The position numbers and the translations under genes were made by a program. 57,972 nucleotides of DNA, taken from a virus. The notes beneath the pieces are model-generated. The model was not told the DNA's origin. It ran no database searches and saw nothing but the letters and a program-made list of their open reading frames with translations. Positions 1 through 57,972 of this stretch are shown in pieces. Each line of letters starts with the position of its first letter. Within the stretch, counting starts at the first letter, position 1. The stretch is from positions 1 through 57,972 of IMG/VR virus record IMGVR_UViG_3300036985_006199; one strand, given 5' to 3'.

Positions 1-885
1 ATGCAGGTAGAGCCCGACAGGTACGTGTTTGAGGGGAACCCGGTGCGCGTGATTTGGGCGGGCGGGGAGCCGTGGTTCGCGGCGGAGGATGTGGTCCAGG
101 CCGTGGGCTGCGGAGAGCGGTTTGACGACCTGTTCCTGAGCGTCTCGGATGCGTGGAAACGCCGGATCACGGTGGGCGAGCAGCCGGTGTGGTGCGCGTC
201 GGACTGGGGCATCTACGCGCTGTTGATGCAGTGCGCGGCGACGCGACGGCATGCGCCGCTGGTCCCGAGGTTCCAGCAGTGGTTCGCGGGCGAGGTGCTG
301 CCGAAGGTGCGGAGCGTTGGCCTCTACGCGCCGGGCCGGACGGCGGCGGAGCGCTTGACGATCCTTGCCCAGCGGCTGGTGGACGCCGAGCAGCGGTTGC
401 AGGTGATCGACCGGGAGCGGGAGCAGGTCGTGGCAGCGCGGCGCGCGCTGATCCTCCAGGTGCATGACGCGACCCCGCAGGCGACGGGATTCGTTGGGGA
501 GATCGCGATCTACCCCAAGGACGCACCATTGCCAGTCGACGAGGCGTGTCATGTGGATGTGGAACCAGCGTTTGCACGGGAATTTCCGAAATCCCAAGAG
601 GAGGTGTCGTTGCGCGAGCGCATCCAGGAGACGGTGGATGACTACGTGGCCGAGCACCATCTGACGGATGAGCAAGCGGCTCAGGTGTGGCGCGAGGTCT
701 TCGCTTCCCTGAAGGATCGCACAGGGGTGGACCTGCGCAAGATGGCGAAGAACCGATCCTACCGCCGCAAGGAAACGGTGACGCCGCTGGACGTCGCGGA
801 GGAGGTCGATGCAGGGGCGCATCCGGGGACGCTGGCCGCCCTGCTGCGGATTGCGCTGCTCTTGAACATGCGGAAGCCCGGATGA
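1..885 (+). CDS. Bro-N domain protein (phage antirepressor-like)
   Basis: A 294-residue protein. Residues about 8-108 match the Bro-N (BRO family N-terminal) fold: an FEGNPVRVI opening, GGEPWFAAEDV, and the closing FQQWFAGEVLPKVRSVGLY, which is characteristic of phage Bro-N/antirepressor proteins. Residues about 115-150 form a charged helix (AERLTILAQRLVDAEQRL). The rest is hypothetical and no KilA-C or Ant domain is obvious. Bro-N proteins bind DNA and usually act in phage gene regulation; the exact target here is unknown. The first ATG is at the very edge of the window, so a longer upstream start cannot be excluded. The stop overlaps the next start (ATGA), implying translational coupling. 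Confidence 0.8.
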   Translation: MQVEPDRYVFEGNPVRVIWAGGEPWFAAEDVVQAVGCGERFDDLFLSVSDAWKRRITVGEQPVWCASDWGIYALLMQCAATRRHAPLVPRFQQWFAGEVLPKVRSVGLYAPGRTAAERLTILAQRLVDAEQRLQVIDREREQVVAARRALILQVHDATPQATGFVGEIAIYPKDAPLPVDEACHVDVEPAFAREFPKSQEEVSLRERIQETVDDYVAEHHLTDEQAAQVWREVFASLKDRTGVDLRKMAKNRSYRRKETVTPLDVAEEVDAGAHPGTLAALLRIALLLNMRKPG

Positions 886-1274
886 GCGACGTCACCATGC
901 AATGGGGCATCGCCCCGGCGATGACGCACCTCATCCATCCCGAGACGCCTTGGGCGTGGGTCGACGTCGACGCCATCCATATCGTTGTCTCTCCCGATCA
1001 GTCCGATTCGCGAGGTATCGGCAACATGACGACCTTGGGCGCGTCCCTCCTGGGCGTCCGCCGAGGGCCGCATGACGCCGTCGTCAAGGCGTTCGTGAGC
1101 GACTGCTTTGCGCCTGGCGGCAACGATCCGGCGCGTCATTGCGTTCTGCGGAGAACGGAGGACGGCAACCACGTGGACACGTTGCTCCTTCATGCCGTTA
1201 CCTACCGGGCCAAGCCAACCGTTGATCCCCTGCGCCTGTTCGCGGAGTTGGACCTTGTCGCCCTTGTCACATAG
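882..1274 (+). CDS. hypothetical protein coupled to Bro-N gene
   Basis: A 130-residue protein starting at an ATG that overlaps the upstream stop codon (ATGA, 882-885), so it is probably translated by re-initiation after the Bro-N protein. It starts MSDVTMQWGIAPAMTHLIHP and has an even mix of hydrophobic and charged residues with no membrane segment or known motif that I recognise. A longer reading of the same frame exists upstream but lies inside the Bro-N gene, so the coupled ATG was chosen. It is followed by a promoter for the helicase gene. Function unknown. Confidence 0.6.
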   Translation: MSDVTMQWGIAPAMTHLIHPETPWAWVDVDAIHIVVSPDQSDSRGIGNMTTLGASLLGVRRGPHDAVVKAFVSDCFAPGGNDPARHCVLRRTEDGNHVDTLLLHAVTYRAKPTVDPLRLFAELDLVALVT

Positions 1275-1298
1275 GCGGGTTGAATCGCCGAACAGACG

Positions 1299-1327
1299 TT
1301 GACAAACGCAGCTTGCGCGTTAAAATA
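1299..1327 (+). promoter_or_regulatory. sigma70-like promoter with extended -35 TTGACAAACGC
   Basis: TTGACA (1299-1304), 17-bp spacer, TAAAAT (1322-1327), in the gap before the helicase gene. The 11-mer TTGACAAACGC recurs exactly at 6184 and on the minus strand at 47657 and 48974. The helicase ribosome site AGGAGG lies at 1363-1368. Confidence 0.75.
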
Positions 1328-1374
1328 ATAGGGATCGCGGCGGCTGATCGTCGCGCCTGTCAGGAGGCCCCCAC

Positions 1375-3741
1375 ATGGACATGAACGGAATCGACCTACT
1401 GGTTATCGCGGAGCGTTTGCGGGCGGCGGCTGCCGCGTTGGCGAAGGTTTGCGACGGCGCGAAGAAGCGGGACGACGTGGGGTTTTCCGCGTCGGATACC
1501 TCTTACGGGCGGGCCATCGCGGGCACCCCTGCGGACCAGTGGACCCGGCAGGACTGCATCGCGGTATCGGCTTTGCTGGGCCACTACCGGGGCCAGTTGA
1601 CGGCCTACGGGGTGGACTGGGCGGGGCTGCCCAACGTCACCGAGCAGGTGAACCGGGAGGCGTCCTTCAAGGCGTTCAAGGAGCGGGCCACGGAGGCGGC
1701 GCGTCAGCAACAGCGGATGGACTACGTGGACGGGCGCATTACGCGCGAGCAGGTGCGCGTGGTGGCCCCCTACCTGGCGTGGGTCGAGAAGCGCACGGTC
1801 TGCATCGAGAGCCCGCGCGACGAGGCGCTCATCGCGGCGATCAAGGCGTGCCCGAACGGGCGGCGCTGGAACGGGCTGGCGCGACGCTGGGAGGCGGAAC
1901 TGAGCCCGGCGAACGCCAAGGCGCTCCTGGCGATCTTCTCGCGGTTCAACTTCCTCGTGAGTGGCGCGGACCAGGCGATATTGGCGCAGGCGCAGGTTGC
2001 GACGGCTGCTGCGACGGTAGAACGTCCCAAGGCGGATCATGTGGTCATCGAGGGCGACCGGATCGTGTTGCGCACCCCGTACAACCAAGAGGCCACGGCG
2101 GCGCTCAAGGATGCGCTTCCAGGGCGACGTTGGGATGCAGCGAATAAGGTCTGGACGGCACCCTGTACGGCGGAGGCGGCGCGGGCTGTCCAGGCACTGG
2201 CCGAGCGGTGGGGCTGGCGTCTGGGGGCGGCTGCGGCGCGGCTGGCGGAGATCCGGGCGGAGGCTGAAACCTTCCGTGCGGCGAGCAAGGCGGCGGATGC
2301 AGAGTTGGAGTTGCGTGGGCTTCGAGATGGCGCGGTTCCGTACTCCTACCAGAAGGCGGGCGTTGCCTACGCCGTTGCAAAACGTCGCGTGCTGATCGCC
2401 GACGAGATGGGAATCGGGAAATCATTGCAGGCACTTATGACGGTCGTGCAACTGGACGCCTATCCGGCGTTGGTCGTTGCGCCCAAGGCTGTCTTGCGGC
2501 AATGGACACGTGAGGTTGGCAAGTTCCTCGAAGGTCGCACGGCGAGCATCGTTGGGCTCAAGGGGAACGCCAAGAGGCTGGCGCGGCATGGGTTGACGGC
2601 GGGCTTGTGCGGGGACTTCGTTATCGTCAATTACGACATTCTCGGGCGCAATCTGGAGGCGTTTAAGGCGCATGGGTTCAAAGCGCTCATCGTCGACGAG
2701 TCACATTTTATCAAAAACAAGAAGGCGGCGCGCAGCCAGGCAGTCAAGGACATGGCCAAGCAGCAGGGGTTGCAGGCGGTTCTGCTGCTCACGGGAACGC
2801 CGGTTTTGAATCGACCTGTTGAGTTGACACATCAGTTGGACGTACTTGGGCAGCTCCAGGGGTTCGGTGGGTTCATGACGTTTGCGAAGCGCTACGCGAA
2901 CGCCAAGGAAACCAAGTTCGGATGGGACATGACTGGGGCCAGCAACTTGGACGAACTTAATCGTCTCCTTCGCGAGCGCTGCATGGTTCGGCGCGAGAAG
3001 AAAGACGTGTTGGCGGACTTGCCAGCGATGCAGAGAACGGTCGTCCCGGTCGAGGTCGATGATCCAAAGGCGTATGAGCAGGCCATGAACGACATCGTGC
3101 GTTGGATGGCGGGCCAGCGTGGAGAGCTGCCCAGCGAGTCGGCGTACCGGGCGGAGATGCTGGTTCGGATCGAGGGGCTGCGGCAGTTGGCGGTTGCGGC
3201 GAAGTACGCGGCCACACGCGAGTGGCTGGCCAACTGGCTGGACACGGCGGAGGGAGAGAAGCTGGTTGTATTCGCGCATCACAGGGACGCCCAGGAGAAG
3301 CTTAAGGCCGATCTCGCCGACTACGGCGCGGTGTCGATCAGCGGCGGGGACAGCGACGACAACAGGGACGCGGCGGTCAAGCGGTTCTGGAACGACCCGA
3401 CTTGTCGCGTGATCGTCTGCTCGATCAAGGCGGCGTCGGTTGGACTCAACTTGCAATGCGCGAGCAACGTGGCGTTCGTCGAGTTTGCTTGGCACGCGGC
3501 AGACATGGACCAGGCGGAGGCGCGCTGCCACCGAATTGGCGTCCAAGGCGCGGTTACAGCCTACTGGATAGCTGGCGAGGACACTTTTGACGAGGACATG
3601 ATTGCGCTGATCGAGAGTAAGCGCGAGGTTGCCCACGCAGCGGTTAGCGGAGGCGAGATCGAGAAGCAGGCGAACGTCGTTGCCTGGTTTGAGAAGCTGA
3701 TCGAACGCAAGCGGACCAAGGAGGCGTGGGAGGGCAACTGA
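1375..3741 (+). CDS. SNF2-family DNA helicase/translocase with HARP-like repeats (SMARCAL1-like)
   Basis: A 788-residue superfamily 2 ATPase. The helicase core begins near residue 320: Q-like motif (YSYQKAGVAYAV), Walker A DEMGIGKS (343-350), motif II DESH (441-444), motif III LLTGTP (471-476), and C-terminal motifs ISGG..., SIKAASVGLNLQ and DQAEARCHRIGVQ with the arginine finger. Before it, two repeats of about 45 residues (about 153-196 and 233-277), each with a GRRW(N/D)...W core, resemble HARP domains of SMARCAL1-type annealing helicases. I infer a role in phage DNA replication, fork remodelling or recombination. The start at 1375 is supported by AGGAGG seven bases upstream; a second ATG is two codons on. 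It has its own promoter. Confidence 0.88.
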   Translation: MDMNGIDLLVIAERLRAAAAALAKVCDGAKKRDDVGFSASDTSYGRAIAGTPADQWTRQDCIAVSALLGHYRGQLTAYGVDWAGLPNVTEQVNREASFKAFKERATEAARQQQRMDYVDGRITREQVRVVAPYLAWVEKRTVCIESPRDEALIAAIKACPNGRRWNGLARRWEAELSPANAKALLAIFSRFNFLVSGADQAILAQAQVATAAATVERPKADHVVIEGDRIVLRTPYNQEATAALKDALPGRRWDAANKVWTAPCTAEAARAVQALAERWGWRLGAAAARLAEIRAEAETFRAASKAADAELELRGLRDGAVPYSYQKAGVAYAVAKRRVLIADEMGIGKSLQALMTVVQLDAYPALVVAPKAVLRQWTREVGKFLEGRTASIVGLKGNAKRLARHGLTAGLCGDFVIVNYDILGRNLEAFKAHGFKALIVDESHFIKNKKAARSQAVKDMAKQQGLQAVLLLTGTPVLNRPVELTHQLDVLGQLQGFGGFMTFAKRYANAKETKFGWDMTGASNLDELNRLLRERCMVRREKKDVLADLPAMQRTVVPVEVDDPKAYEQAMNDIVRWMAGQRGELPSESAYRAEMLVRIEGLRQLAVAAKYAATREWLANWLDTAEGEKLVVFAHHRDAQEKLKADLADYGAVSISGGDSDDNRDAAVKRFWNDPTCRVIVCSIKAASVGLNLQCASNVAFVEFAWHAADMDQAEARCHRIGVQGAVTAYWIAGEDTFDEDMIALIESKREVAHAAVSGGEIEKQANVVAWFEKLIERKRTKEAWEGN

Positions 3742-3745
3742 CAGG

Positions 3746-3773
3746 TTGACAAACAGGGGCAAGACTGTAAGCT
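3746..3773 (+). promoter_or_regulatory. putative sigma70-like promoter and structured 5' UTR
   Basis: TTGACA (3746-3751), 16-bp spacer, TAAGCT (3768-3773), starting just after the helicase stop. The -35 continues as TTGACAAAC, like the other phage promoters here. Downstream lie a 6-bp stem (GCGGCA/TGCCGC, 3786-3803) and then the 20-bp palindrome at 3809, so the leader should be highly folded. Confidence 0.55.
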
Positions 3774-3808
3774 GGCGGCAGGATTGCGGCAGTAGATTGC
3801 CGCTTTGC

Positions 3809-3828
3809 ACGCGAACCCGGGTTCGCGT
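3809..3828. repeat. dispersed 20-bp palindrome, copy 1 (perfect), next to an SD
   Basis: ACGCGAACCCGGGTTCGCGT, a perfect inverted repeat. It is followed at once by CGGAGGACAAC and the ATG of the next gene. The same palindrome plus GGAGGAC occurs before the tape measure gene at 51570. Confidence 0.9.
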
Positions 3829-3839
3829 CGGAGGACAAC

Positions 3840-4661
3840 ATGGCGAAGGAAGAGAAGTCGGGTGTGACCACGAAGTTCAAACCGTTCCTGGACATCAAGT
3901 ACCTGCGAGTGAGAATCCAGGGGTACGATCCGCTGATCGTGCATGCCTGGTCGAAGAAGGCGGTCTTGGAACTCCTGGGCAAGTCGATGAAGATCCCCAA
4001 GGGGGCGCGCGAGGAAAAGAACGCTGAGCAGGAGATGGAGGACGCCAAATACTACGACCGGGACGGCAACGAGGCCATTTTGGCGACGGCGGTCAAGAAG
4101 GCCATGATCTCGGCGATCAGCATGGTGAGCGACCTGAAGAAGACGCACATGCGACAGGCGTTCTTCGTCTGGGGTACAGTGGACAAGGAGCGCTCCGCGA
4201 TTTTGAATGCAGAAGACGGAACGCCCATGAAGGGCTTGATGCGCTTGGACCCCGTGCGGGTGGGAGGGCAGAAGGGGGCGAAGTCGGCGGACATCCGCTT
4301 TCGCCCGGAGTACCCGGAGTGGGCGGTGGACGTCGTGATTGAGTACAACGCGCTGGGGATTTCCAAAGAGCAGATCGTCAACTTGATCAACACGGCTGGA
4401 TACGGCGTGGGCATCTTCGAGTGGCGCCCGGAGAAGGATGGGACGTACGGGCGTTTCGAGGTGGCTGACGTTGAGGATCTGCCGGAGAAGCCGAAGTGGA
4501 CCAAGGCGTCGGGCTACCTGCGCAAGGGCGAGATGGACGCCAAGTCGGTGCTTGAGGCGTTGCAGATCCAGAAGGCCGTGGCTGCGAATGAGATGCTGAA
4601 GAAGAAGAGCAAGAAAAAGAAGGGCAAGAAGGCGGAAGACGTCGAGGAGGACGAGGCATAG
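3840..4661 (+). CDS. conserved-looking phage protein of unknown function
   Basis: A 273-residue protein starting at ATG 3840, with GGAGGA 5 bases upstream. It contains YLRVRIQGYDPLIVHAWSKK near residue 21, a segment ATAVKKAMISAIS near residue 82, and GYGVGIFEWRPEKDGTYGRF near residue 182. I associate this combination (a LIVHAWS start and a VG-x-x-E-W-R-P glycine-rich end) with an unannotated family of phage proteins, but I cannot name a biochemical role. The tail is very basic (KKKSKKKKGKK) and then acidic. It sits between the helicase and the GG-periodic array, with its own promoter, which suggests a DNA-metabolism role; that is inference only. Confidence 0.7.
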   Translation: MAKEEKSGVTTKFKPFLDIKYLRVRIQGYDPLIVHAWSKKAVLELLGKSMKIPKGAREEKNAEQEMEDAKYYDRDGNEAILATAVKKAMISAISMVSDLKKTHMRQAFFVWGTVDKERSAILNAEDGTPMKGLMRLDPVRVGGQKGAKSADIRFRPEYPEWAVDVVIEYNALGISKEQIVNLINTAGYGVGIFEWRPEKDGTYGRFEVADVEDLPEKPKWTKASGYLRKGEMDAKSVLEALQIQKAVAANEMLKKKSKKKKGKKAEDVEEDEA

Positions 4662-4689
4662 GCCCGCGCCCTTCTTTCAACGGGCTTGG

Positions 4690-5675
4690 ATCGCTACTCC
4701 TGGGAGGGCGGCGATCTGGGCCAGGCATGGCAGGAGAGGAATGGCAAGTTTTGGCGAGAATTGGCGGGGCATGGTTCGGCAGGAACGGCTGGGACTGGAT
4801 GGGTGAGGAGCGGCATGGTGCGGAAAGGCAGGAGAGGACTGGCAAGAATGGCGAGAATTGGCGGGGCCTGGCTCGGCAGGATCGGCTGGTCTTGGTATAG
4901 TTCGGTTGGGCGAGGCAACGTGAGGCAGGCAAGGAGGGGCTGGGTTCGGCCCGGTAAGGTTGGGCTGGCAGGGGCAGCGTGAGGCAGGCTTGGCATGGAT
5001 GGATTCGGCATGGGCGGAGAGGTCTGGAAGGGCAGGACTGGAGGGGCAAGGTCTGGACTGGCCAGTCTAGGTGCGGCCTGGCAGGAATGGCGGGGCTCGG
5101 TTCGGACGGATGTGCTTGGCAGGCGCGGCGAGGATGGGCTTGGCGCGGTCTGGTGACGTGTGGTTTGGCAAGGCAGGAGAGGTTGGTTCTGGAGTGGCTC
5201 GGCACGGCGTTGTACGACATGGCAAGGCAGGAGAGGTGAGGCAAGGCGCGGTAGGGACCGGCATGGTGTGGACGGGCACGGCAGGAACGGCTTGTCGGGG
5301 TTCGGTACGGTAGGGTGCGGCGAGGCTCGGATCGGCTGGAACGGCACGGTACGGTTGCGCAGGGACCGGAGCGGACGGGCAGGAAAGGCAAGGCGTGTTG
5401 AGGTCGGGACGGGCCTGGCGCGGATCGGCAGGCGGGGTTAGGACTGGCGGGGCTAGGTGAGTCCTGGATCGGATCGGCAGGTTGGGAGTGGGATGGATTG
5501 GCTTGTTGAGGCCGGGCTGGCGAGGCCAGGTGGGGCACGGTGGGAATGGGTTGGGCCTGTCAGGGCCGGTATGGCGGAGCATGGCGGCGCAGTCCGGGGC
5601 TGGGCAGGTCACGCCAAGGCAGGCGTGGCAAGGTCTGGCGGGGGGCCGCTCGGCATGGAACGGGACGGCGGGTTC
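4690..5675. repeat. about 1-kb GG-periodic (GG-N3) degenerate array, non-coding
   Basis: The + strand shows GG dinucleotides at about 5-bp spacing for roughly 1 kb, for example GGcacGGtacGGttg and GGttGGttctGGagtGG, with occasional 4-bp steps (GGcaGG) and phase slips. Words such as GGCAGGA, GGCAAGG and GGCATGG recur with changes. The strand is very G-rich and poor in stop codons, so several long open frames exist on both strands; they are low-complexity (Pro/Ser/Cys-rich on minus, Gly/Arg/Trp-rich on plus) and lack domain signatures or ribosome sites. The whole 1,049-base gap between the genes ending at 4661 and starting at 5711 is otherwise empty. Confidence 0.85.
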
Positions 5676-5710
5676 TCCGAAAATGGACCCGCAGAAAGGA
5701 TCTACAGCAC

Positions 5711-6172
5711 ATGAGAAGAAAATACCGGATCTGGGTCACCGTACAGTGGTTGACGCATGAAGAGGCGTGCGACACGTGCGGCGTGGAGTTCCTCGATCAA
5801 TGGGCCTTTGAAGACACCAACATCTACCCCCTCAGCACGGACGAGAACGGGGGCGACCCCCCGGATACCGATCCGCTCTGGGCGATGTCCTGCCACTGCG
5901 ATCATGACCTGCACGATGACACGTCCATGGAAGAGTTCTGTCGCGGGTTGGCCCATCACGTGTGGGCGATGACGGGTCGATGGGTGCCCGTCCTCATCCA
6001 GTGGTGCCGCATCGCCCCGGTGGACACCCTCTCGTTCGACCATGCAGACTTCGACGCGTTCGCGACCGAGGTGCATTCGGACCTGTTCCCATCCCGTGCC
6101 GAGGCGGTCGACGCCCTCGTCCAGTCCAGCCTCATCCTCCCCTCGGATGGATCCCCCAGCGGTTCCGCCTAG
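5711..6172 (+). CDS. hypothetical protein with Cys/His motifs
   Basis: A 153-residue acidic protein. ATG 5711 was chosen because AAAGGA lies 10 bases upstream; the frame stays open further upstream only because of the GG-periodic array. It has CDTCG near residue 22 and CHCDHD near residue 63, which could form a small metal site. Trp and Asp are frequent. No family recognised. It is the first gene after the array and ends just before a promoter at 6184. Confidence 0.6.
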   Translation: MRRKYRIWVTVQWLTHEEACDTCGVEFLDQWAFEDTNIYPLSTDENGGDPPDTDPLWAMSCHCDHDLHDDTSMEEFCRGLAHHVWAMTGRWVPVLIQWCRIAPVDTLSFDHADFDAFATEVHSDLFPSRAEAVDALVQSSLILPSDGSPSGSA

Positions 6173-6183
6173 CCACCCTTCGC

Positions 6184-6213
6184 TTGACAAACGCACTCTG
6201 CCACGCATACCCT
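6184..6213 (+). promoter_or_regulatory. putative promoter for the terminase operon (TTGACAAACGC box)
   Basis: TTGACA (6184-6189), 18-bp spacer, TACCCT (6208-6213). The -35 lies in the exact 11-mer TTGACAAACGC seen at 1299, 47657 and 48974. It is the only promoter-like signal before the small terminase gene. Confidence 0.55.
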
Positions 6214-6262
6214 AGACGGCGTTGCCGCGATCTCCCCCTAGAGATCGACTAGATGACAAAGG

Positions 6263-7069
6263 TTGCCCGATGACCCGTATTCCGATGCACCTGTGCGCAA
6301 AGGTGTCACCCCCTGGTGCCCCATGAGCCGGGGGAACCCCTTCGAGAAAATCAAGAAGCTGCGCTGCCACCAGGAGGTCTACGAGCGTCTCTGCGCGGGC
6401 TATCCCTGCCCCGAGGTGGCCCGCTACATCCAGGAGGACGAGGGGGAATACCTCGACGTGGGGCGGCCCTCGCTGGTCGGCATGCTCCGGGACTACACCG
6501 AAAGCGAGATCGTGGGCGTCGACCTGATCGCACCAAGGCTCCCGCACGTTGTGGTCAAGGCGCAGAAGGAGTTCAGCGACCGGCTGGAAGACTTGCGCCG
6601 TCTGGAACGCGCCTACGAGGCGTTGCTGTACCGCTTCGACCTGTCCCATGGTGAAGAGCGTCGCAACGGCAAGGTCAATCCCGATGTAGACCGGCAGGCC
6701 AAGGTCTTGATGGATTACATCTCCAAGATGCACGACGTTAAGATGGATCTGGGGCTCACCGGATCTCGCGACTTGGGCACGCTGACGGTGAGTGCGGAGC
6801 GGTTGGCCGCGATCAAGGACAAGTATGGCGAGGGCGCGGCGCGGGCCTTTGGCGATCCGGTTTCCAGGGCCAAGGTCTTGGGTCTGTTGAGGCGCGTGAT
6901 GAAGATCTCGGAGCGCGGAGATGTCCTGGAGTCAGACCTGGAAGAGGCGAACCTGGGTTCGCGTGACGATTCCGAACAATACCCGGAAGCTATAGAGGCC
7001 GAATTTTCTGAGGCGACCACCCCGAAACCCGCATTAGGACCGACCGAAGAAGATTCGGAAGAGCGATGA
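6263..7069 (+). CDS. putative terminase small subunit
   Basis: A charged protein of up to 268 residues immediately upstream of, and overlapping by four bases (ATGA), the large terminase gene; this position is the main reason for the call. Residues about 27-75 (EKIKKLRCHQEVYERLCAG, then PCPEVARYIQ) look like a helix-turn-helix DNA-recognition segment as in TerS proteins, followed by long helices (residues about 95-150) and an acidic tail. Start is uncertain: TTG 6263 has AAAGG very close, and ATG 6323 (MSRGNPFEKIKK) is a plausible shorter start. One copy of the dispersed palindrome is embedded in the coding sequence at 6947. Confidence 0.6.
   Translation: MPDDPYSDAPVRKGVTPWCPMSRGNPFEKIKKLRCHQEVYERLCAGYPCPEVARYIQEDEGEYLDVGRPSLVGMLRDYTESEIVGVDLIAPRLPHVVVKAQKEFSDRLEDLRRLERAYEALLYRFDLSHGEERRNGKVNPDVDRQAKVLMDYISKMHDVKMDLGLTGSRDLGTLTVSAERLAAIKDKYGEGAARAFGDPVSRAKVLGLLRRVMKISERGDVLESDLEEANLGSRDDSEQYPEAIEAEFSEATTPKPALGPTEEDSEER
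6947..6964. repeat. dispersed palindrome, copy 2 (inside putative TerS gene)
   Basis: GCGAACCTGGGTTCGCGT, one change from the perfect core, read in frame as A-N-L-G-S-R. Confidence 0.8.
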
Positions 7070-10000
7070 TCGTCACCGCCTCCAACGGGCGTCGTCGGAG
7101 CGTCAGGACGGGCGGAGAGGACATCCGCGCCTTCAAGGAGGGGTACGCGCTGTGTACGCCCGAGGAGCGGTCTCTGATCCAGGCGCTACTGAACGAGGGT
7201 GATCCGAATTCGGCGGCGGTGTTGAGTGTGGAGCTGAACGAGTCCCTGTACCGTCGCCCATTGGTATCCATGCAGCAGTTCATTGAAGATCCCTACTACC
7301 TGGGTGACTCCATGGGGACGATGTACCCGGCGCTCAAGAAGGACGTTATCGCCCTATTTGAAGCTCCATACAGGGAAGTGGTGCTGTGCCTGCATCCAGA
7401 CACGCCGATACCGCTCTTGAATGGGATGATGCCGACGCTGCGTTCGTTGGCGGAGAAGTGGGCGCAGGACAAACAGGACTTCTGGATATATGGAGTCAAT
7501 CCAGATGGACATGTTCGTCCTGCGTTGGCCACTGAACCGCGTTGCACAGGGGAGGACGACTATTATCGAGTGACGCTAGATGACGGGTCGTTCTTTGTAT
7601 CCAACGCTCGGCACAGGATGGTGATGCGAGACGGAGGCAAGCGGCAGGTTATGGACATGGTGGCTGGCGACAGTCTGATGCCATTCCAGACAGTCATGTC
7701 CACCAAGGGACGCGGAAGGCGCATCGCTGGATATGAGATGGTCATGGATTTTGTCGACGAAGAAATGCGGTATACGCATGCTCTTGTAGCGGACCATGTG
7801 CATGGATCGGTCGATCCGTCCAAGGTGACGATCCACCATGTTGACTTCGACAAACGGAATAACGAACCAGACAACTTGTCCCTCATGCCATGGAGTGATC
7901 ACCAGCTTTTGCATGCGCGGACGCGCAGAGAATGGCTTGCCGTCGATTCGGAGAGTCGGACTGCGCTAGCTGAACGCCAGCGGGCCATATGCAAAGATCC
8001 ACATTCTCCACTGAGGATGGCCCATGCTGAATTTATGGCGTCTCCAGAAGGCAGGGCACTTTCTGCAAATAATTTGGCGAAGGCCATTATCACCATAGAT
8101 GACAGGCGCGAGAGAGGTGGCAGGGCTTCTGTTTGTCGTTGGAATGGGCCTGATGGAGAAGAGCATAGGGCCGCTGCTTCAGAGCGAATGCGTGTTCGGA
8201 ATTTGTCTGGCAATGCGGCGGAGGCAGGTCGGCTGTCGTTTTCTAATCGTTCACCAGAGGCTCAAGAACGCCAGCGTCAACGGGCATTATTGAATTCGAT
8301 GAGGCAGCGTCGTGATGACGTGAATCCATCCACTATACGAGAGGCTATTGATAGCGGGTCGTCCACGTTCAAAGCTGTGGCAAAGAAGCTTGGTTGCTCT
8401 CCATGGCGCGTTCGTTGTGCGATTGTGGAAGCAGGCTTGTCGCTCCGAGAGTTCTTCCCTCGCACGCGAAATCATTATGTTGTGTCCGTGGAGCCGTGTG
8501 GAAGAGGCCCCGTATACTGCATGACGGTTCCTGACACTGAGAACTTCGCAATAGCAACGAGGCGACCAGATGGGACCGTTGCGCGATCTGGTGTTTTCTC
8601 CAGCAACACCGGAAGTATCGGATCGGGCAAAACTTTCCTGGCGAGTGCGGCCATTTGCCGCATTTTGTACGAGCTGTCGTGCATGAAGAATCCCCAGTTG
8701 ACGTTTGGGATGTCGCCCGGCACCGAGATGGTGATCATGCTGATCTCCAAGAACCTCGTGTTGGCGCGGGAGGTGATGAAAACGAGCATTGATGACAAGA
8801 TCAAGCTGAGCCCGTACTTCATGCAGCACTTCACGCCTAAATTCTCGACAGACTACACCTTGTTTCCCAATAGCATCCGCATGAACATTGGGTCATATGG
8901 TGCTGAGCGCGCCCTTGGAGCGAATATTTTTTCAGCTTTTCTGGATGAGTGTTTAGGCAAGAAAAGCTTGTTAAGCATTGGTGAACATGGTAAAAGCGCA
9001 CAGTTTCCCGTTGGCGATCTGTGGGCAATGGGGCCTGCGGGGCGCGACGGGTTGCTGGTTGAAGCGCTGGACCATGCGACGGGTCAGCAGACGTGGACGC
9101 CGTTTAGGATGCGGCTGTCCACGGTGCAACCGTTGGTACGGATCGAGACGAACCTGGGTTCGTGTGTGCGGGCTATTGAACCGTCTCGGGAGCACCCCTT
9201 GCTGGTGCGGCGCGATGAATGGCTGATCTACGTCCCGGCGCGAGAGATTGTGGTTGGGGACGAGGTCGTCTGGAGGCGCGACGATGGCGAAGAAGGGCGA
9301 GACGTTGAGCGAGGAGCAGCGACAGAAGTTGTCGGAGGCCGCGAAGCAGCGGACAGGGGAACGCAATCCATTCTGGGGGAAGACGCACAGCGAGGAGACC
9401 AAGGCGCTGTATGCAGAGAATGCGCGGCAGCAGTGGACGGGGGTCAAGCAGAGCGAGGAGACAAAGGCCAAGCGGTCGGCTGCGTTAAAGGGGCGCGTGA
9501 TGTCAGCGGAGACGCGAGCCAAGATGGCGGCATCGGCCAAGGCGCGCTGCACGCCGGAGTGGCGGGCGCGGATGTCGGCGCAGACCACGGCGGATCGAGC
9601 GAGCGGGCGTGTGACGAACATGCCCCCTGTGTATCCGGCAGGGCCAGATCATCCGAACCGTGGACAGAAGCGGACGGAGGAACAGCGGCAGCGGATGCGC
9701 GAAGCGTTCCAGGATCGCCCTGGACATGCGCACAACGAGGAATCGCGGGGCAAGATCTCGGAGGGGAATGCGCAGGCGATCAAAGATCGAGTGCGGTCCT
9801 ACCGCTACCATGTGTCGTCGCCGGATGGAGGCTTGGTGCCTTGCCGGACGGAGAACGAGAGGCACCTGGCTCAACGGCTGTGCATGGAAAGCGGTGTGGT
9901 GCGCATTGTAGGCGAAGATCAGATGGAGTGGATGCCTTACGAGTTGGATGGAAAGAAAAGGATGACGATTGGCGACTTCTTAGTGATAAGGAGCGATGGC

Positions 10001-13000
10001 GTGCAAGTATTAGTGGAGGGGAAAGATTCGGCACATCTTTATCGAGACAGGGAACGTGCGCGCTTGGAAGCAGAATGGAAGTGGTGCCAGAAAAATGGGC
10101 ACTTGATGATCCTTGCGGTGAACGATCAGCGCATTCCGAGTGTATGGACGGGACCGTTTGTGACGGAGGAGTTCATGGAGAGCGTGCGGAAACATCGCGT
10201 GCGCTTTCGCACCATGTTGACGGTAGAACCCTCGGAGGCTGTCGCTCCGAGTGCTTGCGAGTCACCGACCTGTCCGACGCCTACCAGCTCGTCCGAGTAA
10301 CGGCCACGCGGGATCTTCCAGCCGAACAGACCTACAGCATAGAGACGGACTGCCAGACCTTCGTGGCGGACGGTTGCGTGGTCCACAACACGAACTTCCC
10401 TCCGAAGCGGAGTGCACAGCAGATCAATCAGACGTTTGGCAAACAGCTCACGGCGGCTAATTTCGACATCGTGGAGAAGGTCTACCGATCCATGGTGCGG
10501 CGGATCAAGTCGCGCTTCCAGACGGCAGGCGGCGACTTCCCGGGCATGGTCATCATGGTGTCGTCGGCGGCGACGTTGGACAGCTTCACCGAGCGTAAGA
10601 TTCGGGAGGCGCGTCAGGATCCAACGGTGTTTGTGCGGGATCATACGGCGTGGACATCGAAGCCCATGGACCACTTCTGTGGTAAGTGGTTCTACGTGCT
10701 GTGCTCGAAGTCCAGCCTCCGCTCGCGCATCCTCGAAGACGGGGAGTACGATGAGATCTCGCCTGAGTACCTTGAGGAAAACAATGCTTGGCTGATCGAG
10801 GTGCCGGTAGAATACAAGGAGGACTTCGAGAGCAACCTGGAAGACTCGTTGCGCGACATCGCGGGTGTTTCGACGCAGGCGATTTCGGCGTTCTTCCAGC
10901 GTGTGGATGCAATCGAGGCGTGCATTGTGCCGGGACGCAAGCATCCATTCTCTAGTGAGGTCTGGGTCTCTGGCTCACCGGCTACGTTCGATTGGGACTA
11001 TCTGTGCCGCCGGATCGAGCGGCGACTGCCTGGAGGGTTTACCGAGACCGCGTGGGCTCCAAAGGAGTCTCCTTCGAGTCCGCGTTGGATTCACATTGAC
11101 ACGTCAATCAGTGGAGATAGCACGGGATTTTGTTGTGGGCGTATAGACAGGTGGGTCGAGGTCGTGCGGCGGGATGGGGAGGGGCACGCCTATACCGATA
11201 CCGCACCATATTATGTCATTGAGGTGCTGCTTAGTATTAGACCGCCGTCGGGCGACCAGATCTACATGCCGGATCTGCGACGTCTTGTGTACGAGTTGCA
11301 GGCGCATGGCTTCCCAATCCACGGGTTTTCCAGTGACTCTTTTCAGTACGTCGAGATGCATCAACAGATCAGGCGGCACGGCATCCATACCGAGCTGATC
11401 TCCATGGATCGCACCATTGATCCTTACGAGGAGCTGAAGTCGGCTATTTACGAGAAGCGCATCGAATTCTACGAGTACACGAACCTGCTTCAGGAGTTGC
11501 GATCTTTGGAATATGATCGCGTGAAGGGTAAAATTGACCATCCTAGACATTCGAGTAAAGATTGCATCTCTGGGGACACCAGGATTTCCTTGCTGAACGG
11601 TAGTGAGGTCATGATCCGGGATCTCGTTGGGCAGGAATTCTGGGTGTACGCCTGCACACCGAACGGTACGGTGGTTCCAGCCCACGCTCATAATGTACAT
11701 CTGGTTGGAGACCGGGACGTGATGCGAATTTGGCTCGACAACGGGTCGCATTTGGATTGCACTCCAGACCATGAGATCATGATGCGCGATGGCGAGTTCC
11801 GGGAAGCTAAGTCCATATCGGTTGGAGATAGCCTCATGCCGTTGTATCGGGATGTTTCCGTGGCAAATCCAAAGCATGGTCTGGATGGGTATGAGAGAGT
11901 TCTTGATAACAAGACCGGACGGTATGTTTTTACGCACCAGTTGGTCGCCAATACGGTTGGTGGATTTGCATATGCGGGGAATAGGAAAGAGCGCCGAATC
12001 ATTCATCATGCCGATTTTAATAAGAGAAATAACGATCCGGCCAACCTTGTTCCCATGGAGTGGCATGAACATCTGCGCGTGCATCGAACCGTAGCGTCTC
12101 AGAATATGAAACGGCTGTGGGAGGATGACGAGTATCGGAAGAAGGCATGTCTACGCAGTGGGAAGATCGGAAGGGTAACCGGGCCGATCAACATGACACG
12201 GTACAACAGGTCTCAGGAACGCATCGAGAAACTTCAGGCCAAGGGGACATTCGCGGCAAATGGAAAGAAGGTCATGCAGCAGTTGTGGGCGGACCCTGAA
12301 TATCGACGCCGACATCGTCAGCGCGTGTCTGGATCTGGCAACCATTGGGCGAGGAAAGATGTGACGATGGATCGCATATTGACCGTTGCTGCGAGCGTCA
12401 CGAGCCAGGTTGATCTGTTGCGAGAGTTACGGTGTACCCAGAAGGTATTGGCGCGAGTCTTGTTGGAGAACGGGATGTCTTGCCGGGACTTGGCGGTGAA
12501 ATTTGGTCATCATCGCCATCGTGGCAGCGCGGCTTATCAGTTTCGACATGACGTTACATTTGACCGTGTTCTGGAGACTGCGAAGACGGTGTCCACCGTC
12601 CAGGAACTGTGCGCTACCATGAAATGTACTCCAAAGGTGTATCACCGCGTGATCCAATCACAGGGATGGACAGCAGCGAAATTCAAGGGCGCACATTTCA
12701 AAAAGTCGCAGACTAACCATCAGGTGGTGCGCGTGGAAATGCTTGGGGCGGTCCCTGTGTATGATATGACGGTGGACGTTCATCATAACTTCGCCATCTC
12801 CGCTGGCATGTTTGTCCACAACTGCTCTGATGCCCTGGCCGGGACGATCTGGGGACTGCGGCAACAGGCCGCTCGCTTGCCGTGGGCTGCTGATGCTGAT
12901 ACACCAAGAGTAGCGGTCGGTCATGATCATGGCTGGGTGAGCGACATGATCCCAGCCGAGGACGTGGATCTGGACGAGGTACGCGCGGCACGCTCGGCTC

Positions 13001-13044
13001 AGTCTGCCCACGTTCTGATGCCCTTCTTCATAGGAGATGACTGA
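7066..13044 (+). CDS. terL: terminase large subunit (ATPase-nuclease) with three inteins
   Basis: A 1,992-codon gene whose product becomes a terminase of about 685 residues once three inteins are removed. Joining the exteins restores the hallmarks: Walker A VVL+TGSIGSGKT across intein 1, Walker B FSAFLDE+TNFPPKRS across intein 2, and a nuclease-domain motif HSSKD+CSDALAG across intein 3. Also visible are MVIMVSSAATLD after Walker B and the RNase H-like nuclease region WIHIDTSISGDSTGF near residue 1343. TerL is the DNA-packaging motor that docks on the portal and cuts concatemers. It overlaps the small-subunit gene (ATGA) and is followed two bases later by the portal gene. Without splicing the ATPase motifs would be broken, so splicing is probably required. 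Confidence 0.93.
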   Translation: MIVTASNGRRRSVRTGGEDIRAFKEGYALCTPEERSLIQALLNEGDPNSAAVLSVELNESLYRRPLVSMQQFIEDPYYLGDSMGTMYPALKKDVIALFEAPYREVVLCLHPDTPIPLLNGMMPTLRSLAEKWAQDKQDFWIYGVNPDGHVRPALATEPRCTGEDDYYRVTLDDGSFFVSNARHRMVMRDGGKRQVMDMVAGDSLMPFQTVMSTKGRGRRIAGYEMVMDFVDEEMRYTHALVADHVHGSVDPSKVTIHHVDFDKRNNEPDNLSLMPWSDHQLLHARTRREWLAVDSESRTALAERQRAICKDPHSPLRMAHAEFMASPEGRALSANNLAKAIITIDDRRERGGRASVCRWNGPDGEEHRAAASERMRVRNLSGNAAEAGRLSFSNRSPEAQERQRQRALLNSMRQRRDDVNPSTIREAIDSGSSTFKAVAKKLGCSPWRVRCAIVEAGLSLREFFPRTRNHYVVSVEPCGRGPVYCMTVPDTENFAIATRRPDGTVARSGVFSSNTGSIGSGKTFLASAAICRILYELSCMKNPQLTFGMSPGTEMVIMLISKNLVLAREVMKTSIDDKIKLSPYFMQHFTPKFSTDYTLFPNSIRMNIGSYGAERALGANIFSAFLDECLGKKSLLSIGEHGKSAQFPVGDLWAMGPAGRDGLLVEALDHATGQQTWTPFRMRLSTVQPLVRIETNLGSCVRAIEPSREHPLLVRRDEWLIYVPAREIVVGDEVVWRRDDGEEGRDVERGAATEVVGGREAADRGTQSILGEDAQRGDQGAVCRECAAAVDGGQAERGDKGQAVGCVKGARDVSGDASQDGGIGQGALHAGVAGADVGADHGGSSERACDEHAPCVSGRARSSEPWTEADGGTAAADARSVPGSPWTCAQRGIAGQDLGGECAGDQRSSAVLPLPCVVAGWRLGALPDGEREAPGSTAVHGKRCGAHCRRRSDGVDALRVGWKEKDDDWRLLSDKERWRASISGGERFGTSLSRQGTCALGSRMEVVPEKWALDDPCGERSAHSECMDGTVCDGGVHGERAETSRALSHHVDGRTLGGCRSECLRVTDLSDAYQLVRVTATRDLPAEQTYSIETDCQTFVADGCVVHNTNFPPKRSAQQINQTFGKQLTAANFDIVEKVYRSMVRRIKSRFQTAGGDFPGMVIMVSSAATLDSFTERKIREARQDPTVFVRDHTAWTSKPMDHFCGKWFYVLCSKSSLRSRILEDGEYDEISPEYLEENNAWLIEVPVEYKEDFESNLEDSLRDIAGVSTQAISAFFQRVDAIEACIVPGRKHPFSSEVWVSGSPATFDWDYLCRRIERRLPGGFTETAWAPKESPSSPRWIHIDTSISGDSTGFCCGRIDRWVEVVRRDGEGHAYTDTAPYYVIEVLLSIRPPSGDQIYMPDLRRLVYELQAHGFPIHGFSSDSFQYVEMHQQIRRHGIHTELISMDRTIDPYEELKSAIYEKRIEFYEYTNLLQELRSLEYDRVKGKIDHPRHSSKDCISGDTRISLLNGSEVMIRDLVGQEFWVYACTPNGTVVPAHAHNVHLVGDRDVMRIWLDNGSHLDCTPDHEIMMRDGEFREAKSISVGDSLMPLYRDVSVANPKHGLDGYERVLDNKTGRYVFTHQLVANTVGGFAYAGNRKERRIIHHADFNKRNNDPANLVPMEWHEHLRVHRTVASQNMKRLWEDDEYRKKACLRSGKIGRVTGPINMTRYNRSQERIEKLQAKGTFAANGKKVMQQLWADPEYRRRHRQRVSGSGNHWARKDVTMDRILTVAASVTSQVDLLRELRCTQKVLARVLLENGMSCRDLAVKFGHHRHRGSAAYQFRHDVTFDRVLETAKTVSTVQELCATMKCTPKVYHRVIQSQGWTAAKFKGAHFKKSQTNHQVVRVEMLGAVPVYDMTVDVHHNFAISAGMFVHNCSDALAGTIWGLRQQAARLPWAADADTPRVAVGHDHGWVSDMIPAEDVDLDEVRAARSAQSAHVLMPFFIGDD
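7387..8607 (+). other. intein 1 of TerL (Walker A site), HNH endonuclease
   Basis: Residues 108-514 of the precursor (407 residues). It begins with Cys in CLHPDTPIPLL and ends GVFSSN before Thr (+1). Block B-like SNARHRMVM supplies the usual His. The centre has an HNH domain (TIHHVDFDKRNNEPDNLSLM, about residues 255-274) and one IENR1/NUMOD1-like helix-turn-helix (about 419-460). Block F is VYCMTVPDTENFAIA. The penultimate residue is Ser rather than His. It is homologous to intein 3 (shared FW-Y...P-G opening, GDSLMP, HH-DF-KRNN-P-NL). Confidence 0.9.
9148..9165. repeat. dispersed palindrome, copy 3 (inside intein 2, diverged)
   Basis: ACGAACCTGGGTTCGTGT; the arms ACGAACC/GGTTCGT still pair. 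Diverged at three positions from the consensus. Confidence 0.6.
9284..10300 (+). CDS. nested PD-(D/E)XK homing-type endonuclease with NUMOD3 repeats
   Basis: A 338-residue protein encoded in the +1 frame entirely within intein 2. ATG 9284 is preceded by TGGAGG at 9271-9276 (7-base spacing), a good ribosome site of its own. The N-terminal third carries several NUMOD3-like DNA-binding repeats (HSEETKALYAENARQ, QSEETKAKRSAALKG, MSAETRAKMAASAKA). The C-terminal part looks like a PD-(D/E)XK nuclease: E192 in NERHLAQRL, D231 in MTIGDFLVI and E245-G-K247 in VLVEGKDSA. It likely promotes homing of the intein into intein-less terL alleles. The coherent protein is in this frame, not in the TerL frame. 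Its 3' end overlaps the C-terminal intein blocks. Confidence 0.82.
   Translation: MAKKGETLSEEQRQKLSEAAKQRTGERNPFWGKTHSEETKALYAENARQQWTGVKQSEETKAKRSAALKGRVMSAETRAKMAASAKARCTPEWRARMSAQTTADRASGRVTNMPPVYPAGPDHPNRGQKRTEEQRQRMREAFQDRPGHAHNEESRGKISEGNAQAIKDRVRSYRYHVSSPDGGLVPCRTENERHLAQRLCMESGVVRIVGEDQMEWMPYELDGKKRMTIGDFLVIRSDGVQVLVEGKDSAHLYRDRERARLEAEWKWCQKNGHLMILAVNDQRIPSVWTGPFVTEEFMESVRKHRVRFRTMLTVEPSEAVAPSACESPTCPTPTSSSE
11563..12822 (+). other. intein 3 of TerL (nuclease-domain site), HNH endonuclease
   Basis: Residues 1500-1919 of the precursor (420 residues). It begins CISGDTRISLLNG and ends FAISAGMFVHN before Cys (+1), with block B CTPDHEIMM and block F PVYDMTVDVHHNFAIS. The HNH centre is RIIHHADFNKRNNDPANLVP (from residue about 1644). 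Two IENR1/NUMOD1-like repeats follow (MDRILTVAASVTSQVDLLRE and FDRVLETAKTVSTVQELCAT). All canonical splicing residues are present. Confidence 0.93.
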
Positions 13045-13046
13045 AC

Positions 13047-16000
13047 ATGGGCTGGATGGACACCGTCAAGAAGTTCTTCAGCCGCGACACCACGGGCAAG
13101 GTCACTGAACTGGCCCGGGGGTCTTCTGGCGAATCGTCTATGCCGAACATGGTGCCAAGCGCGCCAGACTCCGGCATGGGCGGAGCATACCAACAGCTTG
13201 CGACGATGCTCTCGGTCGACGCGGACCTCATGCTCCGCTATGCCGACTACGAGAACATGGACGACTACCCGGAGATCAGCGCGGCGCTGGACATCTACGC
13301 CGACGACGCGACGATCACGGACGCCGTGCATGGGCGGGTGATCTGGGGCACCTCGAAGGACAAGATTGTCCGGGACATCGTCAATGACTTGCTGCATCGC
13401 CGCATCCGCATCGAAGAGGACATCTGGGCGGCCGTTCGCACCATGGGTCAGTACGGAAATTTGTACTGTTTGCCTGCTGGATCTCGGGTGTGGACTGACC
13501 AGGGGCCGCGCGCTATCGAGACAATCGAAGCAGGCGCCATGGTCCAGGGGTACAAGGAAGGGGAAAAGGTCTTTTTGCCAGTAGCGAGGCGGTTGGACAA
13601 CGGGGTGCGCGAGATCTTCCGAGTGCGCACTCGGCATCGGGAGTTTTTTGCGACAGCAGACCACCCTGTGCTGGTTGACTGCGGCAATGGTGTCACGGAG
13701 TGGGTGCAAGTCGGTGATCTGAGGGTCGTGCGTTATGAGCCGAGTCCTGGTCGGAATACAGGCAGTATAAATTATGCCAAGACGCACAAATTGGTGATTG
13801 CCACCTCGTGTCATGAGGCAGCGGAAGCCCCGCTGTGCCGAGATCTGTTCGTTGCCGACGTGCATCCCAAGGAGCGAGAGATCGGCGGAAACGTGACCAA
13901 CGATTTCTGCGCCCCTGATCGGATGGATCCGTGGCTGTGTCGTCTCCTCGGGTTCATGTATGGGGATGGCGGACTAGCTACCGAGAGAATGGACGTGAGC
14001 AACAGCACGGTGTGGCTCTGTCGCAAGGAATACGAGGACCGCAACGAATACTACGAGGGGTTGTTGCGGCGCTTGCATCTCGAACCGAATCCGAATGAGG
14101 ACGGGACACTGACACTCGTTCATTCCATCCTATTCAAGTGCTTCTTGCTGTCGCTCGGCTGGAAGAACGGATCGGGAAAGAAGCGACTCCCGCTGTGGCT
14201 GGGTAGTTTACCACGAGAGCATCGGTTGGCGTTCCTGGATGGGTTCATGGATGCAGATGGATGGACGACCGATCCGCCAACATGGACGGGGTCGGCATAT
14301 CACTTTGAGATCAGCAATATCGAGTTGGCGCGAGATCTGAAGTGCCTGATCGATGGACTTGGGTTCCGCTCTGGGAACCTACGGTTCAGGACGCGCGAAG
14401 CACCGATTATCAACGGAAAACAGGTTCAGTCTGTGCAAGAGTCAGCGATGCTGACGTTCTCACGGCATGAGTTTGGTGGGGACTTTGTGTCGGAGACTCT
14501 TCTCGAAGTTGAGCCTGCCGGACAAGCACAGGTCTACGATCTGGAAATCGCGGACGATGCACATAATTTCGTGGCGGAAGGTGTCGTTGTTCACAACTGC
14601 GAGATCGTGATGAACGAGACCGGCGTGCTGGGTCTCAACTGGCTGCCCCCGCCGACCATGCGGCGCATCATCGACGTGCGCGGCAGCCTTGTCGGGTTCG
14701 TGCAAGATCCGTCCGGCATGTTCTCCTTCAACATTGCGACGCGGGAGGATCTGGAGAAGCTGCGCGAGAAGCGCGACGGCAGCACGGCGACCTTCTTCTA
14801 CCCCTGGGAGGTGGCGCACTGGCGCCTGCGGGGCAAGCAGATGCGGGCGCTGTACGGCTACTCCCTGCTGGACTCGGCCCGGTGGATCTGGAAGCGCCTT
14901 GTGATGCTGGAGGACAGCAGCCTGGTCTGCAAGCTGTGCCTGCATGGTGACACGTTGGTATGGACTCCGGGTGGAGCTACGAAGATCCGGGACGTTGAAG
15001 AGGGAGATGAGGTGCTTTCCTACGCTCCTGGTGGTGCGTTGATCAAAACACGTGTGACATATAAGAAACACAACGGGACGGATAGGTTGTTCCGGGTGTC
15101 AAGCAAGCATAGGGATATTGTCGCTAACGCGACCCACCCGGTGCTCGTTGAGTGGTCTGTTGGGAATGGAAGTGGACGACCGAAGACGAGGTTCCAGGAA
15201 TACGTAGAGGTTCAAAACATAAAGCCAGGAGAGCATATGTTTGTGACGCCGTCTGTCGAGGACGGGGTGTGCGACTACGTTCCGTTGGTGATGCCTGAAG
15301 TTGGGCAAAAAGCACGACTGATGCCGTCTGTTGCGTCTTCGCCTGCTGTTGAGATGAAGTTTGGGGCGGGACGTCTCGGTCAACGGTGCGGGGTTCGGTC
15401 TCCGCTGGTGAAGGAGTTCTTCGATGGCGAGTACGAGATCAATCTAGGGGCGGCGATTCGATTGCTTCGAGAGAATGGTACATCTCTGGATGTGTTGGAT
15501 GTGAGAGATGACTGGGGCGGAGCCGTTCCGAATATTCCCAATGTTGCCAACGAGGATTTCGCGCGTTGGTTTGGATTCATGATTGGAGATGGCTGGGCAT
15601 CGGAGCGCCCGTTCTCGAAGGGTGAGAAGAAATATTTTGTGCGCGAGATCGGTTTTGCCGCTGGCGTGGACGACGAGATCAATAAGAAATATCTTGCATT
15701 GTTTGAGCGGTTCTTTGGCCCGGCGCGGTTCAACAAGGATAGCAAGTCGACGCACGATCACGTTGGGGCATTCGTCATTTCTTCAAAGGTGGCGGTTGAG
15801 TTCATGTGCCTCAACGGATTTTCCACGGGTGCCCACAACAAGCGAGTTCCACAGTGGGTATTTGAGTCTCCGTTATCTGTGCGGCTTGCCTTCTTGGAGG
15901 GGCTTGCTGATGCGGACGGTCACATACGTGAGATGAGCGTTGGGGAGAATCATGCAAAGGTACGTTTCAAGCGAGTGACGCTGGAGATGTGCAACCATGG

Positions 16001-17186
16001 GCTTCTTGAAGATGTCCGGTTGCTCTGCATGCAGATTGGTTTAGTAGTGGGACATGTGAATTCTCGTGTGAGGGTGGGTGGTCGCACTATCTCTGGCAAT
16101 GACAATCCCTTGCCGGAGACGGTGTCGCACTCGTTTTCATATTCATTTGATCGCATGCCTTTGAGCGAGGATATCGAGAAGGTCGAAGAGGTCGCAGCGG
16201 ACGACATTTGGGATATCGGTGTAGTTGCGGAGGAGCACAACTTTGTGGCGAACGGTGTGGTTGTGCATAACACCAAGGCCCCGGCGCGCTTCGCCTTCTA
16301 CGTGGATACCGGCGAGATGCCGCCACGTGAGGCCAAGGCCATGGTGGAGGAGGTCCGCCGCCGCTACAAGAAGAAGCGGATCGTGGACCCGGCTACTGGA
16401 AAGCTAGACTTTCGATTTAATCCGCTCGAAAATAGTGAAGATTTCTTTATACCTACGCGGGCTGGGAAGGAAGCCTCGCGGGTGGAGGTCATTGCTGGCC
16501 CTGACTACGACGACACCAATGTGCTCGGCTACTTCCTGAAGAAGCTGTACGCGGCCATCCGCATCCCGCCGCAGTACCTGGGCGGCACCGAGGTGACGAA
16601 CCGGGCCGCGCTGACCCAGGAGGACGTGCAGTTCGCCCGGCTGGAGATGCGCCTCCAGAGCGAGTTCACGGGCGGTCTGTTGCAAGTGGTGCGCGTGCAT
16701 CTGGCCGCGCTGAACATCGATCCTGATTCGGTGAAGTGGGATCTGCGGATGTCCGCGCCGAGCAGCATCTTCGAGATGCAGCAGATCGAGGTTTGGAACG
16801 CGCGGGTGGCGTTGGCGGTGGGCCTGCGCGATTTCTTTACGATCCCGTGGATCATCGCAAACATCTTCCACATGTCGGATGAGGACGCGCTGTTTGCGAC
16901 CGAGGCGAAGCGCAACGAGGACGAGTCCACGGCCATGGCGCAGGCGCAGGTACAGGCGGACATCATGCAGCGGTTCCCGGAGCTGAGCCCCATGGCGGGG
17001 ATGCTCAGTGGGGCAGAGGGGGAGCAGCCCCCGCCGGGGGCGACTGAGGATGTGCGACGTGAGATCCGCCGGGTGATGGCCGAGACATCCGGGGGGCAGA
17101 ACGAGGTGTTGCGGCGACTCGCCCGGATCGAGCCCGCCATTTCCCGGGTCGAGCGGCGCGTGCGCACGGCTCGCACCGGGTCATGA
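13047..17186 (+). CDS. portal protein (T4 gp20-like) with two inteins
   Basis: A 1,379-codon gene; removal of two inteins leaves about 557 residues, close to T4 gp20. Extein features: N-terminal YADYENMDDYPEISAALDIY, a portal signature; FFYPWEVAHWRLRGKQMRALYG; and the C-terminal segment GYFLKKLYAAIRIPPQYLGG followed by NRAALTQEDVQFARLEMRLQ. The portal is the dodecameric ring at the head vertex through which TerL packages DNA. It starts two bases after terL, with AGGAG 9 bases upstream of the ATG. Its C-terminus (about residues 1310-1379) is a charged helical tail. Confidence 0.93.
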   Translation: MGWMDTVKKFFSRDTTGKVTELARGSSGESSMPNMVPSAPDSGMGGAYQQLATMLSVDADLMLRYADYENMDDYPEISAALDIYADDATITDAVHGRVIWGTSKDKIVRDIVNDLLHRRIRIEEDIWAAVRTMGQYGNLYCLPAGSRVWTDQGPRAIETIEAGAMVQGYKEGEKVFLPVARRLDNGVREIFRVRTRHREFFATADHPVLVDCGNGVTEWVQVGDLRVVRYEPSPGRNTGSINYAKTHKLVIATSCHEAAEAPLCRDLFVADVHPKEREIGGNVTNDFCAPDRMDPWLCRLLGFMYGDGGLATERMDVSNSTVWLCRKEYEDRNEYYEGLLRRLHLEPNPNEDGTLTLVHSILFKCFLLSLGWKNGSGKKRLPLWLGSLPREHRLAFLDGFMDADGWTTDPPTWTGSAYHFEISNIELARDLKCLIDGLGFRSGNLRFRTREAPIINGKQVQSVQESAMLTFSRHEFGGDFVSETLLEVEPAGQAQVYDLEIADDAHNFVAEGVVVHNCEIVMNETGVLGLNWLPPPTMRRIIDVRGSLVGFVQDPSGMFSFNIATREDLEKLREKRDGSTATFFYPWEVAHWRLRGKQMRALYGYSLLDSARWIWKRLVMLEDSSLVCKLCLHGDTLVWTPGGATKIRDVEEGDEVLSYAPGGALIKTRVTYKKHNGTDRLFRVSSKHRDIVANATHPVLVEWSVGNGSGRPKTRFQEYVEVQNIKPGEHMFVTPSVEDGVCDYVPLVMPEVGQKARLMPSVASSPAVEMKFGAGRLGQRCGVRSPLVKEFFDGEYEINLGAAIRLLRENGTSLDVLDVRDDWGGAVPNIPNVANEDFARWFGFMIGDGWASERPFSKGEKKYFVREIGFAAGVDDEINKKYLALFERFFGPARFNKDSKSTHDHVGAFVISSKVAVEFMCLNGFSTGAHNKRVPQWVFESPLSVRLAFLEGLADADGHIREMSVGENHAKVRFKRVTLEMCNHGLLEDVRLLCMQIGLVVGHVNSRVRVGGRTISGNDNPLPETVSHSFSYSFDRMPLSEDIEKVEEVAADDIWDIGVVAEEHNFVANGVVVHNTKAPARFAFYVDTGEMPPREAKAMVEEVRRRYKKKRIVDPATGKLDFRFNPLENSEDFFIPTRAGKEASRVEVIAGPDYDDTNVLGYFLKKLYAAIRIPPQYLGGTEVTNRAALTQEDVQFARLEMRLQSEFTGGLLQVVRVHLAALNIDPDSVKWDLRMSAPSSIFEMQQIEVWNARVALAVGLRDFFTIPWIIANIFHMSDEDALFATEAKRNEDESTAMAQAQVQADIMQRFPELSPMAGMLSGAEGEQPPPGATEDVRREIRRVMAETSGGQNEVLRRLARIEPAISRVERRVRTARTGS
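13467..14597 (+). other. intein 4 (portal, first), LAGLIDADG endonuclease
   Basis: Residues 141-517 of the precursor (377 residues), inserted between GQYGNLY and CEIVMNETGVLG. It begins CLPAGSRVWTDQGPRAIETI, with block B FFATADHPVLV, and ends AHNFVAEGVVVHN. Two LAGLIDADG motifs are visible: LLGFMYGDGG and LAFLDGFMDADGW. All canonical splicing residues are present. Confidence 0.94.
14937..16271 (+). other. intein 5 (portal, second), LAGLIDADG endonuclease
   Basis: Residues 631-1075 of the precursor (445 residues), inserted between SSLVCKL and TKAPARFAFYVD. It begins CLHGDTLVWTPGGATKIRDV, with block B IVANATHPVLV, and ends EHNFVANGVVVHN before Thr. LAGLIDADG motifs are FGFMIGDGWA and LAFLEGLADADGH. 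Shared with intein 4 are the HPVLV block B and the VVVHN end, so the two are probably related. Confidence 0.94.
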
Positions 17187-17199
17187 TAACGAGGTGACC

Positions 17200-18060
17200 A
17201 TGTACGCGAAGTCCCAGGACATGAAGAAGTGGTTGGACGGGAGCATCGAGGAGCGCATCGGCCAGGTGGCGGAGGCCGTCTCGCGTGCCGTTGGTGCCGA
17301 GGTGGAGATGATCGCGACCAAGGACGACTGCGCCCTGTTCCGTGACCCGGGTGGGCGTTTGTCCGAGGCCGTGTTTGTTATCCATGATGGCGTGATCGAG
17401 AGCGTCGAGATCCGGGTGGACCCCATGCCAGTGTACGAGGAGGAGCAGCTTCCTCGACTGGTGGCGGACGAGCTAAGGGAGATCGCGCATGGCATGCTCC
17501 ATGGGGAGCCGATGACGCGAACCCGGGTTCGCGTGCTCGCCGGACTCTTGAAGGAGGACGAGGACTATTGGCTGGGCGATGTGATCGCTCACATGGACCG
17601 CGCCTTGCTGGCAGAGGACACCGACCATTGGCACGTGGCCTACCAGGCGAACCAGGAGAAGATCCGCACGGCGATGTGGGGATCGATCCGGGAGTTGGAG
17701 GCGCGTATCCCCAAAACGGCATACGCCAAGATCCCGGCAGGTCGGCTATCGGAGTTCAACGAGGAACTGCACGAGTCCCTGGGGATCGTTTCTACCCGGC
17801 TGAGTGAGATTGTTGACGGAATCTCTGGCTTGGTGTTTGATGAAACAGATGGGTTTTATGGTGCCATCCGCCGGTCGCTAATTGCTGAAGCGCAGCTCCT
17901 CCGTGGGCTGCTCGCCAAGGCCGAACAGTTGATGAGAGCGGAAGATATAGACCGGGTGGCATTGGCTCATGATCGGCTGTGCGGGCGAGCGAGAACCATG
18001 GAAGTAGTGGCCGCATACCTAGCGGGGCGGTCCAAGAAAGGCGCAGAGGAGACGAGATGA
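17200..18060 (+). CDS. hypothetical head-module protein
   Basis: A 286-residue acidic, helix-rich protein between the portal and the prohead core genes. ATG 17200 follows a GAGGTGACC ribosome site; a GTG two codons upstream is less likely. Two parts are visible: an alpha/beta N-terminal part with VFVIHDGVIESVEIRVDPMP, and a long helical C-terminal part rich in Glu, Arg and Leu. The position suggests a core or portal-associated protein, but no family is recognised. A perfect copy of the 20-bp palindrome is inside the gene (17515), read as T-R-T-R-V-R-V. The stop overlaps the next start (ATGA). Confidence 0.6.
   Translation: MYAKSQDMKKWLDGSIEERIGQVAEAVSRAVGAEVEMIATKDDCALFRDPGGRLSEAVFVIHDGVIESVEIRVDPMPVYEEEQLPRLVADELREIAHGMLHGEPMTRTRVRVLAGLLKEDEDYWLGDVIAHMDRALLAEDTDHWHVAYQANQEKIRTAMWGSIRELEARIPKTAYAKIPAGRLSEFNEELHESLGIVSTRLSEIVDGISGLVFDETDGFYGAIRRSLIAEAQLLRGLLAKAEQLMRAEDIDRVALAHDRLCGRARTMEVVAAYLAGRSKKGAEETR
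17515..17534. repeat. dispersed 20-bp palindrome, copy 4 (perfect, inside a gene)
   Basis: ACGCGAACCCGGGTTCGCGT with no mismatch although it lies in the coding sequence of the gene at 17200, so its conservation is not explained by an intergenic role. Confidence 0.9.
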
Positions 18061-18995
18061 AGATCAAGCTGAGTGCGAATACCCTGCAAGAGGATCTGAA
18101 TGCCCTGGGGATCGGCGGCCTGAACGAGGACGTCATGGCGTCGGTGGCGCTGGGCGTGCCCCTGTCCGAGAAGTCCTGCGGCATGGGCAAGGGCATGGCC
18201 GATGACGAAGAGGAGATGGACGACGAAGAAGAAGAAGAGGACGGCGAGGACTACGAGGAGTCCCGGCACGATCCGATGGACGGCCCGTTCGTCACGCACA
18301 TCCTGTTCGACCGCATCATGGCGCTCCCCTTCGAGAACCTGGCTGAGGATGACGTGCGGCGCGTGATCGAGGGCCTCAAGACGAAGCGCATCCCGCGCAA
18401 CGTCCGGGGCATCCAGGAGCGCGCCGAGGAAGTGGCCCAGCACCTGGTGCAAGAGGTCATGGGCAAGCGGACCCGCAAGTTCAAGGCGGGCGGCATGGCC
18501 AAGAAGCTCTCCATCGTGTGCCCACAAGGCTATCGCAAGAACCCCAACGGCAAGGGCTGTGTGCGGGCGGCGGTGGCAGCGGGCGGCGCGGGCAAGCTGG
18601 CGAAGACCAAGCGCAAGGCGTCCCTCTGGGCACGCACCGGCAAGGGCGCGAAGTCCGCGAAGAAGTCGGAGCGCATGGCGGGCCGACGTGGCGAGGAGTT
18701 CGCGGTCGAGCTGGAGCATCTGCTCGGAGAACAGGTGGATCGCACCATGAGCGTACGCGATGAGATCATGGGCCGCATCGGCAACATCATCGAGATGATC
18801 AACCTGGAATTCGACGACGAGGCCGTGGCTGACGTGTTCGAGTCCGCCGTGGACTCCCTGGCCGCCTCTTACGAGGCCGGTCGTCTGGACGAGGACGTCA
18901 TGGACGCGGACGCTTTCCTGGCCGAGATCCGGCCGGTGATGGCGCTGATCTCGAAGTCGCTCGACAGGTTGGACACGGTCGGATCGGGAAACTGA
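18057..18995 (+). CDS. putative prohead core/structural protein
   Basis: A 312-residue protein starting at the ATG that overlaps the previous stop, with GAGGAG upstream. Residues about 45-70 are almost wholly Asp/Glu, the middle has a basic segment (VMGKRTRKFKAGG, then AKTKRKASLWARTGKGAKSA), and the C-terminal 80 residues form acidic amphipathic helices. A CPQGYRKNPNGKGC motif sits near residue 160. Such alternating acidic and basic composition, next to the S80 protease, fits an internal core (gp67/gp68-like) or decoration protein, but this is inferred from position and composition only. Confidence 0.55.
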   Translation: MKIKLSANTLQEDLNALGIGGLNEDVMASVALGVPLSEKSCGMGKGMADDEEEMDDEEEEEDGEDYEESRHDPMDGPFVTHILFDRIMALPFENLAEDDVRRVIEGLKTKRIPRNVRGIQERAEEVAQHLVQEVMGKRTRKFKAGGMAKKLSIVCPQGYRKNPNGKGCVRAAVAAGGAGKLAKTKRKASLWARTGKGAKSAKKSERMAGRRGEEFAVELEHLLGEQVDRTMSVRDEIMGRIGNIIEMINLEFDDEAVADVFESAVDSLAASYEAGRLDEDVMDADAFLAEIRPVMALISKSLDRLDTVGSGN

Positions 18996-19000
18996 CCGAC

Positions 19001-19050
19001 GGCCACCTCGGAGAGGGTGGCCAGCGACGCCGGACGGGAACGACGTCCGG
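19001..19050 (+). other. two tandem stem-loops in the core-gene spacer
   Basis: GGCCACC (19001-19007) pairs with GGTGGCC (19016-19022), and CCGGACG (19030-19036) pairs with CGTCCGG (19044-19050). No T-run follows, so a simple intrinsic terminator is unlikely; mRNA processing or stabilisation is possible. Confidence 0.5.
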
Positions 19051-19063
19051 GAGGCATGAGCTG

Positions 19064-19195
19064 ATGGGATTCGAGTCCACGAAGAAGGCCGCGCGGCTCA
19101 GCGGGAACAAGACGGATCGCCGTGTATCCCCTGAAGCCAAGCGGCGTTCTGAGTGGAGTCTTTTGGCCCGGACGGGTCTTCAGCGGAAGCGCTGA
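19064..19195 (+). CDS. small very basic protein (43 aa)
   Basis: A short open frame starting MGFESTKKAARLSGNKTDRR and ending GLQRKR, with CGGGAGG 9-15 bases upstream of ATG 19064. It contains 13 Lys/Arg in 43 residues. It lies between the acidic core-like protein and the protease gene, where T4-like phages carry small core genes such as gp67/gp68. Size and composition fit a core peptide, but there is no sequence match I can name. Could be fortuitous. Confidence 0.4.
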   Translation: MGFESTKKAARLSGNKTDRRVSPEAKRRSEWSLLARTGLQRKR

Positions 19196-19211
19196 GGGGA
19201 TTGGTGAAACG

Positions 19212-20840
19212 ATGCCGCAGCTACTGATCGAGACCAGCAAACCCACAGCGTTTCTGATGGCGGAGGCTCGCCAGGCCGCTGGGTCTGGGAAGCTCGTGGC
19301 GCGTGGTGAGTTCGGTCGGGTGGGCGTTCCGACGCAGAACGGTAGACGGTATTCGGAAGCGCTGATGGGGCGGGAAATCAAGCGCCTCACAGAGGATCTG
19401 AAGACCCGTCGCGTGTTGGGCGAGCTGGACCACCCGGCAGATGGCAAGACGAGCCTGAAGCGCGTGAGCCATGTCATCACGGACCTGTGGATCGAGAAGG
19501 ATGGCCGGGTGATGGGCGAGGCCGAGATCCTGAACACGCCCGAGGGGAAGACCCTGAAGGCGCTGATCGAGGCGAATATCCCCATCGGCGTATCGTCGCG
19601 CGGGTTTGGCAGCACCAAGCCAGCGGCAGACGAGGAGGCTGAGGACGTTCAGGACGACTTCAGTTTGAAGACCTACGACTTCGTGGCGGATCCGGCCGTG
19701 CGGACGGCGATCCCGAACATCACCACGGAGTCGGTGGATGAGCCGACGGCGGCGCAGATGTTCCTGTCCGAGTTCCCGGACGTGGCCACCCAGATCCAGG
19801 AGGCGGCGGCGCAGGACGCGCTGACCAAGGCCAAGGACAAGGTCACGGCGGGGCTGGACGCGGCGGTGGCCGAGGCCGAGCGACGGGTGCGGTCCGAGAT
19901 GACCGAGGCGTTCGAGCGGCGGCTGGCGCAGGCGCTGATCGAGGCGCGGGAGGACATCGGCACGCAGCTCCGCGAGGAGTACGCGATTGATCCGTCCGTC
20001 GGTGGTGCACGGGCCACATTGGCGGCCATCGCGGAGATGGTCGGCGCGTATCGGCAGAGCCCGGACGAGGCGGCCGTGCGCGATGCGCTGCGGGCCAAGG
20101 ACATCGAGGTCGCGGAGCGCACCAAGGAGCGGGACGAGGCGGTGGAAGAGGGCACGCAGGCGGCGATCATGCTGCGTGTAGAGCGCCAGATCGGGTCTCA
20201 CCCGATGGCAGAGATGATTCGCGAGCTGTTGCGCGGAACGCGCATGGAGTCGGCGGATGACGTCGACGCCAAGCTGGCGGTGGTGATGGAGCATCTCCCT
20301 GCGCCGTCCGTGGATGTGACCCCGGACGGGCCGACGGAACAGGAGATGGAGCTACGGGAAGAGAACGCGACCCTGCGCGGCGATATGCGGCTGTTGCAGG
20401 CAAAGGCGGATTCGTTGGACGAGAAGTTGCGCCGTGTTGTGGAGTTGACGAAACGCGCGGATGCCTCGCTGGCCGAGGCGGACGAGCGGGCGGAGAAGGC
20501 AGAGGCGATGCTGGTCGAGGCGCAGGAGCGCGCTGACCGGGCGGAGCTGGACGCCTACAAAGCCAAGAAGGTTGCAGGGCTGGTAAACAGTTCGAGCGTG
20601 ATGGGTCTGTTGGAGGACGTGGCCTCCCGGGCCGATGTGGACAAGGTCGTGGCAAGGCACGGGTCGATGGAGATCTCGGATCCAGAATTGCGTGAGATGC
20701 GCCGCAAGCTCCAACGGGGCCAGGGCGACGAGCGCGATCTGACCGAGGACCGCGCGCCACAGGCAGGTGCCGTACGAGGGGCCGACGACTTCGGCAACTC
20801 GTTCGACATCATGCGGCGGCTGGCGGGGTACAACAGCTAA
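19212..20840 (+). CDS. prohead protease (S80/gp21-like) fused to scaffold-like coiled coil
   Basis: A 542-residue protein from ATG 19212 (GAGGGG upstream; a GTG at 19122 is possible but lies within the small ORF). Residues 1-190 match the T4 gp21 protease: GEFGRVGVPTQNGRRYSEAL, the catalytic His in GELDHPADGKTS (H74), and the nucleophile region IPIGVSSRGFGS (S128/S129). From about residue 210 to the end there are long charged coiled coils, as in gp22-type scaffolds. The protease matures the prohead by cutting after L/I-x-E sites. The fusion of protease and scaffold in one chain is inferred from one uninterrupted frame. MCP follows directly. Confidence 0.87.
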   Translation: MPQLLIETSKPTAFLMAEARQAAGSGKLVARGEFGRVGVPTQNGRRYSEALMGREIKRLTEDLKTRRVLGELDHPADGKTSLKRVSHVITDLWIEKDGRVMGEAEILNTPEGKTLKALIEANIPIGVSSRGFGSTKPAADEEAEDVQDDFSLKTYDFVADPAVRTAIPNITTESVDEPTAAQMFLSEFPDVATQIQEAAAQDALTKAKDKVTAGLDAAVAEAERRVRSEMTEAFERRLAQALIEAREDIGTQLREEYAIDPSVGGARATLAAIAEMVGAYRQSPDEAAVRDALRAKDIEVAERTKERDEAVEEGTQAAIMLRVERQIGSHPMAEMIRELLRGTRMESADDVDAKLAVVMEHLPAPSVDVTPDGPTEQEMELREENATLRGDMRLLQAKADSLDEKLRRVVELTKRADASLAEADERAEKAEAMLVEAQERADRAELDAYKAKKVAGLVNSSSVMGLLEDVASRADVDKVVARHGSMEISDPELREMRRKLQRGQGDERDLTEDRAPQAGAVRGADDFGNSFDIMRRLAGYNS

Positions 20841-20861
20841 CAACAGATCAGGAGAAACATC

Positions 20862-22472
20862 ATGCAAGCTCGAAACATCGTGGAAGAGAACGGCAAGCGG
20901 ACCGTGTTCGACGAGTCCTACGGCAAGGTGTGCGAGTCGCGTTGGGCCAAGATCCTTCAGCCCATGAACGAGCGCGATCCCATCAACAACCACTACGTGC
21001 GGCGCTGCACGGCGATCATCATGGAGAACGAGATGGACCACATCAAGTCTCTCCATGAGGACACCCTCAGCACCAACGCGGGCGCGTTCACGAAGTACGT
21101 GTTCCCGGTCCTCCGGCGCGTCTTCCCGAACCTGATCGCCAACCAGCTCGTCTCGGTGCAGCCGATGACCGCCCCCGTCGGCGGCATCTTCTACTACGAG
21201 AAGAAGTACGACGACCGCAAGGGCACCAAGATCCCGCAGTACGGCATCACCAATGCCCCGTACAACATGGCCTACGACGGTGCCGTCGTGGCAGGCGACA
21301 ACATCAACCAGAACTTCGCCCGCATGTACTCCTCGGAGTACGTGGACTACGACGTCGTCTGCACCCAGGCGACCGCCGTGGCCGCCCTCTCGAACGTGGG
21401 CGCCAACTGCCGCCTGCCCGAGTGGAAGCCCATCCGCGCGCCGGGCGTGGACGGCCAGCGCACGTTCTACGTGAAGCTGTACTACCGTGTGCTCGACCAC
21501 GCGGGTGCGTTGCCCCTCGACATCGTGGCCACCCTGGATCCGACCGGCGTGACCAGCAACCTCGTGGACAACTACGGCACCACCGTGGGCACGTTCACCG
21601 TCAGCACGGGAGCCTGGACCCTCAACGCCTACGACGAGACCGGCGTGGCGTCGACCTTCGTCGCCAGCACCGTGATCTACGGGCAATACTTCGTGAACTT
21701 CGAGCAGGTGGGCTACACCTCCGGCGCGGAGATCCCGAGCATCAGCCTCGACATCGCCCTGCACACCGTGAAGGCCGAGAGCCGCAAGCTGAAGGCCCGC
21801 TGGTCCGTGGAAGCCGTCGACGACATGCGCGCCCTGCACGGCATGGACGCCGAGACCGAGCTGGTCGGCACGTTCGCCAACGAGGTCATGCTGGAGACGG
21901 ACCGCGAGATCGTGGACGCCCTCGTGACCGGCGCCAAGTTCGCCGCGACGTACACCTACTCGTACTCGGCCGGTACCCAGGGCGAGATCGAGACCATCCG
22001 CAACCTGCTCACCAAGATCAGCGCCGTGGCGGCCTCCATCCACACCGCGTCGGGTCGCGCCCCAGCCAACTTCATCGTGGTGTCCCCGAGCGTGGGCGCC
22101 CTGCTCGACCAGCTCTCGACGCACGGCGACTTCGCCAGCATCGAGCAGAACGTGCAGAGCCCGACCTACGGCCCGATCACGTCGGACTTCGGCATCGCCC
22201 GCATCGGCACCCTGCTCAAGCGGTTCGCGGTCTACCAAGACCCCTACATGACCGTCAACAAGGTGCTCGTCGGCCTCAAGGGCAACAACTTCCTCGACGC
22301 GGGCTTCGTGTACGCCCCGTACGTCCCACTCCAGGTCACCCCGACCTTCATGGATCCCAACGACTTCACGTTCCGCAAGGGCGTCCGCACCAGGTACTGC
22401 ACGAAGATGCTGCGCCCCGAATACTACGGCGTCGTGACCTGCTCCGGTCTGCCCGCCGTGACCACCGTCTGA
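20862..22472 (+). CDS. major capsid protein (T4 gp23-like)
   Basis: A 536-residue protein with the gp23-family signature PNLIANQLVSVQPMTAPVGG followed by IFYYEKKYDDRKG, and a C-terminal part typical of the HK97-fold A-domain (VYQDPYMTVNKVLVGLKGNN, then AGFVYAPYVPLQVTP). ATG 20862 has AGGAG upstream. Codon use is very biased to C-ending codons, as expected for a highly expressed gene. There is no long N-terminal prodomain as in T4 gp23; MQARNIVEEN contains an I-V-E that could be a protease site, but this is speculative. Confidence 0.95.
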   Translation: MQARNIVEENGKRTVFDESYGKVCESRWAKILQPMNERDPINNHYVRRCTAIIMENEMDHIKSLHEDTLSTNAGAFTKYVFPVLRRVFPNLIANQLVSVQPMTAPVGGIFYYEKKYDDRKGTKIPQYGITNAPYNMAYDGAVVAGDNINQNFARMYSSEYVDYDVVCTQATAVAALSNVGANCRLPEWKPIRAPGVDGQRTFYVKLYYRVLDHAGALPLDIVATLDPTGVTSNLVDNYGTTVGTFTVSTGAWTLNAYDETGVASTFVASTVIYGQYFVNFEQVGYTSGAEIPSISLDIALHTVKAESRKLKARWSVEAVDDMRALHGMDAETELVGTFANEVMLETDREIVDALVTGAKFAATYTYSYSAGTQGEIETIRNLLTKISAVAASIHTASGRAPANFIVVSPSVGALLDQLSTHGDFASIEQNVQSPTYGPITSDFGIARIGTLLKRFAVYQDPYMTVNKVLVGLKGNNFLDAGFVYAPYVPLQVTPTFMDPNDFTFRKGVRTRYCTKMLRPEYYGVVTCSGLPAVTTV

Positions 22473-22553
22473 TAGAAAACCACTAACATTTTGATATGTT
22501 ATGCGCTTGGTTACGCTGGGCGCAACCTCACTTTTAGCTGCGTCCGTTTCCAT

Positions 22554-22583
22554 TTGACACTGAGCTGGCATTGGTCATACCAT
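22554..22583 (+). promoter_or_regulatory. promoter giving a possibly leaderless nuclease mRNA
   Basis: TTGACA (22554-22559), 18-bp spacer, TACCAT (22578-22583). A start point 7 bases after the -10 falls on ATG 22590, and no ribosome site precedes this ATG. A near-palindrome (GGCATTGGT/ACCATTGCC) overlaps the -10. Confidence 0.45.
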
Positions 22584-22589
22584 TGCCAA

Positions 22590-24227
22590 ATGGAAGACAC
22601 CTTTGAAAAACGGGACTGGAAGTCTAGCGGCGGAGTGCGTTTGGTGGTGCTGGATCTGGGCCAGGAATCGGTGGTGGAGCGGCTTGCTCATGGGATCACG
22701 GTGGAGCCTGGTTGCATCTATGTGTTCTCGGACGAGTGGTCGGATCGGCGTATAGCGTGTGAATCATTTGCGCAGTCACGGGCGGGCATCTTCGAGCGTC
22801 GTATGGGAGCACGGAAGTGTGTGGTGCGGGAGGTGGAGAAGGCGGAGGCTCGGAAGTTTTTAGATGAGTTCCACATCCAGGGAGCAAACCACCTGTCTCT
22901 TGTCGTGTTTGGTCTATTCGTGGGGGAAGAACTGATCGGCGTCTTGTCTCTTGGACGGCACCATCGACAGGGGCAGGAACGGCGGGTCGTATTGGACCGG
23001 CTATGCTTTCGTGCTGGGGTGCAAGTGGTGGGCGGGTCATCTCGGATGTTGGATCGGGCTCGGACATGGGCGGAAGAGCATGGCTATGACGAGATTTTGA
23101 GCTTTAGTGACAACCGTCTGACGCCTGGTGTCGTGTACGACCGGCTGGGGTTTGTGGCGGATTCTTATTGTCGTCCTGACTACTTCTATGTGCAAGATGG
23201 TCGACGTATTTCAAAGCAGAGCCAGCGCAAACGAGCGAGTGGGTGCCCAGTGGGGATGACGGAGCGGTCATGGGCTCAGGATCGTGGTTTGATTCGTTGC
23301 TACGATGCGGGGAAGGTTAGGTGGGTGTTGCCACTGAAACCGTTGTCTCACCCGACGCGACAGGAGGAAAATTCGGAGCAGGCGGCCAGGCGCAATGCGG
23401 ATGGTATCTGTGGTGGTGGGCTCCACATGCGTGGGTATTTCCCTTTCAAGAAGGCGGGTGGGGAGGTGTACTTTGGGTCTTCCTACGAGCTGCGCTGCAT
23501 GTTCGAGCTGGAAAACGATCCAGATGTGCGAACCTTTCGGCGGTGCGAGGTGTTCAAGACTCCAAAGGGACGGTGGCGTGCCCCGGACCTATGGATCGAG
23601 AGACGAGATGGGCGCGGCGAGATCTGGGAGGTTAAGCCATCTGCCATGGTGGACAAGCCGAGAGCGCGGGCGCAGATCGCGGACACCGCTGTGCATGCGG
23701 CAACGACTGGTGTTGGATTTCGTGTCTGGACGGAGCGGGACAGCGCGCTGAAAGAGGATGGCCGGATCATTGGATGGGCGCGTGAGTATCTGTCGCGTCA
23801 GCAGGGGGATACCACTTACGAGGTGCGGAACAAGCGGACACGCAAGGCCATTCGAGAGCGTCATTATGCGAAGGAGCAGGCAGCGTCGGTCGTGGTGCAT
23901 TGCGACTACTGTAAGGTGGACCACACGGTGTTGCCGCGTACATACGCTCGGAACATTGCAAATCACGATGGGGTGTACGTGTGCGAGGCCATGGCTGGGC
24001 ACATCGGCGGAAGCAAGCCAAAGGACCACTTGAAAAAGACGAACCCGTACGCGGTGGAGGGACGGAAGCAGTGCAGCATGTGCGAGCAGATACTTCCCGT
24101 GGATCAGTTCCAGAAGAGGATAGCTTCATGGGATGGGTTGAGCGCGGCATGCAAGCCGTGCCTCCGAGTGTACGATGCGGCGCGGTACCGGAAGCGGTGC
24201 GACGCGAACCCAGGTTCGTGTCGGTGA
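22590..24227 (+). CDS. composite homing-type nuclease: GNAT-like + PD-(D/E)XK + zinc ribbons
   Basis: A 545-residue protein with three parts. Residues about 80-205 resemble the GNAT-like module seen in phage homing nucleases: LDEFHIQGANHLSLVVFGLF, then VLDRLCFRAGVQVVGGSSRM and SFSDNRLTPGVVYDRLGF. Residues about 275-400 look like a PD-(D/E)XK nuclease: YFGSSYELRCMFE, RAPDLWIE (D333) and EIWEVKPSAM (E347/K349). The C-terminal part has CDYC and CSMC...CKPC pairs, probably zinc-binding. Codon use is unlike the neighbouring MCP, and it interrupts the head operon, fitting a mobile nuclease gene. Start is uncertain: ATG 22590 has no ribosome site, and TTG 22491 is an upstream alternative. Confidence 0.75.
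   Translation: MEDTFEKRDWKSSGGVRLVVLDLGQESVVERLAHGITVEPGCIYVFSDEWSDRRIACESFAQSRAGIFERRMGARKCVVREVEKAEARKFLDEFHIQGANHLSLVVFGLFVGEELIGVLSLGRHHRQGQERRVVLDRLCFRAGVQVVGGSSRMLDRARTWAEEHGYDEILSFSDNRLTPGVVYDRLGFVADSYCRPDYFYVQDGRRISKQSQRKRASGCPVGMTERSWAQDRGLIRCYDAGKVRWVLPLKPLSHPTRQEENSEQAARRNADGICGGGLHMRGYFPFKKAGGEVYFGSSYELRCMFELENDPDVRTFRRCEVFKTPKGRWRAPDLWIERRDGRGEIWEVKPSAMVDKPRARAQIADTAVHAATTGVGFRVWTERDSALKEDGRIIGWAREYLSRQQGDTTYEVRNKRTRKAIRERHYAKEQAASVVVHCDYCKVDHTVLPRTYARNIANHDGVYVCEAMAGHIGGSKPKDHLKKTNPYAVEGRKQCSMCEQILPVDQFQKRIASWDGLSAACKPCLRVYDAARYRKRCDANPGSCR
24202..24221. repeat. dispersed palindrome, copy 5 (3' end of nuclease gene)
   Basis: ACGCGAACCCAGGTTCGTGT, two changes from the consensus, covering the last codons of the composite nuclease. 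Confidence 0.75.
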
Positions 24228-24324
24228 TGCGATTTGACCGGGGATCGGGCGCGGTGTACGGTTAGTGGAGCCCGAGTCTGTGAGAACCCACCGACAGGTA
24301 CCTTCTCCATGCACTCTGCCTTTG

Positions 24325-24345
24325 CTCCCGCCGCCCTGGCGGGAG
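24325..24345 (+). terminator. strong GC hairpin, possible terminator or processing site
   Basis: CTCCCGCC (24325-24332) and GGCGGGAG (24338-24345) form a perfect 8-bp stem with a 5-base loop in the gap between the nuclease gene and the gene at 24420. No T-run follows, so termination is uncertain. The rest of the 24228-24419 gap holds only promoter-like sequence. Confidence 0.45.
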
Positions 24346-24361
24346 GTCTATGCCAACACCT

Positions 24362-24390
24362 TTGACCTATGCCATTGAACCAGCTAGGAT
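24362..24390 (+). promoter_or_regulatory. sigma70-like promoter for the connector operon
   Basis: TTGACC (24362-24367), 17-bp spacer, TAGGAT (24385-24390), 30 bases upstream of ATG 24420, which has GGAGGTG at 24408-24414. It re-starts transcription after the nuclease gene and its GC hairpin. Confidence 0.6.
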
Positions 24391-24419
24391 GTTCTGTGTT
24401 GACACTTGGAGGTGTAACC

Positions 24420-24824
24420 ATGGCGAAGTACATGTTGAAGCGTGGCATATCCCGCCTGCCCATCGACGGCATGCGTGAGATCCCGCGCGAGGGGTTTCCT
24501 CCGCTGAAGCAGTCGGAGACGGTGGTGTTCGAGGCCGGGACGGTCGTGGATACCGACTTGGACTTCGGATCATGGGTCGAGGATGGAACCTTGGTGCGCA
24601 TCCGCGAGCAGGGTGAGCCGCCACGTCCGCCGAAGCCGGTCCCGGTGCCCGAGGTCAAGCGCGAGATCCTGATGCCGATGCCGTCGTTCGTACAGGCAGA
24701 GGTCGTCAAGGAGGAGGAGCCCGTGGCCGCGTCGGACGAGCCCACGGAGCCGGTGGTCACGGAGGGGCCGGTGCCCGAGGGCAATACGCCCGTGGAGACA
24801 CCTCGGCCAAGGCGACGCCGATGA
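24420..24824 (+). CDS. hypothetical protein, Pro/Glu-rich tail
   Basis: A 134-residue protein starting MAKYMLKRGISRLPIDGMRE, with an ideal ribosome site (GGAGGTG, 5-base spacing). The first 75 residues look folded (ETVVFEAGTVVDTDLDFGSW); the remainder is a Pro/Glu/Val-rich linker ending in RPRRRR. It lies just after the capsid region, so a minor head or connector role is possible. Stop overlaps the next start (ATGA). No family recognised. Confidence 0.6.
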   Translation: MAKYMLKRGISRLPIDGMREIPREGFPPLKQSETVVFEAGTVVDTDLDFGSWVEDGTLVRIREQGEPPRPPKPVPVPEVKREILMPMPSFVQAEVVKEEEPVAASDEPTEPVVTEGPVPEGNTPVETPRPRRRR

Positions 24825-25504
24825 TGCACGCACGACGTGTCGATGGGGCGGTGGCTCCGGGGCGGCTCGGCATTGGCGAGACGGTTGAGGTACGCACGCG
24901 CATGGGGCATCTGGTGGCACGTGGAGACATATGCGGCCAGACGCCGTTCGGCATCACCCTGCGTGAGGACGGCACCAACCACAAGTTCTACATGGCGGAG
25001 TTTTTCTTGTTCTTCCCGGAGGAGCCCGAGGTGCCCGAGGTCGCGGCCAACCTGATCGCCGATGCGCATCCCGATGCGCGGGTGCGCGCCCGTTTGGGCC
25101 AGGTGGCCGAGCAGGACATCATGGGGGCGACGCCCAAGGCGCAGAAGGTGAAGGGGAAGGGCGCTGCCACGGACGACGCGGAGGCCGAGGCCGCGACCGA
25201 TGACGAGGAGGACGAGGAGACGCCAGAGGAGGCGGCGGCCCCGGCCAACGACACGCCGAACATCGACGTGGCCAAGTTGCCGAAGGACATCCAGCAGGCC
25301 GTGATGGTGGTGCAGAAGTTGGATGATGACCAACTGAACTATATCCTAGCGCAGACTGGGCAGGCGCTGATGAGCGCGCTGCGGCGTAACAGCGTGAACG
25401 AGGCGGATCTACACGGCCTGGTGCAGAAGTCGCAGAACGCCATCTACCGCATCCTGACGGGGAAGCCCGCGCGGGAGTGGAAGAAGGCGGCGGGAAAGAA
25501 GTAG
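24821..25504 (+). CDS. hypothetical protein with acidic linker
   Basis: A 227-residue protein coupled to the preceding gene (ATGA). Residues 1-70 form a probable beta-rich domain (LGIGETVEVRTRMGHLVARG, then FGITLREDGTNHKFYMAEFF), residues about 105-150 an Ala/Glu/Asp-rich linker, and the last 75 residues a helical domain (IQQAVMVVQKLDDDQLNYIL). The start could be either of two adjacent ATGs. No family assigned; operon position is with the head-completion genes. Confidence 0.6.
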   Translation: MMHARRVDGAVAPGRLGIGETVEVRTRMGHLVARGDICGQTPFGITLREDGTNHKFYMAEFFLFFPEEPEVPEVAANLIADAHPDARVRARLGQVAEQDIMGATPKAQKVKGKGAATDDAEAEAATDDEEDEETPEEAAAPANDTPNIDVAKLPKDIQQAVMVVQKLDDDQLNYILAQTGQALMSALRRNSVNEADLHGLVQKSQNAIYRILTGKPAREWKKAAGKK

Positions 25505-25508
25505 CGCC

Positions 25509-26237
25509 ATGCAGAACGTCCAGACGGATGCGGAGCTACGGGTGTGGATCAAGCGCCGTCTGGGCGACGGCGTGATCTGCGTCGAACTCACCGACGAACA
25601 GTTGGACGTCAACATTCAGATGTCTAAGGACTTCTGGCGCGCGTGGGTGGGCCAGGCGAAGATGATCTACTTGCAGACGACCGGCGTGAGCGAGTACGCC
25701 GAGGCGCTGATCGGGCCGGACGTGGACAGCGTGGCAGAGGTGATCTTCCCGGTCCATGACGACTTGACGCGGCTGTTCTCGTGGGCGGACGTCGAGGTGA
25801 ATCCGTACACCTGGGTGCACGCGGGCTACGGTGGCTACTCCGCGCTGGTGCAGCTCATGCAGTACCGGGAGCTGGGGTCGCGAGTGGTCAGCAACGACCT
25901 CGATTGGGAGTGGGATCGGGCGCGTCGTATGCTCATCATGACACCGCCATTGAATACGAATTTGAACGGCCAGCGGGTCGGTGTGGTGTACATCTCGACT
26001 GAGGTCGATATGACGAAGATGAGCAACTCGGAGTATTGGCTGTTTCGCGAGTACGCCATGGTGCAGTCGATGAAGACGCTGGGCATGATCCGCATGAAGT
26101 ATTCGGACAAGCCGAGTGCCACGGGGTCATTTGGGATGGACGGTGATTCGGTGTACGCGAACGCCGATGCGCGTGAAAAAGAGTTGGAAGAGAAGATTCG
26201 CCAGTTGCAGTCGCCCGTCGGGTTCTGGACTGCCTAG
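25509..26237 (+). CDS. putative neck/head-completion protein (T4 gp13-like)
   Basis: A 242-residue protein beginning with the pattern typical of myovirus neck proteins: DAELRVWIKRRLGDGVICVE, then LTDEQLDVNIQMSKDFW (helical, with aromatic residues), followed by an Asp/Trp-rich beta region and a C-terminal helix. The order capsid, connector, sheath, tube also points to a neck role. The gp13 assignment is from general pattern and position, not a confirmed match. It starts 5 bases after the preceding stop. Confidence 0.55.
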   Translation: MQNVQTDAELRVWIKRRLGDGVICVELTDEQLDVNIQMSKDFWRAWVGQAKMIYLQTTGVSEYAEALIGPDVDSVAEVIFPVHDDLTRLFSWADVEVNPYTWVHAGYGGYSALVQLMQYRELGSRVVSNDLDWEWDRARRMLIMTPPLNTNLNGQRVGVVYISTEVDMTKMSNSEYWLFREYAMVQSMKTLGMIRMKYSDKPSATGSFGMDGDSVYANADAREKELEEKIRQLQSPVGFWTA

Positions 26238-26248
26238 AGGAGGTCCGC

Positions 26249-27190
26249 ATGATCAGTCACGTAGGTCCGTTGAATGAGATCTTGGGGTCTATCGCTGAGT
26301 GCATGTCCGAGTCCGAGAAGCGCATGCTGGGGATCACGCCGAGCACGCGCCAGGACGACGTCTTGCGACGGGGCGCGGTGAAGGCGCTCGCCGAGGACGC
26401 CATCGCCACATCGCAGCAGCACGTCCCGCTGAGCACGGCTCGGTCGGTCGACCGCAAGGACATGCGGCCGTGGCAGGGCAAGGAGAGCGACGGCGAGATC
26501 ATGTTCAACTTCGAGTCCGCCATGGACGCGCAGGATCTGTACGATTTCGTGCTGGAGACCGGGCTGGTCACGCCGGGCGAGGTGAAGCTCTACATGAGCG
26601 AGCACCAGACCAGCGTGCACTTCGCGCCCAGTGTCCTCGTGCAGAAGCCCGAGATAATCCAGATGGCCTTGATCTCCTATCACGAGCAGGCGACGGAGGA
26701 GAGTATCGAGTACCTGAACGCGCTGGCCGAGGATGTCAGCACGGTGCTGGAGATGAAGGTGAAGCAGATACGTGGCAGCGCGGAGCCATATGCCAAGCGA
26801 GGCGTGGACTTCAATCCGTTCCATGGAAGGGATGGGGAATTCACGACGCGCAAAGGCACCGAGTCTGGCGGGTCATGGTCGGACGGGACGCATAAAGGCA
26901 GCAAGCACTTGGCAGCGTCGAAGAAGGGTAAAAAGTTGCACTTCGTGGCCACCAAACTGCCGTGTGGACGGTTGGCGCGAGAGGCACACAAGAACACGCG
27001 GTGCTGGGACGGGCGGAGCGTTGGTGCGAAGCTGGCACAGGCTAAGAAGGGCACGGATCGAGATTCTAGCCCACGTCTGATGCCGGGCGTCAAAGAGGGA
27101 TTCAGCAGGGAAGACATCGCCACCATCAACGAGTGCCTGGCGATGTACGGCAGCAAGAAGCGCCTGTCCGAGGGTCGACGCTACGTCTGA
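26249..27190 (+). CDS. hypothetical virion-module protein
   Basis: A 313-residue protein with a strong ribosome site (GAGGAGG). The N-terminal 180 residues are helical and acidic (NEILGSIAECMSESEKRMLG; later ESIEYLNALAEDVSTVLEMK), and the C-terminal 130 are basic with FNPFHGRDGEFTTRKGTESG and CGRLAREAHKNTRCWDG. FHGRDGEFTT resembles short GR.GEF-type motifs in phage internal or Mu-F-like virion proteins, but I cannot assign a function. Confidence 0.6.
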   Translation: MISHVGPLNEILGSIAECMSESEKRMLGITPSTRQDDVLRRGAVKALAEDAIATSQQHVPLSTARSVDRKDMRPWQGKESDGEIMFNFESAMDAQDLYDFVLETGLVTPGEVKLYMSEHQTSVHFAPSVLVQKPEIIQMALISYHEQATEESIEYLNALAEDVSTVLEMKVKQIRGSAEPYAKRGVDFNPFHGRDGEFTTRKGTESGGSWSDGTHKGSKHLAASKKGKKLHFVATKLPCGRLAREAHKNTRCWDGRSVGAKLAQAKKGTDRDSSPRLMPGVKEGFSREDIATINECLAMYGSKKRLSEGRRYV

Positions 27191-27216
27191 CTCTCGTTCC
27201 GTGGTGAAGCGGAGGC

Positions 27217-27615
27217 ATGTACATCATCGTCAAACGCGTCAACCACAGGACATGGTTTTGGACCGGGAACCAGTGGAGCGATGAGTTTCCCGAGGCGAAC
27301 CTGTACGGCAGTCGGGACGAGGCGACCAGGGCGTTGCGGTTGGCCTGTGGTGGCATGGTGATCGCGGCAGGTGGAGGTGATCCATGGCAATCTACGGCCC
27401 CGAATGTTGTCCGACTGAGGCGGCCTATCTCAAGTCGCTGGAGGCGGAGCGGATCGCGCTGGTGGGGCCGACCTGCGAGTATTACAGCCTCAACCGGGGT
27501 CGCAATGTGGACCCGCTGTATGGCGAGCCGGATAACGATCCGCTGTACGGCGGTCACGATCCGCGTGGGACTGATCAGAACCACCCGACGTCGTGGAACT
27601 TCTCGCCGAACGTGA
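27217..27615 (+). CDS. possible small protein overlapping the next gene
   Basis: A 132-codon frame. The first 55 residues (MYIIVKRVNHRTWFWTGNQW, then EANLYGSRDEATRALRLACG) look like a genuine small phage protein, but the remainder overlaps the next gene in another frame for 232 bases and is Arg/Ser-rich shadow-like sequence. GGAGG lies only one base before the ATG. Either the gene is real with an overlapping tail or only its 5' part is a relic. Confidence 0.45.
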   Translation: MYIIVKRVNHRTWFWTGNQWSDEFPEANLYGSRDEATRALRLACGGMVIAAGGGDPWQSTAPNVVRLRRPISSRWRRSGSRWWGRPASITASTGVAMWTRCMASRITIRCTAVTIRVGLIRTTRRRGTSRRT

Positions 27616-27944
27616 CCGGGGGCGAGGCCCCGCTGACCTTCCAATGCACGGTGGAGTACCAGGAGGCGGAGAACCGCCAGCCGTCCATACGGGAGGAAGG
27701 CAAGATCGTCGAATACGATGCGACGTGCTGCATCGCGGTCCTCCATTGGGAGACGGCGGTGAAGGGGCGCCCGTTTGCGGGGCGGATGCCGAAAGAGGGC
27801 GACGTGATCTACGTGTTCAACCTGTGGTGGGACGTGGTGAACGCGGGGTCGTCGGGAAACATCCTGGGGTCGGCGATGACCGTGGGGTACAAGCTACTGC
27901 TCAAGCGCCGGTCGAAGTTCGTGCCGGAACGAAAGGTAGGCTGA
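27384..27944 (+). CDS. putative neck/tail-completion protein
   Basis: A 186-residue protein with a strong ribosome site (GGTGGAGGTGATCC before the ATG). It contains the Asn/Asp/Pro-rich repeats GEPDNDPLYGGHDPRGTDQN and a beta-rich C-terminal half (DVIYVFNLWWDVVNAGSSGN). The Cys-rich N-terminus (PECCPTEAAYLKSLEAERIA) is unusual. Its place between neck and sheath genes suggests a gp14/gp15-type connector, but this is inference. Confidence 0.55.
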   Translation: MAIYGPECCPTEAAYLKSLEAERIALVGPTCEYYSLNRGRNVDPLYGEPDNDPLYGGHDPRGTDQNHPTSWNFSPNVTGGEAPLTFQCTVEYQEAENRQPSIREEGKIVEYDATCCIAVLHWETAVKGRPFAGRMPKEGDVIYVFNLWWDVVNAGSSGNILGSAMTVGYKLLLKRRSKFVPERKVG

Positions 27945-27948
27945 GAAC

Positions 27949-28470
27949 ATGGCGACGATGAGGCAGGTCTTCCGGGCGTTGACAGAAGGTGAGTCCGCAT
28001 CGGAGATCACGCACAAGTATGCGCAGGACAGGAGCACGGAGGCCGCCGCTGCATTCGTGGAGCAGTTCAAGCGCGCGGGCTTCAAGATCCTCGATCACCA
28101 ATTCGCCGATGGGTGGGGACTGTCGTCGGCGACCATCCAGATGCTGGGCGTGCGCGTGCCGATCATGGTCGGTGTGCAGAACCTGCCCAAGGGCGTGCAG
28201 ATGCACGTGGAGTTCCAATCGCCGATGTCGCGTGGGCCGCAGTGGGAGGCGCTGGGACCGGAGCTGTTCAAGGCGACGAAGGCGGCCAGTAACGTCTTTC
28301 GAGCGGGCGGCGCTGAGGTGAATGTGGGCAAAAAAGGAAAAGACGATTGGCCCTATGTGTGGATCTATCCGGGGGACGACGTGGCGGATGATGTGAAGCA
28401 ATTTCCGGGGCGCGTGCGGAAGTTCGCGACCGACGTGGCGGCACGCATGTCCCAGTTTGTGGACGCCTGA
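27949..28470 (+). CDS. hypothetical protein with CTS-like leader
   Basis: A 173-residue protein starting MATMRQVFRALTEGESASEI, whose T-M-R-Q-V-F/L-x-x-L-T-E pattern matches the leaders of the 36.9-47.1 kb cassette (for example MSTMRQILREVE at 46133). The body has GFKILDHQFADGWGLSSATI and YPGDDVADDVKQFPGRVRKF, with no recognised domain. It lies outside the main cassette, four bases after the previous gene. If the leader is a capsid-targeting signal, cleavage would be after L-T-E. Confidence 0.6.
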   Translation: MATMRQVFRALTEGESASEITHKYAQDRSTEAAAAFVEQFKRAGFKILDHQFADGWGLSSATIQMLGVRVPIMVGVQNLPKGVQMHVEFQSPMSRGPQWEALGPELFKATKAASNVFRAGGAEVNVGKKGKDDWPYVWIYPGDDVADDVKQFPGRVRKFATDVAARMSQFVDA

Positions 28471-28492
28471 CCGCTAGAGGGGAGCAGTTGAC

Positions 28493-28858
28493 ATGCTGAG
28501 CGAGATGATCATCAAGAGGGAGATCGCCAATGGGATGAGCGCGGTGTGTGCGTGGTGCGAGCATCACTGGTCCGCGTTGAAAGAGGGGCGCACGCCGGGG
28601 TGCCAGCAGCACGACTGCGGCGGTCCGCTCAAGGGGTTGGCGTTCCCGCGCTACAAGGGACCGCGTGCCAACCTGGCGAGCTACTGCTATATCTGCGGCA
28701 CCGATGCCGACATGGCGGTGGAGTTCACGGGGCGTGGCAGCGTTGGATGCTGCAAAGGGCATGAGTCGTCGCTGCGGAAGATGATCGCGCGGGATGGCCA
28801 GGCCGTGGTCGTCAATGAGCGCTTGGTTCCCGTGGTGAGCACGCCTGCGGTGTCTTAG
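28493..28858 (+). CDS. hypothetical Cys-rich (zinc-binding-like) protein
   Basis: A 121-residue protein starting at ATG 28493 (AGGGGAG upstream). Cys/His residues recur: CAWCEHH near residue 19, CQQHDC near 38 and CYICG near 64, then CC. This suggests one or two zinc sites. No known family. Short intergenic spacing on both sides indicates the same operon. Confidence 0.6.
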   Translation: MLSEMIIKREIANGMSAVCAWCEHHWSALKEGRTPGCQQHDCGGPLKGLAFPRYKGPRANLASYCYICGTDADMAVEFTGRGSVGCCKGHESSLRKMIARDGQAVVVNERLVPVVSTPAVS

Positions 28859-28864
28859 CCGCGC

Positions 28865-29728
28865 ATGGCAAAGATACGCTACCAGCGTCCGAAACTGGCT
28901 ACGATGTCGCCGACTCCGACGAGCTACAACCTGGCCCAGACGGTGGCCGTCTACAACGATGTCATCGCGAAATTGCCGGAGCGGGTGGAGCGCGGGCGTG
29001 CGCTGTTCTTGCAGATGATGGCGGGCCTGTTGAAGCAGAAGGTGCAACAGCGTGCCCCGAGGATTCTGATGAACGGCAAGGAGATGAAGTACGCCGAGGA
29101 TCTGCGCATCGCGTTGGTCAGCGGGGCACCCGACGACATGGATGCGATGGCGATCTACCTGGACAGCACGACGGCGGTGTTGACCGAGGAGGCGGCGGGG
29201 CGCACTGCGCTGTACGTGTTACCGCATCGCAAGTCGCCAGGATGGGTCGAGGTGCTCACCAAGTGGGGACCGTGGCCTGCGGAGTTGCTTCCGGTACGCT
29301 TGGCTGGGCAGCACGCGAAGGTGGTCGCGCGGAGTGCGCGCCCGGACGAGCTGCGCGCGCTGACGGTGCGCCTGGGAAAGCGTCGAGTGGAGATCCTGCG
29401 TGAGCTGGAAGACGCCGGGGCTGAGAACCCACGTATGGAGCGCACGCTGTACGGCGTGGGCACGGAGGTGCGGCAGGACATCGCCCACGCGGTCTTGCGG
29501 CGCGAGTTTGGATTGGACGGATTGAGGCCCAAGTCGCACTGGCGGCCTGCCCTGCGCGAGACGGTGGAGGCGGTGCCAGACGCCATGGAGCGCTTCAACC
29601 GTTACATCGTCACGGGACGTGAGAATGTGTTCTTGTTGCCAGAAGTCGATGATCAGATTACGATTAGCCAGTTGCACGATGGCGCCCCATTTGCTCGGGA
29701 GATCGCACCATTCGTGCCCAAACGCTGA
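28865..29728 (+). CDS. hypothetical virion-module protein
   Basis: A 287-residue basic protein (MAKIRYQRPKLATMSPTPTS). Residues 30-60 form a helix (YNDVIAKLPERVERGRALFL); the middle has VLTKWGPWPAELLPVRLAG, resembling the region of a minor virion or tail protein of HK97-gp10 type, where a substrate-like helix (LFLQMMAGLLKQKVQQRAPR) is followed by a beta domain. The assignment is tentative. It starts six bases after the previous stop and has no strong ribosome site. Confidence 0.55.
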   Translation: MAKIRYQRPKLATMSPTPTSYNLAQTVAVYNDVIAKLPERVERGRALFLQMMAGLLKQKVQQRAPRILMNGKEMKYAEDLRIALVSGAPDDMDAMAIYLDSTTAVLTEEAAGRTALYVLPHRKSPGWVEVLTKWGPWPAELLPVRLAGQHAKVVARSARPDELRALTVRLGKRRVEILRELEDAGAENPRMERTLYGVGTEVRQDIAHAVLRREFGLDGLRPKSHWRPALRETVEAVPDAMERFNRYIVTGRENVFLLPEVDDQITISQLHDGAPFAREIAPFVPKR

Positions 29729-29741
29729 AGGAGATGCACCG

Positions 29742-29927
29742 ATGACGCAGCATGAGATGGACAAGTTGAACGCTCTGAACCACACGCTTGGCGATGTCGA
29801 GAACGAACTACTGCGGCGGCGTGTGGCGCACTTGGATTCCGCCATGGACGACAACATGGAAGTCATGAACCAACTCGCCGCACAGGGACACGTCGAGATC
29901 TGCCCGTGCGGTGACGACGAAGAATAG
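29742..29927 (+). CDS. small acidic helical protein (61 aa)
   Basis: A short gene starting MTQHEMDKLNALNHTLGDVE, ending HVEICPCGDDEE, with AAGGAG eight bases before ATG 29742. It is a single predicted coiled-coil helix followed by a CPC pair. Its own ribosome site and tight spacing support it being real. Function unknown; it is followed by a palindrome copy. Confidence 0.6.
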   Translation: MTQHEMDKLNALNHTLGDVENELLRRRVAHLDSAMDDNMEVMNQLAAQGHVEICPCGDDEE

Positions 29928-29933
29928 CCAGAG

Positions 29934-29951
29934 GCGAACCCGGGTTCGCGT
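29934..29951. repeat. dispersed palindrome, copy 6 (perfect core, next to an SD)
   Basis: GCGAACCCGGGTTCGCGT, followed at once by GAGGACGCA and the TTG start of the next gene, the same arrangement as at 51570. Confidence 0.88.
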
Positions 29952-29960
29952 GAGGACGCA

Positions 29961-30650
29961 TTGACGATTATCGGCACGCTAGATCTCCGCGCCTGGGATA
30001 CCGGGGTGCCGCTCACGCTCGAAGCCGAAGTTGTCACCTACCCCGTGGACGGGGAGGAGCGCGGGATCTACGCCGTGCGCGTGCCGGGGGTGAATTCGAA
30101 CCTGGCCCACCTCGATAACCGCGTGCCGATCCTGTTCTACACTCCCGAGGACGCCTATCAGGACTTTTTGCTGCCGTGCATCACGGTGAAGCGCAATGAC
30201 ATGACGCCCGCGTTCGACCGACATCCCTGGTATACGTGGGTGGCGCGCGGACCGGCGAAGGGCGCTCGCGAGATCGTCCTTCCGAGTGGGCAGAAGGGGT
30301 ACGACCGCTACGAGAACCAGTGGCGGGCGACCCAGTTTGACATCACCTACGATGTGCAGATCATGGCGCGGCGACAGCAGGAATCGAACGCCATGTTGCA
30401 GTATGTGCTGCGGCACTTTCTGGCCCCGTCCTTCATTTTCAAGGTTGTTGACAGCCTGGGGGATGTGCGGGAATATGATGCTGTAGATGTTAGTGTTTCG
30501 GAGACGTCGGAGCTTGCCGACATTGCTGACAGGACGATTGGATGGACGATTGCCTTCACAGCCCGTGCGGAAATCGACCTCCACGATCCAGTGGAGATGC
30601 CAGCCGTGCAGGCCGTGGATGTGACGTACGCTCGATACCGTCCGCGTTGA
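29961..30650 (+). CDS. putative tail-completion/connector protein
   Basis: A 229-residue protein with a TTG start (GAGGACGCA before it). It has a beta-rich fold: VPLTLEAEVVTYPVDGEERG; later FDITYDVQIMARRQQESNAM and a C-terminal WTIAFTARAEIDLHDPVEMP. The central part (pairwise R-x-x-Q-F-x-I-x-Y-D-V) resembles the style of tail terminator/connector proteins that sit just upstream of the sheath gene. No definite family. Confidence 0.55.
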   Translation: MTIIGTLDLRAWDTGVPLTLEAEVVTYPVDGEERGIYAVRVPGVNSNLAHLDNRVPILFYTPEDAYQDFLLPCITVKRNDMTPAFDRHPWYTWVARGPAKGAREIVLPSGQKGYDRYENQWRATQFDITYDVQIMARRQQESNAMLQYVLRHFLAPSFIFKVVDSLGDVREYDAVDVSVSETSELADIADRTIGWTIAFTARAEIDLHDPVEMPAVQAVDVTYARYRPR

Positions 30651-30661
30651 GGAGGAGCTGA

Positions 30662-31108
30662 ATGGGTTGGTACTACTACTCGGGCAACGTCGTGAAATCG
30701 ATCCCCGTATCGCGCACCAAGTCGGTCGCGGTGCGGCCGAATTCCAAGATCGAGATCCTGGAAGTGACGCAGGAAGCGCAGACCATGCTGAGCATGGGCA
30801 TCCTGAAGCGCACGGGGAAGCCGCTGGGAGCGATTTCGATGGAGGATGCCCCCCCACGTCCCAAGGTGCATCTGCGGGACGTGCTGCCCCCTTCGGGGCT
30901 GGCCATGCACTTCGCCGAGAAGGGGGTCACGACGTCCGAGGCTCTCCCACCGCGAAAGCCTGTTGGTGCGCCCGAGTTCACCGTCCACGAGTTGGAGGCG
31001 AAGTCGGCTGTTGTTGCGCCCGAGATGCCGGGCGCTGCTGCTGTGTTGCCGGATGATGCTGCCGAAGACAATGAGAGTGGGAAGTCGAAACGGCGGCGCG
31101 GCCACTAG
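30662..31108 (+). CDS. hypothetical protein before the sheath gene
   Basis: A 148-residue protein starting MGWYYYSGNVVKSIPVSRTK, with GGAGGAG before the ATG. Its first 60 residues look folded (beta), and the rest is a Pro/Ala/Glu linker ending in KSKRRRGH. The opening resembles the gene at 24420 in layout (short fold, Pro-rich tail, basic end). Function unknown. Confidence 0.6.
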   Translation: MGWYYYSGNVVKSIPVSRTKSVAVRPNSKIEILEVTQEAQTMLSMGILKRTGKPLGAISMEDAPPRPKVHLRDVLPPSGLAMHFAEKGVTTSEALPPRKPVGAPEFTVHELEAKSAVVAPEMPGAAAVLPDDAAEDNESGKSKRRRGH

Positions 31109-31138
31109 GCCGGGCCTGCGGACAACACGGAGCAGACT

Positions 31139-34100
31139 ATGAGCGAATTCACCTATCCGGGCGTGTACATCAAGGAGATTCCGAGCGGTCCGGGGCCGAT
31201 TGCTGGCGTTTCGACGTCCAACCTGGGCCTGATCGGGTTCACAACGCGGGGGCCGGTTGACGAGCCCGTGCTGGTGACCAGTTTCTCGGAGTTCACGGAG
31301 AAGTTCGGCACGTTCACTGAGAAGGGCCTGGCCCCGATCATGGCGTATGCCTTCTTCCAGAACAGCGGGCAGCGGCTGTACATGGTGCGCGTGTGCCATG
31401 ACGACGCCTCCGAGTCGTCTTGGGACTACGAGATGGCAAAGACCGGCGAGATCCTGGGGATCACGACGATCCCGAGCGGCCTGTACGATCTGCAACTCGA
31501 CCGCATGCCGGTGAAGGCGACCGTGCCCGGCAGCGTGATCGTCACCTTCCCGAACGCGGCTATCCCGGGCAACACCAACGTGTTCCGGGACAACGGCCTG
31601 GGCGCGATGGTCGCCACGGGCGCGGGGTCGGGCGGCACCGGCAGCATCGACTACGTGACCGGCGAGATCACCATTCAGTTGGCGGTCCCCGGCGAGTTCA
31701 CGGGCGCCCCGAACGCGATCACGGCGGCCTACACCTATCGCGTGCTGCGCTTCGCCATGAAGTGGCCGGGCGTGGTGGGCGACAACTTCCGCGTGCTGCT
31801 CCAGCCGGGCAGCGACGACTTCATGGTTGCCGCCCAGGCGCGCTGGACGCGCTTCACCGCCGTCGTCCAGGAAGACCTGAACGCGAACCCGTTGAGCCGC
31901 GCCTGGTCGACCCTGGAGACCTTCGCGGACGTCGTGCTCGACGACCCGACCAGCAAGAACTACATCGTCCTCGTCATGAACGACGCGATCAACGGATCGC
32001 AGTACGTGCAGGTCGTGGACTACGGCAACGAGACCAACCCGCCGGAGCTGGCGGGCACCGCTGTCACGGGGGAGGATCTCTCCACCATGCAGCAGCACAG
32101 CGACGGGTCCGGCACCGTCCCGGCGGCCTACGATGGCGCCTGGAAGGGCTGGAAGTACCTCCTGGCCAACGAGGTGTTCCCGACCACGCTGAAGGCGCAG
32201 TTCCAGTTCGTCGAGGGCAACCCCTCGTCCCCGGGCGGCCCGCTGGCCCTGAACATCGGCATCGGCGCCTCGCCGGTCTCGGCGGTGCCCATCCTGACCT
32301 GGAGCCAGGCGGCCCTCGATGCGAACACCGTGCAGATCTCCTGCACGCTGACCTCGGCTGGGGCGACCCTGATCACGGACGACGGCGCGGGGCACCTCGT
32401 GTCCGGCGCGACCCAGGTCGGCACCGTGATCTACACGACCGGCGCCATCACCATCGACGTCACCCCGCTGGCCGACACCTTCGTGGCCAACTCGGCGCTG
32501 TACCTGGACTGCGTCTATGCGCAGCCGGTGACCGTGGGCGACGACGGCCAGGGCAACGCCTACATCGTGGACCCGGCATCGTTGACCCCGCCGCTGGTGG
32601 GCGTGCCGGTCAAGTTCCAGCTCAACGCTTCGGGCACGAACACCATCGCCTATGACGATGGCGAGTTGATCCTCACCTGGAAGATCGATGGCAATCCGGC
32701 GGCGGGACCGTGCGGCGTGGCGACCTCACCGACGTCCGCCCTCAAGACCGGCGCGATTGGCCCATACAGCCTGACCTCGGGTGCCACGTTCTCTGTGGAC
32801 GTGAACAACGCGGGTGCGGTGGCGGTGGCCTTCACGGCGACCAAGGCGACCCGCGCGGGCGGCGCGGTGTTCCCGATCACCGCGACGGTGGGCGGCGAGC
32901 AGTTCACGGCCATCATCAACGGCGTCTCGCACCTCATCACGGCGTCGGCGGGTCTTGAGACGGCCCTGGAGATCGCCAACCTCATCAACGCGGCCATCAC
33001 GGGTGGCAGCGCGGTCGAGACCGGCGGCGGCACGGGCGTCAGCATCAAGTCGGACCAGTTGGGCACGGGGTCGTCGGTCCAGATCGTTGCGGGGTCTCCG
33101 AACCTGGCGACGCTGATCGGTCACACGGCGGGCACCACGGCAGGCACCGGCAACGTGGCCGACATCACTTCCGTGCTGAACACCGAGGTGAAAGCGGCGG
33201 TGGAGCTGGCGACCACGGCGGACGTGACGGCCAACATCGACGGGTCGTTCACGATCTCGTCCCCGACGGCTGGCGTGGCTTCGGAGCTGGACTTCACGGT
33301 CGGCCTGTCCGCGCTGGGGATCATCGTCGAGACCATCAACGGCACCGCCGGGTTCGGTGGCGGCCAGACGGCGGACTACTACACCAATCCGCAGGACAGC
33401 ATCATCGGATCGCTGACCGGCGGGTCGGATGGGTCTGCGACCGATTCGGACGACGTGGTGAGCCCGCTGCTCGCGGCGGACATGCGCGCCCTGTACAGCT
33501 TCGGCAAGGTGGACGAGCTGATGCAGCTCGTGGCGGCTGACTTCCAGACGGACACCTACGTCATGGACGCGCTGCTGACCTACGCCGAGCTGATGAAGGA
33601 CAAGTTCGTGCTGGGCGCGGTGCCTTACGGCATGGCGTATCAGGCGGCGGTCACCTGGAAGCGCTTCACCCTGAACCGCTACTCCAGCTTCGGCGCGCTG
33701 TACTACCCGCACATCAAGATCCGCGACCCGCTCACGGGCACCAACGTGGACGTGCCTCCGGGCGGCCACATCGCGGGCGTCTACGCGCGCACCGATGCCG
33801 CCAAGAACGTGGGCAAGGCTCCGGCGGGCATGGAGGACGGCGTGCTGGCCTGGTCGACGGGGCTGGAGTACAGCCTCACCCCGACGCAGGTGGGCGTGCT
33901 GAACGAGAACAAGATCAACTGCCTCGTCCAGTGGCCGCACACGGGCCGCGTGGTCTGGGGCGCGCGCTCCCTGGACGTGTCCGGTGGCGAGTGGCCGTAC
34001 CTCCAGATGCGGCGGCTGTTCATGTTCGTGGAGAAGTCGGTCTTCAAGGCCACCCACGTCCATGTCTTCAAGAACAACGGGCCACAGCTCTGGAACGAGA

Positions 34101-34315
34101 TCAGCACCCAGCTCGTGACCTTCCTGACGGGCCTCCAGCAGGGCGGCTACTTCGCGGGCACCTCCCCGAGCGAGTCGTTCTTCGTGGTGTGCAACCGCTC
34201 GAACAACCCGCAGAACACGGTCGACCAGGGCATCGTGTACTGCGACGTGGGCATCGCGGCCAACAAGCCTGCGGAGTTCATATGTTTCCGCTTCTCCCAA
34301 AAAAGCGTAAGCTAA
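31139..34315 (+). CDS. tail sheath protein
   Basis: A 1,058-residue contractile-tail sheath. The N-terminus is diagnostic: FTYPGVYIKEIPSGPGPIAG, then STSNLGLIGFTTRGPVDEPV and FGTFTEKGLAPIMAYAFFQN. The C-terminus carries the conserved region RRLFMFVEKSVFKATHVHVF and ends NKPAEFICFRFSQKSVS. The protein is roughly 400 residues longer than T4 gp18 because of large insertions of Thr/Ala/Gly-rich, beta-sandwich-like repeats (residues about 150-650), likely outward-facing domains. The gene has heavy C-ending codon bias like the MCP gene. A homing-type nuclease gene follows 22 bases later. Confidence 0.96.
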   Translation: MSEFTYPGVYIKEIPSGPGPIAGVSTSNLGLIGFTTRGPVDEPVLVTSFSEFTEKFGTFTEKGLAPIMAYAFFQNSGQRLYMVRVCHDDASESSWDYEMAKTGEILGITTIPSGLYDLQLDRMPVKATVPGSVIVTFPNAAIPGNTNVFRDNGLGAMVATGAGSGGTGSIDYVTGEITIQLAVPGEFTGAPNAITAAYTYRVLRFAMKWPGVVGDNFRVLLQPGSDDFMVAAQARWTRFTAVVQEDLNANPLSRAWSTLETFADVVLDDPTSKNYIVLVMNDAINGSQYVQVVDYGNETNPPELAGTAVTGEDLSTMQQHSDGSGTVPAAYDGAWKGWKYLLANEVFPTTLKAQFQFVEGNPSSPGGPLALNIGIGASPVSAVPILTWSQAALDANTVQISCTLTSAGATLITDDGAGHLVSGATQVGTVIYTTGAITIDVTPLADTFVANSALYLDCVYAQPVTVGDDGQGNAYIVDPASLTPPLVGVPVKFQLNASGTNTIAYDDGELILTWKIDGNPAAGPCGVATSPTSALKTGAIGPYSLTSGATFSVDVNNAGAVAVAFTATKATRAGGAVFPITATVGGEQFTAIINGVSHLITASAGLETALEIANLINAAITGGSAVETGGGTGVSIKSDQLGTGSSVQIVAGSPNLATLIGHTAGTTAGTGNVADITSVLNTEVKAAVELATTADVTANIDGSFTISSPTAGVASELDFTVGLSALGIIVETINGTAGFGGGQTADYYTNPQDSIIGSLTGGSDGSATDSDDVVSPLLAADMRALYSFGKVDELMQLVAADFQTDTYVMDALLTYAELMKDKFVLGAVPYGMAYQAAVTWKRFTLNRYSSFGALYYPHIKIRDPLTGTNVDVPPGGHIAGVYARTDAAKNVGKAPAGMEDGVLAWSTGLEYSLTPTQVGVLNENKINCLVQWPHTGRVVWGARSLDVSGGEWPYLQMRRLFMFVEKSVFKATHVHVFKNNGPQLWNEISTQLVTFLTGLQQGGYFAGTSPSESFFVVCNRSNNPQNTVDQGIVYCDVGIAANKPAEFICFRFSQKSVS

Positions 34316-34337
34316 TCGCATACTTAGGAGAATCAAT

Positions 34338-35213
34338 ATGGGAGAAGCGAGAGTACGGATAGACGCGATAACGGAGGTGGCCATCGTGGCCGCTTACCAG
34401 GCGGGCGTCCGTACTCTTTTCGTGGCGAAGCAGTTTGGCGTGAGTGATACGACCGTGCGCAATATGTTGCGGAAGCACGGCATCACGCCAGACGGTCAGC
34501 CTGATCCGTTGAATGCCGACCAGGTAGCAGAGGTTGTACGCCTCTACACCGTGGATGAGTTGAATACGCACCAGATCGCGGAGCAGATGGGCATTGGCAG
34601 CAATGCCACGGTGTTGCGCTATCTCAAGCGGGCTGGCGTGACGATGCGGGCTAGGCTGAAGCGTCACAAGCTGAGTGTGGCGCAGCGTCGTGGACTGGTT
34701 GAGCGGTACGAGGCGGGCGAGAACTTCGCCGACTTGCAGCGTGCCTATGGCGTGTCGAGTTCTGTGGCACATGCATGCCTAGAAGAGCACGGGATCAAGG
34801 CGCGGGCACCGGGCAAGCGGCTTCCGGCTTGGCAGGATGCGAAGGGTCGCACCTGGTTCCTGTCTTCGCGCTGGGAGCGCCTGTACGCGGAGTGGATGGA
34901 TCGTGAGGGTCTGGAGTGGACCTATGAGTCGCGGTGCTTCAAGCTTGATGCCGAGGGTCATGTCCAGTTCACGCCGGACTTTGTCGTGATGGTTGACGGC
35001 GTGGAGGAGTACCATGAGGTTAAGGGCTGGCTGCACAAGGCGGACATCGCCAAGGTGCGGGCGTTCGCCGCGCAGTACCCGCAGGAGGCCACACGACTCA
35101 AGTTGATCGGTCCTGCGGAGATGGCCGCGCGGGGCCTGGAAGCAGAACATTACGAGCGGCATTCGCAGGTGGCGTTGATCGAAGATTTACAGGGCGAGGT
35201 GATCTATGAGTGA
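34338..35213 (+). CDS. HTH + PD-(D/E)XK homing-type endonuclease
   Basis: A 291-residue protein with AGGAG before the ATG. Three helix-turn-helix-like units (about residues 15-48, 62-97 and 112-150; for example LFVAKQFGVSDTTVRNMLRK) are followed by a nuclease domain with E180 in SSRWERLYAEWM, D214 in FTPDFVVMVD and E227-V-K229 in YHEVKGWLHK. This matches a PD-(D/E)XK nuclease fused to target-recognition HTHs, as in free-standing phage homing endonucleases. It is inserted between sheath and the next tail gene, whose start lies inside its 3' end. Confidence 0.8.
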   Translation: MGEARVRIDAITEVAIVAAYQAGVRTLFVAKQFGVSDTTVRNMLRKHGITPDGQPDPLNADQVAEVVRLYTVDELNTHQIAEQMGIGSNATVLRYLKRAGVTMRARLKRHKLSVAQRRGLVERYEAGENFADLQRAYGVSSSVAHACLEEHGIKARAPGKRLPAWQDAKGRTWFLSSRWERLYAEWMDREGLEWTYESRCFKLDAEGHVQFTPDFVVMVDGVEEYHEVKGWLHKADIAKVRAFAAQYPQEATRLKLIGPAEMAARGLEAEHYERHSQVALIEDLQGEVIYE

Positions 35214-35694
35214 GATTCGGCGCATTCCCAATGTCATGATGCAGGCCATCGTCAATGGCGGAAGTGTCAGCGGGGTGGCTCCGGCGGGCGCGGGCATGGT
35301 GGATAGCGCCGAATCCCTCTACACCGGGCAGTACCGCAAGTGGACGGTGTGCGCGGTGGGGGGCCTCTTCCAGATCCCGGCGGATCTGACCACGGGCTGG
35401 CGCTTGGCGCGCTTGGTGTGGCACCTGCCGGGCGTGAGCGGGATCAAGATCAATTTGGTCGACGAGGATGCCGTGGTCTACGAGGTGGCGGCTCCGACGA
35501 CGGCGGATGGGCAGTATGTGCCCGATGATGGGGGTCTGCTGGTGCTTCCGGGGTGGGCGATCAAGGTGGTCGGCACCAACGTCCTGACGAGCGCTGGCAG
35601 GGTGGTTGCGTTCGCGGCGCCGGGGTGGCGCACGGATGCGTTTGAAGTCAAAGTCCTGGGCGAGGCGAAGTACCCTCCGCCCAAGCAGCCGTAG
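35206..35694 (+). CDS. hypothetical tail-module protein
   Basis: A 162-residue beta-rich protein overlapping the endonuclease stop by 8 bases (GAGGTGATCT before ATG 35206). It contains YTGQYRKWTVCAVGGLFQIP, GWRLARLVWHLPGVSGIKIN and DGGLLVLPGWAIKVVGTN, all consistent with a small beta-sandwich. It sits between sheath and tube genes. No known family, no signal peptide. Confidence 0.6.
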   Translation: MSEIRRIPNVMMQAIVNGGSVSGVAPAGAGMVDSAESLYTGQYRKWTVCAVGGLFQIPADLTTGWRLARLVWHLPGVSGIKINLVDEDAVVYEVAAPTTADGQYVPDDGGLLVLPGWAIKVVGTNVLTSAGRVVAFAAPGWRTDAFEVKVLGEAKYPPPKQP

Positions 35695-35712
35695 GGCGGC
35701 GAGGAGAATACG

Positions 35713-36252
35713 ATGCGCGCAGCAGTCGACGATCTGATGCAGGGATTTCGGTTCCATGTGCGTGGCAAGAACCGCGACGACAAGGATCTCCTCCAGCCCG
35801 GCTTCATCCGGGGTGCGGCGGGTGGCGAGCCTTTCGAGGGCGGAGCGGAGGCCGGGTTCCAGAGCGTGACCCTGCCCGAGCTGTCGCTGGAGCCGGTGGA
35901 GTATCGCGAGGGCACCTTCACTTGGACACAGAAGTACCCTGGCCCCCCGACCGTGAGCGACTGCACGCTGATGCGCGGCATCGCCAAGAAGGACACTGCG
36001 TTCTTCGACTGGGTCTACGGGGCCGTGACCGGCGTCGAGTACCGCATGGACGTCACGATCTGGCACTACCAGCGGGCCGAGATGGGCAGCGCGGCGCGGT
36101 CGGAGACTTCGACGGACATGCGGCGCGTGCTCTGCCACAACTGCGTCCCGACGCGGGCCAAGCCTGCCGCCGACTTCGATTCGATGAGCGGCGAGGTGTC
36201 GATGGCCGAGGTGGACTTCGCACTGGAGAGTTTCGAACTACTCACCAAGTAG
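35713..36252 (+). CDS. tail tube protein 1 (T4 gp19-like)
   Basis: A 179-residue protein with the gp19-family pattern: GFQSVTLPELSLEPVEYREG, then PTVSDCTLMRGIAKKDTAFF with DWVYGAVTG. The C-terminal half has VLCHNCVPTRAKPAADFDSM and ends with an antiparallel strand. GAGGAG precedes ATG 35713. It forms the inner tube of the contractile tail. A second, related tube gene follows immediately. Confidence 0.85.
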   Translation: MRAAVDDLMQGFRFHVRGKNRDDKDLLQPGFIRGAAGGEPFEGGAEAGFQSVTLPELSLEPVEYREGTFTWTQKYPGPPTVSDCTLMRGIAKKDTAFFDWVYGAVTGVEYRMDVTIWHYQRAEMGSAARSETSTDMRRVLCHNCVPTRAKPAADFDSMSGEVSMAEVDFALESFELLTK

Positions 36253-36291
36253 AGAACCAGGAGGCGGGCGAGGAGGCCGCGTGACACCACC

Positions 36292-36855
36292 ATGCCGAGT
36301 CGCCACCCACTGGAAGACCTGCTTCAATCCCACCGCTTCTGGCTGGTCGATCTCGTGCCGTCCTCGACGTTCCCGTTCTTCGTGATGGGCGCCCCGATCA
36401 TGGGGTTCCAGTCGATCACGATGCCCGAGGTGACGTTGGAGGTGGACGAGATCAAGCAGGTCAACTCCATGTACAAGCGGTACGCCTACAGCGGGGGCAG
36501 CGTGGGGGCGATCACGCTGACGCGCGGGGCGCGGGCCTATGATGACACCTTCAACCTGTGGGTGGACCGGGCGATCCGGGGCTACGACATGGTGCCGCGC
36601 AACCTGCTCTTGATCCAGTTCACGGGGATCAACGTGGCGAACGCGCTGGGGCTGAGCGTGGACCTGCCGACGGCGATCCAGGCGTGGGAGGTCGCACAGT
36701 TCCTGCCGGGCAGGGCCTGGTTGCTGTGGGATTGTATCCCGACGCGGTACAAGGCGGGCACGGACATGGACGCGATGTCGGGGGACGTGAGTATAATGGA
36801 ACTCGATATACAGCCAGTAGCCGTAACCGAGTTTGCGCTACTGAGCGTGACGTGA
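36292..36855 (+). CDS. tail tube protein 2 (paralogue)
   Basis: A 187-residue protein related to the one before it. Shared landmarks are GFQSITMPEVTLEVDEIKQV, GAITLTRGARAYDDTFNLWV and CIPTRYKAGTDMDAMSGDVS. The C-terminus ends VAVTEFALLSVT. A remnant encoding a diverged version of this end (AVVEFNPLSVT) lies at 37478-37516, downstream of the next gene, suggesting that the present 3' end was replaced when that gene arrived. The ATG is 15 bases from AGGAGG, an unusually wide spacing. Confidence 0.82.
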   Translation: MPSRHPLEDLLQSHRFWLVDLVPSSTFPFFVMGAPIMGFQSITMPEVTLEVDEIKQVNSMYKRYAYSGGSVGAITLTRGARAYDDTFNLWVDRAIRGYDMVPRNLLLIQFTGINVANALGLSVDLPTAIQAWEVAQFLPGRAWLLWDCIPTRYKAGTDMDAMSGDVSIMELDIQPVAVTEFALLSVT

Positions 36856-36892
36856 GAGAGGAAAAGATGCGCAAACTGATCGAGCAAATGGA
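36842..36892 (+). repeat. 51-bp direct repeat, copy A (tube end, SD and leader)
   Basis: Identical 51-bp segment also at 37503-37553. It covers the last codons of the tube gene (L-S-V-T-stop), the GAGAGGAAAAG ribosome site and the first codons MRKLIEQM of the following gene. Confidence 0.97.
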
Positions 36893-37472
36893 TTATGCGA
36901 AAGACATCTTTGGGAATCGGGCGGTTCTGTTTAGCGATCTCAAGAACGGCGATGTGTTCGGACGGACAACGGATGACGGAGAACGTCCGTATGTCAAAGT
37001 GGGCAAACGGACCGCAGTGTTGCAGGACAAGTATCATGGCAAGGACACGAAGAAGTATGACATCTGGCGTGTTGCGCTGGACGAATATGTCGAGCGTAAG
37101 GGAAGGATCGCGGAATCCACAATGTTGACAATGGCGGCGGTTTTCCATCGGTTGGAAGAGTCCGAACTGGCTGCGGCGAGTAAGTTCATGCGTGGGGACA
37201 TGGGGTTGCACATCATCAAGTACCCATCTGGTCGGTTTGGATTCGTGGGGAAAGTCCCGGTGGAGCTGGGATATGCCAGGAAAGATGGGAAGCCGTTCGA
37301 TGCGGAGTCGCGCAAGAAGCTCAAAGACGATTTGAGTTTCGGGATGCCAGTTATTGGGAAAGAAAAGTCTGCCTTTGTGAGTCTGTCGTGGGCCACGGCG
37401 AAAGATGCGCTGAAAGCGGCGCGCAAGGCTGGGTTCGAGGTAGAACAAGACGCTGATTACCCGCAGGATTGA
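36867..37472 (+). CDS. CTS-leader protein A (hypothetical cargo)
   Basis: A 201-residue protein starting MRKLIEQMDYAKDIFGN. The first eight residues are identical to the protein at 37528 because both lie in the 51-bp direct repeat. The body is basic and alpha/beta (DIWRVALDEYVERKGRIAES; YPSGRFGFVGKVPVELGYAR) with no named domain. Ribosome site GAGAGGAAAAG. It is more AT-rich than the tube genes. It appears to have been inserted next to the tube gene, leaving the flanking duplication. The leader suggests head targeting (LIE could be the cleavage site). Confidence 0.65.
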   Translation: MRKLIEQMDYAKDIFGNRAVLFSDLKNGDVFGRTTDDGERPYVKVGKRTAVLQDKYHGKDTKKYDIWRVALDEYVERKGRIAESTMLTMAAVFHRLEESELAAASKFMRGDMGLHIIKYPSGRFGFVGKVPVELGYARKDGKPFDAESRKKLKDDLSFGMPVIGKEKSAFVSLSWATAKDALKAARKAGFEVEQDADYPQD

Positions 37473-37477
37473 GCACC

Positions 37478-37516
37478 ATGGCCGTGGTGGAGTTCAATCC
37501 GTTGAGCGTGACGTGA
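37478..37516 (+). pseudogene. remnant of the tail tube 2 gene 3' end
   Basis: The short frame MAVVEFNPLSVT-stop matches the end of the tube 2 protein (VAVTEFALLSVT). It has no upstream ribosome site of its own and is most simply the original 3' end of the tube gene, displaced by the cargo gene in between. Confidence 0.7.
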
Positions 37517-37553
37517 GAGAGGAAAAGATGCGCAAACTGATCGAGCAAATGGA
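37503..37553 (+). repeat. 51-bp direct repeat, copy B
   Basis: Identical to 36842-36892 and 661 bp downstream of it, ending in the first codons of the gene at 37528. Confidence 0.97.
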
Positions 37554-38127
37554 CAGGGTCATGGGCGATAGTCGGAAGAAGCGGGCGACCATGGATGCGG
37601 ATACCCACGAGACTGTCTGGGGGCTGGGTGCCGAGGCCGCGCGATCAGGTGGCAAGAAGTTCGATCTCGATGGCGCCTTCATAGCTGCGGTGCGGAAGTA
37701 TGGGACCAAGGTGTTCCCGGCTGCCAAAGCCCGCGAGGACGACCCTTGGTTCGACGAGTTCTTCCAGGCGTTTCGAGATGGCGCGGCAGCGGCTGGGGCT
37801 TCAGTAGATGAAGCGACGGGCGTTCTGAACGTGCTGACCGAGGCGAAGGTCTGGGCCACGAAGGGGCTTTTGGATTTCGGCTGGACTCCGTTCTCTCGCG
37901 AAGTGGAGATCGGCTTAGGGGGCGAGTGGTGGGCAGGTGAGCTGTCGCCGCAGGCAGGCAAGTCGGTGACGTTCCATCATCGCAAGGAGAAGGTGGACGA
38001 GGCGTACAAGCCGGTGCTCGTGGCCTGGGAGTTCGGGAAGGACGCGACGGTGGTGACCATCACAGGCGGCTTCCTGAGTGAACCGGCGACGGTGGAGTTG
38101 GGCGTGAAGAAGGTCGTGTCCGAGTGA
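37528..38127 (+). CDS. CTS-leader protein B (hypothetical cargo)
   Basis: A 199-residue protein with the leader MRKLIEQMDRVMGDSRKKRA. The central region (DPWFDEFFQAFRDGAAAAGA) is helical and the C-terminal part is beta-rich (ELSPQAGKSVTFHHRKEK; ATVVTITGGFLSEPATVELG). A GTG five codons upstream is in frame, but the ATG has the ribosome site GAGAGGAAAAG. Function unknown; cargo role inferred from the leader and location. Confidence 0.65.
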   Translation: MRKLIEQMDRVMGDSRKKRATMDADTHETVWGLGAEAARSGGKKFDLDGAFIAAVRKYGTKVFPAAKAREDDPWFDEFFQAFRDGAAAAGASVDEATGVLNVLTEAKVWATKGLLDFGWTPFSREVEIGLGGEWWAGELSPQAGKSVTFHHRKEKVDEAYKPVLVAWEFGKDATVVTITGGFLSEPATVELGVKKVVSE

Positions 38128-38149
38128 TCACGAGCCGGAGGAGATGACG

Positions 38150-38962
38150 ATGCGACGACTGATTGAATCCTTGGGGTCGACGGACATGCGGGCGATCCTG
38201 GAGCGGCTGGAAGTGAAGACGAAGACGGGTGTGACCCTGCGCGTGCTGAGCGGGGGGCAAGAACCCGAGCCAGATGTCGCCGCCGCGTCCCAGGGAGCGG
38301 AGCCGCCGTCGTCATCGAAGCCATCCGAGTACGGCTACGTGGGGACCAGCGTCGGTGTGCCGGTCGGCGAGACCGTCGAGCGCGATGGCCTGCGGTTCCA
38401 TCGGTACGCCTCCAGCTTGCGCGTGACGGACATCACCAACGCGGGGAAGCGTGGGAAGTCGTGTCCCGAGTTCGCGCTGTTCAACCTGGACTACGGGGTG
38501 AAGGACGCGAAGCAGATCGCGGCGGTGGAGGATGCCTTGAAGGACATCGCCAAGGCAAAGACCTATGCGCAGGCCGTGGCCCTTGCCCGAGGGGTAGCGG
38601 CCAAGGATTCGCAGCGCGGGATGGCGTTTGCCAGCGTGGAAGAGCGGCAGTTGCGCGGGGTGGACGTGGAGCCTGCGTCGGACAGCACTGGGCGCACCAT
38701 CAAGATCGAGACGCCGACCTTTACGCTGGAGGCCGGGGCGACCGACTTCTCGGTGGCTGAGAAGGTGCGCCCTGGGCATGGCGGTGATGATACCCGGATG
38801 ATCATCCCACCTGTCGGTGGCGCGAAGAAGACGGCGATCACGGTGTTCCGTTCCTGGGTGAAGCAGAACCTGAACGACATCAAACGCATGACGTTCCGCG
38901 AGCTGAGCAAGGCGATGGCAGACGCAGGCCTGAACTATCACAGCTTCAGCACGATGGATTGA
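38150..38962 (+). CDS. CTS-leader protein C (hypothetical cargo)
   Basis: A 270-residue protein. ATG 38150 is favoured over 38144 because GGAGGAG (38137-38143) is then 6 bases away. Leader MRRLIESLGSTDMRAILERL, followed by a Pro/Ser/Ala linker (about residues 38-60) and a folded domain of about 200 residues containing FALFNLDYGVKDAKQIAAVE and ETPTFTLEAGATDFSVAEKV. It ends with a helical segment, FRELSKAMADAGLNYHSF. No family recognised. LIES would fit an L-x-E cleavage site. Confidence 0.65.
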   Translation: MRRLIESLGSTDMRAILERLEVKTKTGVTLRVLSGGQEPEPDVAAASQGAEPPSSSKPSEYGYVGTSVGVPVGETVERDGLRFHRYASSLRVTDITNAGKRGKSCPEFALFNLDYGVKDAKQIAAVEDALKDIAKAKTYAQAVALARGVAAKDSQRGMAFASVEERQLRGVDVEPASDSTGRTIKIETPTFTLEAGATDFSVAEKVRPGHGGDDTRMIIPPVGGAKKTAITVFRSWVKQNLNDIKRMTFRELSKAMADAGLNYHSFSTMD

Positions 38963-38972
38963 GGAGGCAGGA

Positions 38973-39353
38973 ATGCGGTCACTGATTGGACGGATCGAGA
39001 GCATCTTCGAGGACTACAGCGCGATGGTCGACGACCCGAAGCACATGCCGAAGGTGCTGGCGAAAGCGTTCGTGGAATACCTGAAGCCACTGGGCAAGGT
39101 GAAGGTCGTCAAGGCCGAGGCCACGGCGCCGCGCGGTTGGGACTACGGGTTCCTCGGCATCTTCGAGATCACATACGACGGTGAGCCGGTGAAGTTGACG
39201 CTGTCCATGCCTATCGCGAGGAACGAGACGGGTGGAAACGTGGCAGCCGATGGTGGGTACGGAGTGATCGCGACATCGAACAAGGCGGCGGATGTCGACA
39301 AGGCGCTGCGCTACATGGCCAGCGAGGTCGTGACCCGCTTCAAAAAGCGATAG
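38973..39353 (+). CDS. CTS-leader protein D (hypothetical cargo)
   Basis: A 126-residue protein with the leader MRSLIGRIESIFEDYSAMVD. The body looks like a small alpha/beta domain: FVEYLKPLGKVKVVKAEATA, then YGFLGIFEITYDGEPVKLTL and ALRYMASEVVTRFKKR. GAGGAGG precedes the ATG. Function unknown; leader and operon position link it to the cargo cassette. Confidence 0.65.
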   Translation: MRSLIGRIESIFEDYSAMVDDPKHMPKVLAKAFVEYLKPLGKVKVVKAEATAPRGWDYGFLGIFEITYDGEPVKLTLSMPIARNETGGNVAADGGYGVIATSNKAADVDKALRYMASEVVTRFKKR

Positions 39354-39363
39354 GGAGACGGCA

Positions 39364-40068
39364 ATGAAGAACCTCATTGAGAGCACGGAAACAGCGTTGG
39401 AAGATGTCGAGTTCTTCGAGGCGATCTTGGATGCAGACGACGACATCCTGGACGAGACGTTTGACGCGGACGACGTGGCGCGCTTGGAGGCCCTGGCCGA
39501 CCTGATCGGGGCGTGCGAGGACGGCGTGCTATCTGAGGACGACGACGATCTCATGGAGGGCCTGCGGAGCTGGCTGCTCAAGAAGAAAAAGCAGTTGGTG
39601 CGCAAGCTGCCGCCGGGCGCCAAGATGGTCTTCGGCAAGATCGTCAAGGGCGGCAAGGTGGTGGGCGGCGCGGCCAAGAAGGCGGCGGCGGGCGTGCAGA
39701 AGGCGGTCCAGAAGGGCGTGGCGGCGAAGCGCGCGGTGCAGGGCGCGGCCTATCGCTTCACGGACGCGGGCCAGAAGGCGCGGGCGGCGGCCAAGAAGGT
39801 GGCCGACACCAAGGGGCGCAAGGCGGGCGCAGCGGCCTGGCAGAAGTCCCAGGAGACCTACAAGAAGCACGTCAAGGCGGGCGAGAGCCATGCCTTTGCG
39901 TCGTCGCAGGCGCATAAGGAGAAGGCGAAGGCTGCTGGGAAGCCGCGCAAGTCGAAGGCACCTGCACCAGCGGCTCCGGCTCCGGCTCCGGTGAAGAAGA
40001 AGAGCGCGCCGCGCAAGCGCAAGACCAAGATGGAAGACGTGTTCCAGGAGATGGGCGTGATCGCATAG
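39364..40068 (+). CDS. CTS-leader protein E: Lys/Ala-rich histone-like protein
   Basis: A 234-residue protein with the leader MKNLIESTETALEDVEFFEA. Residues about 15-75 are acidic; residues about 75-230 are very rich in Lys, Ala and Pro (AKKAAAGVQKAVQKGVAAKR; KSKAPAPAAPAPAPVKKKSA), like histone H1 tails or HU-type phage internal proteins. It ends MEDVFQEMGVIA. An acidic propeptide before a basic DNA-binding body is typical of an internal head protein that condenses DNA. That role is inferred from composition; there is no diagnostic domain. Confidence 0.65.
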   Translation: MKNLIESTETALEDVEFFEAILDADDDILDETFDADDVARLEALADLIGACEDGVLSEDDDDLMEGLRSWLLKKKKQLVRKLPPGAKMVFGKIVKGGKVVGGAAKKAAAGVQKAVQKGVAAKRAVQGAAYRFTDAGQKARAAAKKVADTKGRKAGAAAWQKSQETYKKHVKAGESHAFASSQAHKEKAKAAGKPRKSKAPAPAAPAPAPVKKKSAPRKRKTKMEDVFQEMGVIA

Positions 40069-40088
40069 ACGCGAACCCGGGTTCGTGT
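40069..40088. repeat. dispersed palindrome, copy 7, next to an SD
   Basis: ACGCGAACCCGGGTTCGTGT (one change), directly after the stop of the Lys-rich gene and directly before GGAGGTG and ATG 40100. Confidence 0.88.
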
Positions 40089-40099
40089 GGAGGTGCATG

Positions 40100-40717
40100 A
40101 TGGGCAAGCTAGGACGGCTGGGAACGCAGATGATGACCGAGGCTACTGCGATCACGCAGAACGCCAAGGCAGTGCGGCAGGGGCAGATCCTGCCCAGCGA
40201 GAAGCGGGATTCTGGGTATTTCGGACGGATCGAGTTCCGGTTTGAAAACGCGGACGAGATCTGGGCGGAGACGTTTCGCGTGATCATGTCCGAGATGCCT
40301 GACGTGTCTTCAATGGCGATCAGAGACTATCTGGACTCGAAAAGCGGGATGCACTTCGGTGATCTGGTGGCTGGGGAACTAAAGAAGACGTTGCCAACGC
40401 CGGATTCGGCTTTGTACGGTCGAGTGTTCAATCCCAAGATGGCGGACGTGAAGCGCGTCGTGGCGTTAGTGTTTGGCGCCAATCCATGGATGCAGAAACA
40501 CCTCGCGGAGTATGCAAAGGACCAGGAAGCATCCACTAGCGGGACGATGTCTTCCATTGGCAGGTGGGTAGACAGCGTTGTCAATGCGTTCGAGCTGGCG
40601 CAGGACCAGGAGAAGAAGAAGAACTGGAAAGAGCGAGATGCGGCCTTGCACGACTTGCAGAAGGCGGCGGACCAGTTGCTCACAACATCCAGGGCCTGGA
40701 TGGCACAGAGGAGATAG
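40100..40717 (+). CDS. hypothetical protein of the cassette (no CTS-like leader)
   Basis: A 205-residue protein. ATG 40100 has GGAGGTG four to five bases upstream. It starts MGKLGRLGTQMMTEATAITQ, has RDYLDSKSGMHFGDLVAGEL and PKMADVKRVVALVFGANPWM, and ends in a helix QKAADQLLTTSRAWMAQRR. The 3' end appears duplicated: a diverged copy of the last 19 codons (41166-41225) lies after the following gene. Function unknown. Confidence 0.62.
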   Translation: MGKLGRLGTQMMTEATAITQNAKAVRQGQILPSEKRDSGYFGRIEFRFENADEIWAETFRVIMSEMPDVSSMAIRDYLDSKSGMHFGDLVAGELKKTLPTPDSALYGRVFNPKMADVKRVVALVFGANPWMQKHLAEYAKDQEASTSGTMSSIGRWVDSVVNAFELAQDQEKKKNWKERDAALHDLQKAADQLLTTSRAWMAQRR

Positions 40718-40718
40718 A
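40696..40718 (+). repeat. 23-bp direct repeat, copy A (gene end and SD)
   Basis: Covers the end of the gene at 40100 (W-M-A-Q-R-R-stop) and the GAGGAG ribosome site. Identical to 41204-41226. Confidence 0.95.
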
Positions 40719-40720
40719 AC

Positions 40721-41164
40721 ATGAAGACGATGCGGGACATTTTCGAAGGTATTTCTAAGCGGTTGGGACCAGATGAGTTTGAGTTCCAAGGAAAAAAAGG
40801 ACGCTGGCGCACAGTAAAAGGTAGCGAGATTTTCTTTCCAGAAGATGGGTCTGGGCCTATGGGCATGCCGAATGGCATGAAAAAGTCGAAAAACGATGAT
40901 GAAGGACCAGACTTGTCTTTCAAAGGAAAGCCTGTTCCTATTGATAAAAGCCATTGGAAGAACACTTCTGATGAACAGATCGGGAGGCTTGTATCTCAAG
41001 TGATGTTCCTTGAATACGATGCGTATAGAAAGAAGAATCCGAAGAAGTTCAAGAGTGAAAAGGCAGAAATCGCTGACAAGATTGAATTCTTCAAATACGG
41101 AATAGATGACAAGGTTCGTTCAGAGATGGCACATGGTGCAAAATGGGCTGGTATCAAGTGGTAG
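40721..41164 (+). CDS. CTS-leader protein F (recently acquired, AT-rich)
   Basis: A 147-residue protein with the leader MKTMRDIFEGISKRLGPDEF. Its codon use is clearly more AT-rich than its neighbours, and its flanks carry a 23-bp duplication (40696-40718 and 41204-41226), so it looks recently inserted. The body includes FQGKKGRWRTVKGSEIFFPE and SEKAEIADKIEFFKYGIDDK, with no known domain. The ribosome site AGAGGAGATAG is in the duplicated segment. Confidence 0.65.
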   Translation: MKTMRDIFEGISKRLGPDEFEFQGKKGRWRTVKGSEIFFPEDGSGPMGMPNGMKKSKNDDEGPDLSFKGKPVPIDKSHWKNTSDEQIGRLVSQVMFLEYDAYRKKNPKKFKSEKAEIADKIEFFKYGIDDKVRSEMAHGAKWAGIKW

Positions 41165-41165
41165 C

Positions 41166-41225
41166 GTTGCCGAAGTAGATCGGTTGGCGACGGCAGCGCG
41201 ATTCTGGATGGCACAGAGGAGATAG
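41166..41225 (+). pseudogene. remnant of the 3' end of the gene at 40100
   Basis: In frame this reads VAEVDRLATAARFWMAQRR-stop and matches the last residues of the protein at 40100 (QKAADQLLTTSRAWMAQRR, 11 of 19 identical). It has no start or ribosome site. It seems to be the older 3' end, displaced by insertion of the AT-rich gene. Confidence 0.7.
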
Positions 41226-41226
41226 A
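41204..41226 (+). repeat. 23-bp direct repeat, copy B
   Basis: Identical to 40696-40718, 508 bp downstream of it, and supplies the GAGGAG ribosome site for the gene at 41230. Confidence 0.95.
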
Positions 41227-41229
41227 TCC

Positions 41230-41526
41230 ATGAGAACGATGCGCGAGTTGTTTGAAGCGGTCGAGATGCCTACTGAGCAGGATGTCGAAGAGGCGTTTGG
41301 CGTCTTGGAGGCACAGCTCAAGAAGTACAAGCTGGAGACCAAGAGCGGGCGTTTGCGCACTGCCGATCCTGACGAGTTCCAGCTCATGGACATGACGGAC
41401 GTCTACTGGCGCTTCAAGCACAGCCCGACCCGGAACTATCTGTACGTGGAGCGCAACACGAAGCGCCACAACATCGTGGTGCCCAACGAGGGTAAGCCCT
41501 TCTTCATGGGCTACTTCGATGCGTGA
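41230..41526 (+). CDS. CTS-leader protein G (98 aa, hypothetical cargo)
   Basis: A 98-residue protein with the leader MRTMRELFEAVEMPTEQDVE, related to the leader at 40721. The body is short: a helix (EEAFGVLEAQLKKYKLE) and a beta-rich C-terminus (MTDVYWRFKHSPTRNYLYVE). Ribosome site AGAGGAGATAG. LFEA fits an L-x-E/A cleavage site. Function unknown. Confidence 0.65.
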   Translation: MRTMRELFEAVEMPTEQDVEEAFGVLEAQLKKYKLETKSGRLRTADPDEFQLMDMTDVYWRFKHSPTRNYLYVERNTKRHNIVVPNEGKPFFMGYFDA

Positions 41527-41532
41527 GGAACG

Positions 41533-41970
41533 ATGACGGAGCGTGTGACAGTGGCGTCGGACGTCCTGGATCGCGTGCGTGCGATCTTGCGAGAACGTCG
41601 CCTGGTCGAGCGAGAGGCCCAGCAGCCGCGTCCGAGCCAGGGGGCTGCCCGTGCTACTGCTCGATTGAAAGCGCCGCTCCTGGGGACGAACAAGCGCCCT
41701 GTGGGGGAAGTGCGGGTGCTGGTCATCGTGCCCAACGATCCGCTGGACGGGGTGGACGTGCATGTGCGGTGGACGCGCGTGGGGTTCGCGTTCTGGTATG
41801 TGAAGACGGTGGATCTCGGGCCGCTGGAGGACGCCGAGGCGGCGGACCTGGCGGGGGTCGAGATGGTGCTGACGGCGGTGGGTTGGACGGCCAGCGGGTC
41901 GGTGCCGCTGCGGTCGATGAACCGGGCGTTTCCAAAGGTGCGCAAGAGCGCGAGTGACGTGACGCTGTAG
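41533..41970 (+). CDS. hypothetical cassette protein
   Basis: A 145-residue protein starting MTERVTVASDVLDRVRAILR, seven bases after the preceding stop. The first 30 residues form a charged amphipathic helix that loosely resembles the CTS-like leaders but lacks the L-I-E core. A beta-rich C-terminal domain follows (GEVRVLVIVPNDPLDGVDVH; FAFWYVKTVDLGPLEDAEAA). Function unknown. Confidence 0.6.
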   Translation: MTERVTVASDVLDRVRAILRERRLVEREAQQPRPSQGAARATARLKAPLLGTNKRPVGEVRVLVIVPNDPLDGVDVHVRWTRVGFAFWYVKTVDLGPLEDAEAADLAGVEMVLTAVGWTASGSVPLRSMNRAFPKVRKSASDVTL

Positions 41971-41995
41971 CGCGAGAACGATACGGAGGACGGCG

Positions 41996-42556
41996 ATGTC
42001 GTTGAGAAAATTGGTCGAGGATGTCCAGTCGGTGATGGAGTGGGGCGGGCGCGGGCGTGGGCGTGGTTACAGCCAAGATCCCTACCTGACGAAGGCGAAG
42101 GTAGCGGGGACCGACGTCAAGGGGCTGCCCTACAAGAAGGGCGACGAGATCATGATCTACAAGGACGGCGCCATCTACGCGGGAGCCAACAAGGACAAGG
42201 CGTGGCGGGAGTTCCAGGCGGCCAAGGATGACGAGGCGTTCATGAGCGGGGGCATGGAGAGCGCGGAGTCGACGGGGCCGGAGCTGGACGAGGCGAAGGA
42301 GATGAGTCCGCGCGAGCTGATCGACAAGGGCGACAACCTGATCAAGATCTTGGAGGGCGCTGTTGAGGAGATGCGCAAGGGTGTTGCGGAAGCACAGGCG
42401 GAGCTGAAGGGCTACGCGCGCATCGGCGTGCCGGAGCGGGCGGCTTCTGCGCTGCTGAAGAAGCACATGCTTCCACCGGCAGAGCGCTTGGAGGACATGG
42501 CCAAGAAGGTGCGCGAGACCATCGAGGACGGAATCAAGGTGTTTTCGCGGGAGTGA
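41996..42556 (+). CDS. CTS-leader protein H (hypothetical cargo)
   Basis: A 186-residue protein with the leader MSLRKLVEDVQSVMEWGGRG, close to that of the protein at 46786. Residues 20-60 are basic and Gly-rich (RGRGYSQDPYLTKAKVAGTD); residues about 95-186 are a helical coiled-coil domain (ELIDKGDNLIKILEGAVEEM). GGAGGA precedes the ATG. Function unknown; LVED would fit the protease consensus loosely. Confidence 0.65.
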   Translation: MSLRKLVEDVQSVMEWGGRGRGRGYSQDPYLTKAKVAGTDVKGLPYKKGDEIMIYKDGAIYAGANKDKAWREFQAAKDDEAFMSGGMESAESTGPELDEAKEMSPRELIDKGDNLIKILEGAVEEMRKGVAEAQAELKGYARIGVPERAASALLKKHMLPPAERLEDMAKKVRETIEDGIKVFSRE

Positions 42557-42561
42557 ATGAC

Positions 42562-42969
42562 ATGCTGATGCTCACATTGATTGAGAAGATCGAGCGGGAG
42601 ATGACAGAGGCAGACAACCTGCTGGAACATCTCCAAAGCGAAGATTTTGTGGGATGGGCGTCAGAGCAAGGTTTGGCCAGGATTGATCCAAGACGCGGTG
42701 AGGCACTAGAGAAGACAGTTGCATTGATAGATAAAATAATAAAGCCACTTGAGAAGATACATCGGGAAATTGTAAAGGCGAAAGATGTGTTGGCAGATCG
42801 TAATCCAAAGCAATGGGGTCATGGCAAGAGCGACACATTGATGTATAACGCAATGTCTAATTTGTCATATCTTAGCGATGCGATATGGAAAAACATGGGG
42901 ATTGCCCAGGATGTTATTTCAACTCTCTATGATGCGGGAGAAGCGGCCATGCCAAAGCCGAGGGATTGA
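42562..42969 (+). CDS. CTS-leader protein I (AT-rich, hypothetical cargo)
   Basis: A 135-residue, all-helical protein with the leader MLMLTLIEKIEREMTEADNL. The gene is markedly AT-rich compared with its neighbours, a sign of recent acquisition. It contains TVALIDKIIKPLEKIHREIV and SNLSYLSDAIWKNMGIAQDV, like a helical bundle. An in-frame GTG at 42553 is less likely, because GGGAG sits 8 bases before ATG 42562. Function unknown. Confidence 0.65.
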   Translation: MLMLTLIEKIEREMTEADNLLEHLQSEDFVGWASEQGLARIDPRRGEALEKTVALIDKIIKPLEKIHREIVKAKDVLADRNPKQWGHGKSDTLMYNAMSNLSYLSDAIWKNMGIAQDVISTLYDAGEAAMPKPRD

Positions 42970-42987
42970 GAAACACAGGAGACGATC

Positions 42988-43608
42988 ATGACGATGCGGT
43001 ATCTCATTGAGCGGATCAACAGATTGCTTGAGGCGCGGAGCGTGGAGGTAGCAGTCAAGGAATTGCCGGACGCGATCCGCAAGGCGCTCAAAGAGGTGGG
43101 GTATCGCAGTCGGGACATCGGCGTGGTGCCGCAGGCGACCGTGAGCCTGAACCCCTACGCGGGGGACGGCGAGCGCGGATTTGCGGTGCTCGTGAACCTC
43201 TCGACGGGGGCCTCCAAGGTGGTGCGGGGCGACTGGGGTGGGAGTTCGCCAGTGGGCGGGCCGTCCATCGACCAGGATCGTGGCGACCATCCCTTGCCGC
43301 GTGACGGCGTGGCCATCGTGGGCAGCTCGGGCGGGCGGGGTACCTATGCGACGATCTACGTGCATCCTGACAGCGTGGTTCCGTTGCTCCCAGGTGATGT
43401 GGAGATGAGCGAGCGTGAGGCGGGCATCTTGCGCAGCATGGGGATGACGTCGAGCTACCGCAAGGAGCTGTTTGCGGACATGAAGGTGCAGCAGAGCGAG
43501 GTCGACGCGCTGGTCAAGCGCGGGTGGATCGCGGTGAACAAGGCGGGGGCGTTGAGTTTGACGACAGCGGGCAAGAACGCGGCGCAATCTGCGCATGCAC
43601 GACGTTGA
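42988..43608 (+). CDS. CTS-leader protein J (hypothetical cargo)
   Basis: A 206-residue protein starting MTMRYLIERINRLLEARSVE; AGGAG lies 7 bases before ATG 42988. The body has IRKALKEVGYRSRDIGVVPQ, a Gly-rich beta region (AVLVNLSTGASKVVRGDWGG; RGTYATIYVHPDSVVPLLPG) and a C-terminal winged-helix-like segment (VDALVKRGWIAVNKAGALSL). No known family. Confidence 0.65.
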   Translation: MTMRYLIERINRLLEARSVEVAVKELPDAIRKALKEVGYRSRDIGVVPQATVSLNPYAGDGERGFAVLVNLSTGASKVVRGDWGGSSPVGGPSIDQDRGDHPLPRDGVAIVGSSGGRGTYATIYVHPDSVVPLLPGDVEMSEREAGILRSMGMTSSYRKELFADMKVQQSEVDALVKRGWIAVNKAGALSLTTAGKNAAQSAHARR

Positions 43609-43618
43609 TGGTGATCTG

Positions 43619-44977
43619 ATGAACATGAGCGCGTTGATGGCCTTGTACGAGCATCGCATGATCATGGAAGACACCATGGCCGTGACGCCAGAGCTGATCG
43701 CGAAGCTGCGCAAGGACTTCCTGGTGCTCGTGGGGAACGTGCCGCGTGTGGATACGGTGGAGAAGCTGACGACGTTCCGGTTGGGCGTGAAGACGTTTCG
43801 CGATCTGCTAGAGCGCATCATGAACACGGCCAAGGAGTATCTGGGCGATGTGGCGCGGTTCGCGGAGTTGAAGTTTGATAACGCGCTGGCGTCGGATGCC
43901 CGTTACTTGGCGGACCACATGAGCGATGCGTGGAAGCTGCACATGGCGCTGATCGTGCCGGGACAGAGTTTGGAGTCCATCGTTCGCGCCGCTTCCGGCA
44001 ACAGTTACTTCCTGGGTAGGGCGCAGGAGACATACCTGTACAAATTCACAAGTGAGGCAAAGAAGTGGGATGCCGCAGCACGGCGGGTGGCCCCGAAGGC
44101 GTGGAAGTGGTTCGAGAGCGCGGCGACGACTGTTGCCAAGGGTGCGGCGTATGGTGGGCGCGGGGCGCTAAAGGTGGATCGCGGCACGGGGACATTGCGT
44201 GAACTGGCGGGGTTCAAGGTGCGGTTGGATGGGTTTTCGGGGAGCGACTTTGACGTTGAGGGAGTGCAGCGGTTTGAGCAGGGATTGATCTTATTTCGCC
44301 AGTTGGCGGGCAAGCGCTTTCCCAGCTTGCTGCGGAACACGACGCCTTTCGTCTTGGTCTTCTCGGGAGATGCGACAGGGGGCCGAGCGGCTGCGCATTG
44401 GACGGCGAATGAGGTCGTCGTGTCGTTCTGGGGGATGCAAAACGATCCGAAGAGGACGGCGCATACGATTGCGCACGAACTGGCGCACGGGGTCTATCGC
44501 ACCTATTTGAGCGGCGAGGCGCGGGATGCCTGGGAGACGTTCATTAAGGGCAGCACGGAGAGCTTGGATCTGCGACAGGTGCTCAAGGACATTGGGGACG
44601 ACGGATGGCTGCACGAGCCGACCGCGTACAAGGACGATCCGATCCGTTGGTTGCAGGTGTCTGGGCTCGGACATGATCGGAGCTATCGGTTTGAGCGCGG
44701 GTCGGACATTCGGAAATGGCTGGACGGTGGCGGCGATTCCGTGGTGCAGGTGACACGGGTGCCGATCACGGCGTATGCCAGTACGAATCCCGAAGAAGCC
44801 TTCTGCGAGGCGTTTGGCATGCTGATCGCGTATGGGCCACGGACGGTATTGCCCGAGGTGCGTCAGATGCTGGGCATGGTGCTGCCGCAGCTCAGGACCG
44901 AGTGGGTGGAGTTTGGGACATTGCTCTTGTTGCTGGAGGCGAAAGCCGGAGGTTTCCCATGCCATCGAACTGCCTGA
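43619..44977 (+). CDS. zincin-type metalloprotease, putative CTS-leader cargo
   Basis: A 452-residue protein. The helix HTIAHELAHGVYRTYLS holds the zinc motif H286-E-L-A-H290, and downstream NPEEAFCEAFGMLIAYG (residues 390-406) can give the third, acidic ligand, as in ATLF- or SprT-like zincins. The N-terminus MNMSALMALYEHRMIMEDTM is a weak match to the cassette leaders. It is predicted to be a peptidase; the substrate is unknown. If it is head cargo, it could be delivered to the host. ATG 43619 is chosen over 43595, but the ribosome site is weak. The 3' end overlaps the amidase gene by 19 bases. Confidence 0.72.
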   Translation: MNMSALMALYEHRMIMEDTMAVTPELIAKLRKDFLVLVGNVPRVDTVEKLTTFRLGVKTFRDLLERIMNTAKEYLGDVARFAELKFDNALASDARYLADHMSDAWKLHMALIVPGQSLESIVRAASGNSYFLGRAQETYLYKFTSEAKKWDAAARRVAPKAWKWFESAATTVAKGAAYGGRGALKVDRGTGTLRELAGFKVRLDGFSGSDFDVEGVQRFEQGLILFRQLAGKRFPSLLRNTTPFVLVFSGDATGGRAAAHWTANEVVVSFWGMQNDPKRTAHTIAHELAHGVYRTYLSGEARDAWETFIKGSTESLDLRQVLKDIGDDGWLHEPTAYKDDPIRWLQVSGLGHDRSYRFERGSDIRKWLDGGGDSVVQVTRVPITAYASTNPEEAFCEAFGMLIAYGPRTVLPEVRQMLGMVLPQLRTEWVEFGTLLLLLEAKAGGFPCHRTA

Positions 44978-45636
44978 TCGTGAATGGTGAGAAGGTCGCG
45001 GTCCCCACGTCGATCCTCGACCTGGGGTGTCGGGTCTACAACTTCATCGACGATGGGGAGCCCAACTTGCGGAACGCTCCGCGCACGAAGCCGGTCCAGC
45101 ACTTGGTGCTGCACGAGACGGCGGGGAACAGCGCGACGGGCTGCAAGGACACCCTGCGCCAGAAGAAGATCGGCGTGCACCTGATCCTGGGCAAGAACGG
45201 CGACCTCTCGTGCCACGCGGATCTGGCGACGGACGTGTGCTGGCACGGGAACCAGTTGAACGCTACGTCGGTGGGCATCGAGGTGGTGAACCCTTATCGA
45301 CCGGAGTACGCGCGCAATCCGCGTGGGCCGGTGCTCCCGGCGCAGTGGTGGACGTGGATTCCGCCGGGGCATGAGCGGACCTACCAGGCGCCGCTGGGCG
45401 TGCAGGTGGCCATCGTCAAGGCGCTTGTGCCGTGGCTGTGCGAGGTCATGGGCATCCCCTACGAGTTTCCGACGAAGGGCCTGAACGCGAAGGCGCGGCA
45501 GATCACGGGCTGGAAGGCTCCGCCGCTGGGGTGGTATGCGAAGCCGGGGCCGGGCGTCGTGGCGCACAGGGATTATAGTTCCCATTCCGATGCCAGGTAT
45601 TTGCTGGAGCAGGTGATGGGAGGAACCCTGGGATGA
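44959..45636 (+). CDS. N-acetylmuramoyl-L-alanine amidase (endolysin or virion lysin)
   Basis: A 225-residue Amidase_2-type (T7 lysozyme-like) enzyme. Zinc ligands and core motifs are visible: HLVLHETAGNSATG (H52), KKIGVHLILGKNGDLSCHAD (H74), WHGNQLNATSVGIEVVNPY, and GVVAHRDYSSHSDARYLLEQ near the C-terminus. It cleaves the amide bond between muramic acid and the peptide stem. No signal peptide or cell-wall-binding domain is evident, so a holin or virion location is needed for access. ATG 44959 has GGAGG upstream and overlaps the end of the metalloprotease gene. Confidence 0.92.
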   Translation: MPSNCLIVNGEKVAVPTSILDLGCRVYNFIDDGEPNLRNAPRTKPVQHLVLHETAGNSATGCKDTLRQKKIGVHLILGKNGDLSCHADLATDVCWHGNQLNATSVGIEVVNPYRPEYARNPRGPVLPAQWWTWIPPGHERTYQAPLGVQVAIVKALVPWLCEVMGIPYEFPTKGLNAKARQITGWKAPPLGWYAKPGPGVVAHRDYSSHSDARYLLEQVMGGTLG

Positions 45637-45971
45637 ATTCGAACGACCGGCTGCGCGCGTTACTGGACGACCTGCCGAGTGCGGCTCCGCGTGTGATGCT
45701 GACCGAGGCGGCGCAGCGCTTGATGCGGTCGTTGAAAACGCAGGGGGAGCGGGCGGTACGCGGACGGCTGGTGACGCAGTACGTGTTCGAGGCGGTGCAG
45801 CGGCCGGGCGGGGTGTCGATCACCATGCGGATCGAGGGGCGGCACGCGATGTCGGTGGCGCAGCAACTTGCCAAGCGGTTCGCCATGGGGGAAGATATGG
45901 GGAGTGCCGAGGTGACGCGCACGGAGCGCGGGGCCGTGCTGGAGCTGCGGCCACGGGAGACGCGATCATGA
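45633..45971 (+). CDS. hypothetical cassette protein (112 aa)
   Basis: A 112-residue basic protein starting MNSNDRLRALLDDLPSAAPR, overlapping the amidase stop by four bases (ATGA). It has a helical first half and an antiparallel beta second half (GGVSITMRIEGRHAMSVAQQ). The stop overlaps the next start as well (ATGA at 45968). No transmembrane segment, so a holin is unlikely. Function unknown. Confidence 0.6.
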   Translation: MNSNDRLRALLDDLPSAAPRVMLTEAAQRLMRSLKTQGERAVRGRLVTQYVFEAVQRPGGVSITMRIEGRHAMSVAQQLAKRFAMGEDMGSAEVTRTERGAVLELRPRETRS

Positions 45972-46123
45972 TCGTGGAGCTGAAGAAGGTGAAGGCGCAG
46001 AAGCGGAACCGGAAGCGGGCCATGGACTGGCGCGCTGCGCAGACGTCGGGCATCGTACCGTTGCCCATTTCGATGAGCACCAACGCGCCGCTACCAGCGG
46101 TGCCCGCCACGGGCGGACCATAG
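45968..46123 (+). CDS. small hypothetical protein (51 aa)
   Basis: Starts MIVELKKVKAQKRNRKRAMD at the ATG that overlaps the preceding stop, and ends PAVPATGGP. It has a strongly basic N-terminal half and a Pro/Ala-rich tail. Translational coupling (ATGA) and tight spacing support it. Function unknown. Confidence 0.55.
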   Translation: MIVELKKVKAQKRNRKRAMDWRAAQTSGIVPLPISMSTNAPLPAVPATGGP

Positions 46124-46132
46124 GAGATCCAC

Positions 46133-46720
46133 ATGAGCACCATGAGACAGATTCTTCGAGAGGTGGAGACGACTTCGGCACGCACGCCTGTGGGCGAGGC
46201 CGTGAACGCGGCGGTGGTGGATCGCATGGCGCAGGCCATGCTGGACAGCCCGAAGCTGGCTCCGATTGCCGGGCGCGTGCTCGACGACGAGCAATGGGAG
46301 ATGTTCAGCGGGCTCATGTTGGAGCCGCTGCGGGCGTTGATCGCCAAGGCGCTGGACGTGTCCGGCGTGGCGGTCTCGGGCGGCCTGCTGTCCAAGGCAG
46401 GGCGGGAGATGAAGAGCGCCGCACGCGGCGATATCGGCGTGAGCGAGGGATTGAAAGACGCAGGGATACTTGATGCGATCAAGGCGGATTGGGCAAATAT
46501 CTTGGCGCAGCTCGTTGCGGACAAGAACAACGAGGAATACTACCAGCCTGGTGTAAATCCTGATGAGTATGGCAAAAGAACATCCGAAAAGATGATGTCA
46601 AAAATGATCGCAAATCCAAGGGATGCGCGTGGAGCGTTGAGTAGGAATTCTGCTCTAAAGAAGGCGGCAGCGCGAAATGGCATCAAAACTTCAGCACAAT
46701 GGGATTCGTTATTCGCGTGA
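46133..46720 (+). CDS. CTS-leader protein K (hypothetical cargo, mosaic)
   Basis: A 195-residue protein with the leader MSTMRQILREVETTSARTPV and AGGAG six bases upstream. Residues 20-100 are GC-rich helical sequence (AAVVDRMAQAMLDSPKLAPI; LEPLRALIAKALDVSGVAVS). From about residue 105 the codon use turns AT-rich (ADKNNEEYYQPGVNPDEYGK), suggesting that the 3' half was replaced. The frame ends near residues of no known family. Function unknown. Confidence 0.62.
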   Translation: MSTMRQILREVETTSARTPVGEAVNAAVVDRMAQAMLDSPKLAPIAGRVLDDEQWEMFSGLMLEPLRALIAKALDVSGVAVSGGLLSKAGREMKSAARGDIGVSEGLKDAGILDAIKADWANILAQLVADKNNEEYYQPGVNPDEYGKRTSEKMMSKMIANPRDARGALSRNSALKKAAARNGIKTSAQWDSLFA

Positions 46721-46785
46721 GACTCTGTTGTGCAATGGTGCAGTCGGAAGTTTCTACAGAAGAATGAATTGAGCAAGGAGACACC

Positions 46786-47118
46786 ATGTCGTTACGGAAA
46801 CTGGCCCATGACGTGCGGCGGACGCTGGCGGAGGCTTCGCCGGAGTTCCGTTCGGGGCGTGCCGAGGTGGAGAAGCTGATCGACGCCATGCTGGCGGGGT
46901 CGCAGGTGGAGCCCAGGGCCAAGGCCGTCATCGGGCGCGATGGCGACATGGCGAAGCTGCTGGGCGATCTGCGCCTGGCGCTGTACCCCATTGTCGTGCA
47001 CACCCTCCAGAGGATGGGCGGCAAGGTCGGCGGGTCCGGGAACGTGCAGGCGGCGTTGCGTGGCATGGCGCGGGAGGAGCGCGAGCACCCCCCGACCCCC
47101 GGCATCGATCTGGATTGA
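46786..47118 (+). CDS. CTS-leader protein L (110 aa, hypothetical cargo)
   Basis: A 110-residue protein with the leader MSLRKLAHDVRRTLAEASPE. The body is helical (RAEVEKLIDAMLAGSQVEPR; MAKLLGDLRLALYPIVVHTL). GGAGAC lies before the ATG. It is the last + strand gene of the cassette and ends next to, and facing, the minus-strand gene at 47119. LAEA could be a cleavage site. Function unknown. Confidence 0.62.
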   Translation: MSLRKLAHDVRRTLAEASPEFRSGRAEVEKLIDAMLAGSQVEPRAKAVIGRDGDMAKLLGDLRLALYPIVVHTLQRMGGKVGGSGNVQAALRGMAREEREHPPTPGIDLD

Positions 47119-47574
47119 TTAGGCGGTCTTGAGGGCGGCAGCGTCGGCAGCGACTTCGACCATGACGCCCTTGAACTTGGCCGCGCCAGCGACCTTGGTC
47201 TTCGGCAGCTTCGCCTTGACTTCATCAAAGATGGCAGAGATGCGCCCGTTGGGGTCGTACTCTTCGACGAGCGCCTGGCGCGCGGCCTTGTTGGCCTTGG
47301 CGTCGCCGTTGACGGACTCCTTGGCGAGGTCGGCGATGATCTCGCAGGCGCGCTCGCGGGTACACCCGCTCATCTTGAGGGCGATGATGAGGAACTCTTC
47401 CGAGAGCAGAGAAGACGTCGAGGTCTTCTCGGTGTCGGGAGCGATCTCCAGGTGGCCGGAGATGTGGACGGTGACGTCCACGGCGTGCTCGCCCGGGGTG
47501 AGGGCGGCGCGGGCGGTCTTGGCTTCGGCGTCTTTGACGGCCTTGGAGAGGGCGACGAGATTGGCGTTGTCCAT
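47119..47574 (-). CDS. hypothetical protein, minus-strand island
   Basis: A 151-residue acidic protein starting MDNANLVALSKAVKDAEAKT, with AGGAGG five bases before its ATG (a longer ATG nine codons upstream has no such site). It has a beta-rich first half (EHAVDVTVHISGHLEIAPDT) and helical second half (CEIIADLAKESVNGDAKANK). Driven by the promoter at 47629-47657. Convergent with the cassette gene that ends at 47118. No family recognised; location and promoter type suggest an early gene. Confidence 0.65.
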   Translation of the reverse strand: MDNANLVALSKAVKDAEAKTARAALTPGEHAVDVTVHISGHLEIAPDTEKTSTSSLLSEEFLIIALKMSGCTRERACEIIADLAKESVNGDAKANKAARQALVEEYDPNGRISAIFDEVKAKLPKTKVAGAAKFKGVMVEVAADAAALKTA

Positions 47575-47628
47575 GGAACCTCCTATTTTGCGACCGGGCA
47601 TCCGCGCCCGGCATCCTGCCTGTCTCTC

Positions 47629-47657
47629 AATCTAACCGCGCCCATGGCGTTTGTCAA
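47629..47657 (-). promoter_or_regulatory. minus-strand promoter with TTGACAAACGC box
   Basis: On the minus strand TTGACA (47657-47652), 17-bp spacer, TAGATT (47634-47629), followed by GAGAGACA. The 11-mer TTGACAAACGC is exact. It drives the gene ending at 47119. Confidence 0.8.
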
Positions 47658-47787
47658 CAACTGCGTTTGCGATTTCAGGACCACGCGACCCACGGCGAAA
47701 CCGGAATAGATATTGGATACTCGACTGGGAATATGCAAAAACCCTTGGCCTGAAAAAAGACGCTTGGATAGGTATGCAGGAAACGGG

Positions 47788-47805
47788 GCGAACCCGGGTT
47801 CGCGT
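47788..47805. repeat. dispersed palindrome, copy 8 (perfect core)
   Basis: GCGAACCCGGGTTCGCGT at the stop of the minus-strand gene at 47805, in the 230-base gap before the next minus-strand gene. The gap also holds the 47629 promoter and no gene that I can support. Confidence 0.88.
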
Positions 47806-48080
47806 CAATCCCCCGCCTCGGTCTGTGTCATGACGAGCGCGGGACCGGCGATGAAGTCGCCCTCGCGCAGGTTGGGAGCGGCGTAGGCGGTGGCCAGGGG
47901 GTTTGGGGGCAGCTCTTTGAGCTTGCCCTCTTCGTTGATGCACATGATGAGGTCGTCATCCAGATGGACGAATTCGATGTAGCCGCCGACGAAGGCTTGC
48001 AGCTCGTCGAGATCGAAGGCGACACCATTGTTGGGGGTGACCCATTCGGCGTTGCCGGTGACAGGGATGAGTCGTGCCAT
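47805..48080 (-). CDS. DUF3846-like protein
   Basis: A 91-residue protein whose pattern FDLDELQAFVGGYIEFVHLD, then MCINEEGKLKELPPNPLATA and FIAGPALVM, matches the style of DUF3846 proteins (eLq-x-x-V-G-G-y-I, N-E-x-G-k, a-D-x-I-x-G), found in phages and plasmids with unknown function. Start is MARLIPVTGN at 48080, coupled closely to the upstream gene on this strand. It belongs to a five-gene minus-strand island. Confidence 0.72.
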   Translation of the reverse strand: MARLIPVTGNAEWVTPNNGVAFDLDELQAFVGGYIEFVHLDDDLIMCINEEGKLKELPPNPLATAYAAPNLREGDFIAGPALVMTQTEAGD

Positions 48081-48305
48081 CTATTTCCTCCCGAGTTGGC
48101 GGGCGATCTCTTGGAGCGCCTTGGTTTGGTCTTCCTGTGCGCGCACCAGGCGCTCGAACAGGGCGTCGGTCTGCCGTTGCTGGTAGGTCGGGTCGGCCTG
48201 CGCCTCGGGCACGGCGAGCCGCGCCAGGGGGCCGCCCAGCGCGAAGGCGAGGGCGACGCCTGCGAGCAGGATCGCGACGTGCCAGCGGGGGGGTCGGTGT
48301 TCCAT
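48081..48305 (-). CDS. small single-pass membrane protein
   Basis: A 74-residue protein starting MEHRPPRWHVAILLAGVALA, with one hydrophobic segment (about residues 9-29, ILLAGVALAFALGG) that could be a signal anchor, then a helical, polar tail (QQRQTDALFERLVRAQEDQT) suggestive of a coiled coil. A lytic-cassette (i-spanin-like) role is possible from topology only; no lipobox is seen. A GGGGG run precedes ATG 48305; MGVAMEHR at 48317 is an alternative start. Confidence 0.55.
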   Translation of the reverse strand: MEHRPPRWHVAILLAGVALAFALGGPLARLAVPEAQADPTYQQRQTDALFERLVRAQEDQTKALQEIARQLGRK

Positions 48306-48307
48306 GG

Positions 48308-48676
48308 CTACCCCCATACCAGATCGGTGTTGAGTGTGATGCACGTTGTGACGACCTTGAGCAGGCCGTGAAGGCGCTCGCGCTCGCGCTCCTCGGTGGT
48401 CCCGCACATGACGACTGCGCCGCGACCTGGGCCGGGACGTTGGACCAGATCGTCCTCGCAATGATAGACCTCACGCTGGTTCAGGGCGCGGAGCAGGCGC
48501 TGGGCCACGGCGTGGAGGTCGATGACGGGGGCCTCGCCGCAGGGCTCGTTGGGGAGTCCCGCGAGGTCCAGCATGCGGGCCGCGTTGCCGTTGGCGAAGT
48601 TGATCCACGCCTGGGGCTCGGGGCCGTAGGGGCCGTCCACGTTGGGGCACTCGCGGGGCTGGAATGTGACGCTCAT
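48308..48676 (-). CDS. hypothetical protein, minus-strand island
   Basis: A 122-residue protein starting MSVTFQPRECPNVDGPYGPE. It contains NGNAARMLDLAGLPNEPCGE and a helix ERERERLHGLLKVVTTCITL. Its start overlaps the stop of the gene at 48673 (ATGA on the minus strand). No family recognised. The same transcript probably carries the DUF3846-like gene. Confidence 0.62.
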   Translation of the reverse strand: MSVTFQPRECPNVDGPYGPEPQAWINFANGNAARMLDLAGLPNEPCGEAPVIDLHAVAQRLLRALNQREVYHCEDDLVQRPGPGRGAVVMCGTTEERERERLHGLLKVVTTCITLNTDLVWG

Positions 48677-48903
48677 GCGGCCTCCTCGGTGGCCGGGATG
48701 AACCGGCAGCCGGGGACGGTGGCCACGATGTCGGCCAGCGTCCCGTAGCGGATGATCATGGGCTGATCCTTGTGGTCATACTCCCCATCGTCCTTGTCGG
48801 CGAGGCGTACGTCGTAGAGGATCATGCCCTCGGGAATGGCCCAGGCGATGTCGTGGTCGTCGCGGTCGTAGATGCTGGCAATGATTGTCTTCTCGATGAG
48901 CAT
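48673..48903 (-). CDS. hypothetical protein, minus-strand island
   Basis: A 76-residue acidic protein starting MLIEKTIIASIYDRDDHDIA (ATG 48903 with GGAGG upstream) and ending CRFIPATEEAA. The frame stays open much further upstream but without a ribosome site. It is the first gene after the minus promoter at 48947-48974. Function unknown. Confidence 0.65.
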   Translation of the reverse strand: MLIEKTIIASIYDRDDHDIAWAIPEGMILYDVRLADKDDGEYDHKDQPMIIRYGTLADIVATVPGCRFIPATEEAA

Positions 48904-48946
48904 GGCGTCCTCCGAGCGGTCATCGCGACCGCCATCCGTGTCTCTC

Positions 48947-48974
48947 AATTTAACCGCTGAGTTGCGTTTGTCAA
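48947..48974 (-). promoter_or_regulatory. minus-strand promoter with TTGACAAACGC box
   Basis: On the minus strand TTGACA (48974-48969), 16-bp spacer, TAAATT (48952-48947), followed by GAGAGACA as at the 47629 promoter. The 11-mer TTGACAAACGC is exact. Confidence 0.8.
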
Positions 48975-49011
48975 TCGCACAGTTGGGGGACGGTTGGGGG
49001 ATCGGGCGAGA

Positions 49012-49041
49012 TTGACAGTGGGTGGGCGCGTTGAGTACGAT
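49012..49041 (+). promoter_or_regulatory. promoter for the RHH/omegaRNA/IsrB segment
   Basis: TTGACA (49012-49017), 18-bp spacer, TACGAT (49036-49041). It diverges from the 48947 promoter and would transcribe the RHH gene, the predicted omegaRNA and the nuclease as one unit. Confidence 0.6.
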
Positions 49042-49084
49042 AGGCGCAAGATGTGAGTGAGGTGTGCGCAAGAGAGGCATGTAC

Positions 49085-49282
49085 ATGCGGCTGAACGTGG
49101 AGTGCCAGGATGACCTGTTGGACGAGTTTCGCGCACGCGCGGAGGCGTTGGGTCGTTCCGTGTCGGACGTGACCCGCGAGCTGATCGTGGGGTGGGTACG
49201 GCAGGAGCGGCGCGCGGAATCGGAGCGCCTGACTCTGGATGCACAGCGTAAACAAGCAGGAGGGTCAACCACCGTCGTTTGA
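49085..49282 (+). CDS. ribbon-helix-helix (CopG/Arc-like) regulator
   Basis: A 65-residue protein starting MRLNVECQDDLLDEFRARAE. The first strand and the two helices (DEFRARAEALG, then SVSDVTRELIVGWV) match the RHH fold used by dimeric DNA-binding repressors. ATG 49085 has AGAGG seven bases upstream; GTG 49064 or ATG 49079 are possible longer starts. The 3' end of the gene overlaps the first hairpin of the predicted omegaRNA, so its codons could supply the guide region. It may be a phage regulator or part of the mobile element. Confidence 0.72.
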   Translation: MRLNVECQDDLLDEFRARAEALGRSVSDVTRELIVGWVRQERRAESERLTLDAQRKQAGGSTTVV

Positions 49283-49520
49283 AGACGACGGCTTGTGAGG
49301 AGTAGCAGAGCCAGTGCGAAACGAGCGAGTTAAACGGGAGACTAGCGTGGGCAAGATCGGGTCGAGAGATCCGGTCGTTGGAAGCCAACTGAACGAGCTG
49401 CCCGTGGCAGAGCGCGGTACGTCTGAGATGCTACCCAAGTCCCAGACCTCTACGTTCGTCAGTCGCGATGGGGAACAGAGACGAGTTCAAGGGTCTCGGC
49501 TTACAGCGACAAAAACCTTG
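49264..49520 (+). ncRNA. predicted omegaRNA (HEARO-type) of the IsrB-like nuclease
   Basis: In IscB/IsrB systems the guide-bearing omegaRNA is encoded just upstream of the nuclease. Here about 250 bases with no gene-like protein precede the conserved nuclease start. A perfect hairpin CCGTCGT/ACGACGG with loop TTGAAG lies at 49272-49291. The sequence is GC-rich and structured. The frame open through it reads as low-complexity residues before the PLMP motif. The guide should be the 15-20 bases directly 5' of the scaffold. Exact ends and fold are not determined. Confidence 0.55.
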
Positions 49521-50549
49521 GTGCCGGTGTTGGGAGTAGAACGAGAGCCGTTGATGCCGACGACGCCATCGCGGGCGCGGCGGTGGATCAGAGACGGGAA
49601 GGCGACGCCCTTTTACAACAAGGGGATCTTCTGTGTGCGGTTGAACGTGGAGACGGGGAAAGCGGTGCAGGAAATTGCGTGCGGGATTGATCCTGGAAGT
49701 AAAAAAGAGGGTTTCACGGTGAAGTCGGCGGCGCACACGTTTTTGAACATTCAGGCGGATGCCGTAACGTGGGTTCGTGATGCGGTGGAAGCACGGCAGA
49801 ACATGCGACGGGCGCGGCGGTTTCGGAACACGCCGTGTCGAAAGCAACGAGAGAATCGGGCGCGTGGTGGATTGCCACCCTCGACGAAAGCGCGGTGGCA
49901 GTGGAAGTTGCGGCTGGCGACGTGGTTGCAGATGGTCTATCCGATTTCGTGTTTTGTGGTGGAGGACATCAAGGCGAAGACCAAGGGACAGCGGCGATGG
50001 GATCGGTCGTTCAGTCCGCTGGAGGTAGGGAAACAGTGGTTTTACGGAGAGCTGTCTGGCCTTGGAAAAGTGGAATTGAAGCAAGGATGGGAGACGGCGG
50101 AACTGCGGTTGCATGCTGGGTTAAAGAAGACGAAAAAGAAGATGGACGCGGTGTTTGATGCACATTGCGTGGACAGTTGGGTGCTGGCGAATTGGTTTGT
50201 GGGCGGGCACATCAAGCCAGACAATGAAAGTCTGCTACTTGTAACACCGTTACAGTTTCACAGACGGCAACTGCATGCGTTGCAACCGGCGAGTGGTGGG
50301 GCGCGGCGGTCATACGGTGGAACGCGAAGTCTTGGGTTGAAGCGGGGATCCGTGGTGATGCATCCCAAATATGGAAGGACGTATGTGGGCGGCACGAGCA
50401 ATGGTCGGATCAGTTTGCATTCTGTGGAAACAGGGAAGCGACTAGCGCAAAACGTAAATGTATTCGATTGTCGGTTTGTAACCTACAGCACATGGAGGAC
50501 GGCACTTCCTCTGCCAGCTAAAGCAGGCAGTTTCCGTGCCGGGGAGTAG
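49518..50549 (+). CDS. isrB: IsrB-like RNA-guided nuclease (RuvC only, no HNH)
   Basis: About 343 residues from TTG 49518 or GTG 49521 (both in frame; GTG 49314 is an unlikely longer start through the omegaRNA). Diagnostic parts: PLMP domain EREPLMPTTPSRARRWIRDG (11-14 PLMP); RuvC-I IACGIDPGSKKEG (D58); Arg-rich bridge helix RQNMRRARRFRNTPCRKQRE; RuvC-II CFVVEDIKAK (E149); RuvC-III DAHCVDSWVLA (H216, D219); C-terminal MHPKYGRTYVGGTSNGRISL like the target-interacting end of IscB-type proteins. Only about 67 residues separate RuvC-II and RuvC-III, so no HNH domain is inserted; this defines IsrB, a nickase, rather than IscB. No TnpA is nearby. Confidence 0.88.
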   Translation: MVPVLGVEREPLMPTTPSRARRWIRDGKATPFYNKGIFCVRLNVETGKAVQEIACGIDPGSKKEGFTVKSAAHTFLNIQADAVTWVRDAVEARQNMRRARRFRNTPCRKQRENRARGGLPPSTKARWQWKLRLATWLQMVYPISCFVVEDIKAKTKGQRRWDRSFSPLEVGKQWFYGELSGLGKVELKQGWETAELRLHAGLKKTKKKMDAVFDAHCVDSWVLANWFVGGHIKPDNESLLLVTPLQFHRRQLHALQPASGGARRSYGGTRSLGLKRGSVVMHPKYGRTYVGGTSNGRISLHSVETGKRLAQNVNVFDCRFVTYSTWRTALPLPAKAGSFRAGE

Positions 50550-50552
50550 ATG

Positions 50553-51374
50553 ATGATGGCTGACGAGACACAGGTGGAGATCAAGGACGTCGCGCTGACC
50601 AAGGGACACATGATGGACGTGGGGGCGAGCGCGCTGGCGGTGGAGCTGCCGTGCGGCTACCTCGACGACGCGGGGGTGGTGCATCGCGACCTTGTGGTGA
50701 CGGAGATGACCGGCTACGAGGAGGACTTGCTCGCGGGCAAGGGGCCGGTCCTGCCGCGCCTGAACCAGATCATCGCGAACTGCACCAAGCGGATTGGATC
50801 TGTGGAGGATCGTGCTGGCATCAGCCAAGCGGTGAGCACGTTGACGGCCAGTGATCGCATGATGGCGCTCCTGTCGATCCGGCGGGTGTCTCTGGGCGAT
50901 TTCTACGACGTGAAAGTGCAGTGCCCGAACTCCGAGTGCAAGGAGGAGGTGCGGTACGCGCTGAATCTGGCGGAGGTGGAGACGCATGCCATGGAAGACC
51001 CCACGGTGCGCGCGTTCGATCACACGCTGAAGTCGGGCAAGGCGGTGAAGTGGCACATCATGTCGAGCACGGACGAGGAGTGGTTGACCACCAAGACCAA
51101 GAAGAAGGAGGACGTGCTGACGCTGGGCCTGCTGGCGCGGGTGGACTCCATTGATGGTGTGGCGGTCAATCGCGAGGAAAAGCACCTGCGCGTGGCGATG
51201 GCCGCGCTCAAGGCGCTCCCCACGCGGGACCGGAACGAGATCCGCGAGCTGTTTGAGAAGTACGAGGGGCACGTCGACACCAATGTCGACTTTTCGTGTC
51301 CGTCGTGTCAGCATGAATGGAAGGCCGAACTGAGTCTGGGACAGCCGAGTTTTTTCTTCCCATCGGCCTCGTAG
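50553..51374 (+). CDS. tail assembly chaperone (G-type), unshifted product
   Basis: A protein of about 273 residues upstream of the tape measure, with three ATGs in a row (50550, 50553, 50556); GGGGAG best fits the second or third. It contains VELPCGYLDDAGVVHRDLVV, then EMTGYEEDLLAGKGPVLPRL and CTKRIGSVEDRAGISQAVST, similar in style to gp51/gp26-like T4 baseplate or tail chaperone proteins, and two Cys pairs (CPNSEC; CPSCQHEW) that may bind zinc. The stop follows a T_TTT_TTC slippery heptamer, and the -1 frame continues for 70 more codons. Position before the tape measure fits the G/GT arrangement. Confidence 0.75.
   Translation: MMADETQVEIKDVALTKGHMMDVGASALAVELPCGYLDDAGVVHRDLVVTEMTGYEEDLLAGKGPVLPRLNQIIANCTKRIGSVEDRAGISQAVSTLTASDRMMALLSIRRVSLGDFYDVKVQCPNSECKEEVRYALNLAEVETHAMEDPTVRAFDHTLKSGKAVKWHIMSSTDEEWLTTKTKKKEDVLTLGLLARVDSIDGVAVNREEKHLRVAMAALKALPTRDRNEIRELFEKYEGHVDTNVDFSCPSCQHEWKAELSLGQPSFFFPSAS
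51350..51356 (+). promoter_or_regulatory. -1 ribosomal frameshift site (T_TTT_TTC)
   Basis: The heptamer is in the correct phase (codons AGT TTT TTC). A -1 slip gives codons starting CTT CCC ATC at 51356 and leads to stop at 51568. The 0-frame stop follows 16 bases later. The six-T run is notable in a GC-rich gene. Confidence 0.75.
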
Positions 51375-51568
51375 AGGCGCTGGAAGCGGAGGTCTTCTTC
51401 CTGATGGAGCTACAGGGCGGCACGTACAACAGCGTGATGGCCATGCCCTACAGCCGCCGTCGGCGGTTTGTGGAGCAGAAGCAGACGCTGGAGACCAGCC
51501 GCCGCGCCAACGAGGAACAGGCCGCCGCCCGCGCTCGCATGCGGTCGCGCACGCGAGGCAGACGGTAG
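51356..51568 (+). CDS. frameshift extension of the tail chaperone (GT-type)
   Basis: Seventy residues added in the -1 frame: LPIGLVEALEAEVFFLMELQ, then GGTYNSVMAMPYSRRRRFVE and a basic helical tail (SRRANEEQAAARARMRSRTR). Fused product about 338 residues. In the GT scheme the extension binds the tape measure, whose gene starts 31 bases downstream. An independent start at ATG 51404 (54 residues) is possible but its GGAGG is 12 bases away. Confidence 0.65.
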   Translation, partial: LPIGLVEALEAEVFFLMELQGGTYNSVMAMPYSRRRRFVEQKQTLETSRRANEEQAAARARMRSRTRGRR

Positions 51569-51569
51569 G

Positions 51570-51589
51570 ACGCGAACCCGGGTTCGCGT
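51570..51589. repeat. dispersed 20-bp palindrome, copy 9 (perfect), next to an SD
   Basis: ACGCGAACCCGGGTTCGCGT followed directly by GGAGGACGC and ATG 51599. It lies in the 30-base gap between the chaperone and the tape measure. Confidence 0.92.
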
Positions 51590-51598
51590 GGAGGACGC

Positions 51599-54500
51599 AT
51601 GAACCTGCTAGGGATCACCTGGGGCATGGGCGCGCGGGACGTCGGCATGAAGGCCGCCGTGGATTCGGCCCAGAAGGGGCTGAACAACCTCAACGACGGG
51701 TTAGAGCGCCAGTCCAAGATCGCCTCCAAGTCCAAGATGGCAGGGTTCTTTGACGGGATAAAGAACAGCGTAAAAAACTTCAACATCGCTTCCATTGCGT
51801 CCGATATCAATTCGCTGACTGGTGATACTGGAAATCTGAGTAGCTCCTTGGAGTCCATGGGCGTGGCCAATGCGAAGGCGGCGGCGCCTTTTGTGGCATC
51901 TATGAACCTGAGTGCGGACGCCGCACGTAAGATGACCAGTCGGATCTCGGGCATGGCCATCGGTATGAACGTGGGGGCCGAGTCCGTGGCCAAGGTGTAC
52001 ACCGAGTTCAACCGCATGACCCCGGCGGCCAAGGAGACGGCCAAGGCGCTGGGCATGACCGAGAAGGACTTCGTGAAGTTCACGGAGACCACGGGCGTGT
52101 CGATAGAGGATCTGAACAGCTCGATCACGGACCTGACCGGGTCGTGGGGCATGGCACCAAAGAAGGTGGCCACGTTCCTGAATTCGATGACGGAGTTGGG
52201 CAAGAAGACGGGCATGGGCATGTCGCCGATCAAGGGCATGAAGGAGAACCTTCAGGCGCTGGACGACACGTTCGAGAAGTTGCCGCCGGGCATGCAGCGG
52301 ACCGGGGACGAGATCACGGCGCTGATGGAGAGTTCGGTGCGGCTGGCCGGGGCGTTTGCGGCGCAGGGCGCGAGCCAGGAAGACGCGATGAAGATGGGCG
52401 CGGACACCGCGAAGATGTTTGCGGAGCAGTCCACGCAGATCGAGCGTCTCATGAAGACAGGATTTGGGGCGGATAGCATTGAAGCAGCATCTCCGCTGAT
52501 CAAGTATCTGACTGGGCTGGGCATCGGATTTGATGAGGCCAAGGGCATCATCGACACTGGGTCGCGGGACACCGTAAAGGGCGTCCAGGCGATGCAGGCC
52601 GCGTTCACCAAGTACAACGTCACCGGGGCGCAGCAGCAGGCCATGCTATCCGGGCTGAGCGAGTCCATGGGCGAGAGCGTCAAGGGCCTTGGCTATTTGG
52701 CATCTGGTGGGGACGCGGCTGCTGCGAAACTCAAGGAGATGTCCGATGTCACGGTCGTGGGGAAGGACACCCTGAAGGCGTATGGGGACCAGGCGTTCCG
52801 TAGCGGGCGCACCTTGCAAGATGCGTATGATCTGGCGAAGGAAGGCTTCGATATGCAGATCAGGAGCATTTCGCGGGCCGACGTGAAGGGATTGATTGGG
52901 AGTAAGATGGGGGCCTTCCGTGAGGTGGGGAAAGAGATTAAGGCGCTGGCCGCTGATGATGGACCGATGGGAATGCTCGTGCGCGGCATGTCCACGTTCA
53001 AGCAAATGGGTATGGGTGGTGTGTTCCTTCAGGTTGGCAAGGCCATGGGCGTGAACGTGAAGGAAGCCCAGAAGATGTCCATTAAGTACAGCCTGGCCTT
53101 TGAGACCATGCAGGGTTTCGCAAAGGAACTCGGCCCGGTGATGAGTTTGATTGGCCAGTTCGGACCCATGGGCATTGCCGCAGGAGGCATCGTTGGGTTC
53201 TTCATGCTGAGTGATGCAGACCGTTCAAAGATCTTGGAGTCCCTTGGGCCGCTATGGGAGAAGGCCAAGGCGATGGCTAGTGATCTTTGGTATGGGACAA
53301 AGGGTAAGACTGGAATCAAGCAAGGGCTGATTGACGCGTGGGACGATTTCTCGACGTATGTGCAAGGACAGTGGCCCGAATGGAAAGAGAACATCAAGAC
53401 GTTGTTCTCTTGGCTCGGCAAAGAGGTGCTTCCAGGGGTGATCGAGTTTGGGAAGACCGTCGCGGGTTCTGTTTTTAATGCGATTGTGGATCATTTCGGC
53501 ACTGGTGGCGTGCTCATCGGAGGGGCGTTTGCAGGCGCTATCATGGGCGCAAAATTTGGACCATGGGGCGGCCTGGTTGGGTTCGTTGCCGGATCGTTGA
53601 TTGCCGGGTCTGAGGCGGCCATCTCAGATGCTGAGAAGCGCATCAAGGGGTTCGAGGACGCGCAGAAGGCGAGCAAGGAAGCGGCAAAGATGTCGGAACT
53701 TGCCGGTTCCCAGGAAATCCAAGATCGCCGCATGGCAGACCTTGAGAAGCTCAAGCAGGCGTACTTGGACACGCAGTATAAGATCACGGGGTCCATGTAT
53801 TTCCCAGAGGGGGATATTGAGAATGACCAGGGGTTCATAAAGTTCCGCGATTCGTTCAATCAGGCGATTGGTTCAATGAAGACTAATCCCGTTGATTGGA
53901 CAAAGATCGTCGGGGGTCCAGACATTGGCAAGGCACTGGTAGAACAGCAGATGCAGGGGGTAATGGCTGCACAGGAGGCTAGCCGTGCTGAGATGGTCGC
54001 CAGTGGTAGCAAGGCAATAAAAGGATACGGCATTGCTGGGAAAGCCGTGTGGGCATTGGGCGGGGCTCTTGGTGCTCCTTTGGCAGAGGGCATACAGTCG
54101 ATGTTCGACGCTGGTGTCATCCAGGAGAAGATGGATGCAGAGATAGCCAAGATCGATGCGGGTGGGAAGGTGACGGGGCAGCAGACGCTCATGGAGCAGT
54201 TCGCTGGAGTGCAGCACTTCCCCGAGGTGCAGGCGATGTTTGCGCAGTTGCAACAGCAGGGTGCAAGCGCAACGGATTACTTGAAAGCTGCCCAGGAGGC
54301 TGTATCGAAATACAGCAAGACGGCGGCCACCGACTCCGCCCAGGCCATGGTGAATGCTCAGTCGATCAACGGACAGTTGTTTGTCACATTTGAGGGGCTT
54401 CAGGATAACCTAAGTGGCGTTGCTACAATGCTTGGCACGGACAAGACGACGTTGTTGCAGAAGGCAGTTGAAGAGGGCCTGAGCCTGGGGACAGTGATTG

Positions 54501-55507
54501 TGCGTGTCGCCGCTGACCTTGGGCGGATGACTGGTCAGAACGTGGTACTGATCGAGCCAGACCAGTTGTCCATGCTCAAGGAAGCCACGGGCATGGCCGG
54601 AGAATACATTGGCCAACTCAAGTCTGTGGGAGGGATTTCCGACAAAGAGGCGGCATATATCCAGGACAACGCCGAGTGGTATGTGGAATCTGGGCCGAGG
54701 ATGTCCGAGGAAGGCAAGGACATCATGGGCAATGCCCTTCCGACTGTGCAAGCCGCGCCGGAGAACCCGCTTATTGCTGCTGCCGGGGCTTTTGCGCAGC
54801 AGGTTAAGGGGACGATGGGTGAAGTTGGTAGCGCGATGTCTGTTGTGGCCAGTGGATTCAAGGCGCAGAACGAGATCATAGCCAAGGAGGCGAGTATCGC
54901 GGGAAAGGCTATTGTGGTCGCGGAGGGGAGTGGAATTTCGGATAATGCGTGGGTGATCTCTGAATCGGCGGACGCGGCTGCACAGCTTGCCAAGGATCGA
55001 CTTGGAGCATCATCGCCAATCATCGACGGGCCACTTGCAGGAGTTGGCAGTTTTGGTGAGGGCGATCCGGCATGGCGCGCGGGTCGTACGTTGATGGAGT
55101 CGTTCGCGGCGGGCATTGACGGTGGGGCGATGATCGTGGCCGACGCGGTGGCGCGCGTGCTGGACGAGTCGGTGATCGCCACCTTCGATACCTACAAGGC
55201 GAAGATGGAGGAGATCGCCAAGAAGAAGAGCCTGCTGCAAGATGTGGCATCCATGATGGTGCGTGACTTCGGCGGAAACCTGGAGAGCACGATCACGATT
55301 GACGATAAGACGGAGGACGTGAAGAGCACTATGAAGGCCATGCTGAACATTCCTGGCCTGGCCGGGGTGACCATGGCGATCATCAACGAGAGCGCGAAGC
55401 AGCGGGCGATCTTGGACAAGATCCGAGGGTTCACGCAGACCATCGCGGAGAGTGAATTCGTGACCAAGGGCGGGACGCCGACGACGGCGCCCGTGCTAGG
55501 AGGCTGA
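51599..55507 (+). CDS. tail tape measure protein
   Basis: A 1,302-residue protein with long helical regions typical of tape measures: N-terminal NLNDGLERQSKIASKSKMAG, then repeated helix/turn blocks (FTETTGVSIEDLNSSITDLT; GVQAMQAAFTKYNVTGAQQQ). Hydrophobic, Gly-rich segments near residues 515-540 (GPMGIAAGGIVGFFMLSD) and 640-670 (GTGGVLIGGAFAGAIMGAKF) could be membrane-active. It fixes tail length and is ejected at infection. GGAGGAC lies before the ATG. The middle (about residues 400-1,130) is more AT-rich than the ends. Confidence 0.9.
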   Translation: MNLLGITWGMGARDVGMKAAVDSAQKGLNNLNDGLERQSKIASKSKMAGFFDGIKNSVKNFNIASIASDINSLTGDTGNLSSSLESMGVANAKAAAPFVASMNLSADAARKMTSRISGMAIGMNVGAESVAKVYTEFNRMTPAAKETAKALGMTEKDFVKFTETTGVSIEDLNSSITDLTGSWGMAPKKVATFLNSMTELGKKTGMGMSPIKGMKENLQALDDTFEKLPPGMQRTGDEITALMESSVRLAGAFAAQGASQEDAMKMGADTAKMFAEQSTQIERLMKTGFGADSIEAASPLIKYLTGLGIGFDEAKGIIDTGSRDTVKGVQAMQAAFTKYNVTGAQQQAMLSGLSESMGESVKGLGYLASGGDAAAAKLKEMSDVTVVGKDTLKAYGDQAFRSGRTLQDAYDLAKEGFDMQIRSISRADVKGLIGSKMGAFREVGKEIKALAADDGPMGMLVRGMSTFKQMGMGGVFLQVGKAMGVNVKEAQKMSIKYSLAFETMQGFAKELGPVMSLIGQFGPMGIAAGGIVGFFMLSDADRSKILESLGPLWEKAKAMASDLWYGTKGKTGIKQGLIDAWDDFSTYVQGQWPEWKENIKTLFSWLGKEVLPGVIEFGKTVAGSVFNAIVDHFGTGGVLIGGAFAGAIMGAKFGPWGGLVGFVAGSLIAGSEAAISDAEKRIKGFEDAQKASKEAAKMSELAGSQEIQDRRMADLEKLKQAYLDTQYKITGSMYFPEGDIENDQGFIKFRDSFNQAIGSMKTNPVDWTKIVGGPDIGKALVEQQMQGVMAAQEASRAEMVASGSKAIKGYGIAGKAVWALGGALGAPLAEGIQSMFDAGVIQEKMDAEIAKIDAGGKVTGQQTLMEQFAGVQHFPEVQAMFAQLQQQGASATDYLKAAQEAVSKYSKTAATDSAQAMVNAQSINGQLFVTFEGLQDNLSGVATMLGTDKTTLLQKAVEEGLSLGTVIVRVAADLGRMTGQNVVLIEPDQLSMLKEATGMAGEYIGQLKSVGGISDKEAAYIQDNAEWYVESGPRMSEEGKDIMGNALPTVQAAPENPLIAAAGAFAQQVKGTMGEVGSAMSVVASGFKAQNEIIAKEASIAGKAIVVAEGSGISDNAWVISESADAAAQLAKDRLGASSPIIDGPLAGVGSFGEGDPAWRAGRTLMESFAAGIDGGAMIVADAVARVLDESVIATFDTYKAKMEEIAKKKSLLQDVASMMVRDFGGNLESTITIDDKTEDVKSTMKAMLNIPGLAGVTMAIINESAKQRAILDKIRGFTQTIAESEFVTKGGTPTTAPVLGG

Positions 55508-55510
55508 TAG

Positions 55511-55876
55511 ATGCCTGCACCGACCCCGACCATTCCCAAGCGAGTGCTCACGGCGACCTCGGGATCGCCCATGCGGTTCATGGATGAGGAGGTCATCTGG
55601 GATCTGGAGCAGGGGTCGCCCGTGCGGTTCCGTCGCCCGTTCGAGATGCCCAACTGGGAGGGCGTGACTGACAACGAGGTGGAATACGTCGTCGAGGATC
55701 CGTGGATGCGGATGGACATCCTGGCCAAGCGGTTCTACGGCAACGAGGAGATGGGGTGGGTCATCGCGGCGCGCAACAACATGGACCTGCCGGACGTCGA
55801 GTTGTACCCGGGGCGGCGGCTGAAGATCCCCACGCGGGCGTGGGTCGAGCGCGTGTTGCTCCGGCAGGGGAGATAG
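55511..55876 (+). CDS. LysM/gp53-like baseplate protein
   Basis: A 121-residue protein starting MPAPTPTIPKRVLTATSGSP, AGGAGG upstream. The C-terminal 70 residues match a LysM-like fold in the manner of T4 gp53 and similar baseplate proteins: EYVVEDPWMRMDILAKRFYG, then MGWVIAARNNMDLPDVELYP, GRRLKIP. Such proteins bridge wedge or hub parts of the baseplate. It is four bases before the hub gene. Assignment based on pattern and context. Confidence 0.75.
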   Translation: MPAPTPTIPKRVLTATSGSPMRFMDEEVIWDLEQGSPVRFRRPFEMPNWEGVTDNEVEYVVEDPWMRMDILAKRFYGNEEMGWVIAARNNMDLPDVELYPGRRLKIPTRAWVERVLLRQGR

Positions 55877-55879
55877 CGG

Positions 55880-57250
55880 ATGTTTACTGATCCGGTGGCG
55901 CAGATCGTCATTACGAACCCTGAAACGGGAAAGGTGTGGCAGTTCAGCGCGCCGGAGTTCCCGTTCGTGACAGGGGTGACTTTGGCCTTTGAGTTCGCGC
56001 GCAAGGCGTCCCTCCAGATCACGTTTGACGCTCCCTATGACGTGGCGATTGAAAAGCTCCTCTCCTTGGACTCGCCGTTCACGATGGGGAACCAGGTGCG
56101 GGCGCGGATCGGCTACGCGAAGCAGCCGGACTGGTGGACCGAGTGGTTCGATGGGTTCCTGGTAGCGGGCGGGGACGGGCTCACCATTGATCCGAACGGG
56201 ATGACCGGGACGATCACGGTGCAGGTGGTGTCGGATGGGGGCGGCTACACGGTGTCGCAGGAGATCGTGAAGACGACAGACCCGTACGATATGTTTATGC
56301 AGTGCGCGAAGGCGTTAGGTGCTGAGTTCAGGCCGTCTACCGATGCAACGAACCTCATGCAGGCGTTTACAGCGGCGTCTGGCAAGGAGACGACCGAGGC
56401 TGGTTGGAAGCCAGAGGCGTTCGCTGGGATGTTGGTCTGGGAGGCGGCTTCGGCGTTGGCGAAGATGGCGAATTTGAAGATGTGGATCGGTCCTAGACTG
56501 GAAAGTCCTGGAAGCGGTGTGCGTTTCTTGCATCTGGGGACAGAGGCGGAGTTGAGTAGCGGCATTCTGAGCCAGCTTAAACCGGCGGGAGAGGCGGGTG
56601 GGACAGGGGTGCGGCCGACGTTCCGTATGCGTGGGGTGGTGGATCTGAACACGTCGACCTTCCCGTGCCTGTCTTGGGCGCCGGAGGGGTCGGGATTTGC
56701 GTCCTGGCTCTCGACCAGCACGGGACAGTCGGGCAAGGGCGTGGAGAAGGTCTTCGTCAATCAAAAGACCGGGCTGATTGAGTCCGTGGTGGCGAAGGCG
56801 GCGGATCGCAAGGTGGCGACGGCGGGGGCGGTGGCGACGCCGGGCCAGGAGGACTCCAAGGCGACGGATGCCTCGGGCAAGGACGTCACCGGGGACGCAA
56901 AGAAGGCGGACGGAAAAGAGGCGGTGGTGACGAGCGGCCCGGTTCCGGAAGGGCCAGCGGGGACGGCTCGGGCGCAACTATCGGCGGAGGCCGAGCGTGA
57001 TGCGGGGAGCCCCTCGCAGGTGGGCGTCATCACATCGTTGGGGCTGCCGTGGGTGATCCCGTCCGAGCTGGTGTTTTTGCGCGGCTGCGGCGTTATCTAC
57101 GACGGTCCCTACTTGGTGGACAAGGCGACCCATACGTGGGGGCCGGGAAAGTACGAGATGACGCTGACGTGCCGTCGCCAGGGGGATGGCACAGGGCAGA
57201 AGACTGGCGAGAAGATCCAAACGCCCGTGGGCACGATGCCGGAGAAATAG
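55880..57250 (+). CDS. baseplate hub protein (gp27/gpD-like)
   Basis: A 456-residue protein following the LysM-like gene. The N-terminal half is beta-rich (KVWQFSAPEFPFVTGVTLAF; VRARIGYAKQPDWWTEWFDG with GFLVAGGDGL), typical of hub proteins with a central ring. A Lys/Ala/Thr-rich insert (about residues 300-360) and a C-terminal beta region (GCGVIYDGPYLVDKATHTWG) follow. It precedes the spike gene, as in other contractile-tail phages. Named by general pattern and gene order. Confidence 0.72.
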   Translation: MFTDPVAQIVITNPETGKVWQFSAPEFPFVTGVTLAFEFARKASLQITFDAPYDVAIEKLLSLDSPFTMGNQVRARIGYAKQPDWWTEWFDGFLVAGGDGLTIDPNGMTGTITVQVVSDGGGYTVSQEIVKTTDPYDMFMQCAKALGAEFRPSTDATNLMQAFTAASGKETTEAGWKPEAFAGMLVWEAASALAKMANLKMWIGPRLESPGSGVRFLHLGTEAELSSGILSQLKPAGEAGGTGVRPTFRMRGVVDLNTSTFPCLSWAPEGSGFASWLSTSTGQSGKGVEKVFVNQKTGLIESVVAKAADRKVATAGAVATPGQEDSKATDASGKDVTGDAKKADGKEAVVTSGPVPEGPAGTARAQLSAEAERDAGSPSQVGVITSLGLPWVIPSELVFLRGCGVIYDGPYLVDKATHTWGPGKYEMTLTCRRQGDGTGQKTGEKIQTPVGTMPEK

Positions 57251-57972
57251 ATGTTCGGAAATCGTAGCGACTCCCTGCGGCTGGCGACCGACCCGATTGG
57301 GTGGCTCAAGGACACGTTGGCGCGGATCGGCCTAGAGGGGTTTGCGCGGCGATTCTACGGCATCTACCCCGGGGTGGTGGTGAGCAATGCGGACCCCGAG
57401 AACCGTGGCAGGATTCAGGCGCTGTGCCCGGCTGTGGGACTGAACACGGCGGACCAGATCGGTCAGAGCTGGTGGGCATACCCGTGCATGTCGGGGCTGA
57501 GCGTGGACCCGGACACGAAGCAGATGAGCGGGGTGTTCTACCCGCCGGAGGTGAACGGCCAGGTGTGGCTCATGTTCCAGCACGGCGACCCCGAGTTCCC
57601 GGTCTACATGGGCGGCTACATGGCGGCGGACAAGGCCAGCGACACGTTCGATGCGGAGACCGCGCTACGCAAGGGCATCCGCACGCGCTCGGGGCACTAC
57701 CTGCGCATGTCGGACGACCCCGAGGATCTGCACCTGATCCTGGGCAAGGGGGACGGCGCGGGAGAGGCGACCGCCGCCTTCCTCACCATTGACAAGGACG
57801 GGTCGACCCTGATCACGAACGAGCTGGGCAGCATGCTCTTCATGAACGCGACCACGCCGGAGACCAGCCTCATGACGGCCAACGACAAGGGCGAGGTCAC
57901 GGCGATGCTGATGCTGGGGGACGACAAGGTCACGCTGGCCACCAAGAGCGGTGGGGCCATCGGCATCGACGG
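57251..57972 (+). CDS. baseplate spike protein (gp5/VgrG OB-fold), 3' truncated by window
   Basis: The gene begins MFGNRSDSLRLATDPIGWLK right after the hub stop (GGAG upstream) and stays open to the window end (240 codons seen). Residues about 35-55, RFYGIYPGVVVSNADPENRG and then RIQALCPAVG, are the classical Phage_base_V/gp5 OB-fold opening. HGDPEFPVYMGGYM follows, and later short repeats (LTIDKDGSTLITNELG; MLMLGDDKVTLATKSGG) resemble the start of a triple-stranded beta-helix spike. Partial. Confidence 0.85.
   Translation, partial: MFGNRSDSLRLATDPIGWLKDTLARIGLEGFARRFYGIYPGVVVSNADPENRGRIQALCPAVGLNTADQIGQSWWAYPCMSGLSVDPDTKQMSGVFYPPEVNGQVWLMFQHGDPEFPVYMGGYMAADKASDTFDAETALRKGIRTRSGHYLRMSDDPEDLHLILGKGDGAGEATAAFLTIDKDGSTLITNELGSMLFMNATTPETSLMTANDKGEVTAMLMLGDDKVTLATKSGGAIGID

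What the first reader, a model, noticed from the sequence alone, without database searches (positions are those of the whole stretch)
27949..47118. A large family of proteins sharing a T4-CTS-like N-terminal leader
At least twelve proteins, eleven of them clustered at 36.9-47.1 kb, start with a short leader of the form M-(x)-(R/K)-x-(L/M)-(I/F/V)-E-x-(hydrophobic), e.g. MRKLIEQM, MRRLIESL, MKNLIEST, MRTMRELFEAVE, MSLRKLVEDV, MTMRYLIERI, while their bodies are unrelated. T4 internal head proteins carry a comparable leader (MKTYQEFIAEA), cut by gp21 after L/I-x-E. A gp21-like protease is encoded at 19212. I infer an exchangeable set of head-packaged cargo proteins, possibly injected into the host. 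I know of no description of such a large cassette in this arrangement.
Basis: partly seen in the sequence, partly recalled or inferred. Interest (0 to 1): 0.88.

Follow-up and report, generated by a model that had tools for sequence, protein, structure and literature searches.

The report
Phage head-cargo proteins sharing one tag
A little-known group of T4-related viruses of bacteria carries a dozen or more unrelated small proteins that all begin with the same short tag, most likely an address label that puts them inside the virus head for delivery into the bacterium, so the tag offers a way to find large sets of unknown injected proteins.

Summary
Ten of 59 window genes carry the leader M-x(0-5)-[RK]-x-[LI]-[IVFL]-E when scored with a profile trained without the window, against 0.3 expected. 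In 17 relatives fetched from IMG/VR, 134 leader proteins fall into about 80 unrelated body families, up to about 20 per genome, in a cassette fixed between tail-tube and baseplate-hub/tape-measure genes plus a second cluster. Synonymous codons vary freely, so the peptide is under selection. Bodies change leader, and one exact 51-bp RBS+leader block sits before two unrelated bodies. Leader proteins are nearly cysteine-free (74% lack Cys vs 25%) and basic, like T4 internal proteins. L/I-x-E is the T4 gp21 cleavage motif; a gp21-family (S77) protease and T4-type portal and capsid genes are present. The capsid protein has a matching site (LHE|D, residue 66) near T4's Glu65. Best reading: capsid-targeting leaders on an exchangeable set of head-packaged, probably injected proteins. 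This works like T-even IP/CTS proteins, but with a different consensus (nearer T4 gp67, MEGLIEAIKS) and on a larger scale. One leader cargo is half of the anti-Thoeris protein Tad6. Packaging, cleavage and injection are inferred; no virion has been examined. New variant of a known kind.

The parts
36867..37472 (+). leader protein MRKLIEQMDYAK..., 201 aa, no Cys
   Evidence: 17 bits in leave-window-out profile
37528..38127 (+). leader protein MRKLIEQMDRVM..., 199 aa; a ~90-aa internal domain also occurs leaderless in G007 142003
36842..36892 (+). copy 1 of exact 51-bp repeat: RBS region plus first 26 nt of the leader coding sequence
37503..37553 (+). copy 2 of the same 51-bp RBS+leader repeat, before an unrelated body
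38144..38962 (+). leader protein MTMRRLIESL..., 272 aa; orthologs have different leader and a ~240-aa insert
38973..39353 (+). leader protein MRSLIGRIESIFE|D..., 126 aa
39364..40068 (+). leader protein MKNLIEST..., 234 aa, strongly basic C-terminal half
40097..40717 (+). divergent leader MMGKLGRLGTQMMTE|A...; orthologs MTTMRRLSGLLTE|A and MGNLGRLGIRLMNE|S
40721..41164 (+). leader protein MKTMRDIFE|G..., 147 aa
41230..41526 (+). leader protein MRTMRELFE|A..., 98 aa
41533..41970 (+). cassette protein without clear leader, Cys-free, conserved in relatives
41996..42556 (+). leader protein MSLRKLVEDV..., 186 aa; small domain (res. 20-86) recurs in G007, G002, G003 and G018 in other contexts
42562..42969 (+). 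leader protein MLMLTLIEKIEREMTE|A..., 135 aa (longer in-frame start at 42553)
42988..43608 (+). leader protein MTMRYLIERINRLLE|AR..., 206 aa; AlphaFold: leader a separate low-confidence helix 3-15, C-terminal winged-helix-like part
43625..44977 (+). HExxH metallopeptidase-like protein, divergent leader MSALMALYE|HRMIME|D; ortholog MGSLILLVEHRMLTE (G007, 75%)
44902..45636 (+). N-acetylmuramoyl-L-alanine amidase (PF01510), Cys-rich, no leader: probable endolysin nested in the cassette, conserved there in relatives
45633..45971 (+). cassette protein, Cys-free, LTE|A at residue 25; orthologs in at least seven relatives
46133..46720 (+). leader-like protein MSTMRQILREVE..., 195 aa
46786..47118 (+). 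leader-like protein MSLRKLAHDVRRTLAE|A..., 110 aa
27949..28470 (+). isolated leader-like protein MATMRQVFRALTE|G...; ortholog in G004 MTTMRQIFESL
19212..20840 (+). prohead protease (S77, gp21 family), 542 aa; own N-terminus MPQLLIE|T like T4 gp21 MNEPQLLIETWG
20862..22472 (+). major capsid protein (gp23 family); N-terminal extension QARNIVE/EARELFE and predicted cut LHE|D at residue 66
13047..17186 (+). T4-type portal (PF07230) interrupted by intein-like sequence

Best explanation
The leader is a capsid-targeting propeptide. Late in infection the leader proteins are made with the head genes. The short amphipathic N-terminal helix (M-R-x-L-I-E-x-h...) binds the prohead core, so the body is enclosed when the gp23-type shell closes. 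The S77 prohead protease then cuts after an L/I-x-E motif in or just behind the leader and frees the body inside the head. The body stays with the DNA and most likely enters the next cell with it, where such proteins would act in the first minutes, chiefly against host defences. Because the address label and the body are separable, unrelated bodies can be recruited by gaining a leader, and related bodies can trade leaders. This would explain a fixed locus with ever-changing contents. Shown from sequence: a selected, modular, clade-wide leader; protease and head genes; matching cut motifs; distinctive body composition. Inferred: binding to the core, cleavage, packaging, injection and counter-defence.
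For: Leader far above chance: 100 of 2148 genes at >=12 bits vs 6.5 expected; leave-window-out 10 vs 0.3; found unsupervised. About 80 unrelated bodies. All synonymous codons used at the R, L, I and E positions. Leader swaps: w41996 domain 82% identical to part of G007 138048 behind a different leader, and an exact 51-bp RBS+leader block before two unrelated bodies. Modular add-on: KTSC domain has the leader in G005, G006, G011 and G012 but not in G007/G002; Tad6 C-terminal half behind a leader in G005, full Tad6 without one in G011. L/I-x-E is the gp21 motif (PMC9026906); S77 protease in the window and all 17 relatives first searched; MCP has LHE|D at residue 66, close to T4's 65-residue gp23 propeptide. 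A second h-x-E-[ASG] in residues 10-39 of 30/77 leader families vs 7/73 further in and 267/1834 other genes (p=3e-5, 3e-7). Bodies Cys 0.26% vs 1.54%, p=2e-22, and basic, p=5e-11; T4 IPI-III, gp67, gp68, gp21 and gp22 have no Cys and the IPs are basic. T4 gp67 begins MEGLIEAIKS. Cassette holds an endolysin-type amidase in every relative where the interval is held and was mapped, as T4 ipII-ipIII adjoin lysozyme gene e.
Against: No virion proteomics is known to me for this group and the phages are uncultivated. The residue after LIE is often R or K (39 of 77 leaders), and only about 40% of leaders show an obvious second A/S/G site, so the exact cut is uncertain for many. The cassette lies among tail genes, not head genes. 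T4's own CTS consensus (aromatic at 4 and 7) is not matched. The counter-defence role rests on one partial Tad6 match plus analogy. Leader counts depend on my own gene caller and a profile trained on strict matches in the same genomes (only the window count is free of that circularity).
Confidence: 0.8

Rival explanations
1. The leader proteins are prohead core or scaffold components, enclosed and then chopped up and expelled during head maturation, not cargo delivered to the host.
For: The leader resembles the N-terminus of T4 gp67, a core protein cut to fragments (PMC9026906). Several leader proteins carry more than one L/I-x-E. T4 core proteins are also Cys-free.
Against: Bodies are hypervariable between relatives in a fixed locus, unlike essential core proteins. 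Some have enzyme- or inhibitor-like domains (Tad6 half, HExxH peptidases, KTSC). Bodies are basic, whereas T4 gp67 and gp22 are strongly acidic.
Confidence: 0.12
2. The leader is a docking or sorting tag for something else (tail, baseplate, or a place in the infected cell) and is not a head-packaging signal.
For: The cassette sits between tail tube and baseplate-hub/tape-measure genes, and many leaders have R or K after LIE, unlike typical gp21 sites.
Against: The motif equals the prohead protease motif; the protease and capsid protein of the same phages carry leader-like N-termini; composition matches T4 internal head proteins.
Confidence: 0.06
3. Shared 5' ends reflect duplicated DNA or a translation-start element, not a functional peptide.
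For: One exact 51-bp repeat spans RBS and leader codons at 36867 and 37528.
Against: Across families all codons for R, L, I and E are used and upstream DNA is unrelated. In the 42988 family the leader is kept while flanking residues change.
Confidence: 0.02

Closest known systems
T-even phage internal proteins (IPI, IPII, IPIII, Alt) with capsid targeting sequence, cut by gp21
   Same: Unrelated small, basic, Cys-free bodies behind a shared short N-terminal leader with L/I-x-E; T4-type head with S77 protease; variable loci next to the lysis gene; bodies include counter-defence proteins (PMC9026906, PMC12373910)
   Different: Consensus MRxLIE instead of MKTYQEF-IAE; up to about 20 per genome and about 80 body families in 17 relatives instead of three IPs plus Alt in T4 and at least ten IPs reported for its relatives; locus among tail genes; often a second putative cut site
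T4 gp67 (prohead core protein)
   Same: N-terminus MEGLIEAIKS is the closest known sequence to the leader that I found
   Different: gp67 is a single acidic core protein that is fragmented, not a family of diverse bodies
Phage P1 Dar proteins (DarB N-terminal packaging signal)
   Same: N-terminal signal directs defence-countering proteins into the head; 30 residues suffice for a reporter (PMC9024508)
   Different: No consensus shared among Dar N-termini (PMC9024508); P1 lacks a separate T4-type scaffold
SPN3US / phiKZ-type ejection proteins
   Same: Prohead-protease-processed proteins ejected with DNA
   Different: Several have propeptides of more than 100 residues and only one is of CTS length (PMC5694885)

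Membership tests
T4-type CTS-bearing internal head proteins | Short N-terminal leader shared by proteins with unrelated bodies | tested here: met
T4-type CTS-bearing internal head proteins | L/I-x-E protease motif within or next to the leader | tested here: met
   core motif L-I-E; second site enriched in residues 10-39
T4-type CTS-bearing internal head proteins | gp21-family (S77) prohead protease and gp20/gp23-type head in the same phage | tested here: met
T4-type CTS-bearing internal head proteins | Small, basic, cysteine-free bodies | tested here: met
   (as a group; single exceptions exist)
T4-type CTS-bearing internal head proteins | Content varies between related phages at a fixed locus | tested here: met
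T4-type CTS-bearing internal head proteins | T4 CTS residue pattern (MKTYQEF-IAE) | tested here: not met
   consensus is M-R-x-L-I-E; T4 IPs are not among the profile hits
T4-type CTS-bearing internal head proteins | Present in mature heads, cleaved, and injected | not testable with these tools
   needs virions
SPN3US/phiKZ ejection proteins | Mostly long propeptides; giant-phage head genes | tested here: not met
   leaders of about 6-25 residues; capsid and portal are of T4 type
P1 Dar packaging signal | N-terminal packaging signal without shared consensus | tested here: not met
   a clear shared consensus exists here

The most novel reading that the evidence does not exclude
These Far-T4-like phages run an open-ended delivery system: any gene that acquires a roughly 50-bp RBS+leader block becomes head cargo. 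Each phage therefore carries a rotating set of 10-30 injected effectors (counter-defence proteins, metallopeptidases, DNA-binding proteins), nearly all undescribed, assembled by leader swapping rather than by descent.
Probability: 0.45. Interest if true: 0.82.

Novelty: new variant of a known kind. Interest (0 to 1): 0.68.

Why it matters
Injected phage proteins are hard to recognise because their bodies share nothing. Here a leader readable from sequence marks about 80 body families at once, in a phage group without close cultured members, nearly all without Pfam or PHROG matches. That gives a ready list for screening early-acting counter-defence proteins (one is already half of an anti-Thoeris protein). 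It also gives a natural experiment on how capsid-targeting peptides are gained and exchanged, including an exact 51-bp leader block in front of two different bodies, and possibly a second, independent tag for loading proteins into phage heads.

Tried and rejected
Chance or start-codon bias: rejected by shuffles and internal-Met decoys. DNA repeat or regulatory element: rejected by codon diversity, apart from the one 51-bp pair. A narrow SD+leader DNA pattern in all IMG/VR contigs gave 67 single hits with no contig stretch holding two, uninformative. Pfam and PHROG scans of window cargo found essentially nothing. The metallopeptidase model was useless (pLDDT 34.5). The 42988 model (pLDDT 70) gave only weak PDB matches to winged-helix repressors such as MarR (best E 0.04); I note a winged-helix-like C-terminus but claim no function. 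Distant T4-like contigs G021-G023 and phage RM378 were tested for the same leader: no hits at 10 bits in the contigs and one clear hit in RM378, so the expansion is not general to T4-like phages. A HAD-like leader protein (G009 17694) was left out of the argument because its true start may be 39 nt downstream.
Full report
Setting. The window is a 57,972-nt fragment of an uncultivated myovirus (virus record G000). Its capsid protein is 27-30% identical to T4-type gp23 and to Rhodothermus phage RM378, portal and sheath match T4-type families, and it encodes an S77 prohead protease. RM378 is the reference member of the 'Far-T4' phages (PMC4360716), so this is probably a Far-T4-like phage (inference; no tree was built). 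A scan of IMG/VR gave 32 loci with related capsid genes. I fetched 17 whole records and later six more distant ones, and called genes with my own hexamer/SD caller.

The observation. In the 17 relatives plus the window, 77 unique strict leaders give the consensus M-x(0-5)-[RK]-x-[LI]-[IVFL]-E-[RK..]-[LKI..]; the R/K, L/I, I and E columns carry 2.9-3.5 bits each. At 12 bits, 100 of 2148 genes match against 6.5 expected from internal-methionine decoys. Trained without the window, the profile marks 10 of 59 window genes against 0.3 expected. Counting N-terminal residue triples without any profile returns the same pattern in the window and four relatives. With the leader removed, 134 leader proteins fall into 84 BLAST families; a few of these are capsid or protease genes or doubtful hits, leaving 77.

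It is a peptide, and it is modular. Across families every synonymous codon of R, L, I and E is used, and the upstream DNA differs. Orthologs keep the motif while neighbouring residues change. Bodies and leaders recombine: 36867 and 37528 share exactly 51 bp (25 nt upstream plus the first 26 coding nt) and nothing after. The small domain in 41996 is 82% identical in G007 138048, where a different leader and a helical segment precede it. The 37528 domain occurs without leader in G007 142003, followed there by an internal MAMRGLIRRLEESS. The KTSC domain has the leader in G005, G006, G011 and G012 but not in G007 and G002. In G005 a leader precedes the C-terminal half (model positions 66-145) of the anti-Thoeris protein Tad6, which in G011 is near full length and leaderless.

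Where it sits. In the window, G007, G002, G005, G011, G012 and G015 the cassette lies between the tail-tube genes and the baseplate-hub/tape-measure genes, always with a Cys-rich amidase inside it; leader positions in G003 match those of G002. G007, G002 and G003 have a second cluster elsewhere; G005 and G011 have one too. T4's ipII and ipIII also lie next to the lysis gene e.

Link to head maturation. gp21 cuts after L/I-x-E, and T4 IP leaders target to the core mainly through residues 4 and 7 and are cut at residue 10 (PMC9026906). The leader core L-I-E fits this motif. A second [LIMVF]-x-E-[ASG] lies in residues 10-39 in 30/77 leader families, against 7/73 deeper in the same proteins and 267/1834 in other genes. 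The capsid protein carries LHE|D at residue 66, near T4's 65-residue gp23 propeptide, and an N-terminal extension (QARNIVE, EARELFE, EAREMFE) of leader-like form that T4 and RM378 lack. The protease itself begins MPQLLIET, like T4 gp21 MNEPQLLIET, and T4 gp67 begins MEGLIEAIKS. Leader bodies have 0.26% Cys (virion genes 0.69%, other genes 1.54%); 74% have none against 25% (p=2e-22), and their net charge is positive where other genes are negative (p=5e-11). T4 IPI-III show the same signature. Cassette genes without a recognisable leader also show it: 68% Cys-free vs 21% outside, and an early L-x-E-[ASG] in 45% vs 14%. So the cassette as a whole looks like a store of packaged proteins, some with divergent leaders.

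What the bodies do. The window cargo has no confident Pfam match, and PHROG matches only to families of unknown function. Hints are an HExxH protein at 43625 with an ortholog in G007, a second HExxH protein behind MRQLIRRLEEA in the second cluster of G007, G002 and G003, a winged-helix-like C-terminus in 42988, and the Tad6 half in G005. T4 IPI, IPII and IPIII each inhibit a different GmrSD nuclease and share nothing but the leader (PMC12373910). A counter-defence role is therefore the likeliest common theme, but it is analogy.

Conclusion. Capsid-targeting propeptides on an exchangeable set of head proteins explain all observations. Confidence by step (my judgement): selected modular leader 0.97; enclosed in the head 0.85; cut by the S77 protease 0.75; delivered to the host 0.6; mainly counter-defence 0.5. 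The principle is known from T-even phages; the consensus, the numbers per genome and the phage group are new, to the extent the open-access library shows. Distant T4-like contigs lack this leader and RM378 has one clear case, so the expansion belongs to the clade with capsid identity of roughly 56% or more.

Noticed in passing
4700-5680: About 1 kb of apparently non-coding DNA made of degenerate GGNNN pentamers (195 GG in 1049 nt, G autocorrelation 0.45 at lag 5). Similar tracts occur in G007 (49.0-50.0 kb, about 1.4 kb before the terminase gene), G001 and G004, and one on the other strand in G011. Possibly a two-tier G-quadruplex tract, packaging or replication signal; unexplained.
   Followed up: partly
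7066-13044 and 13047-17186: The ORF in the terminase position (1992 aa) and the portal ORF (1379 aa) carry intein splicing domains with HNH and LAGLIDADG endonuclease domains.
   Followed up: no
G007 60337-63132 (MCP-proximal), G017, G018: The S77 protease frame is split into two matches about 1 kb apart in G007, G017 and G018 (frames of 937-967 aa), suggesting an inserted element such as an intein.
   Followed up: no
19212-20840: The protease ORF is 542 aa, far longer than T4 gp21 (212 aa); the C-terminal part may be the scaffold fused to the protease.
   Followed up: no
34338-35213: HTH/transposase-like protein inserted between sheath and tail-tube genes, with a relative at the same place in G012.
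   Followed up: no
49314-50549: RRXRR / HNH-like gene (PF14239) inserted before the baseplate hub gene, absent at that place in G007.
   Followed up: no
G011 166631-167395, G015 52642-53277: Very basic (net +38 to +43) Cys-free proteins beginning MTTTSGNIAG/MTTSANIDG lie in the cassette without the leader: possible DNA-condensing head proteins.
   Followed up: no
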